Source: Aspidapion aeneum (Eukaryota; Arthropoda; Insecta; Coleoptera; Brentidae). From it: a DNA stretch of 64,000 nucleotides. Both the position numbers and the translations under genes were made by a program. How positions within the stretch are numbered: position 1 is the stretch's first letter; the number at the start of each line of letters is the position of its first letter. Below, piece by piece: positions 1-64,000 of the stretch. Below the pieces are notes generated by a model. It was not told the DNA's origin, ran no database searches, and saw only the letters and a list, made by a program, of their open reading frames with translations. Where the stretch lies: positions 43,652,735-43,716,734 of the forward strand of contig OY755044.1 of NCBI GenBank assembly GCA_963576565.1. The letters are read 5' to 3'.

Positions 1-129
1 TTAGCGAGTCAGCTAGCGGTTAACTTTAACTCGAGGTTAAACGTTTCACCACCTCGGGTTAGGTCTAACTCTTGGTGTAACTTTCAGTTACGTTGACCCA
101 CCATTGACAGGGCGGGTTTAGCGATTTGA

Positions 130-3100
130 CCCTTAATATAACATATAAAAGAAGTAGACCAGACAGGGCCGTATCTGAGGGGGGGTTTTGGGGGTTCAAA
201 CCCCCTCCGAAAATTAAATAGGAATGTGTTTTTTAAGTTTAACCTTTTTTTCATATTCAATAAACCCACAATTTTTCAAATTCCACTGGCCTAACCCCCC
301 CCCCCCAAAATTTTGGTCCAGATACGGCCCTGAGACCAGGCAAAAATTTAGGATTTCTATCCTTCCACGGTTCCAAGAACATACTTCGTTAAGTTTTTTG
401 TTAACTTTTTTTGGTGCAGAGGCCTACTGATGTACGAGATTTGTACAAACATAAGTTTCTTATTTATTAAATTTCTTCACAACCGGGACCACCATGTATA
501 TCCCGAATATATTTTTTAAAAGCTGTTAATATTTATAATAAAATGGTGTATTACAGCATGACAATTTTTTTTGAAATTAAGGAAAAATATGAGCAAGTGT
601 TTATTTTTTCTAAAAAATTTGCGATTTTATTAAAAAATTCTTTTTTTGTTTTTTAATTCTCAAAAGCAGAAAACAGAAAACAAATAATACGGTTTACCCG
701 AAAAAGTTTTTGGAATCTCTCTGCTACTAAAAAATCATAAAACAAAATCAATATGCTACAGGGAAATTACGATAAGTTTTTATGGTGACAAAAACAGAGC
801 AAAATTTTTTAAAAGCCGTTTTAATTATTTAAATAAATTAAGCAAAAATTTATAGCAGATTTACAACGCTTTCACAAAAAAAAATTAAAAAATTTCTAGA
901 TACAAGGATAAGCCACACAAATAATCAGAAATCTTAAAAATACCTATTTGGTGTCTTTTGATTTTATTTAAATTTTGTCAGTTTTTACTTCATAATATTG
1001 CAATTTCTACTGGGGATTTTATCTGGTAATATTTTTATTGTTTCTTATAAATTTTTAAATAAAAAAATGTTAGATTTCTCTATCTGCGCGATGGCGCTCT
1101 ATATGCAATGATTTATTTTAGCAGGCCATGTTTTAAAAAAAAAAATACTTTCTACCGTTTTCAACGTTTCAAAAATAACAATCAAGTTCCCGATCGGGTA
1201 CATTTATAAAATTTGGTACAATTAACAAAAGAAGTATTATGGTTGACAAGCAAACTTATATAATTACCTGAAATTTTGCACATATGTCAAAATAGCACCA
1301 TTTTTTCTTTAAAGGTGCCAAAATCGACTTTTTTTAAAATACTTAATGCAATATGGACAAACGCTCGCTGAACTTAACGAAATAAAAACAGAGTTCATAT
1401 TCTTTCATTTTTTGGTTATGCTCGGGCTGAATCAAGCTTTAAAAAGCGGAAACGCTGAGTCTTCCAATTACCTTTATCTTTGAGGATTTGCACATCTATA
1501 AAAATATTATTTAGAAAAAAAAGTCTTTTTTTACCCAAATATTAAATACGTACCTATTGAAGTCTGATCATCATCTCTATCATATCAATAAAATGAGTAA
1601 TTTTGCTCGGAATCTGGGACAAAAATGGTGCAAATATTGATCAATGTTCATCAATATACCTTATAAACGTCAATATGAGCATCAATATTGTTTCTATCAA
1701 TACACTTCAATATAAATTTCTAACAATATAGGCTTCAATATGCAGTCAATATGTTTGAAGCTCTCCTGAAAGGTCAATACAGCCTTCAATTCGTATTGAA
1801 ACTGACATTACTCCAAAACGTATGATTTTGCGTACTTTATGTATTTATGTAATTAATTATGTTTTTAAGAGTTTTATGCCAATACTGCAAATAAATTCTT
1901 AAATAGTTGTTTTTTTGAATAATAAATCTAAATTTGGGTAAAAAAACATTGTGCAAATCCTCAAAGATAAAGGCAATTGGAAGACTCAGCGTTTCAGCTT
2001 AAATTCAGCCCGAGCATAACCAAATAATGGAAGAAGGTGAACTTTGTTCTTATTTCGTTAAGTTCAGCGAGCGTTTGACCATATTGCATTAAGTATTTAA
2101 AAAAGGTCGATTTTGGCACTTTTACAAGAAAAAATGGTGATATTTTGACATATGTGCAAAATTTCAGGTAATTATATAAGTTTTCTTTTGTTAATTGTAC
2201 CAAACTTTATAAATGTAACCCTATCGGGAACTTGATGGTTATTTTTGAAACGTTGAAAACGGTAAAAAGTACTCTTTTTTAAAAAAACATGGCCTGCTAA
2301 AATAAATAATTGCTTATAGAGCGCCATCGCGCAGATCAATATGTCTCACATTTTTTTATTTAGAAATATATAAGAAACAATAAAAATATTAGCAGATAAA
2401 ATCCTCAGTAGAAATGGCAATATTATGAGGTAAAAACTGACAAAATTTTTAATAGGCATTTTTAAGATTTCTGATTATTTTTGTGGCTTACCCTTGTATC
2501 TAGAATTTTTTAAAATTTTTCTGTGAAAGCGCCGTAAACCTGCAATAAATTTTTGCTTCACTCATTTAAATATTCCAAACGATTTTTAAAAAAATTTGAT
2601 TAATCCGAGTCAATACAATATCTTCAAGAAAATGCGATTTTGTTCTGTTTTTGTTAACATAAAAACTTATCGTATTTCCCCTGTACCATATTTAATTTTT
2701 TTTATGATTTTTTAGTAGTAGGGAGATCCCAAAACTTTTTCTGGTAAACCGTATTATTTTTTTTTTGTTTTCTGATTTTGCGAATTAAAAAACAAAAAAA
2801 TAATTTTTTTAATAAAATCGCAAATTTTTTAGAAAAACTAAATACCTGCTTATATTTTTCGTTAATTAAAAAAAAATTGTCATGCTGTAATACATCATTT
2901 TATTAGAAATTTTAACAGCTTTTAAAAAATATATTCAGGATATACAGGGTGGTCCCGGTTGTGAAGCAATTTAATAAATAAGAAACTTATGTTTGTACGA
3001 ATCTCGTACATCAGTAAATGGCCTCTGCGCCACAGAAAAGTTAACAAAAAACTTTACAAAGTATGTTCTTGGAACCGGGGCAGGGTACTGTATATGTGTA

Positions 3101-3170
3101 CGAAATTTAGTAAAGAAGGGCGATTGTTTGGAAATCCTAAATTGTTGCCTGGTCTAAAGGTTACATATCC
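130..3170. repeat. Giant imperfect palindrome (foldback), arms about 1.3 kb
   Basis: Sequence from about 130 to 1510 reappears reverse-complemented from about 1935 to 3170. Examples are the segment around GGTTCCAAGAACATACTT near 370 and its complement near 3062, the CATGCTGTAATAC block near 2881 against 547-560, and ACGTTTCAAAAATAAC near 1163 against 2240-2260. The 400-bp loop is rich in CAATAT motifs. Small open frames at 1994-2203 and 2989-3469 lie in the arms and look like chance frames. Arms show many point differences and small indels, so the structure is old. The right flank (3660-3799) and the first 120 bases share GGTTAAC-rich sequence, and the right side ends in TTGAGAAACCGGCCC, possibly the terminus of a surrounding inverted-repeat element. 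Confidence 0.85.
164..332. mobile_element. hAT-type MITE in the left palindrome arm
   Basis: The ends CAGGGCCGTATCT and AGATACGGCCCTG are inverted repeats, followed inward by a G tract and a matching C tract. Flanks are AGACCAGA (156-163) and AGACCAGG (333-340), an 8-bp target duplication with one mismatch, as expected for the hAT superfamily. The right palindrome arm (near 3148-3160, minus strand) carries the uninterrupted AGACCAGGC site, an empty-site control. No transposase is present, so it is non-autonomous. Confidence 0.8.
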
Positions 3171-3800
3171 TAATTATTTATTTTCTTATTGTTTCGAATG
3201 TTTTGTTCCTATAATGATTTTTGGTAATGGAAATTTTCGAGGGACTGAGCGACGAAGACGAACATTTTTATAACTTTCTTAAATACCATAGAATAAGGCC
3301 CCAAATAATTCGACCAAGATTTAATCCTTTCGAAATATATGATGAAAAAGACTTTTATACAAGATTTGTATCCTTTACATTTTCGAATAAATTAAAGAAG
3401 CCCTGGAGCACCCTACTGCAAGGTAACATTAGAATTTTCAAGATTCTGAGATGTTGCCTTACTTTTTAAACTATTTTAAAACATTAAATTTTGCACACAC
3501 AACAACAGGCCGAAAATTAGATTTTGCACTCCAAGCAATGGTGTAATGAACAAAAATTAGAACCGAAAAGAACATTAAAAACTTTTTGGTTATGAAACCT
3601 TTGCCATCACGTGACTGCTTGCAACCAATCAAAAATATGGTGAAACTAGCATACATAGTAAACAGTGCTACCAACGCAGGGCTTGTTAACTCCACCCACA
3701 GTGGCTGCCGGAGAAACACAACCACGAGTTAACCCTAGGGTAAAATTTTCACCGGATTGGGTAACCCCCTAGTTATTCGCAATTGAGAAACCGGCCCTAA
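3171..3800. other. Right flank of the palindrome, inverted-repeat terminus
   Basis: Holds short open frames with no recognisable product and a GGTTAACCC-rich segment ending in ATTGAGAAACCGGCCC at about 3783-3797. The same GGGCCGGTTTCTCAAT sequence starts another repeat at 57241, so this is probably the end of a dispersed element. No gene seen. Confidence 0.45.
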
Positions 3801-4820
3801 GCAAAAAAACCCAACTGTCAACTATTAAAAGTGATACTTATAATATGATAAGGGGTCGATTTGGCATTTGTCCATAAAAAAATTATAATAAGTATGTGGT
3901 TTAAACCCACGGGTTAATTTTATTTACTCATATCCTTTTAATGCTATTTGCTATCACCTTATTTCATACCATTTTGTTTTAGTCATACCATGTAAGTATT
4001 TTGCTGATAAAAATTCGTTACCTACATTTTTATAGAGTAAAAAATACATAGTTCAAAAGTAAATACGTAACATAAATGCGATAACGTTAATAATAAAAAT
4101 AGTAGTTCAGCTATCATTGGTTATGAAGGTAGAAAAGTATTTTTTTCATATTAATTAAAATTATCAATACCTAGTAGCAAAAATAATAAGCAAAAAATAC
4201 CTCATTAGGTACTTTTTTAATAAAAGAAAGAACTTTGTGCTATTTTTTAAAATACAAAAAATATACCTACTTGATAATTATTGTAAAAAGTTAACTTTTA
4301 CCTACCTACTATCTACTACCATTTGTATATAAAAAAATTAAAAACAAAATTTTTTCATGTGTGTTTATAGGACAAGACTGAATAGCAAAGTAATAAAAAT
4401 ATTAAGGACATTTTTGTTATAAAAATGCACTTTTTAACTTTGCAAAATATCATTTCGAGAACATTTCGAAAACAGCTTACATTTTTGATGGGAAAAATAA
4501 ATAATATTTTCACAGATTTAAAATTAACTTTTGGAAATTTAATTAAAAAAAGCAAAAACATATCAATCAATTCCCAAATTTAAATTTTATAGTTTTTAGT
4601 TTTGTAAAAATATTACCTATGTATCTTTACATAAGTACAGAACGGCACAAACCCAAACTAAAGCTCCTTAGAATTAATAAGTTCAAAAAATTAAACCAAT
4701 TATTTTTTTCAGTTTAATTTCATGCCAATCCTTAAATACACAATATATTGGACTATTAAAAGATGTGCAGCGTGTTTTATAATAAACAGATTTTTACTTG
4801 TTTTCTAGATAGTTCAGGCA
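3801..4820. other. AT-rich stretch with no recognisable gene
   Basis: Roughly 1 kb of A/T-rich sequence with short homopolymers. One minus-strand frame (4355-4570) is low-complexity, with no domain or motif. I see nothing else. Confidence 0.6.
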
Positions 4821-7230
4821 AGATTCGGGAAAATCCACTTTCTAGAAGCATTTTATATAACTTTTTGGCAAATGGGCAATTCCCCCTATTTTGACCCCGC
4901 TGAATCCGAATATCCCTGTTGCCAACTCGAAATATTGACAGGGGCTGAGATATTCAAGATAGCGGCCAAAATGGCGGCGGAATTTTAAATTGCCGCTGGA
5001 AAGCCCAAATTGTCACAGGTTCAAAATATATATTTGTATAATTAAAAAATAATAACATATTATTTTTTTTTAAATGGCTGCAAAAACTAAGCTTCTAAGA
5101 GAAAAATACTTTGTTGTACACAATAAAATTCCCTTTTCAACATGGTATAATAACAAGCTCTCCAGCGGCGTCCGTTAATTGAAGTAATTAAAAAAAGGTT
5201 GAAAAAATACCTATGTTTTTTCCAAGATTTATTTAATTTTTTTAAAAACTAATATCTACAGAAAACCATGTATTACATTTTGGTATACTCAATATACATT
5301 TTGGTATACTCAATAAAATTTCCTTCAAAATGACGTATAACATGATTAAATCGGTTTCATAAATAAAACTTCAGGGGCATCCGTAAATTAAATTTATTTT
5401 GAAAAAACAGAAAATAAACCATTTTTGTTACACGTTTTATCTAATTTTCTCAAAAACTAAGCTTAACATGAAAAAACTTGTTCCACATTTTTTTGTAGAC
5501 AGGGAAATTCCCTTTTTAAAAATGTGAAACTCGGTGGGGTTTGACTTATAGCAAACTCTCCAGCGACGTCCGTCAATGGGGGTGATTTCAACAAATCATT
5601 AAAAAAGATGTTTTTCATACGTTTTATTCAATTTTCTTAAAAACCAAGCTCTTTATCAAAAAATGTGTTCTATACTTGGTTATAGCCAATAAAATTTCCT
5701 TTCAAACGATGTATAACAAAGTGGAAGTTATTTTATATTTACCGCTCCAGTGGTGTTCTTAATTTAAAGAAATTATTTAAGATCAATCCAAACTAATCAA
5801 TTTTGTGTCTTATTAGCTTTTCGGTGGATAATAAAGAGTGGCGGATAAAAGGACGAAAGTACAAAAGGTCGAAAAAATAAGGTCGAAAGTACAAAAGGTC
5901 GAAAATACAAAAGGTCGAAAGTACAAACGATCAAAAAACAAGAGGTCGAAAGTTCAAAAGGTCGAAAGTACAAAAGGTCGAAAGTACAAAAGATCGAAAG
6001 CACAAAAGATCGAAAATACGGCCGCGGGTCCACATCGACTGGACAGGTCAATTCGACTTGATACGGTAAATTTGTAATTTTAATATTTTGTTTTATCGAT
6101 TTTTTTTTCGACCTTTTGTACTTTCGACCTTTGATGGCTTCGGCGGCGGGCCCAATAATAAAATGTCCTTTTAAACAGTGTGTCACAAAATGTGATCCAT
6201 AGTATAGAAACTCTCCAGGGGCGTCCGTAAATTGCATAAGTATAAGGCAAAAAAATATCAACCTCTTCCTAACAGGTTGACAGGTTGGTTGTTGATCCCA
6301 ATGAGTACCTATTTATGATTATGCCACCCCCCAACCGTTGCATAAGATTCACCACTTTATTTTTAGTTCCATATGCTTTAAAAAAATAACCAAAAACACC
6401 TGTGTCAAAGTTACTACTGTTACTTTCTGCACAAAAATATTGCTTAGGGGGGGCCATGGCCCCTATGCCCCCTCCCCTTATAACCACCGGTGTTTTTTGC
6501 TATAAAGAACTTATTTAGATAAATCAAACATTTTATTTTAGTAGGTATAAATTACGAACCTTTTTGAAGTATTTATCATAACATTAACCTCACTTTGTAA
6601 TATATCATTTAAAAAGAAATTGTCTTATCCTCAATAAAGAATAAAGGCACATTTTTTTCTGAAAATTTTAGTTAGAAAAGATATTTAAATATGCAAGAGA
6701 AACTGATTATTTCAGTTATTTTTGAAAATAAGTTTATATTTGTACGCCCCTGAAGCCTTAAATATGGCAACAACCCGACATTTTAATAAAGTTTTTAAAA
6801 GAAAATATTATGTTCTACAATAAAGTATACTACATATTTTTTCCTAAAAAGTGTAGTTTTTGAGAAAATTTTGAAAAACCTATAATAAACATGTTTTTTC
6901 TAAATAATCCCAATTTACGTACGCCACTGAAGAGCTACTTGCTTTTCCTAACCTTATTGACCAATACATGGTTGGAAAGGGAATTTTATTCTCCACAAAA
7001 AACTGTTCTTTGCAATTTTTGATAAAAAGGTTAATTTTCGAGAAAATTGCATAAAACTGAAAAAAAAACAGGCTTTTGCGGGTTTGGGGGGGATTTTCTC
7101 CGTCCCTGTCGATTTTTCGAGTTGGCAACAGAGATATTCGGATTCAGCGGGGTCAAATTAGGGGGAAATGGTCTGTTGCCAAAAAGTAATATGATTTGCT
7201 TCTAGACCGAAAACGGAAAGCCTTTTAAAA
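4820..7230. repeat. Foldback element with internal subrepeats
   Basis: The left end (near 4865-4960: GCAATTCCCCCTATTTTGACC and GCTGAATCCGAATATCC) is inverted at the right end (near 7125-7165: GGATTCAGCGGGGTCAAATT). Between them are degenerate subrepeats of roughly 170-200 bp, each with an AAAACTAAGCTT-like block, a block like AAATTCCCTTT and a block like CCAGCGGCGTCCGTAAATT. They run forward at about 5070-5790 and 6160-6260 and inverted at about 6700-6960. A related copy is at 51880-52560. No transposase frame is visible. Foldback transposons with subrepeated arms are the closest known type, and that assignment is an inference. Confidence 0.65.
5847..6135. repeat. Minisatellite of GGTCGAAAGTACAAAA units in both orientations
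   Basis: About ten degenerate 15-17 bp units (AAAGTACAAAAGGTCGA type) run from 5847 to about 6020. A G/C-rich spacer follows (GGCCGCGGGTCCACATCGAC), then reverse-orientation units at about 6105-6135. A third set, in reverse orientation, is at about 60170-60280. Frames reading through it give KYKRSK-like or STFDLLYF-like repeats in both directions and are artefacts of the array. It interrupts the subrepeats of the surrounding foldback DNA. Confidence 0.8.
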
Positions 7231-7344
7231 TAATATGCTCTAAGATCCTTATTAGGGGTAACATGGGAAACATTTTAATTTGTATTTGACATTTTGAAAC
7301 AAGTCTCTAAATTTGCCAAATATTTTCAGCGCTTTAAAGAGAAT

Positions 7345-8135
7345 TTTAGAGGGTATTCCAAAAGTCCGAGTCCACCCAAATACCTTCTGAACTATTATAG
7401 ATAACTGAACCATATTTGGCAGTAGTCGATAGCAACAAGAGATCTATTTTATGGAAAGTGTGTCATTCCTACATTATGGAACGGCAAAGGAGCTGTCAAC
7501 TTTAAAATTTTAAATTAAAAGTCCTATAGACTGATATCTCATTTTAAAGGTCTATGAAAAACTAACACTTTAAGATAACTGTCAATTGTTTGTGTCAAAT
7601 CTATCAAAAGCGATGGACTACCAAACTTAATTTTTTCAGTTTTTGTCAAAATTAACAAGGTCATTGTTTTAAACAAAAACAAATTTTTTTTAAAAATGGT
7701 GAAATAATAAGATTGAGAGTCGATAGATTTTGACAAATTTGACATGTGTAAGCGGCAGTTAGGCCAAAATGTAGTTTATACAGAGATCTTTTAAACAAGA
7801 TATCACTTAATAAGGTTTTTGTTTAAAACAACAAAAATGAACTTTGAGAGAAACAAAAAACATTAAACCGTTTTGACGTAGACAATTGACAGTTATGTCA
7901 AAATTTTTATTTTTCAAAGAGTTTTAAAACGGGGTATCACACGATAGGGGTTTCAATTTAAAAATTTTAAGTTAGCCGCCCCTATGCCGCCCCTAATGTA
8001 GGGACGCGAAAACCACCATTTCATAAATTAGATCTCTTAATGTTATCGATTTGTGTTAAATATGGTTCAGTTGTCTTCAATAATTTACAAGATATTTCAG
8101 TGGCCTCGGACTTTTGGGACATCCTGTATAAACTA
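7345..8135. repeat. Foldback element ending in TCCCAAAAGTCCGAG-like repeats
   Basis: The left end (TTCCAAAAGTCCGAGTCCAC near 7357) is inverted at the right end (TGGCCTCGGACTTTTGGGAC near 8101), which ends in an ACATCCTGTATAA motif like other elements here that start TACAGGGTGTC. Internal arms also pair: the AACTGTCAATTG block near 7579 matches the GACAATTGACAGTTAT block near 7880. No coding sequence is recognisable, so a non-autonomous element is most likely. Confidence 0.65.
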
Positions 8136-8152
8136 CCTATTTAAATTTAAGG

Positions 8153-8196
8153 GTGTTACCACGGATCACCTTTTGTTAGGTGATCCGTGGTGTTAC
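8153..8196. mobile_element. Footprint 1: 30-bp palindrome with 7-bp direct repeats
   Basis: Positions 8160-8189 consist of CACGGATCACC, an 8-base spacer TTTTGTTA, and GGTGATCCGTG. Direct repeats GTGTTAC (8153-8159 and 8190-8196) flank it exactly. Structure: 11 bases of one terminus joined to 19 bases of the inverted terminus. Interpreted as an excision scar of a transposon with 7-bp target duplications. Confidence 0.75.
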
Positions 8197-9225
8197 GAAA
8201 AGTCAAAAAGAGATCCACTTACAAATAAAAATCTACTGGACGATGCGCAGTGACGTACTAAGTAAATGTTATTTATATAAAATAAAATTCTACATCTGTA
8301 GAAAACGTTTTTTGAAACGACAATTTAAATTTAGATTTTTATTGAATAATGATACATATTACTTCATGTTACAAATAATGATTTGGAAGTATTGAGTTTT
8401 AGTTTTTCCAGCTTTTTTAATAAATTTATTTATTCGATTTAAATATTTTTTATGGCAGCTTAACTTTTTTAAAGTTTTGGTGTCGGCGAAATTTATTACA
8501 GCAAACCACTGTGCAAGGCTTTTGTTTTCATTTTCAATATTGTTTTGATTTTAGTTTAATTTTTTGAACTTTATCATACTTTGTATAACAATAAGGATTC
8601 GTCAAAAATATCCCTCCTTCATAGATATTTAGTTCTAGATATTATTGCCTAACATTGAAAAAAAAATTGTAAATTATAATGTACATGTTTTCCTAAAAAG
8701 CCTAGGGTGTAAGATGTTAGCATATTTTTAGTATACTTCAGTAGGTAGATAGTAATATTTTTTAAACAAAATGTTTTGTTTGTTTTTTTTTATCTTATAA
8801 TTTTTTTGTTGTGAACAATCAACGCTTTGAAAGCCTAATTTTAAATTAAGAAAGTCTTCCTTTGATAAAGCCTAATTTTTTCTCCTATATTAACAAACTG
8901 TTTTTCTTAATTGTATATTTATAAACTAGTCTTTTTCGATTCTAGTATCTGCGCTCATGATATTTTTCTACACTTAAGTAACGTGCCATTATTTTAAGAA
9001 CAAACTATGTTAAACTATTCTATGTACAGTATTTAAAAATAAAAATAGATAATAAAAATAAAAAAGGTTTATAAAAATATTTTTTTTATTTCCGATGCAA
9101 AAGGGCCTTTTGCTAACTCGAGCCACACGAACAAATCTGTTTAAAAATACAATTTGCCCGCATAGATCAAGTCAGTTAGAACCGAACCCTAAAAAAAGTA
9201 AAAATTCACACTGCAACTATTAGCT
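8197..9225. other. AT-rich stretch, no gene recognised
   Basis: Contains many A/T homopolymers and one short frame (8180-8395) with no motif. Ends with TTAGCTCTAG, the insertion site of the LTR element that follows. Nothing further is supported. Confidence 0.6.
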
Positions 9226-9871
9226 CTAGTGTAAAGGTCGGGGTTTATTTAATAAAATATAAAAATATTTTATCAAAAATATGAGAAGTTTCAAGATTTC
9301 CGTTTAGTTGATAATAATATAACACGATGAAAAATAAATAAGTAAAAAAAAAATAAATGAGATATTATTTTTTTTTAAGAAAAAAAAATAATATTCATTA
9401 AAATTCAAATTAAAAAAAAAAATTAAATTAAAAAAAAATATATATAATAATTAATTTTTTTTAAGAAAAAGAAAAATATTCATTAAAACCTAAATTAAAA
9501 AATATTAAAAACATATTCCAAAACTGGCAGAAAATATACAAGTATTATCGAAGCAAGAAAGTAAAAAATAACAACAACAAAAAAAAAATATTATTTTTAA
9601 AATAAATTAATAAAAACCAAAAATTTAAAATATTAAAATTAAAATAATAAATTAAAAAATATTCAGAGACCAGGCGATGCCAAAGTAATATTTAAACAAA
9701 ATTTAAAAAAAAAGAGTTAAAATAAAAATGATTAAGACTCACATAAAACAAGCTGAAGTCAAAACCCTAACACTTATTTTCACTGGAGAGCACTATTGAT
9801 TCGATCGATCGCAAAATTACAAATGAAATTAATTAAATGAGCCACAAAAGAGGTTGACAAAAATCCCATTT

Positions 9872-10072
9872 TTACCTGTTTTGTCCACGCCTTAGGAAAT
9901 TGTTTATATTAGGGAGCAATGAATACACGACTCTATTGTATTCATTAATTAGGGCTATATTCAGAAACACTGGCTCGATCAAAACACATTGACCTGTTTC
10001 GTCATAAAAATTTGTGGGATAAACAAGAGGGGATCGCCTATAAATTCGATTTCTTGAATTATATCCGGGCAT
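9872..10072 (-). CDS. Antisense 66-codon frame within the 5' LTR, exon-like
   Basis: The frame reads against the element. It begins MPGYNSRNRIYRRSPLVYP and ends near FLRRGQNR. The last codons are followed by CAAAACAG|GTAAAA, a good 5' splice-donor match, so it could be an exon rather than a closed gene. The same frame, identical at protein level, is in the other LTR (15944-16144), as expected from LTR identity. Composition is less A/T-biased than its surroundings. I do not recognise the protein. It could be an antisense transcript of the LTR, a captured host exon, or chance. Confidence 0.25.
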   Translation of the reverse strand: MPGYNSRNRIYRRSPLVYPTNFYDETGQCVLIEPVFLNIALINEYNRVVYSLLPNINNFLRRGQNR

Positions 10073-10855
10073 TATTAAAGTACCAGTGTTAAAGTTGCAG
10101 CCAAAAGTGAAAAATAGTAAACAGTTAATATTAAAGTGAATTAGTAAAAGTTGAGTTAACCATTTTATATAAAAATGTAGTCTTCAAGAAAATCTAGAGT
10201 TTTTGCTCTAGGATAAAAAATATATTTTAGTGATTCGATGACAGAAAGTAAGTTAAAACTATTTGAACATTGATTTAAAAAGAAAATATTACCGTTTATT
10301 TAATTGCTGTAGACAATTAAATTATTAGACTTTTATACGTAAATATGGATTAGTAATTATAGTAAAGATGAAAAGATGGAGATTGATTTTGAACTTTTGA
10401 AAGTGCATTTATTATTTGACGAGATCTAGACTATTGGAGTAAATTTACTATGTTTACGGAATTTTTATGTGTTACCATTGAGTTAATTTCACAATTTTAT
10501 GTCCCACAACGTTTTTTTTTAGACTCTATCATTTTAATTTGCGAAGACAATTTTGTGTCGGAAAAATTGTAATAAAACCAATCAGCTTTGTTCGTAGATA
10601 GACTCTAAGGTATTGGCTAATGTTAATTTTAGCGCATTTTCGTAATTAATTTGAATGTTAGGACCATGCTAGACTTTGGATCTACGATTTTGTATTAATT
10701 ATTTTTGACTTTAAATATAACGTATTCTTTATAACAATTGGTGTCTAATTTAATAACAACCAAAAGTCAATAACAACAACTGGCTTTAATCATAGCTATG
10801 TGCAACTAGGACGCCTACCTCCAAATAAATTTAATGTAATCGTGGAAAGGGACAA

Positions 10856-10870
10856 GTTGTATAAATATAC
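10856..10870 (+). promoter_or_regulatory. Probable TATA box of the LTR
   Basis: GTTGTATAAATATACC lies about 45 bases before the LTR end, in both LTRs. Its position would place transcription start very close to the LTR end, which is unusual, so it may be coincidental. Confidence 0.3.
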
Positions 10871-10907
10871 CGCTCGACTAAAGCACCCCTAGCTGCGGCA
10901 TTACATT

Positions 10908-10925
10908 TGGCGCAGTCGGTAGGAT
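10908..10925 (+). other. Primer binding site complementary to tRNA-Ser
   Basis: TGGCGCAGTCGGTAGGAT starts two bases after the 5' LTR. It is complementary to the 3' end of insect tRNA-Ser (ending CGACTGCG plus CCA), a primer used by several Ty3/gypsy elements. It sets the element's orientation. Confidence 0.88.
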
Positions 10926-13900
10926 GGATTTTCGGTATGGTGTTAGAATCAGGAATAAAATTTCCACCTTTTGAAGATTTAAATTGTGAATATTGCCGAA
11001 AAGTTCTAGGACTCCTTCAGTCAGTTACTAGCTATAGACATTACACCAAAAATTAACAAAACAAAAAGAGTTTTCACAACGATAAGAATACAGTATAAAA
11101 ATAAAGTGTTTATTCACCACAAATCTATCTCCAGTGAAGATTGTAAAAGAGTTTTTGATCATAATTAAGAAATTGGAGACCATAACTACATGGACAGACC
11201 ACCAGAAGATTAGTGTGACACTATGTTTGAAGTTAAAATTTAAAACATTTAAAATGACGAAAGAAGACCTGTACTTACAGCTCGGATAATCAAAAATTAG
11301 AATTGGTAAAGAAAATTTGCAGTCATTTGACTTAGTTCCGACATATGACGGTTTAACCAGCATCGACAAATATTTATCTATAGACGAAGAAAGAGCCACA
11401 CTTAAAAATTTGACAGAGCAACAGAAATTTGGTAATCCGTACTTAAAACTACGATTCAAAGCAAAGCTCGACAGTGAAACGGTTTTAAAGGGCCACAAGC
11501 AGTCGTTGAGATGATCTAAAGAATGTGCTACACGTACAGTTTATTCGACCATATGCTCAGCGATGTAGACAGACGTATTATACACACAATTTTCCATACA
11601 CGTTTGAAGTTATTAGCTACCCTTACTTTAACTAGCATCCAGGCCAGTAAACAAAATCTCCAAAAATGTTAAAGAATTTATTGTAATATAATTTTTACTC
11701 GATTTGATGATACCCATTAAGCTTCATTTAACAAGGCACTAGAAATATACCTCGAAGGAAGTATAGAGAATTGAGAGAGAACAAATCATGTATGGAAATC
11801 TAATAAAACTATGTTTATTAAAATTAAAGTAAAAAGCTTTATTCACTTCGCTTCACACGCACAGAGTAGGTATCTTACCCTATGTCGCAGAAGTTCCCTA
11901 TAAGATTTGGCGCCGAAGCGCGGATCTTTGTTTGGTGATCCGTGGTCAAAGTAAATGTGCAAAGAAACACCATACCACACAAGCACAGGTATTGTGTGCA
12001 ATTAAGTTTGTTAAAAAAAATAAGAAGTGCTTTACCAGTTTTTTCTATAGAGGCAGAAAGTTTTGGACCTAATGTATGGTTAGGATTAGATTTTATTTAT
12101 AATTATGGAGTTAAGATAAATTGAAGAAATAAAATAATGTACGATTTTCAGAGAGAATTTTGATAAGACATGAAGCTCAGATAGTGTATGTAGTCCGATG
12201 TGCATGCAAACCACCACTTAAATTAATATTTTGAAAAGATGTAATATGAGAAATCAAGAAAGAGCTGACGAAACTCAGTTTGTCCGAAGAAAAAGGAGGT
12301 TCAAACTTTTACGCTTGGGTCGTCAAATCCGACCTAAAGTGGTTAACCATTATATAGATTAATTGTTTAAACCAAATGTCAAAGCAAATAAATATTGGAG
12401 GTTCCGTGAATGTTTAAACTTCTGAATATTTAATTTAAAAAAATAGTAGTACAGAGACTGTAAAAGGCCTATATGAGAAAACCCTTGAAAGTAGAGGCCC
12501 GGCAGGAGCAAAAATTAAGAAATATTTAGAGGTTGCCTGTGTTGTTAAAGGAAGGCTTAAATAAGCCGCAGCATAGTCATGTAATTTGGTTAGCTGATAT
12601 TTGCAACATATCCAAAGTTGATAGTTCGCAAATGATTCTGAACCCAGTGATGAATAATCCTACGGGATTGCTTGTAGCTAGAATCCTATACAAGACAGGA
12701 GATGCAGTTTCTTACTATTTAAACTAATTGGTTTTAAATAGAGGTTTTAAAACAGAGTAAAAAAGATGAAGATCACGAGAAAATTACAAGAAGTTTGGCA
12801 AGTATCTGTCAAAAATATTTCTGAAATTTTTAAACAGTTAATTTATACGAAGTATGGAACAAGTTCGAAAAGAAAGTAAAATATTTAGTTTGCAGTTTAG
12901 TTATAAATTTCACACCTCATATAAAAAAATGACACCAGAGTTATCTGGATAAACCTGCAGTGCAGTGCAGTGATTTTGCAAACGGTTTTGATGACATTTC
13001 TCTGTCCGAAATTATTTGACACGTTGTGAAAAGTTTTATTGGGCATTGCAGTTTGAGAAGATTTGGTTATTTTAACGTTAAGAATGAAAAGAAGCATACC
13101 TATATAAAAAAAATTGAAGAACAAAAGGCAAAAGAAGAGAAGGTTACGCACATATAGAAGTTAGATGTAGTCTAAATGCAGGATTGGATGGAGAGTGTAT
13201 TTATTATGGAGTAGTTTAAGAAGGTTAGAAAATTTTTAAAAAGAAATTTTAGGAAATTTGAGTTTAGCCAAAAAAATTTTGTTTGGAGATTCCTGAGTCA
13301 TAGACCAATGATAAAGGAACTAGAGATTTGACAGTTGGCCCCTGTCTTCCTCTAGGATGCATTGAGAGTTAGATGTAAAGTAGAAATTGATTAAACTAAT
13401 AACGAAGAGATGAAAGTAAGAAGATATGGTATCATATGATACTATTTGTTGGAACAGCTGACAGAAGGTCAGATGTTAAGATGACAAATATAGTCATGAA
13501 GATTTGTAGACACGTATGTCTAATATTTTAGACAACGTGATTGTAGAAGATGGAGCTGACAGAAGGTTAGTTGCGGTGACATAGATAGTCACGAAGAAGG
13601 TTAAGAAGACCTCCAATAAAGCAGAGAAATTTAGTTGTTTGAAAGGAAAAATGTGTAATGACACAACATTTTGATTTTAAAATCATAATGCAATTTCCAG
13701 AAATTATTGTTAGGTGACAAGGCGGTGAAATGAGATTTCTACAAAGTTAGAATGATGATGCATAATCAATAAAGCCTTTATAACAAATTGTTTTAAAAAT
13801 ATGTGCGTAAGAGAAATAAAATACAGCTGAAAAAGTTCTTTTAACTTGTCGGGTTATATCGTCATAACTTTTCTTCTACTAGCCAGTGAAGTAATCCAAA

Positions 13901-15286
13901 GGGTGACTCAATCACACCACAGAATATCGCGGTTCGGTCCGCGCTGCAGATAAATTATGAATCACACTGACGCAGAGTCGAGATTGAGTCAGGAAAGATA
14001 CTTTAATTGAGTCAATAGCTTAAAGAAAAGTCGACCTACGACAATAGTGAAATTGGCTACCACCACAATAATCAATAATAGTAGTAAATGCCTAGACGAG
14101 ACAGTGCAAGAGTAAAGCACGCGGTTTGTTTATATTATACAACAGAGGGTTAACTTGGTATTAAAATTAGACGAGGTGTTAGTTGGGAAGAGCAACTTCG
14201 GGTGTTTGATAAAAGATTTTCGGATGTTTCAAGTTTTGTCTTTTGCAATGAATACTCAAACTACCATGTAAAAAGAAATAGAGGTTACGTTGATCATTGC
14301 TGTCATATTAAAAAAATTATGAAAGTTGAAAATTTGGACTTTGTAATAGTTAAGTGATAGTTTATGTTAGATATTTAGAACATTGTTAATTTTAATTTTG
14401 GAATAACAAAGTTATAATCACGCAAGGGTAACAAGCTTAAATTTTGTTAAAAATAAATAAAGTGCGTTTAAAAAAAATATATATATTAAGTGAAGTGTCT
14501 TAAGAAAATATATAAAGTGAAAAGAACAATCTTATCTAATTAAAACTAAGATGGAATATGGTTAGCACGGGACGTCATCAGATCAAGCTGAAGTTGGACA
14601 TCCACATGGAAGCTAGCAGTGCAGATTCTAACCAACCACCTTTTCACGGGAAACAGCGAAAACTAAGAAGAAGCAAGTAAGGTTTTGAGGCATTTTAAAT
14701 ATAGAAAACGGATGTAAGTAGAATTTAGTTTTTTTTAAGGAGTGAAACGTTAGGTAAATTTTATTTTGTAAAGGGCTTACTTTCTGGGTTAATCATCAAA
14801 GAAAATAATAGAGTTCAGTTTTAAAATTATTAAAATTGAACGTTTAAAATGATATTTCGAGACTTAAAATTATATTGGCACTAGGTTAACTCTACTACTA
14901 GTAAATAAATAAAACTCTTTTGTTTATTTTAAATAAACATGTAATAATTAACAAACTACGGGAGAACAAAGTTTAACAAAAATAAATAAATAAGAACTTA
15001 GTCAAACTTATATCTAAGTTAAAATTTAGCACAAATTTTATAAACACAAAATATGTTAGCAGTAAACACATCTTCAGACAGTAATATCACTCTTATATTA
15101 AAAAAATATATATTTTTTCAATTTCGACTTTAAAAATAATTTTAATTTAGTAAAGAAGTTCTCATAACTGATGTTAGGAACATTTTTTTTTGTTCGTGGG
15201 CTCGGAAAAATTATGAATGCGCGACATTTTATATTTATGCCGAAGTTATACCAAATGATAGCTATTAAAGAGCTATCATTTGAGTT
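10926..15286 (+). pseudogene. Decayed gag-pol interior of the LTR element
   Basis: No frame exceeds about 156 codons and stops are frequent in all frames. Fragments suggest Ty3/gypsy ancestry: LTEQQKFGNPYLKLRFKAKL (frame 11317-11514), which could be Gag-like; the protease-like tail of the frame 11942-12124 (GPNVWLGLDFIYNYGVKIN); and a possible RT relic with NKYWRFRECLNF near 12390. Around 11820-11925 a segment with AATAAAAC, GCTTTATTCAC and TTTGGCGCCGAAGCG resembles an LTR end plus primer site and may be another nested element. Assignment to gypsy rests mainly on the primer site and these weak motifs. Confidence 0.5.
11912..11951. mobile_element. Footprint 2: degenerate copy inside the gypsy interior
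   Basis: Positions 11919-11944 read CGCGGATC, TTTGTTT, GGTGATCCGTG. The flanks GCCGAAG (11912-11918) and GTCAAAG (11945-11951) agree at five of seven positions, and both differences are transitions. The left arm lacks the last three bases. This looks like an older member of the 7-bp footprint set. Confidence 0.5.
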
Positions 15287-15301
15287 AAAAGAAGGGAGGA
15301 A
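15287..15301 (+). other. Polypurine tract of the LTR element
   Basis: AAAAGAAGGGAGGAA lies directly before the 3' LTR start TGTAAAGG, the expected position for plus-strand priming. Confidence 0.85.
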
Positions 15302-16977
15302 TGTAAAGGTCGTGGTTTATTTAATAAAATATAAAAATATTTTATCAAAAATATGAGAAGTTTCAAGATTTCCGTTTAGTTGATAATAATATAACACGAT
15401 GAAAAATAAATAAGTTAAAAAAAAAATAAATGAGATATTATTTTTTTTTAACAAAAAAAAAAAATATTCATTAAAATTCAAATTAAAAAAAAATTAAATT
15501 AAAAAAATATATATATAATAATTAATTTTTTTTAAGAAAAAGAAAAATATTCATTAAAACCTAAATTAAAAAATATTAAAAACATATTCCAAAGCTGGCA
15601 GAAAATATACAGGTATTATCGAAGCAAGAAAGTAAAAAATAACAACAACAAAAAAAAATATTATTTTTAAAATAAATTAATAAAAACCAAAAATTTAAAA
15701 TATTAAAATTAAAATAATAAATTAAAAAATATTCACAGACCAGGCGATGCCAAAGTAATATTTAAACCAAATTTAAAAAAAAAGAGTTAAAATAAAAATG
15801 ATTAAGACTCAGACATAAAACAAGCTGAAGTCAAAACCCTAACACTTATTTTCACTGGAGAGCACTGTTGATTCGATCGATCGCAAAATTACAAATAAAA
15901 TTAATTAAATGAGCCACAAAAGAGGTTCACAAAAATCCAATTTTTACCTGTTTTGTCCACGCCTTAGGAAATTGTTTATATTAGGGAGCAATGAATACAC
16001 GACTCTATTGTATTCATTAATTAGGGCTATATTCAGAAACACTGGCTCGATCAAAACACATTGACCTGTTTCGTCATAAAAATTTGTGGGATAAACAAGA
16101 GGGGATCGCCTATAAATTCGATTTCTTGAATTATATCCGGGCATTATTAAAGTACCAGTGTTAAAGTTGCAGCCAAAAGTGAAAAATAGTAAACAGTTAA
16201 AATTAAAGTGAATTAGTAAAAGTTGAGTTAACCATTTTATATAAAAATGTAGTCTTCAAGAAAATCTAGAGTTTTTGCTCTAGGATAAAAAATATATTTT
16301 AGTGATTCGATGACAGAAAGTAAGTTAAAACTATTTGAACATTGATTTAAAAAGAAAATATTACCGTTTATTTAATTGCTGTAGACAATTAAATTATTAG
16401 ACTTTTATACGTAAATATGGATTAGTAATTATAGTAAAGATGAAAAGATGGAGATTGATTTTGAACTTTTGAAAGTGCATTTATTATTTGACGAGATCTA
16501 GACTATTGGAGTAAATTTACTATGTTTACGGAATTTTTATGTGTTACCATTGAGTTAATTTCACAATTTTATGTCCCACAACGTTTTTTTTTAGACTCTA
16601 TCATTTTAATTTGCGAAGACAATTTTGTGTCGGAAAAATTGTAATAAAACCAATCAGCTTTGTTCGTAGATAGACTCTAAGGTATTGGCTAATGTTAATT
16701 TTAGCGCATTTTCGTAATTAATTTGAATGTTAGGACCATGCTAGACTTTGGATCTACGATTTTGTATTAATAATTTTTGACTTTAAATATAACGTATTCT
16801 TTATAACAATTGGTGTCTAATTTAATAACAACCAAAAGTCAATAACAACAACTGGCTTTAATCATAGCTATGTGCAACTAGGACGCCTACCTCCAAATAA
16901 ATTTAATGTAATCGTGGAAAGGGACAAGTTGTATAAATATACCGCTCGACTAAAGCACCCCTAACCGCGGCGTTACA
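15302..16977 (+). repeat. 3' LTR
   Basis: The 1,676-bp partner of 9230-10905, ending TTACA before CTAG. It carries the same antisense frame (15944-16144), the same splice-donor-like end, and the same TATA-like box. Differences from the 5' LTR are scattered substitutions and homopolymer indels. Confidence 0.92.
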
Positions 16978-17847
16978 CTAGTAACACAGGTACGTTTTAA
17001 AAACGTTTTTAAAACGTCCATTTCGGACATAGAGGACGTTTTAAAAACGTACGCCTAGGTCCCTCTGGGTCCGATAGAGGTCCCTGAAACGCTTTTGTGG
17101 ATCTATTTTACGTTTTTAAAACGTTTTTTAGACGTTTGTCAAATAACTTTTTTATACCTTCCGCAAAATTTGGCGACATTCAATAAACGTACATTTCAAA
17201 AACGTTCGGGGGACGTTTAAAAAAAGTTTCAGGAGAAGGTTTAAAAACCTTTCAGGGGACGTTTAAAAAAAATTTCAGGGACGTTTTAAAAACGTATCGG
17301 AGGCCCTACACAAGTTCTAGGCCTCGGGCCCCTTGATATGGGCCCTTACATACTGGGCCCTTACGTATTGGGCCCTTTCATATTGGGCCCTCTTAAATCT
17401 TGATCTGAGTATGGTAGACAAGTTTTAAATTTATATTTTTCTGATCAACCTATCTAGATAATAATGATGATGCTGTTAAAATAAATGTGAGGGACCTTAA
17501 AAGTACATTTTGAAAACATCTTTTTCGGGATGTTTTAAAAGCGTACTTTTCGGGACGTTTTAAAATCATACCCTCCGGGACGTTTTCAAAACGTACTTTT
17601 CGGAATGTTCAAAAACGTTCTTTTTGGGACGTTTTATAAACGTACTTTTCAGGACGTTTTAAAAACGTACTTTTTAGGTACGCCAAAGTTAGGACCCTAA
17701 GAGATCTAAAAAGTATGTTTTAAAAACGTCCTGACTAGCGTGTTTTTAAAACGTCCTTTTCGGGACATTTTAAAAACGTACTTTTCTGGTATATTTATTT
17801 ATTTAATTTAATTATATTTCTGGAAAGTTAGGACCTAAAAACTACAT

Positions 17848-18109
17848 TGTGCCGTTTGCACGTAATAATAAGACTGTATTTTAAATTTCCATAGGTTTTA
17901 TATTTACGTAGTAATAAACTCAATTTACAGCGATTATAATACACGATGTTTACGAGATAGGGGCTAAAGCCTAACTGCCTAAAAACTACCTGATTTTGAA
18001 AGTATATAGGGACGGTCAGCTTCGAGCGGGTTCAAAGGAACCTTTCCCTTTGTTTAGTCAGGTACCAAAGAAGGGTAACAGAGGATAATAAAAGCACAGA
18101 AACAGAACA
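17848..18109 (-). repeat. 3' LTR of the BEL/Pao element
   Basis: Plus-strand reading starts TGTGCCGTTTGCACG and ends CAGAAACAGAACA. It pairs with 24836-25098. Canonical TG and CA termini are kept here. Confidence 0.92.
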
Positions 18110-18464
18110 TGCCGCCGCTTTTGATATATCCCATATTTCAAATAATGAATAAAAAATTAAAAATCTAATTTAAATCACTCAATAAATTTTAAGAAACATG
18201 GAATAGTGCAAAGTATAAATCTAAAATAATTTGAATAAAATCTTATTACTAAGGCCACTAATAAGTAAATGTTAAGATACCTATGTCACTTACTAAAAAC
18301 AAAATAAGTTAAATAAGTACCAGTTAAACTTAAGATTCTAGAATTTAAAAAAACTGCACAAATCTGTGTAAAAGTTAAAAATAAGCTGCGTAGCTAACTT
18401 AGATACATAGTATAAAAAATAATAACTTAAGATAAAAACAAATATATTTAAGAGTTTTTTATCT

Positions 18465-18764
18465 TCACTGGGAGGACACAACATCTTCATCAGTTGGCAA
18501 AGGACATAATCGTGTTATTGCTCTCTTGAAAATACCATTTCTCATGCGTACAGAGCAGACTCTCACAAGATTGTCAGCGCCAGGGTGAACAGCTACTATA
18601 CGACCAAATGGCCAAGACATCGGTGGCTCATTGTCTTCCTGCACAATACACAGTGAGCTAACTTGTAAGTTTGGAGACCTTTTGAACCATTTTGACCTTT
18701 GCTGTAACGATTGCAAATAGTCTTTGCTCCAAACCTTCCAAAAACATTGGATAACTTTTGTCAT
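18465..18764 (-). pseudogene. BEL/Pao Pol C-terminus (DUF5641-like)
   Basis: The 99-codon frame has FWKVWSKDYLQSLQQRSKW and later MSWPFGRIVAVHPGADN, matching the tail domain that follows the integrase in Pao elements. In intact relatives this is continuous with integrase. Here a stop after DPQDLQ near 18786 and an apparent deletion of the segment normally between the two separate them. The frame ends at 18465, near the 3' LTR. Confidence 0.8.
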
Positions 18765-18785
18765 TTGTTCAAAATGCTTTAGTCT

Positions 18786-21637
18786 TCACTGTAAGTCTTG
18801 TGGGTCTGAGGTAAGAGGCAGGATTGGCCGGGAATTAAGGATGGCTTCAATTTGCGTCAATAATGTGTAAAATGTTTCAAAATCAAGCTTAATGTCACAC
18901 ATCCTCTTTAAATGAAACTTAAAAGACCGAACAGCTGATTCCCATAATCCGCCGTGATGAGGTGATCGACTTGGTATGAAATGCCAAGTTATACGATTTT
19001 CCAGCCTGTTTGGCGCAATTTTCAATAATAAAGTAAAACCTTTGAATTTCGCGATTACTTCCCGTAAAATTAGTAGCATTATCGCTATAGATGTCAGAAC
19101 ATCCTCTTCGGGATACAAACCTTTTAAAAGCACTTAGAAATGCATTGGATGTTAATTCGGTCACTAATTCTACGTGGGTACTGAAACATACAAAAATAGC
19201 GAAATACGCTTTTATGTAAGTTCGAGACCTAGTTTTTCCATCTTTAATTAAGTATGGTCCTGCAAAATCTATACCACAATGAGCAAAAGGACGAGAAGGT
19301 GTCACTCTAGGCTTGGGTAGCGGAGCCATAAGCTGATTAACAGTTGAAGGATTAGCTCGGAAACAAGGAATGCATTTATGTATTGTATGCCGTACAAAAT
19401 TTCTACCATTCTCTATCCAAAATTTCAAGCGAATTTGTGATAAAACAAATTGAGGACCAGCATGTAAGAGCTTTTTATGATTGTGTTCGATCAATAATTT
19501 TACAAAAGAGTGTTTACTAGGTAGAATGATAGGCTGGATAGTATCTTGAGGTAATTTGGAGTATTTTAGCCTAGTATCCATTCGGATCAAATTTTTATGA
19601 TCTAACATAGGACTCAATCTTTTCAGTTTGCAGTCACTCGGAATTACACGCTCGTTTTTAAGAGATATATATTTCCTTAAAAAAGTTTCTTGTTGAACTA
19701 AAAAATTTTTATTTTCAGCGTTATTTAATTCTTTTAAAGTTAAAGGACCAGTAATTTTATAAGGTTTTTGTTTTTTCGCACGACAATTTTCAGTAAATCT
19801 TAATAAATATGCTGTCATTCGGATTAACTTCCAATAGGAGGAATATTTTTCAAATAGAAAACTACTTTGATTTGTGGAAACATAAGTGAGGATAATATTT
19901 TCCTTTCTTACTTCAGGTACAGATTCCATATCCGCAATAACGTTTTCAGGCCAGAATTCTAGGTCTTGTCGTAAAAAATTTGGCCCAATCCACCAAAGTG
20001 AATTATTTTGCAAAGATTGGGGATCTGAACCTCGGCTCAAAATATCTGAAGGGTTCTCATGTGTTGGTACATGCCACCACTCAGAGTTTTCAGTAAGTTT
20101 TTGAATTTCGGTAACCCTATTTGAAACAAACACCTTCCAATGGCTAGGATCTTTTTGAAGCCAAGCTAGGACGATGGTCGAGTCAGTCCAAAAAATTGTG
20201 TTTTTAATAGGTAAACGTAAAGCAAGCTTTACTTTCGTCATCAATTGAGTTAAGAGATGGGCACTCGAGAGCTCTAATTTAGGAATTGTTAAGGTTGGTT
20301 TCAAAGGTGCGATGCGACTTTTCGCGCACAACAGATTGGAATAAATAACACCTTGTTTTTCATTAAAAGTTATATAAATGCTAGCACCATATGCGACCTC
20401 AGAACTGTCACAGAACCCGTGTAAATTGACATTGAAATATTCGATGGAATGCAAAACAAATCTTGGTATTTTTATGCTACTAAGAAGTTCTATTTGATCA
20501 ATGAAATCTAACCACGATTTTGCCAAAACATTTGGTAAGGGGTCATCCCAGTCACAGCCAAGTTTCCAGATGTTTTGAAGAAGCAACTTTGCCATTACTA
20601 TGATGGGGTTAATTAGCCCAAGCGGATCAAAAAGTTGAGTGACTCCTGCTATAACGGTGCGTTTTGTAATTTGAAAACGATTTATTTTTAAACGAAAAAT
20701 ATAGCTTAGTAAATCCTGATTATGATCCCAAAAAATTCCTAAGGTTTTAGTCTCGTTTTCACTCTTGATCTGGAAAGATTCATTGTCAGAAATATGACTT
20801 AAAACTCCGGGCCTATTTGACATCGATTTTCTTAAATTTAAGCCAGATTTTTTTAAGATTTCTGAAATGTGATTTTTTAGTTTTAGAGCTGATTGAACAT
20901 CTTTACAACCAGTAATAAGGTCATCCATATAAAAATCATTCATTATGATTTCTGAAATATCCGGAAAATTACTTTGACACTTCTGACCTATTTCATTTAA
21001 TACGCGAGTGGCTAAAAATGGACTAGGAGTTAAACCGTAAACAACAGTGTTTAATTGAAAATGCTGGATTTCTTGACTAGGATCGAAACGCCATAAAATT
21101 CTTTGAAATGTTCTATCTTGTTTGTCCACCCAAATCATACGATACATTTTCTCAACATCGGCAATCAAAACTATTGCATGTGTACGCATTCGTAAAACAA
21201 TTTCAAAAAAATCATTTTGAACTTTGGGACCAGTTTTAAGGACATCGTTAAGACTTAGTTTTGAGCTGGATAAACTACTTCCATTAAAAACTACACGGAC
21301 CTTTGTCGTTTCACTTGAATCCTTGCAAACCGAGTGATGGGGGAGATAAAAGCATTTTTGATTGGGTTCGTCAAGTTCAGGATTAATTCGCGTCATATGA
21401 CCTAGTTCGGCGTATTCTTTTAAAAAATTATCATATTCTGAGCGTAGGTGTGTGTCCTTGTTTAATCGTTTCTCGGTAGAATACACGCATTTTTCCGCGA
21501 TAGAAAATGATTCTCCAAGTTGAACTACATTTTCTTTGAATGGCAATCTGACTATGTATTTCCCGTTTTCGTCTTGAGTGGTATTTTCTCTAAAATGTTT
21601 TTCACATTCGAGTTCTTGCGCCGTCAGTTTGTTTGAA
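18786..21637 (-). pseudogene. BEL/Pao Pol: RT, RNase H and integrase, frameshifted
   Basis: The main frame (18919-21546, extending open to about 21637 without a start codon) holds the Pao RT with LIADVEKMY (about residues 127-135), VYGLTPSPFLA (169-179) and the YMDD catalytic motif (206-209). RNase H follows (FCDSSEVAYGASIYI, FWTDSTIVLAWL), then an integrase H2C2 zinc region (HAGPQFVLSQIRLKFW, CIPC) and two catalytic aspartates (GIDFAGPY, YSDNATNF). The third catalytic residue (GLWESAVRSFK) is in another frame (18786-19133), so there is a frameshift near 19030. A second break near 21640 separates it from the protease. It would act in the cytoplasmic particle and in integration. The protein is recognisable throughout but not translatable as one product. 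Confidence 0.93.
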
Positions 21638-21743
21638 AAATGTCGATGTTTTCAATTTGCCAAAATTTCTCGACTTTTTCGTGTAATGAACTGATAGATA
21701 GACAGCAGTTAGAACGCTGTTGTTGAGCTTTTAAAGAAAAATT

Positions 21744-22127
21744 TTAATGCAAAGGGCCTACTACAATAAATCCGAATTTAGTGTTTTGCAAAATAGGTAA
21801 ATGCTTGCCTAATATTATTTGCTCTGCGTTCAAAAGCTTGTAAAATATTTCTACACTCAATAATAAATCTACCTTTTGACTGTCATAAAATTGCGGGTCA
21901 GCTAGTTTAATATTTGACGGTAAATTTAAACAATTGGGATTAAAAGAAATTTGAGGCAAATTTGAAGTTACCTGATCTATTATCAAGAAAGTTAAGTTTT
22001 CAGAAAAGGAGTGATCTGTGGACATTATTTCGGTATCAAATTTTGTGTCAATTTTGCTGGATTGATTATTTATTCCAGATATAATCATGTTTAAAGAAGT
22101 TGGTTTGATGTCTAGTATGTTAAACAA
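21744..22127 (-). pseudogene. BEL/Pao aspartic protease region (frameshifted)
   Basis: The frame contains MIISGINNQSS and ends KLLNAEQIILGKHLPILQN and KFGFIVVGPL, the pattern of the Pao protease segment (DUF1758-like) between gag and RT. The protease active-site segment, ALLDSAS, is at the end of the gag frame instead, so a frameshift near 22130 separates it from the rest of the domain. The usual glycine of DSG is alanine here. Confidence 0.75.
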
Positions 22128-24036
22128 CTCGGATGAGCAATAGTTGCATGCTTGCTGAGTCTAACAACGCTCTACATTTTATAGGGTTTTTCTTCCGGTC
22201 TAATATTAAAATTTCAGCTGTTGCTAGTAAAGTTCGCTGAGTTTCAAATTTTTGTAAAGAACATGCAATTTCAGTGCTACAGTGAGTTTGAGTGTTCTGC
22301 GGAGAAACGCTATAACCGTCAGTAGAATATTCTTGACTTGCAAGAATATGTGCAGTGGAATTAGGTATCGGACTGTGTTTAGCACAATTATGGTTCGTAA
22401 AGTCATGTAGGATACTGTTATGTCTTTGACTACACACTTTGCAACCTCTTCCTTGACATTGTTCTAGAATATGACCAAATCTCAAACAATTAGTACAAAT
22501 TCCAGAATTTTTTAAAGCCTTTATTCGACCTTGACAAGAAAATGATAAAAGTTTCATGCATCGGTAGGTATAATGATTGTTTGACTTACAATATGTACAA
22601 CTTAAAGGAATTTGATTGTTTGGATGATTTTGAAAATTGTTCGATTGATTTTGAGGAGTTCTTTGATGATTAATTAAGTTTGAATTGTTTTGAGTGTTTG
22701 CGTATATTTGAATGTTCGCGGGTTGCATGTTTGAAGATGTCTGTTCGAATGTTTGCTGTTGATTTAATGTTTGAGGATATTTTGAAAATATTTGCGGGTT
22801 GTTCGAAAACCTTTGAGGTGTGTTCGGAAATGTTTGTGGTATGTTCGAGAATGTTTGTGGTATGTTCGAAAATGCGTGTGGAATGTTTGGGTATGTTTGT
22901 GATATGTTCGCTGTTTGTCTTTGTCTGACTGATACTGACTGTCTGCTTCTGTTTGAATGTAGTTTGAATTTTCGTTTTGTGTGTGAAAAATAGGGTTTGT
23001 TTTGAGCTTTTTGATCGTACTTAAAAGTATTTTTTTCAGAGTACAATTTACTTTCAAATGTTTCGAGTATCTGACATTTGTTTTTCAAAAATTGCATAAA
23101 ATTCTCGTATTTTGGACGTTCAGATTTATTAAAAACCTCCCACTCTTTCCTTGTGTGGCTATCTAATTTATTTGACAATAAGTAAATTAAAATAGTGTCC
23201 CAAAAATCTACAGGTTCCTCTAAGTTTTGTAAGGCGCGATAATTTTGGGTGATCGTGTCAATAAATTTTCGTAAGTATTCGCATGACTCATTGGATAAAC
23301 TCGGATATTCAACTATGTTTTTTATATGATTATGTATTAGAATCCGCTTATTTTCAAATCTTTCTTTTAGCAACTGTAGTGCTGTTCTATAATTATTTTC
23401 AGTAGTTGCTAACGCGCTAAGAACCTCCTTGGCTTTTCCTTGAAGAGCAGATCGTAAATAGAAAAACTTTTTTATAGTTGGATATTTGGGATTTTCATCT
23501 ACCATGCTAGTAAACATCTCAGACCAAGAAGTCCAACTTTCGTATTTGCCATAGAACTTTGGAATCGGTAAGCCTTGTAGATCTAAACCTAAATCGGGGA
23601 ATGAATCGTGATTGCATGAATTTTTACTTGTATATTCACATGATGATGAGTGTGAAGCGCTATTTTTGTTTGTTTCAGTACTTGGTTTCGAATATTTTGC
23701 TATGAAATTTTCGGCACGTGCTACTAATGAGTAATATTGATTTTCTCTCGTTTCCCTGTCAGGTATGTATTCTTCATCTATAGCTTCAATAGTCGATTGT
23801 ATATTTTCGAATTCTGAGAAAACCGTTGACAATTTTAAGCTACGAATTTTTATTTCTGTGACCTTTGTTTCATCTGCATCCGCGAGTACTTTCTCGAATC
23901 GATCAAATTGGCTTGCAAGTTGCCGTCTACGCAATAATAACTCATCAATATCGGGTTCATCAACAACGTTTTCTGGGGCATACTGTAAGCTCTGTTTTTT
24001 TGCGGGTGATTTTGCTTTTGTTTTTTTATTAGGCAT
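22120..24036 (-). CDS. BEL/Pao Gag with zinc knuckles and start of protease
   Basis: The start is the ATG at 24036 (MPNKKTKAKSPAKK). A lysine-rich head is followed by a helical region and a DUF1759-like capsid domain (LPIPKFYGKYESWTSWSEMF to LLSNKLDSHTRKEWE). A repetitive NIPQTFSNIPQTF segment (about residues 390-425) precedes CCHC knuckles CTYCKSNNHYTYRC (about 480) and CTNCLRFGHILEQC (about 515), then CKVCSQRHNSILH. The frame ends in protease sequence ALLDSAS at a frameshift. It would package element RNA in virus-like particles. The gag part itself looks intact. Confidence 0.9.
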   Translation of the reverse strand: MPNKKTKAKSPAKKQSLQYAPENVVDEPDIDELLLRRRQLASQFDRFEKVLADADETKVTEIKIRSLKLSTVFSEFENIQSTIEAIDEEYIPDRETRENQYYSLVARAENFIAKYSKPSTETNKNSASHSSSCEYTSKNSCNHDSFPDLGLDLQGLPIPKFYGKYESWTSWSEMFTSMVDENPKYPTIKKFFYLRSALQGKAKEVLSALATTENNYRTALQLLKERFENKRILIHNHIKNIVEYPSLSNESCEYLRKFIDTITQNYRALQNLEEPVDFWDTILIYLLSNKLDSHTRKEWEVFNKSERPKYENFMQFLKNKCQILETFESKLYSEKNTFKYDQKAQNKPYFSHTKRKFKLHSNRSRQSVSVRQRQTANISQTYPNIPHAFSNIPQTFSNIPQTFPNTPQRFSNNPQIFSKYPQTLNQQQTFEQTSSNMQPANIQIYANTQNNSNLINHQRTPQNQSNNFQNHPNNQIPLSCTYCKSNNHYTYRCMKLLSFSCQGRIKALKNSGICTNCLRFGHILEQCQGRGCKVCSQRHNSILHDFTNHNCAKHSPIPNSTAHILASQEYSTDGYSVSPQNTQTHCSTEIACSLQKFETQRTLLATAEILILDRKKNPIKCRALLDSASMQLLLIRVV

Positions 24037-24813
24037 TTTGATCAAATAAAATATACTTATTAAAAAAAATCAAAATTTATTAACGCAGATGAAGCAAAAG
24101 TTGGAAAATGGAAACTTAAGACTACGACTTAGCTGACAATAGTGCTGCAACAAATAAATGTCCATCCATTTAATCATAAACCAATGTACTGTATGAAACT
24201 GTCTAGTCACCAAGTTTTAGTCTACTTTACTGTACATTTAATTAGGCATCGAAATCGCACTGCTGTAATTTGGCACTCTCGATTTTCCGCCGTAAACGAT
24301 GTCTTTTTACGATTTTTATGTAAGTCACTTTGATAGCTTTGCAATTTGTATAAATCACAAATTAATAACTTCACTAATTCTTATCAATGTTTCTAATGTT
24401 CTCGTTTGTTTTTGTTTGATTTTTTCTGCACTGTATGTTTTTTCATAATATTTGTTTGACTCTGTATATTTTTGATGATTGTCCGATTTTTGTAAAATTT
24501 TTATGTGCTCACTATGCTTGTTCGATATTTTCCCTGATACTCGATTAATGTGTTTTCTGATGAGTTCGCTGATGTTTCACTGATATTCGATTAATGTGTT
24601 TTCTGATGAGTTTGCTGATGTGTCACTGATATTTGATTAAGCTTTCGTATGACTTCACTAAATGTTCGGTTAATTTGTTATGTTTGCTGATTTATTTCAC
24701 TGTTTTCTGTTTATATTTTCGCTGCTGTTTGATTGTCCGTTTTCGATCTCACTGTTTATTTTTGAATTTGCCCTTGTTATCGTGTATAAATCGCCCGAGT
24801 TTTAAATAATATC
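24037..24813 (-). other. BEL/Pao leader between primer site and gag
   Basis: About 780 bases between the ATG and the primer site. It holds short repeats of TGATATTCGATTAATGTGTTTTCTGATGAG type (two copies near 24530-24650). No frame of note. Confidence 0.7.
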
Positions 24814-24828
24814 AGGCTCGAAGGACCA
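24814..24828 (-). other. BEL/Pao primer binding site (tRNA-Tyr)
   Basis: On the minus strand TGGTCCTTCGAGCCT follows the 5' LTR after seven T residues. It is complementary to the CCA end of animal tRNA-Tyr (ending CCGGCTCGAAGGA). Confidence 0.88.
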
Positions 24829-24835
24829 AAAAAAA

Positions 24836-25098
24836 TGTGCCGTTCGCACGTAATAATAAGACTGTATTTTAAATTTCCATAGGTTTTATATTTACGTAGT
24901 AATAAACTCAATTTACAGCGATTATAACACACGATGTTTACGAGATAGGGGCTAAAGCCTAACTGCCTAAAAACTACCTGATTTTGAAAGTATATAGGGA
25001 CGGTCAGCTTTCGAGCGGGTTCAAAGGAACCTTTCCCTTTGTTTAGTCACGTACCAAAGAAGGGTAACAGAGTATAATAAAAGCACAGAAACAGAACG
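24836..25098 (-). repeat. 5' LTR of the BEL/Pao element
   Basis: The 263-bp partner of 17848-18109. Its outer plus-strand end reads GAACG instead of GAACA, a transition in the terminal CA. Confidence 0.92.
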
Positions 25099-25443
25099 TA
25101 CATTTTAAAAACGTCCTGACTACCTCGTTTTTAAAACGTCTTCTTTAAAACGCACTTTTTAGGTACGCAAAAGTTAGGCCCCAAAGGGACCCAGTACATT
25201 TTAAAAACGGCCAGACATGAATCTTTTTAAAACGTCCTTTTTGGGACATTTTAAAAATGTACTCTTTAGGTACAGAAATATTGTGGACATAAAGAGACGT
25301 AAAAAGAATTTTTAAAAACGTCCAAAGTGGACGTTTTTTATACGTTTCATGTTGAACGTTTTAAAAACGTACTTTTTAGGTATGGGGACGTTGGGACCTA
25401 AAGGGCCTTAAAAAGTAAGTCCCTGGGACGTCCGGTGTTACTA

Positions 25444-26764
25444 GGGAGGGACTTATCACAAGTCCAGGCTGTAATAGTACCAGTCAGTATTTCGGCACTT
25501 TTACATTATAAGATCAGCTGTGATGTTTCAATATAGGTCTTTGTTTACTATATGAACGGGAATATATACTGCCTTCCCTTATTAAATAAAAATAAACCTT
25601 ATTATTGTATTCGACTTTGGTATTTCAATTTTAAAAGATCAACTGTCAGTTTTCAATGTAAAACTGTCAAAATACTGCCTACACAAAGCTCTATTTAGTT
25701 TTACACCTTCAAAATGTACTTGTTATTATGGTTTTTTTAATTTTTGCGATAGTGACACATTGAAAAGGCAAAGTATTAATAGTCTCTCTACAGGTCTATT
25801 TCAACTGAATCAGAACAAACTTTGTTTGGACAAAATCGGTCACTAACTAAAGTAATTATTTTTTCCAGTTTTCTAAGGTGCGCCATTTTTAATCCACCAT
25901 ATTAAATTCATTGTGCGAGGGTTCCTTATTTACTGTGAATTTGTTATTAGTTTTTAAATTAAAATCCGGCGTGGCGATTAACGTTTAAAAAAAGATTTTA
26001 AAAACAATTGGATACTAGAGCACCGTTATACAAAATATTACTTTCTGACAAAAGTATCGGTTAATAGCAGCTAAAAAACTGGACTTGCTTAGAGAACAGT
26101 CAATGTGCAATTTTACAAAGGTCGCTTTACTTCGTGGGACTTTTGAGATTTTTGGAAAAAACTATTGGAAACCAAAAAAAAAGTTAAAAAGTGAAAAATA
26201 AGAGAGTTTTCGTAGTTTTAGATATACGAAGCTTATGTATTTATATTTTTTTTGTGGCAATAAAAACATTAATTATTATTATTATTATTATTATTAATAT
26301 CAAAAATTGACACATGGTATAATAGAACTGTCATTATGGATTTGTAGGAGTTTAATTTGTTTGAAGAAAAAGTCTTGGTTATATACGAAAAAATTAACAC
26401 AGCAGAATCGGAAAAAGTACAATTTTTCCCATTTTAACGCCACTGTACGCCAATCTCAATGGATAGATTTTGAATTATTCCACCGCGCATGAACATATTA
26501 AACACAGCTATACTTATATAAAAGCTACATAGCTTTCAATTAACTCGTTCGAAAGAGAATTGATTTGGCTATAAGATACACCTATTCGTTTAGGCCTCGG
26601 ATAATTGGTCATGCAAAAAATTCGCTGCAAACAAAAAAAATTTCTTTGATTTAAAACAAAAAAGCAAGTATATATGCTGCTTAGTTGTGTTCATATATCT
26701 ATGTAGCTTCGTCATGCGCTTTACTTTTGTAGGCTATGATCATTATCAAAAAATATATTTTTTG
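25444..26764. other. Mostly empty stretch with a MITE relic
   Basis: About 25455-25690 resembles the family at 27983-28213 and 35945-36150 (TTTGTTTACTATATGAAC, GACTTTGGTAT, CTGTCAGTTTTCAATGTAAA). An ATT microsatellite is at about 26270-26296. A short frame at 26307-26492 has no motif. No gene recognised. Confidence 0.55.
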
Positions 26765-26916
26765 TTTTAAACCATGGGCGTATAAAGCACGGGGCAGGGA
26801 GGGGCATTAGCCCCCCCTAAATGTTGAAAATAATTTCCTAATAACTTGAAATGTAAAAGATTAGATTTATTGCAATGTGGAAATCACATTAAGAGTCTTA
26901 TTTCTAATCAAACATC

Positions 26917-27310
26917 ATCGCAAATCTGCAGAGGAAGTCATGGACACTATCTTAGCTGAAACCAGCACACATGCCGAAAACCTTGGAATAGAGTTAGAGG
27001 TGCCCTGATAGTTATATGAACATTCCAGCCAATAACCCACCAGAGTACTGGAAAAAATCTTTATTACTACCTTATTTGGAGCCTCTGATAAACTTATTAA
27101 AGCATTGCTCGTCCGATAAAAACTTACCAGTCTTTGAACTATTGGCACTAACTCCGTTTGTTATACTGGGCTTGTCATTCAGTAAATTTAAGATTTCAGA
27201 ATTTCTTTTTTACGGGCCTGACGATAAATTAAAAAGATTAGAAGTCGCAGAAGTTGTAAAGCAAGCGGATTTTTTTTCCATCAATAAAGACTGCTCAACA
27301 TATTTTGTCA
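26917..27310 (+). pseudogene. hAT transposase fragment (DUF4371 / P52rIPK-like)
   Basis: One frame gives KSAEEVMDTILAETSTHAEN then a stop. The next, shifted, gives NIPANNPPEYWKKSLLLPYL (from about 27016) and continues to about 27310. In full-length relatives these are joined by a basic linker before the PEEYYRRSIFIPYLD-type motif, so a deletion with frameshift lies at about 27005. The catalytic DDE core and the C-terminal dimerisation part are absent. It would have been the DNA transposase of the enclosing element. Confidence 0.72.
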
Positions 27311-27353
27311 GCATTACCACGGATCACCTAACAAAGGTGATCCGTGGCATTAC
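27311..27353. mobile_element. Footprint 3: 29-bp palindrome with GCATTAC repeats
   Basis: Positions 27318-27346 are CACGGATCACCTAACAAA joined to GGTGATCCGTG, exactly flanked by GCATTAC (27311-27317 and 27347-27353). This is 18 bases of the left terminus plus 11 of the right. Confidence 0.75.
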
Positions 27354-27356
27354 CAT

Positions 27357-27393
27357 GTAGTACCACGGATCATTAGGTGATCCGTGGTAGTAC
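27357..27393. mobile_element. Footprint 4: 23-bp palindrome with GTAGTAC repeats
   Basis: Positions 27364-27386 read CACGGATCA then TTAGGTGATCCGTG, flanked by GTAGTAC at 27357-27363 and 27387-27393. It lies three bases after footprint 3. Confidence 0.72.
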
Positions 27394-27396
27394 ATC

Positions 27397-27419
27397 GTAG
27401 AACCACAGATCACCAAACA
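27397..27419. mobile_element. Footprint 5: single-ended, degenerate
   Basis: GTAGAAC (27397-27403) is followed by CACAGATCACCAAACA, one terminus with two changes. No closing repeat is seen. It sits three bases after footprint 4, so the trio may have arisen by local duplication followed by divergence. Confidence 0.4.
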
Positions 27420-27980
27420 TTTAAACAGAAAACTAGTTTTCAGAAAAAAATTAATTAAAGGTTTTAAGCAGATTTGCTGAAAATCCCAGATGTTTCGTTT
27501 TAATTTAATAGATTAAGATTCAGAAAAATGATGCATATTATGTATGTTTGTTTTTTAGTTTTTGTTTATTTTAATAAATACCTTGTTTATTTTTAACTTT
27601 TTGCACTTGCCCCTCCCTACGTTTTATGCTGCGTACGCCCATGATTTTAAACTACCCTACTTTTAACTTTTTTCAAAAACTTATCACAAATAAAAGGTCT
27701 GTTACCAGGGTTGGATGGGCTCAAACAAACCGGCCCTGGGATTTTTTTTTATTCGGCCCTCGCTTCGGCACAATAATTTTACGGCAAAGAAAACAAAGCC
27801 ATATTGTGTTATTTTTGTTTTTGATATTATGGAGGTTTGGTTATTAAATATCATGCTAATTTTAAAGGATGTAATTTGCATTTTAAGAAAAGAAACTTCA
27901 TATAAACTAATGTATGCAACATTCTAACTTGTGAGATATACGGTGTTTAAAGACTTTCAGAAAATCTCCTTTTTTATTAT

Positions 27981-28215
27981 TAGGGACCTATTGCAATAAA
28001 GCCAGGCACAAATTGTGCCGGGCACTATATTGACAGTTTCGCATTAAAAACTGACAGTTGATCTTTCAAAATTAATTGTGGCGTCACTATTAATTCCGGC
28101 TCTTATAATACACAATGGCCTTATTTTGAAAGAAGACAGCTGTTCTTATTAATGTGAAACTGTCAATATAGTGCCCGGCACAATTTGTGCCTGGCTTTAT
28201 TGCAATAGGTCCCTA
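27981..28215. mobile_element. MITE, GGGACCTATTGC family, TA duplication
   Basis: GGGACCTATTGCAATAAAGC (from 27983) and its complement (to 28213) are long inverted ends, continuing through GGCACAAATTGTGCC. TA flanks both sides. Related diverged copies are at about 25455-25690 and 35945-36150. A TA duplication fits Tc1/mariner-type mobilisation, but the superfamily is an inference. Confidence 0.75.
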
Positions 28216-29690
28216 ATATCTGTGATACTGCTCTAAATATTTTTGTAAAGTTTTATATTCTGTATGCCTATATTAAACACACAAGTACCTATTAACATAA
28301 TAAATATCTAATTTTTTCACAAAATGAAAACTAAAAAAAAACCAAAACGTACAAAATTTACCACAGCACTGCCCCCGTTAGTTAAAAGGCTGAAAGTATT
28401 TTTTTTTCGAATTTAGGTTTTTGTGTGTGTGTGTGTGTGTAATAAAATTTAAAAAAATACCCAAAAAAACAAATAGCAGCAACTGTAGCCTTATGAACAA
28501 TAAAAATTTTGAAGTCGTTTTTTTCCGAACCACATTTTTGTCACTTGCGCCCTTTTAACTGCCGGGGGCAGAGCAGGTATGCTAATTTTTCATATGGTAA
28601 CGACTTTTTAATAATAAACTTGATGCTGCAATTTTATCTATGATTTCCTTAATTTGAATTGGACCCAATACTGATTTTTCAATCGGTTAATCGATTTCTT
28701 AGATTTTGTATGTATTTTAGCACCAAAAATGATCTTTCGCAACTAAGATATGAGATATTGGCAAGGCCGTACAGAAGGGGGAGATCAGAGGGATCAATCC
28801 CCACCAAAATAGTCAACAAAGTGTGTTAAAAGAGATTTCACAACAGCAACACAAATAAGCAAAAAATTGGACAATATTTTTATAACATTTTTTTAATCTC
28901 CCGATTTTTTCTTCTGGATATTAGTATTGTAAAAAGATATTAATAAGTTGCCATTATCACATTATCTCCTTAATACATTATAATTATTTAAATATAAAAG
29001 TAACTGTAACAATCAAACGAGTAACGCAGGCCCGGAGTTACTACATACAGATTTTTTTTTATTTTATTTAAATGTTTAATGTTTTAATTAGGTCGTTTGT
29101 CAAATATACAAAAATAAATATTAATAATTTGGAATAGGTAATTGTACCGGCCCACCGGGCGTTTGCCCGGTTGTCCGCCTGTCCCATCAAACCCTGTCTG
29201 TTACCTTAAAAAAAAACACCCTGAATGCTTACCTTATTAATATACCTTTGAAATAACTGTTTTGGAAATCCCATTTTTTGCGAATTAATTTTAAAATATA
29301 ATGACGTGGCATATTAAAAAAGTCGGCGTCGTCGAAACCACCACAAAAACGTGATCAAATCGAACAGGTTAAATATTAATATTGGTTAAAAAATCGTGGT
29401 AGGTATTACAATACCGAATATTACCCATTGAAATAACTGGAGTAAAACTTGAAGTGCCTATTGTTTAAAGAGAACTATACAACGATAATAAAAACTGGGT
29501 ACACTGCTTAACCAATTTTTACTCTACCAGCCAGCATGTATGCAATTCTCATTATTATTTTAAATACAGCTTACCTAAGTAGCAGAATATTTTTGTTCTC
29601 TAAAAGCCACTCGTCTTCCCTTCTTTCCTTCAATTTTATAAAATCCCGCTTGTTGATAATAATATAAGGTGGGCCAAAAAAAACCATATA
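28216..29690. other. No gene; fragments of G-rich-ended repeats
   Basis: A GT microsatellite is at 28420-28441. AAGGCCGTACAGAAGGGGG (about 28763) resembles the left end of the hAT MITE at 164. GGCCCACCGGGCGTTTGCCC (about 29151) looks like the end of a similar element. Nothing else recognised. Confidence 0.5.
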
Positions 29691-29696
29691 TTTTTT

Positions 29697-29968
29697 AAGT
29701 GTAAACTTCCTTAGGCGCGTTTAGCAGTTTTTGTGGGTAGTGAATTGAACTGAGCCACCAGGCTCGGCTATGTAACGCTCATTCGGGTGAAATCGGCTTG
29801 AGTCGACTAACTGTGAGAAACATTCAGCGAGCGATATGATGATGCAGATGAAGTCCAGTACACAGAAGAGTTCGGTTCGGTCCGCTTTGCAGAATATGTT
29901 ATGGGCCAATATTATTAATTTCGCCTTGTTGAAGTTTACACTTCTGCCGTGTGGTCTTAAGCATACAC
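29697..29968. repeat. Dispersed element, AAGTGTAAACTTC family, copy A
   Basis: Begins AAGTGTAAACTTCC and includes GAAGTTTACACTT near 29931-29943, then TGTGGTCTTAAGCATACAC. Reverse-complement copy at 48365-48595 and a truncated copy at 53088-53164. The frame 29721-30044 on the minus strand runs through it and is not a gene. Confidence 0.7.
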
Positions 29969-30173
29969 AATAATTTTTTTCTGCTGTAGATTTTTTACCC
30001 TTTTTTTGATTTTTGTGTATATAGTCTCTACCGAAAGCTAACACTTATAATATACGACTTTTTTGTCAAAATTAACATTTCTAACATTTTTTAACCCCCC
30101 CCCCCTCCGCCAATTTTTTTTGTGCGCCACTGTACTCAATGTTAAACATTGATCAAAAAGTCACGTTTTTGCC
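29969..30173. other. Spacer before the non-LTR element
   Basis: Contains a C tract (30096-30106) and no gene. The 5' limit of the following retrotransposon cannot be set because no target duplication was found. Confidence 0.4.
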
Positions 30174-31170
30174 GTGCACAAAGAGATATCAGCTGAAAAA
30201 ATTGGTGGAGAATTAATAACTTGGAAATATCCCACGTGCCGTAACCTACCTACCGAAACTTTTACAGCTAACTTGGAAGGTCGTATTGAAGCACAACTCA
30301 ACTCGGTGAAACAATCAATTGTAGAGGAATTATTTACAAAAATTGATCAAAAGCTCCAGGATGTCAGTCCTCAAACAATCAGCGAACCCAGGTATTCTGA
30401 CGTTCTTAAGAATCAATTTCGTTCTAATATTATCATCAAACCGAAAGTTACAAATCAGAACAATACGCAAACAAAGAGCGATATTCTCCATAAAATCAAG
30501 CCAGACAAAGAAAAAATCCAAATCAATCGGGTAAAGCACATTTCCAACGGAGGCATCGTACTGTCCACCAACCACAATGATGCCCAACGCATGAAAGATC
30601 TTTTTAGCCAAAACTTAGCAGACGATTACGAGGTTCGGGAATCAAAATCCGTATCGCCGATGGTCAAGATTGTTGGTCTCTCAGCCGAGTACGACAAAGA
30701 CGTACTATTACGATACCTAAAAACTCAAAATTTTTTCTTTAATAACTCAGCAGATATAAATATTCTGAAAGTCTGGCCAACCAAAAATAACGCGAACATT
30801 TTCCAGATGGTACTGCAAGTAGATATGGTCACACACAAAAACTAACTGATAAAAAACGCCTTGTAGTTGGTCTTGATTATTGTACCGTTTATGATTCAAC
30901 TTCTTTATCACGCTGTTTCAACTGCAACAACTTTGGCCACTCAAAAAAATATTGTCAAAAAGACCCCACCTGCCCTCTCTGCGCTGGGCCACACTTGGTA
31001 AACGCGTGTGACAACTCTGCCAATAAATGCTGCGTCAATTGTAAGCATCTTAAAACCAAATTCGACCTAAACATCGAAATAAATCATGCTTGCTGGAATT
31101 ATGATGCATATTACGCTTATAAACAAGCAAACCAAAAATACAAGTCGGACATTTTTGGGTCCACCATGTA
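30174..31170 (+). pseudogene. Non-LTR element ORF1 (zinc-knuckle nucleic-acid binding)
   Basis: The first frame (30174-30845) has a coiled-coil-like region (LNSVKQSIVEELFTKIDQKL) and an RRM-like stretch. It stops at 30845, but another frame continues with CFNCNNFGHSKKYC (30913-30954), CPLCAGPHLVNAC and CCNCKH, a three-knuckle cluster typical of Jockey/I/CR1-type ORF1 proteins. It would coat the element RNA. A frameshift near 30830 breaks it. No ATG is seen at the listed start, so the true beginning is unknown. Confidence 0.8.
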
Positions 31171-31173
31171 GCA

Positions 31174-32128
31174 GCCAACCGCGCTAGCCCCCTCCTTAGT
31201 TGAGTTTACTGTTGATCCCCACAATATTTCACTACAGTCGACTGAGTCTGGTAGGCGCTGTGATATCCTTTCAATTTATTATCGAAACGTACGCGGGCTA
31301 AGGACAAAAACAAAAACTATTGAATTTGATATCATAGCGTTGACTGAGACTTGGTTGAACCCGGGTATTCACGATACAGAAATTTTTCATTCGGGGTATT
31401 GCATCTTTAGATCTGACAGAAACTACGATGAAGTAGAACAAAACTTGGGGGGTGGTGTCTTGTTGGCTGTAAGGGAAAATCTACAGACAACGAACCTGGA
31501 AATTGAATTGCCTGTATCAATCCGTGACACAATAGACATAGCTGGAATCAAAGTATCTTTCTCGAACAAACTATCTCTTTATATTTTCCTTGTATATATT
31601 CCGCCAGGCAAAATTATTCCGCCAGGCAAAATCTCATACATATATGAACAACTTTTTGAATATCTGTCATCCCTGAATTTCCTATATAGTGCTAAAGCAG
31701 TCTTTCTCGGAGATTTTAATTACCCTGAATACGTAACCTACATAGAGAGGGATCCTCCTCCCAACAGTAGGTTAACTCACTTGCTGAATTTTATTAATTT
31801 TCTTGATTGGCATCAGATTAACACTGTCAAAAATTCTGATAATCGACTGCTTGATCTAGTATTAACATCTTCCTCAAACCTCACTTCCGTGCAGGGATGT
31901 TATGACATCCTGCTAAACGAGGACAGGTGCCATCCTTCTTTATTAATTGACTATAAAATGACCGGTGACAAAAAGGTGAGCAAACTCAAAATTAATGACA
32001 TCTTTTATAATTTCAAGAGATCTGACTTGAGAAATCTATATGCGAGCTTAGCTGAGATTGACTGGCGTGTTTTGGAAACGGTTGATAACGTCAATGAGGC
32101 TGTCGAATTATTTTATTACAAATTATAA
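31174..32128 (+). pseudogene. Non-LTR ORF2 N-terminus: apurinic-type endonuclease
   Basis: The endonuclease motifs run in order: NVRGL (about 31288), ALTETWLNPG (about 31335), GGGVLLAV, LGDFNYPEY (about 31708) and a DRCHPSL near the end, where relatives have SDHxP. A 15-bp direct duplication gives IIPPGKIIPPGK (near 31610-31632). The frame ends with a single TAA at 32126-32128 and is in the same frame as the reverse transcriptase that follows, so one nonsense change separates the two halves. It would nick the target DNA to prime reverse transcription. Confidence 0.85.
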
Positions 32129-34020
32129 TCCTGTCTAGACACCCACGTGCCAAAAACGTCTAAGCGGCGTAGAAAATATCCTCCCTGGTTTACTTCCCTC
32201 ATCATACGGTCGATTAAAGAAAAACATAAATACTTTCAAAAACACAAAAAAAGTCGCAGCGATAATGATTTACTTAAATTTCGAGAACTTCGTAATAAAA
32301 TAAAACGCGATACAGAAACATTATACCGCGAGTATTGCGCTAGACTTGAAGCGAACCTGACAACTCAACCTGGAAATTTCTGGCGCCTAATACAATCATT
32401 GCAGTCGAATAATGGTCTGCCGCAGTGCATGACATATCACAATGAAGAGAGTACGACGGATCCCCAGCGCATAGCTGATGCATTTGCTGATTACTTTCAG
32501 AGTTCATATACACAATCTCAGCGGCGTACCTCAGTACAAAATAATATTCCTTCTAATCTTAACTCAAATTTCATTTCACTTAAAAGCTTCAATGAATCTG
32601 AGGTATTGCAAGCACTAAAGACCATGAAACCCAAGGCCATTGTCGGTCCCGACAAAATTCCTGCATTTTTACTGAAAGATTGTGCATACGTCTTCGCTTA
32701 CCCCTTAACTGTTCTTTTTAACTTATCTTTAAAATTCTGCACATTTCCTGATACTTGGAAAAATTCTAAAATTATACCTATCCATAAAAAACAAGAAAAA
32801 GATCGTATTGTAAATTATCGGCCAATTACCATAATAAACAATTTTTCAAAATGTTTTGAACGCGTTCTCCATACATCGCTGTACTTTCCCCTGAGCAGTC
32901 AAATAGATTCCTGTCAACACGGCTTCATGAAACGCAAATCTACCACAACCAATTTAATTACTGTTACACACCTAATAGCTGAATCCTTGGATGCGGGTGC
33001 TCAGATTGATGTTATTTACACCGACTTTTCTAAGGCCTTTGACAGACTAGACCATAGTATTCTTCTCCGTACACTTGTAACCTTTGGCATCTCTGATGAT
33101 TTATCTAAGTTTCTTTATTCATACTTAACTGAAAGGCTTCACTATGTAGAATGCTATGGACAAACCTCCTCTACGCTCAAGGCTACTTCCGGAGTTCCTC
33201 AAGGCTCTATACTAGGTCCTCTCTTCTTTATAGCTTTTATAAATAGCATAGTTCATGACATAGAAGTTATTTGCCTATTGTACGCTGATGACTTAAAGCT
33301 TATCTGTAGAATAAATAACATTGCTGATTGTGAAAAACTTCAAGCTGCTCTAAATAAGGTATATACTTGGTGTCTTGATAACTCTCTCCCTCTCAATCCA
33401 TCTAAATGCAATGTAGTGTCTTTCACCCTTACAGAACAGGTAATTCAATTCAATTACTCCATTGATACAACCGAAATACCCAGGAGTCTGGAATTTAAAG
33501 ATCTCGGAGTAACATTCGATAGTGCTCTATCATTTGTTCCCCACATCCAGGATGTTGTAAAGAAAAGCTACCGAATGCTTGGGTTCATAATACGGAATTC
33601 TCAGTACCTAGAAAATAGTTCTAGTATAAAATTACTCTATTTTGCTTATGTCAGATCTAAATTGGAATACTCGTGCATAGTATGGTCTCCGTATTATGAT
33701 ACTCACGTTAATACTATTGAAAAAATTCAATTCTGAAGTACCTTGTTTTTAAGCTTGATGGTGTGTATCCCGAAATTGATATTCTGAACCAGGTCCTTTG
33801 TGAAAGGTTCAGTATATCTTCATTGGAGGACCGGCGCAAGTTGGCAGAGTTGCAATTCATTTTCAAATTAATACATAATCAAATCGACTCCCAGGAATTA
33901 TTGCATAAGATTAATTTTTTAGTACTTACCCAGAACATCAGCACGCACTACTGTTCCGTTTTATCTTCCTTACCAGCGCACCAATATTTGCAAAAATTCT
34001 CCAATAATTCGGGCTTGTAA
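32129..34020 (+). pseudogene. Non-LTR ORF2 reverse transcriptase, CR1/Jockey group
   Basis: The frame to 33736 carries GPDKIPAFLLKDC, IIPIHKKQEK with NYRPITIINNF, motif A DFSKAFDRLDHSIL, motif B GVPQGSILGPLFF and motif C LLYADDLKL, then a thumb region (LEFKDLGVTFDSALSF) and KLEYSCIVWSPYYD. A frameshift or deletion near 33735 moves the end into another frame (VYPEIDILNQVLCERFSI, to 34020). All RT catalytic residues are kept. The motif style fits the CR1/L2/Jockey superfamily, and I cannot fix the clade by eye. Confidence 0.92.
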
Positions 34021-34268
34021 CACGTGCAATCAGGCTTGCGACAGATGTGACATATTTAATTGCAGTATCTCTACCTTAAAAAATATACGATTTTCATAAT
34101 TTTTATTTCTGCTCACTCAGTGTAGATGTAGTAAATTTCTTTTATTTTGTACTTCATTTTATCCTTAGATTCTGTTATTGTTAATCACTGTATTCTTCCC
34201 CACTTTGTAATTGGGTTAACTCCTGTTAAGTGGTGTAAATAAAATAAAATAAAATAAAATAAAATAAA
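34021..34268 (+). other. Non-LTR 3' UTR ending in (TAAAA)n
   Basis: After the last codons comes an AT-rich 3' region, ending at about 34236-34268 with repeats of AAAAT/TAAAA. A short tandem tail in place of plain poly(A) is typical of CR1/L2-type elements. Confidence 0.75.
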
Positions 34269-35070
34269 TAAAGTGGTACCTTAACAAATTAGGTGCCGAT
34301 TTAACCATTGTGTGACGTTGTTCAAATAAACGGTTGTTTTTGTTGAACTGTGGATTTATCAAAAACTATTCAATTTCTACGGCTCTTAACTTTACAAAAA
34401 GCTTGCCCAATGTACTACATATGCTGTATCTTAAATTTGTAGTTTTGGTAAAATCCAAAATGGCGCATGCATTTAAAATTTGAGTTTACTTAACTCACTT
34501 GCCAAAAGTTTATGTATACCAATAAGATAATCGTAAATATTGACAAGAAAGCTACTTCTTTGCCGTTTAGAAGGACATATCACTTGTAAAAATCGGATAA
34601 GAAGTAAGAAAGACCACATCAAAATAGATATTGTTTTACACTTTTGAAAGGTAGGTAAAAAAACCTAATGAAAAATAACATCATGTTAGGGTGGCTGCTG
34701 GTGCCATTCGTGGACAATTACATCAATATAAAATTAAAAACAATCGCGTTACCGTGACACTTTTCCTAAAAAGTACTGTTGAACATAAGCAGGGCGCTTA
34801 AAATCATGCGCAAATTTGATGTAAGTTCCGTGAAGGTTTGGTTTAGTCAGAGACAAAATAAAAAGAGACTGCCGAAAAGATAGGGCCGCGCAGCCAACAA
34901 GTTCCAGTAGCGCACAGCGCTGCAATCGCGGACTATGTTTCTATTTGTATTTAAAACTAATTTTATTCTGTTCGATTGGGGTCGTTCATAAATTACGTAA
35001 AACTTTGAGAAAATTGTCTATCACATAACGCTTAGTATTTTCCTAATGCCATTTGTTGTTAGAAATGGTT
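34269..35070. other. Inverted-repeat sequence shared with 41700-42030; otherwise empty
   Basis: About 34270-34600 (GGTGCCGATTTAACC, GCCAAAAGTTTATGTATACC, AAAGCTACTTCTTTG) reappears reversed at about 41700-42030. GGGGTCGTTCATAAATTACG near 34977 belongs to a widespread repeat end also seen at 51391. No gene. Confidence 0.55.
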
Positions 35071-35460
35071 TACTATGTTGAATTGAATTGAATAAATCTT
35101 TATTAGCAAATCATGCTATTTCAAATTACAAACATAAATATAAAAAATACATTTAAATGTTAATACATACACCAGTATTTCTATAACAAAACAAATCCAA
35201 ACTTATAATACTAATAACTATTTACTTCTTATTATTACATAATGGCTAATATATCTCTGGAGAACAGCATCGCTGTGGAATAAGCTTCCTGCGACACTTT
35301 TCCTGCAGGTTACAATCTGAACCTTTTCAAAACCAACATACACCAACATTTCCGCGCACTTGCCGCTTCTCGAGCGTGATAGGGACACGGATCACCTTAG
35401 GTGATCCGTAATAGGGATCTCCTTGCGAGTGCGCACCGTAAAAAAAAAATTATTGAAATA
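35071..35460. pseudogene. Degenerate retrotransposon tail fragments
   Basis: TTGAATTGAATTGAATAAATC at 35075-35095 looks like a tandem 3' tail of a minus-strand non-LTR copy. At about 35255-35370 a plus-strand reading gives ALWNKLPATLF-like sequence followed by a stop, resembling a non-LTR ORF2 C-terminus. Footprint 6 lies within. Identification is weak. Confidence 0.35.
35379..35417. mobile_element. Footprint 6: 25-bp palindrome with ATAGGGA repeats
   Basis: Positions 35386-35410 read CACGGATCACC then TTAGGTGATCCGTA (last base changed from G). The 7-bp repeats ATAGGGA are at 35379-35385 and 35411-35417. Confidence 0.75.
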
Positions 35461-35843
35461 AAGCCAGGTTAAATAACAGCAATTTTTATTCAACTGAATT
35501 AGGATATAAGTCATTGTTTTATAAAGGAATCAGATTGTATAACAAATTACCGACATTAAAAATTGCAAATCAAATAATATGTTTAAGAGAAAACTTAAGA
35601 AGTACTTGTTGCCTAGTCAGCCTGATTGTTTATGTAAACCACCCTTGGTACTATATTATATTATATTATATTTTATTATTTTAGTCTCCATATTATTTTT
35701 TTGGTGTGTTTTAGTATAGTGACCTTTTCTCATAAAGAAAGATGGCAACAATGTTTTTTTTTTAGGATAGGATTAAAAAAATTTTACAGTACAATATAAG
35801 TACTTGATAAAGCTGTGTGTTACTAGATTATTCTTTTAGTATG

Positions 35844-35856
35844 TAGGTGATCCGTG
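35844..35856. mobile_element. Footprint 7: short copy, empty in the opposite arm
   Basis: TAGGTGATCCGTG follows TTTTAGTATG and precedes GTATAGGTATAG. The right arm of the inverted repeat (about 36180-36210, minus strand) reads TTTTAGGAGGTAGGTATAG at the same place and is 16 bp shorter. The duplication is blurred, sharing GTAT/GTAGG. Confidence 0.6.
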
Positions 35857-36402
35857 GTATAGGTATAGTTAGTTCTGTTGGGAATGATACAGGAATGTGC
35901 TTGTAATGGTTTTTCGGTATTATTAGAGAAATATTGAAATATAGCCAGGCTATAATTGTGCCAGGCACAATTTTGACACCTTCACATTGTAATATCAGCT
36001 GTGATCTTTCAACACATGGCCTTTGTTTACTATATGAACCGGAATAAATAGGAATAAAACGACGATAGTTTTAAATTCGACTTTGGTATGAATTTTGAAC
36101 GATTAACTGTCAGTTTTCAATGTAAATGTGTTAAAATAGTGCCTGGCAAGCATTCCTGTATCATTCCCAACAGAACTAACTATACCTACCTCCTAAAAGA
36201 ATAATCTAGTAACACACAGCTTTCTCAACTTACACTGTACTGTAAAGTGTTTTTAATCCTATCCTTAAAAAAACATTGCTACCATATTTCTTTATGAGAA
36301 AAGGTTACTATACTAAAATACACCAAAAAATAATATAGAGACTAAAATAAAAAAATATAATATAATATGATACCAAGGGTTTACTTAAACAATCAGGCTG
36401 AC

Positions 36403-36560
36403 CAGTGGCGTATATATGCCCGCCCCCCCCCCCCGAAGCTAAGATTTTTTTAGATATTTTCCACATATTTCATAAATACAAATATAAAATAGTATAAAAT
36501 ACGTCTTTATAAGGTCTGCCCCCCCCCTCCCCCCGAAACTTTTTTCTATATACTCCACTG
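36403..36560. mobile_element. hAT-type MITE, 158 bp
   Basis: The ends CAGTGGCGTATATA and TATACTCCACTG are inverted. AGGCTGAC flanks perfectly (36395-36402 and 36561-36568), an 8-bp duplication. Poly-C tracts lie near both ends. The uninterrupted AGGCTGACTAGG site is in the opposite arm near 35614, reversed. Confidence 0.88.
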
Positions 36561-36769
36561 AGGCTGACTAGGCAACAAGTAATTCTTTTTTTTTTCTCTT
36601 AAACATATTATTTGATTTGCAATTTTTAATGTCTAATGGTAATTTGATATACAATCTGATTCCTTTATAAAACAATGACTTATATCCTAATTCAGTATTT
36701 ATACTGTTTAAATAAAAATTGCTGTTATTCGTTGTTGCATAGGTATGAACATCTGTAACATTCATCAAT

Positions 36770-37899
36770 CAATGTTAATAGAAGTTGCAACCAAAAAAAT
36801 AAATAAATAATACAGGTATTCTACCCATATTACAAATTGCAATCATTTTTAAAAGCAAGTTACAAGTATATTGTAAACGCAGTCGAGTCAAACCTAACCT
36901 CAAATTCTTGGTTTGTTTTTCTGGAATTTTCGGATGCAAACATTTTGCTACGAAATAACTTTTTCACTACAAAGGAGATCTGTTTTGTGTTAAATCGCGT
37001 GTTACCAGACAAAACTGGTCTTGTTTTGTGACTAAGACAAGGTAAGAAAGATAATTTATGTTATTGAAGTTAGGGTCGATTTATATACTTGTTATACAGA
37101 TTGACACTGAACATATACATTGGTTTTAGATAAAATGTGTCAACTTAGTATTGGTGCATTGTGTGTTCGGGAGAGGTGATCATCTGTCCACAGCAGGTAT
37201 ACAAATTTTTTTAACAAGACTGTGTAGGACTCCACAGGACACTAAAATACACTACAGGACCAAGAATTTATTTGAGTCCTGTAGGATGGTGTACAAATTT
37301 TGTTCAGCTGTTTACCCCTCAGTTATGGCAGGGGTGGATCTAGGAACTTTATTTTGGGGGGTAGATATCATAATAAATATTGTATAAAACAGTTTTGCAT
37401 TGTGACCAGGATGTGTATTCTGTATGTAAAAACTTAATATAGTGTGAGATTTGGGGGGGGGGGGAATTTCCCCTCCCGTAGACCGCACCTTCTTATGGGT
37501 CATTGTCCATATAATTTTATTATTATTGATGTATTGCCTTTTCGGCATTTTCCATTTTTAGTTTTAGTAGATATTTTAGTCAGTAGTGCACCCAAGAATA
37601 GGTCTTTGGGGGACCCGAGACACAGTTATGCCATATCTTCACCTATTTAATTTTTTTATTCATGAAATATATGGAAAATGTCTAAAAATCCTTAGGCTTC
37701 TGTCTTTTAGTTTAGTGTTTGAACATAATTCTAGCTAGTGCTTTTACTTTTTAGGTACACAGACATTATGGATTTGTATGGATCATTACAAGCACATTGA
37801 GTACACACTGCTTGGTTGCAAATGTTTTTTCATTTAGGTAAGTAATAGAGAAATATTGGTTAATAAGTTTTGTCGCTTTCCACACCCATACTAGGGCCT
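36770..37899. other. No gene; a G-rich hAT-like end
   Basis: GCAGGGGTGGATCTAGGAAC near 37329 and a G tract at 37451-37464 look like parts of a hAT MITE, but I could not pair the ends. The remaining frames (36837-37031, 37151-37387) have no motifs. Confidence 0.45.
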
Positions 37900-37903
37900 A
37901 TTC

Positions 37904-38088
37904 TTAAAATACATAATGCCATTTAACATAATAATTATATGTTCAAAATTAATGCTCAAAGGGGTAGCAGTGTTTGGCCTTGTATTACACATAACTTTTT
38001 TTTAATGTAATTTGTTTCTTGAAAATTCTGTACAGAGGGTGGAGGTGGGTCAATTACATAATTTAAGAATAGGCCCAAAGTGTACTTA
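37904..38088. mobile_element. MITE with GGGCCTATTCTTAAA ends
   Basis: GGGCCTATTCTTAAAATA (from 37904) and TTTAAGAATAGGCCC (to about 38080) are inverted. The interior is AT-rich and non-coding. No clear duplication was identified. Confidence 0.6.
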
Positions 38089-39260
38089 GGGCAGAGCTTC
38101 AAGAGCTAAGCTCCCCCTTAAAAATTTGGTTAGCCCCTGAAATTATATTACATATAAACACATATTTCAGACAGAGTCGACAGGAAGGCTTATTGGGGTG
38201 GGGGAGGCAACAGCCACCTTTCCTCAGAAACTTTTTGATCTTCTGCAATTTTTTGTAACTCTAACTGTTTCCAAGAAAAGACAAAAAAGGAAAATTTGTA
38301 CTCTGCATTATTTTAATTTTATGCGAGTTTTATGTAATTTCTAAATAGCAATTGAAGATACAAGTTATTTTATTTTGTTTTTTTTTCTGAAAAATGGTTA
38401 GAGATAAAAATATTGCAGATCAAAAAATTTCTGAATAAAAGAAGGAATTCATTTTACATTTTTAAATCTGCCAATAACTTACTGCAAAAAAGTTTTTCCT
38501 AATATTTGACATGCTTAATGATGTATACCTTGTAACAAAACAACAAAAACATGTTCCAGATTTGAGCTAAATATCTCAAAAACTGCACGAGTTATAAATA
38601 AAAAGCAAACAAAAAACTAATATTTTAATAACCCGTCTCAAAAACTAAGCATGGTTATACAAAGTTTTTTTTCTTAAAATCACTCAAGATAATCCTCTGA
38701 AGTTTGGCGACATACTTAATTAACACCTGTATAAAATACCTACTATTATGAGTCCCCTGGCAGCTTTTTTTTTGCTTTTAGTTATCCAACGCAGCAATCA
38801 ACAATGGGATAACATCATTATGTGGTCACCTTTATTATTAAAAAATGGATTGGAGAATGGATATTGTGAAGAATATATGAAAATTACATTACAACATTTG
38901 AGCAATTCCACATAAACCTAGAAATTAGAAGTTTTCTAAAAATCCACAGTTTTTTGTAATATAAATACCTAGTTTATACATTTAAGGAAAAACGTTATAT
39001 TTGTTAAATATTTTTAGATTTTTCTAAAACAGTTCTCATTTTTAAAAAAATAAATATTACATTTTTTTAAAAACATTGTTTATTATTTAAGTATTACATT
39101 CTCGAGGTCATTCAAATTTTTATGTATGCGGAAAAAGTTTGGATATTTTACAGGTTTACATGACTAAAATTAATATATTTTTGATATCCAAATTCTTTTC
39201 GCATACATGAAATTAGCCTGACCTCAAAAATAGCACCTTTACTAAGAAAAAAATCATTTA
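38089..39260. other. AT-rich stretch with no recognisable gene
   Basis: Short G-rich tract near 38196-38206, then A/T-rich sequence. The minus-strand frame 39148-39435 overlaps the start of the Jockey fragment and is its shadow. Confidence 0.5.
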
Positions 39261-39269
39261 AAAAGCTCG

Positions 39270-40130
39270 CCGAGCCCGCCCGCGCATTAACGATCCCGGT
39301 TAAGGCAAATAAGAGCGGGAGTCCCGCAAGGCTCCCCGCTCTCGCCACACTTATATGCATGGTATACCTGTGACATCCCCAAAGATCGGAAAACGAAGCT
39401 CTATGTGTACGCGGATGACACTTTGACAACGTCAAAGTGTAATAACATCCAATACGTCGTCACAAGGCTTCAGAGGCACCTCGTAGAAATTGAAACCTGG
39501 GCTAAAAGGTGGAAAATTAAGATCAACCCAGACAAGACTCAAGCGATTGTCTTTACACGTAAAAGGGGCAATCCGCGAACAGAGCTTGCTCTGGGTGGTC
39601 GAAGGATACCCTGGCAAAGAAGGAACGTTAAATACCTGGGGTTAGTTTTCGACAAGAAACTAACCTGGAACGACCAGGTATCAAACGCACTTCAAAAAGC
39701 AAGGGGAGCCCACAGTAGGCTATACCCCTTGTTAAATGCCAGGAGCACTCTACACTGGAGAGTAAAATTACAAATATGGAGGCAAGTCGTTCGCCCCATA
39801 CTAACGTATGCAGCCCCATGCTGGAATAAGGTATGCAAAACACAAATGGGAAGGCTACAAAGCTTTCAAAACAGAGTCGTAAGACAAATAGCGGGAGCTC
39901 CTTGGTTTGTGCGTAACGTACAAATCAAGAGGGAGCTCAATATGGAGGATATCTCAGAAACGATCCAGGAGCAGAAGGATCGTTTCATGAGACGGGTCGA
40001 GGGGCATCAAAACCCCGTGGTACAGGATGCGTTCCTGTACCGGCCCGGAGACAGGCCAGGGACCTACAAAAGGCCCCTGGATGTCTAACAAAGTTGCGCC
40101 ACAAGGGCGCCAAATTGAGGTTTTTGAAGC
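39270..40130 (+). pseudogene. Jockey-clade RT fragment, 5'-truncated
   Basis: Translation gives RAGVPQGSPLSPHLY (RT motif B, about 39310) and LYVYADDTLTTSK (motif C, about 39400). The thumb region follows with AKRWKIKINPDKTQAIVF, VKYLGLVFDKKLTW and PILTYAAPCW, and the frame ends at 40088. This is the pattern of arthropod Jockey elements, whose 3' ends usually remain after truncation. The upstream palm sequence and endonuclease are missing and a stop lies just before the motif B region. GC content is clearly higher than the surroundings, suggesting a relatively recent insertion. Confidence 0.88.
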
Positions 40131-40690
40131 TTAGGTAAATCCACATGGAAAAGTACAGACTAAAAATGAAAGAAGTACATACCTATCATGCACAAGCATT
40201 AGTATCTTAGTAGCCCGCGCATTCTTAATTCTTCCAGTAGCCAAGGATGGCGCTAGCGTAAACTTGTTGCCGCTTTTGAACCATAGAATTAAGCACTCTT
40301 TTATTATTTTCTCTATGGGTATAGTTTAATGATGTCAGTTCGTGCAAAACTTTTACAAGTAACCCACCAAGCACAAAATCGTAAAAAACGTTAAATAAAT
40401 GTTTAAAAATTTTGTGTTAAAATTAAGTCAACTTTTGACATTAAAAAAACATGTAGAAAATCCTAACGAAAATTTTATGTAAAAGCATTACCAAAAATAT
40501 ACTTCTTAATAACGTTAAGAAACCAGCATTAAAAAAAACATAATTTCACTAACATTAAAAATAATACCATCAATATATGGTTATTTTTATAATGTTTTTC
40601 CTAGATCTCATTTCTAACGTTGAATTTAAGATATATGAAGCTAATAAATGTTTTGTTTTTTGAACATTAAAAAAAATGATACTATAGAGG
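40131..40690. other. AT-rich repeats of AACGTTAAAAA type
   Basis: Irregular repeats of short ACATTAAAAA-like units, similar to those at 41410-41640 and 57420-57660. No gene. Confidence 0.5.
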
Positions 40691-41680
40691 GCGCTGCCGC
40701 ATAGTTCCACTACCAGAACGGGCCATCGCCATTTTTAGTTGCATTTCGCTGCGAGATCATACGAGTCGATAACAGATACGCTTTGTGCAATTTTGGTTAC
40801 AATATTTACCTTTTGTAGAAACAAACAGGGCAAATTAAAAGCACAATTATTAATAATGATAGTGAATACATATTTGGATAGGAATATACACCAGTTGTGT
40901 GGAAAAGATGGTATAGTTAAAGAATAACCAATAGGTATGCAGTGATTTAAATAAAGCATTACAAAATTAGGTAAGAAAAGTAAACAAAAGTAAAAAAATT
41001 GTTTTGTATGGAATATCGCATACCTACGTTACAATTAATCAGACAGGGAATGCGAATGATTAGCCGCCGGACCTTAAGCCGCGTATTCATTTGAGGTAGA
41101 ATTCGCAAGCCTAGCAGCGGGACCAAACGAATGCTACGTTTGCATTCATGTTAAAGTGAATACGCGCCTTAAAATTGTTTGCCTTGTATTCACTTGAGCA
41201 TGAATTGTTTGGCCTCGTAGCAAGGCACTTACTACAAAATTATTGTTTACATAGAATTTGAAATTTTATTTTCAGAAGCTACGGATCCGAATTTCCTTTA
41301 CTGAGTGTCGAGTTCACGAAAACCTCAACGGACTGCTGCTGCCCTGCGTTTGCAAAACAGAAGAATTTTATATACGTTATTTATCACCTTATCTTTAGAG
41401 ATATTTGAAAAAAATATATTTTTTCATTGTTAAAAAAACATTTATTTTTCAATGTTAGAAAAACATTTCTTTTTCACTGTTAAAAATCAATATTTTTTTA
41501 ACGTTCGAAAAACACTTTAAAAAAACATTATAAAAACATAAGATTATTATTCTAACGTCAGAAAACGGGTTATTAAGCTTCTTTTTTAATATGAATATGA
41601 CGTTAGAACTAACATCCAATCTAACGTTATGTTTTTAAATTATACATTATTTTGACATTATTAAAATGTTTTTGTGTTTA
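40690..41680 (+). repeat. Dispersed 1-kb unit with exon-like structure, copy A
   Basis: Inverted relative of 57365-58412. It includes a conserved block from CCAGAACGGGCCATCGCC (about 40715) through an open segment (40739-40927, MHFAARSYESITD...). It then has ATTAG|GTAAGAAAAG near 40971, a strong 5' splice-site match. Near 41274 TTTTATTTTCAG precedes GCTACGGATCCGAATT, a strong 3' splice-site match, with the second open block to about 41370 (RIRISFTECRVHENL). AACGTTAAAAAA repeats follow. I do not recognise the protein, and the unit may be a transposon or a duplicated gene piece. Confidence 0.55.
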
Positions 41681-41699
41681 GTGGGAATCATTGAATTAT

Positions 41700-42030
41700 G
41701 TTATATATAAATAGATATCATTGATGAGAATATGCCTTTTACACGCCAAAGATGTAGCTTTGTTCTCAATTTTTAAAATCTTGTCATTGGCGTACATAAA
41801 CTTTTGGTAAGTGGGTTAAAAATACTCAAGTTTTAAAAGTATGCGACATTTTGAATTTTACTAAAACTACAAACTAAGGACACAGCATATGTAGTAAAAG
41901 ACCCAAGCTTTTTGTTAGGCCCATTACCGTAGATAGTAAATAGTCTTTGATAAAAAGTATAACAAAAATAACCATTTTTTTACCTACATACACAAAGGGT
42001 TAATTTAGCACCTAATTCGTTATTAAGGTT
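41700..42030. repeat. Inverted relative of 34270-34600
   Basis: Contains CTTTGGCGTGTAAAAGG-like and GTACATAAACTTTTGG segments complementary to the upstream copy. The two copies, 7 kb apart, could be separate insertions or ends of one large element. I saw no duplication that decides. Confidence 0.5.
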
Positions 42031-42568
42031 CAACTCATTCGTCTATGGTTTCAACCACAGTGGTTCAACTTTATTTATTATTTCTTAACCAACCATTTCG
42101 CAACACAAGCGACAGCTCGGTGTTTGCTATTGGTCAGAGCGTGAGATGTGGCTGGTCACATCGTTCAAAACCCAGAACAGATACCCAGGGATCCAAACGC
42201 ATTTGACACAAAAACGCGTCTATAATCCGGTAAAGTGCTACTTTGCGGTGATTCGTAGAAACAAATATATTTTTTACGAACAGTGTATTCTTATTCAATC
42301 ACACATGCTTTTTATCGCTCTATTTAGAAATATTTTAAAATGATGAAAATTGTTCTTATTGTTAGGTTTAAGTACCAAGTTATTTTTGTTCATACATACT
42401 GTTTTTAAGTAACTTTGACAAATATTATGTTAAAAATAAGGCAGGTACATGAGGGAAATAATAAAATAAGAGTATACTTAAATATTGTTGGAATTACACA
42501 ATTCACAAAAATATATTATCTACAAAATTTCTAAAATATTGTAAAGTAAAACAAAAATATAATTTTTA
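42031..42568. other. No gene recognised
   Basis: One 65-codon frame (42146-42343) without motifs and AT-rich sequence beyond. Nothing supported. Confidence 0.5.
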
Positions 42569-44200
42569 TTTATTCATATTAGGTGAAAAAACCCTGAAAC
42601 TTGGAAAAAATAGTGTATAACTATTCTTAAGCATCTGGGACACATCCCCACATATTCTCCGCCAAATTCCCCCTACATATAAGGCGCCAAAGGAACTAAA
42701 AATTCGGTTTTTTGTGATTTTCTTGAACACTAATAACTTTTAAAAAACGTGTAAAGAGAAAAAATACGCAGAATCATTCGGTATATAATGTAATGTTAAA
42801 AAAAATCTTACCTAAAATTTTAAAAACGACCTAGGTATATTGTTTTAAAATTTAGTTTTTGTTTCTTCAAAGTATCAAACTTTAAGTAAGGGTTAGGCCA
42901 ATGGTCAATAATAGCCGGACCGCCGGCCGCCGCGCCAATGGGACTTGAAATAAATCACTGTACGAGAAAAAAAAGCGCATATAAAAAAAGTTCAACTTCT
43001 GGGTAGAAACAGCTTTAAAATATGGGACAAAGGGGTTTAAACAAAATAAATGTAACCTAAGACTAGTTTTTTAAGGGTTTGAAATTATAAACATAGGTAA
43101 ATAAAGTTTTACCGACTAGTCGTTGTATCATGACTTTTCCCCAAAGATATACCTATACTAAAAGATTGTTTCTAAGATATCTAGAAAAAATAATTTATCC
43201 ATGTACATATATATCCTGCTTTTTGACAGCCTTGGTGTAAAATCATGACATAAAAAACTGAAAATTGCATATTAATACAAGTATTTGTTAAAAGTTATGT
43301 CATTGTAAGTACCTGTTTATAATTTTTAACTATTAATAAACCACCCTTAATTCATTTATTTTGTCTAAACCTCTTTGTCACATTTAAGTAGCAAATACTA
43401 CTTTGCTAAAATTTTATAAACATTACTTTTTTATGTGTTAAGCTGGAATTTAAAATAAAATAAAAGTGTACGCATTTGCGCATATTTTAATATTGTTTCT
43501 AGCCAGAAGTTTAATATTTTTAATTATACGCTTTTTTTTCTCGTACAGTATTGTATAAAAATTCAATTTTTAAAATCCCATTGGTGGTGCGGTTTAACTA
43601 TTTTCCTAACCTTTACTTAAAGCTGTTTGACTGAATTTTAGTAAATAATGTTTGGTACAGTCGGGGAAATTGCCGCTCTCGAAAATAAAAAATATTCCTA
43701 TTTGAAATTTGGAAAAGTATTTTTAACCAAAACAAAAAAATTGTGAACGTTATGCCTGTCTGTATACATACATATTTAAAAATTTATTCATTTTAATTTC
43801 TTGAAATGATTAATTTTGACAAAAAAAAATACAATGGCAATTTAAAAAGTCCCTGACTGTACAAGTGGAGATCAAGCTTAATATTATAAAGTATTAACAT
43901 TTAAAGACAAGTTACCTACAGAGTGGGAAAAAAATTAAATAAAAAAAAAAGGTAGTTAAGTATTTTTCTTAATTTTATAGTATAGACTGAATTTTTTTTA
44001 TCTCTAGATTTTTTTCAAAAAGATATTAGTTTTCGAGAAAATTGCAAAAAACTGATTTTTAGAACATTTGGGGCCTTATATCTAGCAAAACTCAAGGAGG
44101 ACTTTGGCGGAGAATATGTGGGATGTCTCCCAGATGCTAAGGAATATTTATACAAAAATCCAGCTTGCACCTATTTTTTTAGGTGAATTCCTAATATGAC
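42569..44200. repeat. Foldback element, about 1.6 kb
   Basis: The left arm (TCATATTAGGTGAAAAAACC near 42574, GGACACATCCCCACATATTC near 42639) is inverted in the right arm (GGCGGAGAATATGTGGGATG near 44106, CTAATATGA near 44192). Inner arms also pair, for example GGGACAAAGGGGTTTAAAC near 43023 with its complement near 43363. No coding sequence. Probably a non-autonomous foldback transposon. Confidence 0.7.
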
Positions 44201-44399
44201 TGGTCTATATTGGACTTATTTTGTTTCGAGTTCCAAGTTAATTAAGGGTGCGTTTTCCTTTGAGAGAAATACTTAATAGAACTGCTTTTGACAGTATTTC
44301 TTAGAAATTGACACATGTTAGAGAGTAGATGTCAGACAGCTTCGGTCGGCTATAAGACAGCATGAGAGAGCTGCCTGTTAAAGGAAACGTATATAACGT

Positions 44400-44940
44400 A
44401 CTTATTATGTTTTAATGTATGATTTAAAAATGAACAAGGAAAGTAAAAAAGTTTCTTGATGAAAAGGCTGATGACGAAATTAGTACCTTAACCCAAGAAC
44501 GACAACTGAAAATTAAATTTTTTTAAGCATTGGATAAAATTAATTTTTAAAGGTTTATTGCTCTGAAAGGAGTTGTAGAAGACTTTTACAACCTTTCTGG
44601 AAAGTCATTGGCATCATTATTACTGGAAAAAATTTAAAATACATGCTACGGATTTAGCTATTTTGCATCCAAAGCTGGAAGCAGCTAGCAGCTTGGATAC
44701 TCTTAATAGGCTAAAAAAATATTGTTTAATTCTAAATTATCCAAACTTGCAGACCGCCCTACGAATATTTCTAACCATGCAAGTCAAGGGTCACTGCATC
44801 CTGGAAGCCTGGCGTCTCCCAGGCCAGGCTTCCAGGATGCAGTGACCCTATGGAAGTCACTTCTGTGTCATGTGAGCGGTCGTTTACCAAACTAAAATTA
44901 ATCATAACAAAAACATTTCATGTAAAAAAAGCCAAGTAGG
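44400..44940 (+). pseudogene. hAT transposase C-terminal remnant
   Basis: Degenerate frames lead into LAILHPKLEAASSLDTLNRL, then NYPNLQTALRIFLTM (to about 44780). After a 63-bp insertion with its 10-bp duplication, the same domain resumes as EVTSVSCERSFTKLKLI. The LTxPV...ERSFSKLKLIK pattern is the hATC dimerisation domain of ZMYM/P52rIPK-like transposases. Upstream there are frameshifts and stops. The insertion lies within the conserved motif and kills the gene. Confidence 0.7.
44777..44859. mobile_element. 63-bp palindrome with 10-bp direct repeats inside hAT sequence
   Basis: Positions 44787-44849 start AGGGTCACTGCATCCTGGAA and end with the complement, with unequal arms (about 37 and 26 bases). 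ATGCAAGTCA (44777-44786) and ATGGAAGTCA (44850-44859) flank it, one mismatch in ten. A 9-10 bp duplication would suit a MULE-like element. It looks like two transposon termini joined, that is, an internally deleted copy or an excision scar. Confidence 0.68.
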
Positions 44941-45213
44941 CGAAAGTGGTATTCCGTAAAAAGAATTGATATAAAAGTAATGTCAAGTTCTCCAATACAA
45001 ATTTCAAAATGAAAGGTTCTTAACAATTTAGAAATGAATTTTTAAACTTTGGTATTCCAGCCAAACTTTTTTACGTTCAATTTAGCACTGTGCCCAAGAG
45101 TTAGAAAAACATCTTGAAATTTGTATTGGAGAATTTGGCTTTACTTTCATCTCAATTCTTTTTACGGAATATCACCTTCGCCTACTTGGCTTTTTTTACA
45201 TGAAATGTTGTTG
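44905..45213. mobile_element. Palindromic MITE, 0.3 kb
   Basis: Arms extend from ACATTTCATGTAAAAAAAGC through GCCAAGTAGGCGAAAGTGG and AAAAAGAATTGA on the left, mirrored at 45150-45213. The loop is about 45040-45100. It directly follows the hAT remnant. No frame. Confidence 0.75.
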
Positions 45214-45329
45214 TTATGATTTCACTCCTTTTTTACAGGATTTGGATAATATTTAAGTTTTAAAGTAGTAAAATATGCGGAAAATTGTTCAAAACTTTTG
45301 CAATACATTATAATTTTTTTTAAAATATT

Positions 45330-45667
45330 TTCCTATGGTTTTATTATAGTTCCTATCAGCCTTCTAAAGCTCAGCTCTCTAGTGTTCCTGGAAGTAGGCA
45401 ATGTTAATTTTACATAACTTTACAATTATAGGGGAGAGAAGTAAATTAAAATGTTGCTATTTTTAAATTTTTTCTTATAGTTTTATCATAGTTCCTATCT
45501 GTCTTCCAAAGCTCAGCTCTCTAGCGTTTCTGGAAGTGGAGAATGTTACTTTTACATAACTTTACATTTATAGGGGAGAGAAGTAAATTAAAATTTGGGT
45601 GTTTTTTAATTTTCTTTTATAGTTTAAGTTAAGCTCAGCTCTCTAGCGTTTCTGGAAGTGGGCAATG
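45330..45667. repeat. Tandem repeat, about three 120-bp units
   Basis: Units include AAGCTCAGCTCTCTAG then GTTTCTGGAAGTGG and GGGGAGAGAAGTAAATTAAA, at about 45369, 45509 and 45633. The third copy is shortened at both ends. Confidence 0.75.
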
Positions 45668-46679
45668 TAATGGATTGGGTTGGTTTGTTGCTGGTATAGG
45701 GGGTAGGCATTTTTTGAACCGTGGGGGCGCCAAATTTTGTCTGTGCCCACGACGTATTTTGCCTTAGATCCGCCATTAGTCGGAGAGCAACTCTCGGTTC
45801 TCCAATTGATTAAGAAGTGGAGCAGAGAGAGAGAGAGTCTAAAGTCTACTTTTAGTAGAGCATACATTCACAATGATACTCGCAAATGGACAAAGAGTTG
45901 TAGATAACTGTCGAGAGAACTTTTCTGCGAATCATTTTAAGAAGGGCTCTCTAGTTTTCGCTGTGAAATAGAAATGTATGGATCAATAAAAAACTTACCG
46001 ATTATTAAATTAATGTTTTACAAAACAATAACATAAAAAATTAAAATTATTCTGAAGTAGATAAAAATTATACTGCTTATGACACAGCACCAAATGCAAA
46101 AACCAATTTAAAATTATAATAATGCCTTACATAGTAAATTTTGTTTTTACCATATTCTTTGCCCCCACTACAAATTTTGCGATAAGAAAAATATAAAATG
46201 ACAAACATAAAGGTACAGTCAAAAACGAAAAAATGATTCATAACCATACAGGCACCGACACCTTCCTATGTGCAACTGCTATCAGCAAATATTTTACTGA
46301 TCCTAAAATACGTGTGTGTAAAACAAAATTAAACAGCATATTACATAACAAGAGAAGAAAGTAACAAATTTAATACGAGTTTGTTTAATTTCACTTGTTG
46401 TTTATAGTTTTAGGTCCTTGCATTATTTGGTATATGAGAATTATATTGGCAATTGCCCATTGCGATCAGAAATTTTAACACACGAAAAGGTGATCTCATG
46501 TTTTCAGACGTTGATAGTTTACGTCTAACTTTTAAGTTTTCATACCTTTGACAGTGGGAAGGAAGAATTATAGAAATCAGTTTGATCACTTGGACGAGTT
46601 AATACCCTGAGAGTCTCTCATTCTTGTATTGAGACACCGCAGCTTGCATAGATGAAAGTTTTCCGAAAATTTATGTATG
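45668..46679. other. No gene; a GA microsatellite and repeat fragments
   Basis: GAGAGAGAGAGAG at about 45825-45838 and a G-rich GTGGGGGCGCCAAATTTTGT segment near 45720 that resembles a hAT-type end. Nothing else recognised. Confidence 0.5.
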
Positions 46680-46749
46680 GCTTCGGTAGTTCAATGTTTA
46701 GAATGTTTGCGTACAGAGCAAGAGAGAGGTTCGAGTCCCGGCCGAAGCA
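46680..46749 (+). tRNA. tRNA-like sequence, tRNA-Gly-related, probably a pseudogene
   Basis: The acceptor stem GCTTCGG pairs perfectly with CCGAAGC. The internal Pol III B box reads GGTTCGAGTCC, and the region after it (CCCGGCCGAAGCA) resembles tRNA-Gly. An anticodon stem TTTGC/GCAAG is possible with loop GTACAGA, giving ACA, not a normal tRNA-Gly anticodon. The T stem is badly paired and the A box is imperfect. A T tract about seven bases after could terminate Pol III. A decayed tRNA or the head of a tRNA-derived SINE are the main options. Confidence 0.45.
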
Positions 46750-47030
46750 GAAAAACTTTTTTCTTATTTTTTTTTCTTTAGTTTAACTTGTTCTTTACGA
46801 GCGTGAATGTTGTGATTTAACCTCTAGCCGAGTAAAACAAGAGGCGTGTGTAATAAAGTTACTTTCTATCGAGTTGTGTACGCTATTTTTCCTACGAACA
46901 CTGTTAATCTATACTAATTTTTGTCAAAATTGGTTATTATTTTTGCACAAATCAAATGAAACTGCTTTGCCGCATATGTGTGGAAAAGTACTTTGCAACA
47001 CATGTGGGGCATATGTTAGGTTACAATAAA

Positions 47031-47205
47031 TCAGCTCTTGATTTAGAAACGCTTTTTGGTGTCCCTATTGGATATAGAAAATGTATTTTTGGCGCAGTAA
47101 TGGGCTGCGCGGTTTTTCTTTGTGCGCTGTATTTTTTTGGCGCGGTTTTTTTACTTGCGCAGTAATGGGCTGCGGGGTTTACTATTTTACGCGGTAACAC
47201 TGTAA
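47031..47205. repeat. GCGCGGTTTTT-rich dispersed repeat, copy A
   Basis: Starts near TTGATTTAGAAACGCTTTTT and includes TGGCGCAGTAATGGGCTGCG twice. A diverged copy is at about 56466-56700. It abuts the RTE fragment; frame 47021-48067 reads across the junction, so its C-terminal end is not RTE protein. Confidence 0.7.
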
Positions 47206-47212
47206 AAAAAAT

Positions 47213-48170
47213 GAATTTCCATACTTCAGAGCTCTGCCTACCTCCTACGTGTGTATTTATATCGTGGCATTTGCGCTCGAACATTTCATTTTTTTCTGTG
47301 CGTATCAAACTTCTTAGCTGTCTTCTGGTTTCCCTGTATATTTCTAGGTCTCTTTGCTCTTTAGTACTGAGCCATTTCAAGTATGTGCGTTTTTTCCCTT
47401 TGACCATTTCCTGTATTTTCTCCGTCCACCACATCTTCCTGTTATTTCTATTATCTTGGTATCCAACAGCTTCGTTGCTTGCTTCCTTCAAGCTTTTTAT
47501 TATGTTTCTATATATCTCTTCAAATGAGTGATTTGTGTTAATTAATTTTTGATCTAATCGGTTCTGATACAATCTTTGAGTACTTTCGATTTCTAGACTT
47601 CTAAAGTTGTATTTTTGATTGTCTTCGATGCACTCTAGGTTTTCATTTTCTCTAATACTTTCGTCCTTATTTGTTTTTCTTAAAGGGAATAATATTTTTG
47701 CTTTTACCAGATAGTGGTCAGATCCACAGGTAACACCACGAAGTGCTCGCACATCATACCACTTTAATTGCGAGTGTTGTCCACCTATAGCATAATCAAT
47801 GATTGATTTAAGATTTCTTGTTGGCTGAATCCAGGTATATCGATGAATATCCCTATCTTTAAAAAAACCATTATTTATTTTTAGGTTGTGGGTTTCACAC
47901 AATTGCATCAGTCTTAAGCCATTATCATTTGTTACTTCCTCTCCAAATGGTCCTATCACTTTGCTCTGGGTTTGTCTACCAGTTCGGCTATTAAAATCGC
48001 CAAGCATAATTATTTCTCTGGTATTACCGATTTTGGTGTTACTTATATTAAGGCAGAAAATCTTCAAATAAAGTCATTTATTTTAAAATATTCCTCTAGT
48101 TGTTGTTCCTGGCCTGTATTAGCAAATACCTTCCATTCAATGTATGTACCTACATGCACCTCTCACCACC
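47213..48170 (-). pseudogene. RTE-like non-LTR endonuclease fragment
   Basis: The frame encodes IIMLGDFNSRTGRQ near its start (about 48005), then LKINNGFFKDRDIHRYTWIQ, LKSIIDYAIGGQ and RGVTCGSDHYLVKAKI. This is the C-terminal half of an apurinic-type endonuclease in the form seen in RTE elements and craniofacial-development-protein-2-like copies. It is followed by the connector (MWWTEKIQEMVKGKKRTYLK). Upstream relics (NTGQEQQLEEYF-like) are in another frame. The RT domain is missing: sequence at the 3' side turns into the GCGCGG repeat at about 47205. The element is truncated at both ends. Confidence 0.82.
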
Positions 48171-48364
48171 TCTTATTTTTCGGTATTTTTCGGTATTTTA
48201 CGAAATGTTACTAAGAAAAGTTCTTTGTTTTAATGAGTTCTATGAACAGTTAAAAATAAAATCCCAACTTTGGAATCACTGAATGAAGAGGACGCCAGAC
48301 GAACGACTAGAAAGAAGTAGGTATTGTTGGATTCAGAAAAAGTGTCTATTTTTATTTTAAAAAA

Positions 48365-48595
48365 AATGTGTGTGCTTAAGACCACACGGCAGAAGTGTAA
48401 ACTTCAACAAGGCGAAACTAATAATACTGGCCTTCATCTGCATCATCATATCGCTCACTGAATATTCCTCTCACAGTTAGTCGACTCGAGCCGACTTCAC
48501 TCGAATGATCGTTACATAGCCGAGCCTGACGGCTCAGTTCAATTCACTACCCACAAAAACTGCTAAACGCGCCTAAAGAAGTTTACACTTCAAAA
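48365..48595. repeat. AAGTGTAAACTTC element, copy B (reversed)
   Basis: GTGCTTAAGACCACACGGCA followed by GAAGTGTAAACTTC (about 48391) and ending GAAGTTTACACTT near 48595. It is the reverse complement of 29697-29968 with substitutions and a roughly 40-bp internal deletion. Confidence 0.72.
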
Positions 48596-48599
48596 GATC

Positions 48600-49173
48600 T
48601 ACAAGGTGAGTTAAAAAAAGTAAACTTAGAACATTTCCAAATGTCAAAATTAAAATTAATCCGTGATTTCTATTAGTGTTTATTAATAAAATCAAACTTA
48701 GTTTTTTTTATGAAAAATAGTTTTTCCAACGACCACATATAAAAATGAAGCTTTTCATGTGAATATGTGTGTGGTAAATTTTGCCGGTGAGTGGGTATTT
48801 TTTTGTATACTACTTATTTTTAAAAATAATAAAGAAGACAAGTGACATAAAAAAGGAAATTAACACAAAATCACTATTCTGGCAAAAGGTCTCGGCAAAC
48901 AAATTAACAAAACCTCAAAAAATTCCTTAAATTACAATTGGCAAAGCTGCATCTAAAATATTAAGAATCGTAATTGGCTGAAACAAAATGTCACCGTCCG
49001 AAACACCAATTTTAGGTATTTCGGACGGTTGCGAGTGTGTTTCAGACGACTACAGTAATTACAGTATATTACTATTTTTCTTTATTTAGAAGATGTTATG
49101 AAATAAACATTGTTTGTTTTTAACATTTGTAAGATGGTACACACTAATTATTGTCTGTTTTTATTATATGAAA
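48600..49173. other. No gene; a short hairpin
   Basis: CACCGTCCGAAACACC and GGTATTTCGGACGGT form a hairpin at about 48989-49031, without flanking direct repeats. Otherwise AT-rich. Confidence 0.4.
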
Positions 49174-49205
49174 CACTAAGTTTGTTAGGTGATCCGTGCA
49201 CTAAG
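49174..49205. mobile_element. Footprint 8: single-ended 18-bp insertion with CACTAAG repeats
   Basis: TTTGTTAGGTGATCCGTG (49181-49198) lies exactly between CACTAAG (49174-49180) and CACTAAG (49199-49205). Only one terminus is present, 18 bases of it. Confidence 0.78.
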
Positions 49206-49532
49206 TATTATTGTTACTCTGAAATATTGTAGCTTTTAAAGTAAAAGTTTGATGTACAGTTGTCGCTTACAAAAAAAATCATTTATGAACTTTTGTACCC
49301 TATAATTTAATGATATAACACAAAAAAAGACTTCTTCAGAAAAAACTGATTCTCAACGAAAAAGAGCAAATAGGTATTAAGGGCCTTTGTTTAATTCGAA
49401 AGGTTAAAGCTTGAAAAACACCGATAACACCTTTGCTACTAATTTTGCTTGATGTTTATTTTTAGTTTTTGAGGCAAAATTCTGGAATTTGGCCGTTTAA
49501 ACACCCAATAGATTGTCAAAAATATATATATA

Positions 49533-50035
49533 CAGTGTGTCCCAAATAAAAGCAACTACATGGAGTGTTATGAGGATTTCGGAAACGGTAAGAGATACAA
49601 TTTTGGTTAAATGAGAAAAAAGTTGCGCTATTCCGCGCACAATCGGATATTGTATAGAAATTAAAAATGATCACGTAGGTTTTCAAAATATCGAGCAAGA
49701 ACTAATGTGTCTTCTTGAAAAATTAAAATTAGGATGTCTAGAAAAAAATCGTTAACATCATTAGATTGGCCGTAGTCGCTAATACAAAATTATCAAATTT
49801 TATTAAATTTGTTTAGCAGATGACCAACAATATTAAAATTTTTTGAAAAACACAATTTCCAGTGTTTCTTTGATATTTTGAAAACCCCTGTAGATATTTT
49901 TAATTTCGGTACAAAATCTAGTTGCGCTCGAAATGCCGGAAATTTTTTCTCATTTGAGCAAAACTGTATCACTTACCGATTCCGTAATATCCATAAGACC
50001 CCATGTAGTTGCTATTATCCGGCACACCCTGTATA
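49533..50035. repeat. Foldback MITE, ATACAGTGTGTCCC type
   Basis: TATACAGTGTGTCCCAAATA on the left is mirrored by the complement of GGCACACCCTGTATA on the right. The arms share the region GCAACTACATGGAGTG (near 49551) and its complement near 50000. A spurious frame appears in both arms (49516-49698 minus and 49878-50078 plus). Confidence 0.75.
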
Positions 50036-51080
50036 CACAGGGTGGTCCATGTTAAAGTACATTAATTTTAATAGGTGATAGAACGTCGAACAAAAAGTTT
50101 CATAAGAAAACTTTTTTAAAAAACGTTTCCTAACAAAGACAGGGTGTCAAAGTTTTAGAAAAAAAATGTTTTTTTCGTCCTAACTTTTAAACCGTTTCAT
50201 CCATTTTCACTAAAATTCTTTCACGGACTATTGTATTCGTTTTCCGAAATTCTCAAGTGGCGTAGATATTGGGGTTAGGCGCCCCATTTTACCCTCCCAA
50301 TCTTTGGCGCCACTGAATATAAAAAAAAATTCTTGTTTTTTATTCCTTATTTAATTTGGCAAAAAAAAGTGTTTTTGCAAAAAAATGTTTTGCCTTAGTT
50401 TTTGAGATATTTTAATAAATTTAAAGTGATTTACGCACGAAGAGGGCCAGTGGCGTGGCCACAAACATCACCAGAGATTACGCCGTTAGACTTTTATGTG
50501 GAGGGATACCTAAAAAATATTGTTTATGAAATGACAGTAGAAACACGCGAAGAACTAGTGGAACGTGTTAAAAAGACGTGCCGTCAGCTTAAGAAAAGTC
50601 GTCAAGTCTTAACTGCAACAAATTCCGTGGCTAAAAGACTTCAAAAATGCATTGAAATCGGTGGATTTCATTTTGAAAACTTACTCTAGAAATAAATTTA
50701 CCTATTTGTTAGTTTTAAGAAGTTTTTTGTTGCTCAATTAAAAGAGAAATAAAAAAAAATAATTTTATTTTTAAAACAGGCAGGGGTGCCAAAGATTGGG
50801 AGGGTACAATGGGTTGCTTACCCCCAATATCTACGCCACTGGAGAATTTTAAAACCAGAATACAATCGTTACTTAGAGATGTACGACAATAGTCTGTGAA
50901 CGAAATTTAGTGGAAATCGATTTAACGGTTTAAAAGTTATGACAAAAAATTCTAAAATTTTGACACCCTGTATCTTTGTTAGGTAACGTTTTTTAAAAAA
51001 GTTTGGTTATGAAACTCTACTTTTTGTTCGACGTTCTATCATCTATTAAAATTAATGTACTTTAACCTGGGCCACCCTAT
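50036..51080 (+). mobile_element. Tc1/mariner-type foldback, long inverted ends
   Basis: ACAGGGTGGTCCATGTTAAA at about 50038 is mirrored at about 51056-51080. The inverted arms continue for about 270 bases through TTAATAGGTGATAGAACGTC, GACAGGGTGTCAAA and CAAGTGGCGTAGATATTGGG. Between the arms is a transposase C-terminal fragment. It directly abuts the previous foldback, so the boundary is approximate. Confidence 0.75.
50402..50689 (+). pseudogene. Tc1/mariner-like transposase C-terminus
   Basis: The reading frame includes RRGPVAWPQTSPEITPLDFY then GYLKNIVYEM, ETREELVERV and ends IEIGGFHFENLL. The WP...SPDLTPLDFFLWGYLK form is characteristic of a group of insect IS630/Tc1/mariner transposases, and the D of PLDF is the third catalytic acid. 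The first two catalytic residues are absent because the interior was deleted. No ATG-based start for an independent gene is visible. Confidence 0.78.
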
Positions 51081-51730
51081 ATATATATATATATACCACC
51101 CTGCCCAAAGTAACTTTTTGTTTAGGCCACTGAATGTCGTTACTTAGTTTTTAAAATTGTAATTGATTTTTGGTCTTGGATGATGACATTACTACTTTCT
51201 AGTACTGTACATTTCTCTGATGGGCACTCATTAAAATGAAAACAATGTATATGCCTCACTTACTTACCTGTGTGAGCTTCCTTTTGAACTTTTTACTGAT
51301 AAAACTTTATCAATTTTATGATAAGTAATGTGTAAATTTTTAAGCTTTTAAAAAAAGGTACGAAATGAAAAGGACATAAAACAAGTTTGTGGGGCCGTTC
51401 TTAAATTACGTAACACAACAATTCAGGATTTTTGACCCCTTCTCTCCCCTTTGTAAGGCATTTTCAAGAAAAAAAAAATATTGAGTGTAACGCGAGGCTA
51501 AGCCTCCCTCTCCCCGTACTTTAAAAATTGTCACAATCTCCATGTCATCCCCCTACAATCGCCTACGCAGTATGAAACTTATGGGGGAGGTTCGGTTCGG
51601 TTCGATTGCAATAAGTTAAAAATAAAATAGGTATTTATTGAAATAAACAAAAAAAACGAAAACCAACATACATACACATCATTCACTCATGTCCTTTTAA
51701 ATAGAAATGTGATAGAAAATATGGCTAATA
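51081..51730. other. No gene; repeat-end fragments
   Basis: An AT microsatellite sits at about 51071-51096. GGGGCCGTTCTTAAATTACG near 51391 belongs to the widespread repeat end also at 34977. Nothing else recognised. Confidence 0.5.
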
Positions 51731-51731
51731 C

Positions 51732-51873
51732 CCTGTTTCCACCAATGCATGCCCACCCCGATTCAAAAAACGCATCAGGTGACACTGCATTTAAAACCGG
51801 TGCAAATCCATGGGCTATCACGTGATGCTTTTTTTGAATCGGGGTGGGCATGCATTGGTGGAAACAGTGTATA
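51732..51873. mobile_element. Palindromic MITE, CTGTTTCCACCAATGC ends
   Basis: CTGTTTCCACCAATGCATGC followed by CCACCCCGATTCAAAAAA is mirrored to the right end at GGTGGAAACAG, with a 50-bp loop. The frame 51687-51911 is a shadow. Confidence 0.8.
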
Positions 51874-51879
51874 ACTCTC

Positions 51880-52560
51880 CACGGACGTCCGTATGTTAGG
51901 GTCACTCTCAAAAATTACCAAAAAACATTTTTGTAAATTTTTTTACAAACAAATGTCTATAGGATAAAATTAGTTAAAAAGTTATTTTTTTTCTAAAAAG
52001 CTTATTTTTCTTTAAAAATACATAAAATATGTAGCAAAAATTGTGTATTTTGATTATTTTTAAAATTTTATTATTACGCCCCTGGAGACTTTCCTGTGAC
52101 ATAAACCCCACATTATATCACAGCTTTTAAAAGCACATCATATTTTCTACAATAAAGTATACTACATATTTTTTCCTAATAAGTGTAGTTTTTGAGAAAA
52201 TTTTATAAAACTATAATAAACATGTTTATTCTAAATAATCCCAATTTACGGACGCCACTGAAGAGCTACTTGCTTTAGCTAACCTTATTGACCCATACAT
52301 CGTTGGAAAGGGAATTCTGTTATCCATAAAAAACTGTTCTTTGCAATTTTCGACAAAAAGGTTAGTTTTCGAGAAAATCTTATTAAATTAAAAACTGAAA
52401 AAAAAAAACATGTTTTTAGGGGTTTGGGGGATTTTCTCTGTCCTTGTCGATATTGGCAACAGGAATATTCGGATTCAGCGGGGTCGAATTAGGGGGAAAT
52501 GGTCAAAAAGTAATATGGTTTGCTTCTAGACCGCAAACGGAGAGCTTTTTAAAATTTTTT
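51880..52560. repeat. Second copy of the 4820-7230 repeat, right part
   Basis: From about 52080 it follows 6720-7230 in the same orientation: TTCTACAATAAAGTATACTA, CACTGAAGAGCTACTTGC, GTTGGAAAGGGAATT and GGATTCAGCGGGGTCGAATT. It is diverged and lacks the GGTCGAAAGTAC array. No gene. Confidence 0.7.
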
Positions 52561-52658
52561 GCCCTAACTATATCATGCAGGTTTTGCTAAAATTGTAATT
52601 GTAGGCATTGAGTAAATAACCCATATAGAGGGCCATCGGCGAGCTTCATCATATTGAC

Positions 52659-52875
52659 GGGCAGATGGCGCTGAAATAAATTTGTCTGGTACGCAATATA
52701 TAGAGACAACTACTATGATCTTATGGCATTTGTATGATCCACGGCAGACCGAACCGAAGCTTTTTTTTTGTGTGTATGATAGGCATGAGCCTCGGAACTC
52801 GCATATGTAACTAAATCGTACCAGCTGTCCCTGAATATTGCGTACCAAACGAATTTATTTCAGCGCCATCTGCCC
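52659..52875. mobile_element. MITE with GGGCAGATGGCGCTGAAATA ends
   Basis: The left end GGGCAGATGGCGCTGAAATA continues to TTTGTCTGGTACGCAATAT, and its complement closes the element. The interior frame on the minus strand (52573-52848) is chance. Confidence 0.75.
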
Positions 52876-53087
52876 CAATCAAATATAATTTTTGAATGAT
52901 TTCGCTTGAACACCGGTTAGCTGAATTTCGATACATCGTTTGTAGGTCATTTCATTTCAATAGCTTTTAAATAGTTTATAGAATTTTTACAGTAGGTCAG
53001 GGGACAGATGATAAGGATTTATCAGTCCTTAAGTAGGGTGATTATATTATTCATAAAATTTTTAAAAACTCATCTACTCAGTTTTTG

Positions 53088-53164
53088 AAGTGTAAACTTC
53101 TTTAGGCGCGTTTAGCAGGTTTTGTGGGTAGTGAATTAAACTGAGCCGTCAGGCTCGGCTATGT
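53088..53164. repeat. AAGTGTAAACTTC element, copy C (truncated)
   Basis: Matches the start of copy A, including TTTAGGCGCGTTTAGCAG and AGGCTCGGCTATGT, then stops where the GCCGCGG cluster begins. Confidence 0.72.
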
Positions 53165-53165
53165 G

Positions 53166-53270
53166 GGGATGAGACAATTCGCCGCGGCCGATTCGCCGCG
53201 GCCAATTCGTCGCGGGACAATTTGCCACCGGCTGATTCGCCGCGGGGACAAATCGCCGCAAGATTTTTTG
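53166..53270. repeat. GC-rich cluster of ATTCGCCGCGG units
   Basis: About six degenerate units (ATTCGCCGCGGCC, AATTCGTCGCGG, AATTTGCCACCGG, AAATCGCCGC) in 105 bases, in sharp contrast to AT-rich neighbours. It may be the terminus of a transposon. Confidence 0.65.
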
Positions 53271-53439
53271 TTTTATGATATTACCATTGGCAATTGTTTA
53301 AACATTTTTATTTAGCTTGACTTCATATAATATATTTGTTTATTATTTTGGTTATAACTTTTTTTAAACTTTTCCAACTAGGTTCGGTTCGGTTCGTTTA
53401 GTATACAATTGAACATTTTTTTAACTAAAAGAATTAATA

Positions 53440-53960
53440 AAATGGTGGATCCAAAATGGCGGATTTTCCCATTTATGAACCGATTTGCACTCGAAACTTT
53501 AAAAATCTTTCAGGTCGCTGATTATTATTTTTAACTTAAATTTATAAAAAATCAAAATGGCGGTTCCACAATGGCGCACTTTCTTATTTATACACCGATT
53601 TTCCTCAAACTTGAAACATCGAGGCGCTTAAGGTAACACAATACAATTTTTGACTCAAATTTAAAAAGCTGAAAATGGCGGATTCAAAATGGCGGATTTA
53701 TCCATTTATAAACCAATTTGCATCAAATTCGGAACTTTGAGATCTTTCAGGTCCATGTTGGTTCATAAATGAGAAAGTCCGCCATTTTGAATCCGCCATT
53801 TTCAGAATTTTAAATTTGAGTCAAAAATTGTATTGTGTTACCTTAAGCGCCGCGATGTTTTAAGTTTGAGGCAAATCGGTTTATAAATATAAAAGTGCGC
53901 CATTGTGGAACCGCCATTTTGATTTTTTTAAAGTTAGAAATCATAATTTTATTTATTTTT
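53440..53960. repeat. Palindrome with AAAATGGCGG units
   Basis: AATGGCGGATTCAAAATGGC-type units are tandem on each side, and the right half (53755-53940) is the complement of the left (53440-53750), with the centre near 53757. No gene is recognisable. Confidence 0.75.
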
Positions 53961-53964
53961 TTAA

Positions 53965-54380
53965 TAAAAAAAAGGTTGAATTGTATACTAACAACCAAAT
54001 ACCTAGTTGGAAAAGTTGAAGAAGCAGTTTTTTGAGAACATTCTTTTTTGCAATCGTCTGGATCTCTATTTTTTGCCGTAGAAAAATAATGAATGAAAAT
54101 TTAGTCTTTCGCAAGTCTTTAAGATACACTTGAATTTCTATTATCACAAAAATATAGCCTATATACTTTGTGCTATTATTTTAAATAAAATATAAAGTGG
54201 TGTTTTTTTTTAAAGAAACTTGGAAGTATTATCCAAAAAATATTTTAAAAAATTAATAATAATTGGATCATTTAGTGAATTTTTTCGCCTATTTGAACCA
54301 GACTTTAGAATCTAGTTAAAAAATACTCTGCCAGTATATGGGTACCTAAGCTCACACTAGGTACTATAGTTATAGTGTTC
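53965..54380. other. AT-rich stretch, no gene
   Basis: Short frame 53953-54147 without motifs. AGCTCACACTA appears near 54350 and again in complement further on. Confidence 0.45.
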
Positions 54381-54424
54381 GTGTGAGCTCACGGTCCGTA
54401 TGTTTACGGACCGTGGTGTGAGCT
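54381..54424. mobile_element. 26-bp palindrome with 9-bp direct repeats
   Basis: Positions 54390-54415 read CACGGTCCGTA, TGTT, TACGGACCGTG, exactly flanked by GTGTGAGCT (54381-54389 and 54416-54424). It resembles the 7-bp footprint set in layout and in its CACGG ends but has a different inner sequence. Confidence 0.65.
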
Positions 54425-54452
54425 AATATAACTAAAATCTGAAATATATTTT

Positions 54453-54780
54453 ATTCAACTCCAGGCTCAATTACCTTTCGTTTGATACCACACAAGCCAT
54501 GTTTTAACTTAAACTCTAATTTTTGAAATCTACCCCCACACTTTTTTTTTAAACCAAAATGTATTTTGTTTAACTCCAGACTCAATAACCTTTCGTTTGA
54601 TATCACACACGACATATTTTCACTTAAACTCTATTTTTTGAAATCTACCCCCACCCTTTTTTTAAACTAAAATTAATTTTGTTATTCTGTTTAACTCCAG
54701 ACTCAATTACCTTTCGTTTGATATCATACAGGCCATATTTTCACATAAACTCTAATTTTTGAAATCTACCCCCACCCTGT
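54453..54780. repeat. Tandem repeat, three units of about 110-120 bp
   Basis: Each unit has ACCTTTCGTTTGATA near the start, ACTTAAACTCTA in the middle and TTGAAATCTACCCCCACCC at the end. Confidence 0.8.
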
Positions 54781-54810
54781 TATTTGGCTTGTGATTGATG
54801 GATTTCGTCA

Positions 54811-54846
54811 GGCAGGCAGGCAGGCAGGCAGGCAGACAGACAGACG
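54811..54846. repeat. GGCA/GACA microsatellite
   Basis: About six CAGG units, then three CAGA units. It follows the preceding tandem repeat closely. Confidence 0.85.
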
Positions 54847-54982
54847 GCGCAACAAAAAAGTTTCAAAATCATCTGAAACGCAAAGATATATAAAAAATTT
54901 TGAAATCGGAGCAACTTTTTTTTTCTCGAAAAAATTAGGGTCACCATAGCTCACACTACGACTACTAGGGCCGATACAATAT

Positions 54983-55853
54983 AAATATACAGGGTGTCTC
55001 TAAAAGGTCTGTACAAAATCTTAGCACATATTTCTGAGGTCAAAATAAGTCGATTTGATGCAAATTACCTTAGTCCAAAATTGCTCCGTTTCAGAGATAC
55101 AGGGTGGTGAATTTAAAAATTAAAGGTAAAGGTACCAGCATAATGTTTTCAATAATAATATCACAATAAAAAAAAAATTGCCTGCAAAATTTTCGAAGTT
55201 TGTTGCTTTTCGGCAATTTCGCGAATGACATTTTTGACAACATCCCTAGCCGTGAGACGAGTGATTTTATCAAAAATTTCAAGAGCGAAATTGCCAAAAA
55301 GCAACAAACTTGAATAAAGCTTTGAAAACAGTAGTCAACAGAAAACTGGCCGATGCTATGATATTCTGCCAGTGTAAAACACTACTGAAATAGTCATTCA
55401 AAATAATTTCAGTATTCCGTTGCGGCATCGAACACTAAAAACGGAAGTATCTCGAAAACGACTTACCTTAGCGCAGTTAACGAGAGTACCTTTTTGGCTT
55501 AAAAAGATTCAGGAAAATATTTTCATACCAAAAAAAGTTAAAAGTTACACTGAGAAAAAAGTTTTTAAACTAAAAAAAAGAGCATTGTGAAGCGCCCTCT
55601 AACGGCCACAGTGAAAAGGTATCCATATTTGAGTTTCGCATCCCAAAAAACCCCCGAGTACCAATTTTTAAAGTAATGCATGGAGAAATGTTCATAAATT
55701 TTAAGACAATCTATTTTTAATTTTTAAAATTACCACCCTGTATCTCTGAAACAGAGTAATTTCGGACTAAGCTAAGTTGCTTTAAATTGACTTATTTTGG
55801 CCTCAGGAATATGTGCTAAAATTTTGTACAAACGTTTTAGAGACACCCTGTAT
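54983..55853. repeat. Foldback element, ACAGGGTGTCTC ends
   Basis: ACAGGGTGTCTCTAAAAGGT on the left and its complement near 55853 are the outer ends. Each arm also includes TTAGCACATATTTCTGAGG and CAGAGATACAGGGTGG. The interior contains AAATTGCCAAAAAGCAACAA-type inverted pairs. The closest named type is a non-autonomous Tc1/mariner-like element, by inference. Confidence 0.75.
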
Positions 55854-55997
55854 TTACAAATATACTAATGACAGCATTATCCGAACCAATTCTCGGGCAT
55901 TATACAAGAAAAGTAAATGGGTTTACTCATGCATCTCTGTTTCGGAGAATTACGTAAGCAGATAACTATGATAAAACGCAGACGGACTACACAGTTT

Positions 55998-56340
55998 AAC
56001 TCCTAATTTATAAGTTGCCGTTCGTTAAAGTTGGGCAAAGTTCGGCCTTGCCGTTCGCGAAAGTTGGAGATAATTCATCTTTATCTTTCGCCGTTAGAGA
56101 TTCGTAGTCGGCCACGTACGTCACACTTAGTTGGTTTATTTTTGTATTTGCCTTTTATTTTTTACGACAAAAGCTAAGTCAGAAAAGGTTAGAAGCTCTA
56201 TTTTAAACAAAAAAACGATGAAAATAACAATTTTTTTAGGTTATTATTACCGAACGGTTGCGAACGGAAGACGGCAACCTATAAATGCTAAAATCCGTCT
56301 ACGAACTGTGAACCGTGAACGGCAACTTATAAATCAGGGG
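55998..56340. mobile_element. MITE with TTTATAAGTTGCCGTTCG ends
   Basis: TAATTTATAAGTTGCCGTTC near 56005 is mirrored near 56313-56337. The interior is GAACGG-rich. The frame 56131-56343 is chance. Confidence 0.65.
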
Positions 56341-56465
56341 TAAATCAATGTTCGAAGATTCAAACAAATAATTAAGAAAATATGAAAACATTGTAATTTA
56401 TAATTATTATTAACCAATATTGTTTTTCATTAAATTATTTATTTTTATTCATCTGTTCGGTATTA

Positions 56466-56700
56466 TAAATTAGATTTTGATCTGGAAACGCTTTTTGAGG
56501 TCCCTATTGGATACAGAATATGTATTTTTGGCGCAGTAATTATGGGCTGCGCGGTATTTGTTTGTGCACTGTAATTCGGTTGTGCGGTTTTTGCTTTAGT
56601 ACCTTGCACAATAATTTTTGCGCGGTTTACTATTTTACGCGATAAAACCTTGCAAGATTATTTTAGCACGGTTTGTGCTGCGCAGTTTTTCTTGAGCGGT
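56466..56700. repeat. GCGCGGTTTTT-rich dispersed repeat, copy B
   Basis: Same orientation as 47031-47205, including GAAACGCTTTTT, TATGTATTTTTGGCGCAGTA and TTTACTATTTTACGCG, with an inserted extra stretch of G/T-rich units. Confidence 0.7.
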
Positions 56701-57240
56701 AAAAATCTTGCATAGTATTTGTTTGCGCTGTATTTTTTTTGCCATTTCTGTGATTTAAAATTCTAGTTTTTGAAGGTTGTTTTGTAAAAGTGACTGACAC
56801 CAACCAAATTTTTTAGTGACTTATAGAATGGATCGTGCTTATGACACACACAAACTTTTCTTAATTTTAAATTATTAAAAAAGATGAATGAATGAAATGT
56901 ATTTTTGAAGTATTTTGCTAGAACCAGTGTTCTTGAATTCCGAAGTAAAGCCGATCATACACAAAAATGCATAGCGCACATAGCATGGCGCATAGAAGTT
57001 CAACCTTATGGACTTTTCTTATGCAAAACCAATATGGCCGCTGCTATTCGATCGCTGATTGGTTGATAGCCCCATGCTACGCGTTATGCATCATGCTACG
57101 GAGGTGTGTGTTTAGATACATCGTTTTGTAGACAATTTCAATACCTTTTAAAGAGTTTCTAAAATTTTTACAGGTTGATTATTTTACTCATAAAATGTAA
57201 AAAACATAGCAGATGTTCCGTAAAAATCCTCAGATTAAGG
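56701..57240. other. No gene recognised
   Basis: A short inverted pair, TGCATAGCGCACATAGCATG and its near complement (56967-57110), may be a small MITE. Nothing else. Confidence 0.4.
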
Positions 57241-57363
57241 GCCGGTTTCTCAATAGAGGGTTAGCCCTGACCTGTGGGTTAAACAAAGAGATGACTGAAA
57301 TATTTACCACATGCTAAAAAAAGACAGCTATCAAAGATAACCCACGGGTCAGTGCTAACCCAC
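57241..57363. repeat. Inverted-repeat relic starting GGGCCGGTTTCTCAAT
   Basis: GGGCCGGTTTCTCAATAGAG starts the unit, and GGGTTAGCCCTGACC is mirrored by GGGTCAGTGCTAACCC at the end. The same terminus closes the first repeat in this window near 3797. Confidence 0.55.
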
Positions 57364-57364
57364 T

Positions 57365-58412
57365 AAACAGAAAAACATTTTAATAATGTCAAAATAATGT
57401 TTAATTTAAAAACATAACGTTAGGTTGGATGCATAGACCAATGACAGAGGTTGGATGTTAGTTCTAACGTCATATTCACAGTGAAAAAGAAGCTTAATAA
57501 CCCGTTTTCTGACGTTAGAAAAATAATCTTATGTTTTTATAACCTTTTTTTAAAGTGTTTTTCGAACGTTAAAAAAATACTGATTTTTAACAGTGAAAAA
57601 GAAATGTTTTTCTGACATTGAAAAATAAATGTTTGTTTTAACAATGAAAAAAGTATATTTTTTCCAAATATCTCTAAGATAAGGTAACATAAATCACGTA
57701 AATAAAATTCTTCTATTTTGGAAACGCAGGGCAGCAACAGTCTGTTGAGGTCTTCGTGAACTCGACACTCAGTAAAGGGAATTCGGATCCGTAGCTCCTG
57801 AAAATAAAATTTAAAATTCTTTGTAAACAATAATTTTGTAGTAAGTGCCTCGCTACGAGGCCAAACGAATGCCTCGTTCTCATTCATGTTCAAGTGAATA
57901 CAAGGCAAACATATTCAACTGATTGCTCGTTTGAAATTCGAACTCTGATCGGATGGGGTTCCGTGCCGAGGCATGCGTTTGGTCCCGCTGCGAGGCTTGA
58001 GAATTCTGCCTCAAATGAATACGCGGTTTAAGGTTCGGCGGCTAATCATTCGCCGTGAATTGTCGCATTCCCTGTCTGATTAACTGTAACATAGGTATGC
58101 GATATTCCATACAAAACAATTTTTTTACTTTTGTTTACTTTTCTTACCTAATTTTGTGATGCTTCATTTAAATCACTGCATACAATTTGTTGTTCTTTAA
58201 CTATACCATCTTCTCCACATAACTGGTGTATATTCCTATCCAAATATGTATTCACTATCATTATTAATAATTGTGCTTTAAATCTGCCATGTTTGTTTCT
58301 ACAAAAGGTAAATATTTTAACCAAAATTGCACAAAGCGTATCTGCTCCCGACTCGTATGAACTCGCAGCGAAAAGCAACTAAAAATGGCGATGGCCCGTT
58401 CTGGTAGTGACC
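57365..58412 (-). repeat. Dispersed 1-kb unit with exon-like structure, copy B
   Basis: Reverse-complement relative of 40690-41680. The minus-strand frame at 58148-58378 (MLFAASSYESGADTLCAILV) corresponds to the first open block, and CGTGAACTCGACACTCAG (near 57754) to the second. The same splice-like junctions, GTAAGAAAAG and TTTTATTTTCAG, are kept. The minus-strand frame 57537-57908 spans the second block and its downstream repeats. Confidence 0.55.
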
Positions 58413-58424
58413 CTAAGGGGAACT

Positions 58425-58461
58425 AGGGTCACTGCATCCTGGAAGCCTGGTGTCTCCCAGG
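58425..58461. mobile_element. Half copy of the AGGGTCACTGCATCC element
   Basis: AGGGTCACTGCATCCTGGAA through GTCTCCCAGG is the longer arm of the 44787-44849 palindrome. Ten bases upstream (58405-58414) the complementary end TAGTGACCCT appears, so two termini lie 10 bp apart, facing outward. Confidence 0.6.
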
Positions 58462-60059
58462 GGTAGCGACACGAGTGTCAAAACCGTATATTCCATAGAC
58501 GTTCGTGAAAAATACTCATTTTTATACAGTCTGGGAAAAAAAAATGTTTTAATAAAACTTTAAAAAAACTCGTTTTTATACAGCTTAAGAAATAAAAAAT
58601 ATGTTCCTTAAGTTTTTAGGTTATGAATATTTATTGTAGGTATATTTATTGTTAAAAATCATTTTCTTTTAAATATTATTTGTGTTTTTTGTGTAAAAAT
58701 AATACGTAATAAATAAACAAACAGGATAGAAATACATTTGTATGTTAAATGTTTATTAATACTATATAATATATCAAAGGACAAAATTGTTTAGTTTATT
58801 TTTCAAGTTTTTTTTCTCTATTTTTTCGGTGTTTTTAGGTTTTGTGGTTCTTTTTTAGTCACTTTTTATCCCGATTTTTACATTTTATCAAAAGACAAAA
58901 AAAAAGCCCAAAAACTGTTCGAGTTTTAGTAACGTTAGGCTTTAGTTACTTATAATTTTATAGTACATTTCATATAAATATCTTAATATTATTGTTCGAA
59001 AGCACAAACTTCGAAAATCATTTTCTTCAAACCGAAAATTGTTCGAAAACATTTTCTTCGAACAAAAGATTATTCGAAAACGTTTTCTTCGAAAGGAAAA
59101 TTGTTCGAAAACGTTTTCTTCAAACAGAAATTTTTCGAAATCATTTTCTTTGAACGAAAATTTGTTTGAAAATATTATTTTAAAATGGAAATTTGTTCAA
59201 AAACATTTCATTGAAAACAAATTTTTCGAAAAAAAAAATTTTAGACCTGGCTTGCCAAACTTAACACAACTCATATAGTTCGACTAATGGAGTCTTTTTC
59301 TAACAAACTTCCCTGACTTCTTTCCCGGAATCCTAGAGGGTGTGAAACCAAAACGAACCAACCGAAACCTATTTTCGAAAAATGATTTCCCTAAATTAGC
59401 TTTCCGGTCCTCATTTTGGAATGTTGAAATCGGTGTTACTCTAACCTTTCTCAATTGAGCACATCAGGGGGTATCTGGACCGGTTCGGATACGTTTGCGA
59501 TCAATTGACAAAGTTTAGGAAAATACCAATTTCGACCTTCCAAAAGGAGGAAAGTACACAAATTTTCAGACAGTTTACGATCCCGGGAAAGAAGTCAGGG
59601 TTTTTTTGAAAAAATATGTTAGAAAGACCTTGCCTTAGTCAAACTATATGAATTGTGTAAGTTTTGGAAATCCAGGCTAGAGCGTCTTTTTTCGAAAAAC
59701 TTGCTTTCGAAGAAAATGTTTTCTATTCGAAGAAAATGTTTTTGAACAACTATTGCTTACGAACAAATTTCCGTTCGAATACAAATTTCCGTTCAAAAAA
59801 ATGGTGTTCGAACAAATTTCAGTTTGAAAAACATTTTTTCGAACAATTTCCGTTTGAAAAAAATGTTTTCGAACAAATTTCCGAAAGAGGATAATTTTTT
59901 CGAACAATTTTCCGTTCGAAGAAATGGTTTTCGAACAAATTTTCGTTAAAAAAAAATGTTTTCAAACAAATTTCCATTAGAAGAAATTGTTTTCATAAAA
60001 ATTTTCGTTCAAAGAAAATGTTTTGGAACAAAGTTCTGCGACCCGTCGTGTTGCTACCC
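58461..60059. mobile_element. Foldback transposon with TTCGAA-array arms
   Basis: The ends GGGTAGCGACACGA (58461) and TCGTGTTGCTACCC (to 60059) are inverted with one mismatch. Inner arms are arrays of degenerate units like TTCGAAAACATTTTCTTCGA at about 59000-59235 and, reversed, at about 59690-60035. A central inverted pair (CCCTGACTTCTTTCCCGG near 59310, complement near 59580) closes the loop. Frames at 59039-59278 and 59664-59907 are artefacts of the arrays. Confidence 0.75.
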
Positions 60060-60164
60060 AAAAAAATACCTAGAGATGGTAAATAAAAATTCTTAGACCT
60101 TGAGTTTTTATTGGATGTTGATTTTTTAAAACTTACTTCTACTTTGTTTTGCAATCATTACAGT

Positions 60165-60285
60165 GTAGCTACTTTCGATCTTTGTTTGGGCCTTTTGTTT
60201 TTCAATCTTTTGTATTTTCGACCTTTGTACTTTCGAACTTTTGTATTTTCGATTTTTTGTACTTTTGACCTTTTCTTCGCAGCCC
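60165..60285. repeat. GGTCGAAAGTAC array, reversed
   Basis: About seven degenerate units (TTTCGACCTTTGTACTTTCG type) matching the 5847-6135 array. Confidence 0.7.
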
Positions 60286-60289
60286 GCTT

Positions 60290-61222
60290 TTTTTTGAACA
60301 CTAATAAAAATAATAGTAGGTATATTATAAACCTGGAGCGTACAGTGTTTACTTTTAATCCCACGGCAGGAATTTTCATGCTCGACCGGAAGGAAGGCTA
60401 TAATTTTCTAAATGACTAAAAGGGACTTTAATGCCAAGGTTTATTTTTATATACTATAAAAATAATAATAATCATAAACTAAATCAGGGCTATCAAATTG
60501 GACGGGCCACGATCCTTTACTTTGTTGACGTCACATCCGGGGCTGATTTTTTTTTGATGGTCACGTCACGACACAGCTGATTGTCTTTAAAATATTGAAG
60601 TTGAAATGACGGTTCAAGAATAATTGATTTTTTTTTAAATAAAGCTGGTTTATAGATTTTTTTTAGTATATTCTTGCAGAACAATTTTTTTTAAATGTAT
60701 AGTAATCCTTAATTTTTTTTAAATTAAATTTAAAACAGAAGCGATTATGACAAATACAGATGACAAAGTCAGATACTTGTCAAATATAACAGTTGGCATG
60801 CGGTACATGGCGGGTAATTTGAATTCAAAATAAAAAATCCTAAATGTTGAAGATTTTAACCTTTTAGTCCACTTGCATCCTTACAAAAGTTTGGTGGAAT
60901 ATGAGGATAGTGTCTGAGAATATTTGACCGAAATTTTGCGGAAATCTGTGGTGCCATTTTGAAAATATCATAAAAACACGTCTGACCTCCCATAAGACCC
61001 AATGTAAAAGTCAGCCCCCGGACAACAGCTGATTTTTTCAGGGTCGTGGCCTGTATTTTTTTGTTGGCCTTGACTAAATAAATACCGTACTGTAGTTTTA
61101 GCATATCAACCCCCCCGTATATAATAAAACAGTGGGCAGTGATAGTTGTCATGGAATTACATTAAACAAAAGTCAGTCAGATGCTAACAAACAATGTGGA
61201 AAAAATAATATTTTTGCAATTC
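60290..61222. other. No gene recognised
   Basis: Short frames (60111-60419, 60856-61152 minus) lack motifs. TGACGTCA-like and GTCACGTCACGAC sequences near 60520-60570 are isolated. Nothing supported. Confidence 0.45.
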
Positions 61223-61316
61223 AGGGACTAAAAACGCATTTTAGTCCCTCATTTTAGGGACTAAAATAGTACTTTTTATCCCGGGGACTAAAATATTTTA
61301 GTCCCTGGACCCGAAT
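61223..61316. repeat. GGGACTAAAA hairpin cluster A
   Basis: AGGGACTAAAA and its complement TTTTAGTCCC occur about three times in each orientation in 94 bases. Related hairpins lie at 62990-63090 and about 63580-63655, on the far side of the recombinase gene. Confidence 0.65.
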
Positions 61317-61418
61317 TCGTGGTTTTTCAAATTTTGTATTTTTGTATTTGGGAGCATCTAAAAATAGGCCTATACACTATCAAAATAAACTACCTAGCCT
61401 AATCTATACATTCCTACG

Positions 61419-62699
61419 TTATTTGACATTATTATTGTTTGTTATATTGATATTCAAAATAGCGCCGCTACAGCCAACTAAATGAATCAATGATCGTGGA
61501 TCTGAATCGATTTCGCTTCGCTGTTGGTTGAGGTTGATGTTTTGCAGTGGAGATCCGAAAATTGCTGGTTCGGTGTGATCAGTGCTGCTGTCTTCGTTGA
61601 TTGTGGGTTCTGGAAAATTGCATACTGTTACGGTACGTGATTGGCCTTGGCTTTTATGACTCTTGAAATCTGTCCTCAAGTTTTGACTGAATATTTTATC
61701 CGCCACATTTTTTTTGTTTTCGATTGATTGCTCAACATACCCTTCAGCAACGGTAGCACTTTTCCAACCACCGTGTCTTTTGAGCTGGTCAATATTCGCT
61801 CCAGAATCTGCTAAAAGGGAAGCAGAGGTACGCCTGAAGCAGTGTCCTGTGTATGAAACGGCCTCTGGCAGGTTCAGGAAGGCAGCTATTTTTCGCGGGA
61901 AAAGCCCAAAAGTATTCTTTCCAACAGGTTGTGATAAACATTTGCCGTCTTTATATATCTCAGAGCCATGTAGGATTTACAGATTTTCACTACGTCTGTA
62001 GCGTTGCTTTCTTTGGAGTTCTTCACTATGAAGCATCGGTCAGTTTGATTTTTCGTGTTTCGAACTGTGACAACAAGATGAAAATCTTGGATTTGAACAT
62101 CTTCATTCTGTAGCTGGCACAGTTCAACACCCCTGCATGCACCGGCAACTCCCATTATCAACGCCACCTGGAAAAAAAAAGATTTTTTAGTTACTAAGTA
62201 GCAATACAATTTTTTGTACAAACTACGTAACCTGATAGCAACAAATGATATTTCGAATCAGTGACGTTAACATGGTTCAAAATAATGTAAAAACAGTTCA
62301 CTTTACCTTGATCATCAAATATTCTTGATTTGGTGCTTCCTGGAGGAACTGCTGGATATGATCCATGTCCAGTATTCGAGACTTCTTTGGGCGGTAGCCA
62401 TCCCCATTTCTTTTCAAAAATGCCTTTAATTTTGAATATTTTCCAATGTCCAAACTTTTTTCAACGATCAGCTTTGATTTAATCATTGAATAATGTGACC
62501 AAACCGTTGAAGCCTTCAAATTTTTCGCATGATGGAAGAAATATGCAAGAATTACCTTCTCCTGTGTAACATAAGCAACATCCTTAGCTTGACACCAATC
62601 CAGGAAATGTTTGTATTGTTTTTCATATATTTTCTCCGATTTAGCGGGCAGCAGTGCCTTCACTGCCTCTGCGGCAGCTGTATCAATATCAATATCCAT
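61419..62699 (-). pseudogene. Crypton-type tyrosine recombinase, two exons, one frameshift
   Basis: Exon 1 starts at the ATG at 62699 (MDIDIDTAAAEAVKALL) and carries the SAM-like N-terminal part (YEKQYKHFLDWCQAKDV). Donor AAG|GTAAAGT lies at 62307/62306 and acceptor TTTCCAG|GTGG at 62168/62167, giving a 139-bp intron in phase 0. Exon 2 begins VALIMGVAGACRGVELCQL, with the first catalytic arginine. A later frame holds YTGHCFRRTSASLLADSGA (HxxR), LKRHGGWKSATV and AEGYVEQSI (tyrosine nucleophile). A frameshift near 61960, with about ten residues missing, separates them. A tail ending VGCSGAILNINITNNNN closes at 61419. This layout (tyrosine recombinase, no RT) fits Crypton elements or a domesticated relative. 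Confidence 0.82.
62168..62306 (-). other. Intron of the tyrosine recombinase gene
   Basis: GTAAAG at the 5' end and a T-rich stretch then CCAG at the 3' end, minus strand. Removing it keeps the frame (MIK joined to VALIMG). It is the only intron in the window supported by reading-frame continuity on both sides. Confidence 0.8.
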
Positions 62700-62989
62700 T
62701 TTTTTTACTTTTAGGAACGCACTAGCAAATCGCAGAAATCTCCACGGCGTTGTTTGTATTTTAACAGTTATTTTATGGTACCTTGACAACACCCTGACAT
62801 CCAAGTATTATCCAAGGCTATCTAAGAAATATCAACTGACTTAACGTCAGAGAATGAATGGTACTTTATTGGTTGTCACATTTTATAGGCCAATCAATAG
62901 TGCAGTGGAGATGACTTTCTTTTCGAAAAATTTAATTAAAAATTTGAATGAAACTATGCCCAGAATTACAAAAAATAGTATATATACCA

Positions 62990-63090
62990 CTTGACTAAAG
63001 TGTCTTTTTATCCCTCAGCGAATTGTAGCCCTCCCTGCGGTCGGGCTACAAACATTTCGCCTCGGGATAAAAAGTATCACTTTAGTCCCT
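62990..63090. repeat. Hairpin B: AAAGTGTCTTTTTATCCC type
   Basis: ACTAAAGTGTCTTTTTATCC pairs with GGATAAAAAGTATCACTTTA. Inside is a second hairpin, GTAGCCC to GGGCTAC, around CTCCCTGCGGTC. Shares the TTTAGTCCC end with cluster A. Confidence 0.65.
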
Positions 63091-63202
63091 GGATATATAA
63101 TTTACTATTATTTCATAACAAACTAAATAAGTTTAGTCGAGAAAAAGTTTGAATTACATTTCTCGAAGATGGAACAAACAAGGGACCAAAAAATAAAGCA
63201 TA

Positions 63203-63230
63203 TTCTTTTTGTTAGGTGATCCGTGTTCTT
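63203..63230. mobile_element. Footprint 9: single-ended 18-bp copy
   Basis: TTTGTTAGGTGATCCGTG (63208-63225) lies between TTCTT and TTCTT, a 5-bp match; extending to seven gives mismatches. The same 18 bases as at 49181-49198. Confidence 0.6.
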
Positions 63231-63679
63231 ACTTTGAGATGGGCATGGAAAAGGCCACCGAAGAAAGCAGCTTTCAGTACCGAAAATGATGCAATAAACA
63301 GAATTTCGAAAATTTCACCGTTTCCTGGTTTACATTCTGGAGAAGTCTAGAAAGTTAAATGCTTCGTTTATATGGAAGCAATATTCTATGCCGAAGAACA
63401 CAATAACAATCGAAACGAACCAACTCATCAGCAAAGTACAGTAAGCTTACGGCAAGATGGAAGCAACAAAATAATCGTTATCGTGTATATATCTTGATTC
63501 CTTTTTGTTTTTTGTATTATGATAAAATAAAAAAATCCAAAAACCTATATTTTGCCTTTATGGTTTTAAAGAAATTACTTTTAATCACTGGGGACAAGAA
63601 ATACTACCTTAGCCCATGAAAAAAGGGATTAAACGTACACTTTTATTCCCTAGAGACATGCACACTACACAAATTGTGA
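63231..63679. other. No gene; a third TTTTAGTCCC-type segment
   Basis: AAAAGGGATTAAACGTACAC and TTTTATTCCCTAGAG near 63622-63655 resemble the hairpins beside the recombinase gene. No frame of note. Confidence 0.45.
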
Positions 63680-64000
63680 AAGGCCCCTCATAAACCCAAA
63701 GTCTGGTTTCGATATGTAGATGACACTTTTGTCGTTTGGCCTTATGGTAGAGACAGCCTTAATGAATTTCTCAACCACATTAACAGCATACACCCCAGTA
63801 TACAATTTACAATGGAAACAGAAAACAACAGAGAATTAGCATTCCTTGACGTACTAGTAACGAGGAAAGAGGGACGACTAGGACATACCGTATACAGAAA
63901 ACATACTCACACAGACCGCTACCTAAACAACACATCTAACCACCACCCGTGCCAACGAAAAGGGGTAATAAGAACATTGGTAGAGAGGGCGAAAAGAATC
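63680..64000 (+). CDS. Penelope-like element RT C-terminal part, runs off the window
   Basis: The frame is open from 63680 to the last base. It reads WFRYVDDTFVVWPYGRDSL (RT motif C, YVDD), then FLNHINSIHPSIQFTMETEN, AFLDVLVTRKEGRLGHTVYR and KHTHTDRYLNNTSNHHPCQR. FLDVLV and THTDRYL...SNHHP are the signature of Penelope-like reverse transcriptases, which precede a GIY-YIG endonuclease domain. The upstream fingers and palm are missing, so this copy is 5'-truncated. Whether the endonuclease follows lies outside the window. Confidence 0.88.

What the first reader, a model, noticed from the sequence alone, without database searches (positions are those of the whole stretch)
8153..63230. Nine tiny insertions (13-30 bp) made of one terminus, CACGGATCACCTAACAAAA, several with exact 7-bp direct repeats
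Seen: copies at 8160-8189, 11919-11944, 27318-27346, 27364-27386, 27404-27419, 35386-35410, 35844-35856, 49181-49198 and 63208-63225. Exact 7-bp repeats flank five (GTGTTAC, GCATTAC, GTAGTAC, ATAGGGA, CACTAAG); one has 5 of 7 (GCCGAAG/GTCAAAG), one a 5-bp match, two no clear closing repeat. Copies hold either one end (18 bases) or both ends joined with 9-19 bases each. Known: P-type transposases cut with a 17-nt stagger inside their terminal repeats and leave such scars; hAT, MULE and others use 8-10 bp duplications. Inference: scars of a frequently excising DNA transposon with 7-bp duplications whose full copy is not in this window. An alternative is a genuinely mobile mini-hairpin.
Basis: partly seen in the sequence, partly recalled or inferred. 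Interest (0 to 1): 0.9.

Follow-up and report, generated by a model that had tools for sequence, protein, structure and literature searches.

The report
P-element-type transposon excision scars
Nine tiny insertions in an insect-like genome look like scars left where a relative of the fruit-fly P element jumped out and the cell glued the broken ends together, recording how far inside its own ends the transposon cuts.

Summary
The terminus occurs 10 times with up to 3 mismatches, against 0.18 expected. Five of nine inserts have exact 7-bp flanking repeats; 100,000 random placements never matched the nine-site total. Added tests: (1) five of nine inserts keep 18 nt of one end (two of these also fit 19), and all five two-ended inserts decompose into two partial ends without filler, as an 18-nt staggered cut would leave (17 in the P element, PMC2895639). 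(2) Targets exceed expectation most for GTANTAC among 64 palindromic words, the published 7-bp consensus of Galileo, a P-superfamily member (PMC4168063); only four of nine fit closely. (3) The 18-nt tail resembles the P tail (401 of 20,000 shuffles as good). (4) One scar lies in one arm of an inverted repeat whose other arm lacks it. Two further scar-like hairpins lie at 54.1-54.4 kb. A mobile mini-hairpin is disfavoured: four inserts are one-ended. No full element or transposase was found, and the genome search failed 14 times, so genome-wide abundance is untested.

The parts
8153..8196 (.). S1: GTGTTAC repeat, 30-bp insert (left 12 + right 18 nt; right 19 also fits), GTGTTAC repeat
   Evidence: (7/7)
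11912..11951 (.). S2: GCCGAAG / 26-bp insert (left 8 + right 18 nt, one mismatch in each) / GTCAAAG (5 of 7)
27311..27353 (.). S3: GCATTAC / 29-bp insert (left 18 + right 11, or 17 + 12) / GCATTAC
   Evidence: (7/7)
27357..27393 (.). S4: GTAGTAC / 23-bp insert (left 9 + right 14) / GTAGTAC; the repeat equals the D. buzzatii Galileo target consensus
   Evidence: (7/7)
27397..27426 (.). S5: GTAGAAC / 16-nt left end only (CACAGATCACCAAACA, two mismatches), no clear closing repeat
   Evidence: (4/7)
35379..35417 (.). S6: ATAGGGA / 25-bp insert (left 11 + right 14, or 12 + 13; one mismatch) / ATAGGGA
   Evidence: (7/7)
35837..35863 (.). S7: 13-nt right end only, GTATAGG on its right; lies in one arm of an inverted repeat whose other arm (36189-36192) has 4 bases where this arm has 20
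49174..49205 (.). S8: CACTAAG / 18-nt right end only / CACTAAG
   Evidence: (7/7)
63201..63232 (.). S9: 18-nt right end only (more also fits, as the preceding bases are T), partial TTCTT before it, TTCTTAC after it
54138..54179 (.). Possible scar of another family: CTATTAT / CACAAAAATATAGCCTATATACTTTGTG / CTATTAT
   Evidence: CAC..GTG insert with 7-bp repeats, 4 in window, 0 in each of 20 local shuffles (the other three are S1, S3, S4)
54381..54424 (.). Possible scar of another family: GTGTGAGCT / CACGGTCCGTATGTTTACGGACCGTG / GTGTGAGCT (9-bp repeat)
   Evidence: only exact copy of this terminus in the window

Best explanation
Each insert is the repaired donor site of a P-superfamily DNA transposon. 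It had inserted, often at a GTANTAC-like target, with a 7-bp duplication and later left. The transposase cut one strand at the transposon tip and the other about 18 nt inside the terminal inverted repeat CACGGATCACCTAACAAA. Each chromosome end therefore kept up to about 18 nt of transposon as a single-stranded tail. End joining then trimmed and sealed the tails, with varied products: both tails in part (S1-S4, S6), or one tail with the other lost (S5, S7-S9). Shown here: the inserts, the duplications at five sites, the target preference of the set, the shared break point near 18 nt. Inferred: the transposase, the staggered cut, the repair route, and that the events were in the germ line.
For: Exact 7-bp duplications at five of nine sites, with the nine-site total never reached in 100,000 random placements. 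Five of nine (S1, S2, S3, S8, S9) keep 18 nt of one end, and the next base differs among them (A, G, G, C, A). All five two-ended inserts need no filler with an 18-nt tail, whereas a 17-nt tail would need one extra T at S1, S2 and S8. GTANTAC has the highest excess over expectation of 64 palindromic words, 33.5 of 54 positions; 0 of 200,000 draws of nine window 7-mers did as well. Galileo's consensus is GTANTAC in six Drosophila genomes and GTAGTAC in D. buzzatii (PMC4168063 and PMC2775673, passages). P-element ends keep 17-nt 3' tails, and joined products are varied partial pairs of tails between target duplications (PMC2895639, section 7). The 18-nt tail resembles the P tail, with TAACA 2 nt before the cut in both (401 of 20,000 shuffles with CA kept as good). 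The sibling arm of S7's inverted repeat lacks it.
Against: No full element or transposase was seen (30 of the 54 stop-to-stop ORFs of 85 aa or more), and the genome could not be searched. The inferred cut is at 18 nt, not the P element's 17; S3 alone also fits 17 + 12, and S1 and S9 also fit 19 or more. Four of nine sites lack an exact closing repeat. S2, S6 and S8 targets fit GTANTAC poorly (2.5, 2 and 1 of 6). In Rad51-deficient (spn-A) flies 19 of 45 filler-free junctions keep at least 16 nt of both tails (table); here 0 of 9 do. Those flies show inserted bases in 18 of 66 junctions; here none of the five two-ended inserts does. The S7 sibling is not a clean empty site (GAGG where TA would be expected).
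Confidence: 0.86

Rival explanations
1. The 23-30 bp hairpins are themselves mobile: a minimal element of little more than two inverted ends, moved by a transposase from elsewhere.
For: S1 (reverse-complemented) and S3 differ by one base in length (sequences), and both have exact duplications. The two-ended inserts carry inverted ends that a transposase might bind.
Against: S8 has one end only yet exact 7-bp duplications on both sides, which a two-ended mobile hairpin cannot give without a deletion stopping exactly at the duplication. S5, S7 and S9 are one-ended too. Seven of nine inserts have their own sequence (S8 and S9 are alike), and five share a break point at or near 18 nt, which this model does not predict.
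Confidence: 0.06
2. Scars of a cut-and-paste transposon from a superfamily other than P that also cuts far inside its ends.
For: No transposase was seen, so the superfamily rests on duplication length, target word, cut depth and a short terminus.
Against: From general knowledge (recalled, no call), hAT, Tc1/mariner, piggyBac and Harbinger scars keep none or only a few transposon bases. The 17-nt stagger is described as unusual and atypically long for P (PMC7776569, passages). Target word GTANTAC and 7 bp match Galileo.
Confidence: 0.06
3. Chance palindromes or short direct repeats without common origin.
For: The partial repeats at S5, S7 and S9 are at chance level when boundaries may move.
Against: 10 matches against 0.18 expected; nine-site flank agreement not reached in 100,000 placements.
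Confidence: 0.01

Closest known systems
Drosophila P element excision footprints (junction table in PMC2895639, section 7 read)
   Same: Target duplication, then partial tails of the two inverted ends joined in many different ways; termini CA...TG; TAACA two bases before the cut.
   Different: 17-nt tails and 8-bp duplications there; break point at 18 nt and 7-bp duplications here. In that table (spn-A mutants) many junctions keep both tails nearly whole and some carry inserted bases; none of the nine here keeps both. Made in the laboratory there, old and inherited here by inference.
Galileo (P superfamily; PMC2775673 and PMC4168063, passages)
   Same: 7-bp duplications with consensus GTAGTAC / GTANTAC / GTATTAC.
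   Different: Galileo copies in those passages are far longer (for example 4,306 bp) with long inverted ends. The passages seen mention no scars, and Galileo's terminal sequence was not printed in the passages seen, so the ends were not compared.
Anopheles P elements and P-MITEs (PMC1562414, passages)
   Same: P-type elements and shorter non-autonomous relatives in an insect.
   Different: 8-bp duplications; full-length or MITE copies rather than 13-30 bp remnants.

Membership tests
P superfamily (element that made the scars) | Target duplication of 7-8 bp | tested here: met
   Five of nine exact 7 bp, one 5 of 7, three without a significant repeat
P superfamily (element that made the scars) | Palindromic target word; GTANTAC for the Galileo branch | tested here: met
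   Highest excess of 64 palindromic words; four of nine sites score 5-6 of 6, the other five 1-4
P superfamily (element that made the scars) | Termini CA...TG | tested here: met
   12 of the 14 ends retained begin with CA read from the tip; S2 left begins CG and S6 right begins TA. That CA is typical of P ends is from the P tail and recall
P superfamily (element that made the scars) | Long staggered cut, 17 nt inside the inverted end | tested here: inconclusive
   Scars indicate about 18 nt, not 17; the same kind of cut, but only inferred from products
P superfamily (element that made the scars) | Transposase with THAP, RNase H and GTP-binding domains | not testable with these tools
   No element in the window; no such domain in 30 of 54 ORFs of 85 aa or more; genome search unreachable
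Galileo | Long, internally repetitive inverted ends and Galileo terminal sequence | not testable with these tools
   Scars keep only about 18 nt, and no Galileo terminal sequence was in the passages seen
MITE / mobile mini-hairpin | Both inverted ends in each mobile copy and a shared internal sequence | tested here: not met
   Four of nine inserts one-ended, one of them with exact duplications; the five two-ended inserts all differ

The most novel reading that the evidence does not exclude
This genome keeps a dense fossil record of a P-type transposon as scars that far outnumber surviving copies (nine to none in 64 kb, with two possible scars of other families). If so, excision in this lineage was usually sealed by end joining instead of copying from the sister chromatid, and the 7-bp branch of the superfamily cuts at 18 nt rather than 17.
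Probability: 0.4. Interest if true: 0.68.

Novelty: new member of a known kind. Interest (0 to 1): 0.5.

Why it matters
As far as I know (recalled), P-element excision and its repair are known mainly from laboratory crosses. A natural set of many old scars would show, without an experiment, where the transposase cuts (here about 18 nt), which targets it chose, and how the host repaired the breaks. It would also show that a transposon family can be read from its scars in a stretch with no copy left. Repeat finders are likely to overlook inserts of 13-30 bp, so such elements could be undercounted.

Tried and rejected
Looked for the terminus elsewhere. Viral contigs gave two isolated 16-mers, with no second end or repeat in the 241 bases read around each. 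Genome contigs gave one 18-mer in a Colwellia contig with no second end or repeat in the 131 bases read around it. All three are treated as chance. The full text of 5.39 million papers held CACGGATCACC in 6, none of which by title and start of abstract concerns transposons (listing only).

Looked for a long element between opposite ends in the window: nine left/right pairs of ends more than 60 bp and less than 10 kb apart. The best flank agreement, 5 of 7, is between neighbours S3 and S4; the other eight agree at 1-4 of 7, so none is a plausible full copy.

Looked for scars of sister families. 7-bp repeats with at least 5 of 6 matches to GTANTAC number 5, against 0-6 in 20 shuffles, so the target word alone is no detector. 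The CAC..GTG plus 7-bp repeat scan is specific (4 against 0 in each of 20 shuffles). The scan for 7-bp repeats with inverted ends of at least 7 bases finds only S1, S3 and S4; 3 of 10 shuffles gave one hit each.

Looked for P-type transposase remains: 30 of 54 ORFs of 85 aa or more went to Pfam (at E 0.001, at 0.1); 24 were not scanned, nor shorter ones.

Papers on natural or genome-wide excision scars of P-type elements: searches gave no such report in the rows listed (33 listed 20 of 50, 53 listed 10 of 16). This library lacks most subscription journals. Zebrafish THAP9 (PMC10983969, passages and one section) has 8-bp duplications and excision with flanking deletions; it was not used as a yardstick.
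Full report
Setting. The window has 32.6% G+C (0.29-0.36 per 4 kb). It holds a Pao-type retrotransposon (Peptidase_A17, RVT_1, integrase zinc-binding, ORF at 18.9-21.5 kb) and further reverse transcriptase ORFs at 32.1-33.7 kb and 39.4-40.1 kb, probably of non-LTR type (type inferred). So it is animal DNA, probably insect or other arthropod (inference). No call named the organism.

Observation. The terminus CACGGATCACCTAACA is present 10 times with up to 3 mismatches, against 0.18 expected. Flanking 7-mers are identical at S1, S3, S4, S6 and S8, agree 5 of 7 at S2, and agree 4, 3 and 2 of 7 at S5, S7 and S9. The sum, 49, was never reached in 100,000 random placements of the same lengths (mean 18.2, maximum 35). 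The chance of a 7/7 match at one place is about 0.0007 (771 of about 1.15 million tests). For S7 and S9, letting the inner boundary move gives a best match of 5 of 7, which is ordinary. These two and S5 are recognised by the terminus, not by their flanks.

Anatomy. I took CACGGATCACCTAACAAA as the end and fitted every insert as left part + filler + right part. S1 is 12+18, S2 8+18 (one mismatch in each part), S3 18+11 or 17+12, S4 9+14, S6 11+14 or 12+13 (one mismatch), S8 0+18, S9 0+18, S7 0+13. S5 is read as a left end of 16 with two mismatches, one of them the CCAAACA variant also seen in S2; the script, which allowed one mismatch, fitted only 11 nt of it. No two-ended insert needs filler. 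Five of nine (S1, S2, S3, S8, S9) keep 18 nt on one side. Read from the tip inward, the next base is A, G, G, C, A, so the match ends there in at least three of them. S1 and S9 would fit 19 or more if base 19 of the element were A. A 17-nt tail would need one extra T at S1, S2 and S8. I therefore put the cut at about 18 nt.

Targets. Using the intact copy of each 7-mer (the better-placed copy at S5, S7 and S9, both copies averaged for S2), the nine targets match GTANTAC at 33.5 of 54 positions. That is the highest excess over expectation among all 64 palindromic words, and none of 200,000 random draws of nine window 7-mers reached it. The fit is carried by S1, S3, S4 and S5 (5-6 of 6); S9 has 4, S7 3, S2 2.5, S6 2 and S8 1. 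S3, S4 and S5 lie together within 116 bp and may not be fully independent. I noticed the word in these data first, so the draw test alone overstates it; the independent support is that Galileo, a P-superfamily transposon, has it in print. Galileo makes 7-bp duplications with consensus GTAGTAC in D. buzzatii (PMC2775673, passages), and GTANTAC in six Drosophila genomes and GTATTAC in D. willistoni (PMC4168063, passages).

Comparison with measured P-element scars. P transposase cuts 17 nt inside the 31-bp inverted ends (PMC7776569, passages), and the donor ends keep 17-nt 3' tails (PMC2895639, passages). Table 1 of PMC2895639 (section 7 read) lists junctions from one P insertion in Rad51-deficient (spn-A) flies: 8-bp duplication, part of CATGATGAAATAACATA, part of its reverse complement, 8-bp duplication. 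Of 66 isolates I left out 18 with inserted bases and 3 with deletion past the target. Of the other 45, 25 keep at least 16 nt of one tail and 19 have lost one tail wholly. Here five of nine keep 18 nt of one tail and four of nine have lost one. A difference: 19 of those 45 (14 + 5 in the table) keep at least 16 nt of both tails, and none of the nine here does. The tail here aligns to the P tail with TAACA two bases from the cut in both; 401 of 20,000 shuffles with CA kept score as well, which is suggestive only.

S7 and its sibling. S7 lies in an inverted-repeat element whose arms, 35472-35897 and 36151-36729, align at about 83-86%. Where the S7 arm has 20 bases (TATG, the insert and GTA), the other arm has four, GAGG, between locally identical flanks. 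This shows a net difference of 16 bp between the arms. It does not show a clean empty site, since collapsing the presumed duplication predicts TA there and not GAGG.

Other scars. Two more inserts have the same build but other ends. CACAAAAATATAGCCTATATACTTTGTG lies between two CTATTAT (54138-54179). CACGGTCCGTATGTTTACGGACCGTG lies between two GTGTGAGCT (54381-54424). Inserts that begin CAC, end GTG and have 7-bp repeats number four in the window (S1, S3, S4 and the first of these two) and none in each of 20 local shuffles. They may be scars of sister families; each is seen once.

What is missing. No full element: of nine pairs of opposite ends within 10 kb, none has flanks agreeing beyond the 5 of 7 of neighbours S3 and S4. 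No P-type transposase was found in 30 of the 54 stop-to-stop ORFs of 85 aa or more (list). The assembly could not be searched in 14 attempts, and the protein database was switched off. So 'nine scars, no copy' holds for this window only.

Verdict. Nine end-joined excision scars of one P-superfamily transposon with 7-bp duplications and, by inference, a staggered cut at about 18 nt: confidence 0.86 for the mechanism. Membership of the P superfamily rests on products, not on a transposase. The phenomenon is known. The family, the cut length and the density in this stretch are what would be new, as far as the searches listed in Tried and rejected show.

Noticed in passing
54138-54179 and 54381-54424: Two further scar-like hairpins with other termini (CACAAA.. 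with CTATTAT repeats; CACGGTCCGTA.. with 9-bp GTGTGAGCT repeats), about 200 bp apart.
   Followed up: partly
27311-27426: Three scars lie within 116 bp; their target words are only 3 bases apart (GCATTAC, GTAGTAC, GTAGAAC), a 10-bp spacing before insertion.
   Followed up: partly
9230-10905 and 15302-16977: A direct repeat of about 1.68 kb, 98.6% identical, recent compared with most other repeats listed there.
   Followed up: no
61422-62807 (-): Possible pieces of a tyrosine-recombinase-like gene: Phage_integrase at E 0.0011 in 61422-61976, below Pfam's cut-off; no Pfam match in 62298-62804. A Crypton-type element is a guess.
   Followed up: no
7333-8145, 35472-36729, 53521-53947: Inverted-repeat (foldback-like) stretches with 74-86% identical arms; S1's left repeat begins 8 bp after the end of the first.
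   Followed up: no
46680-46749 (+): tRNA match in Rfam (38.5 bits) that ARAGORN did not report.
   Followed up: no
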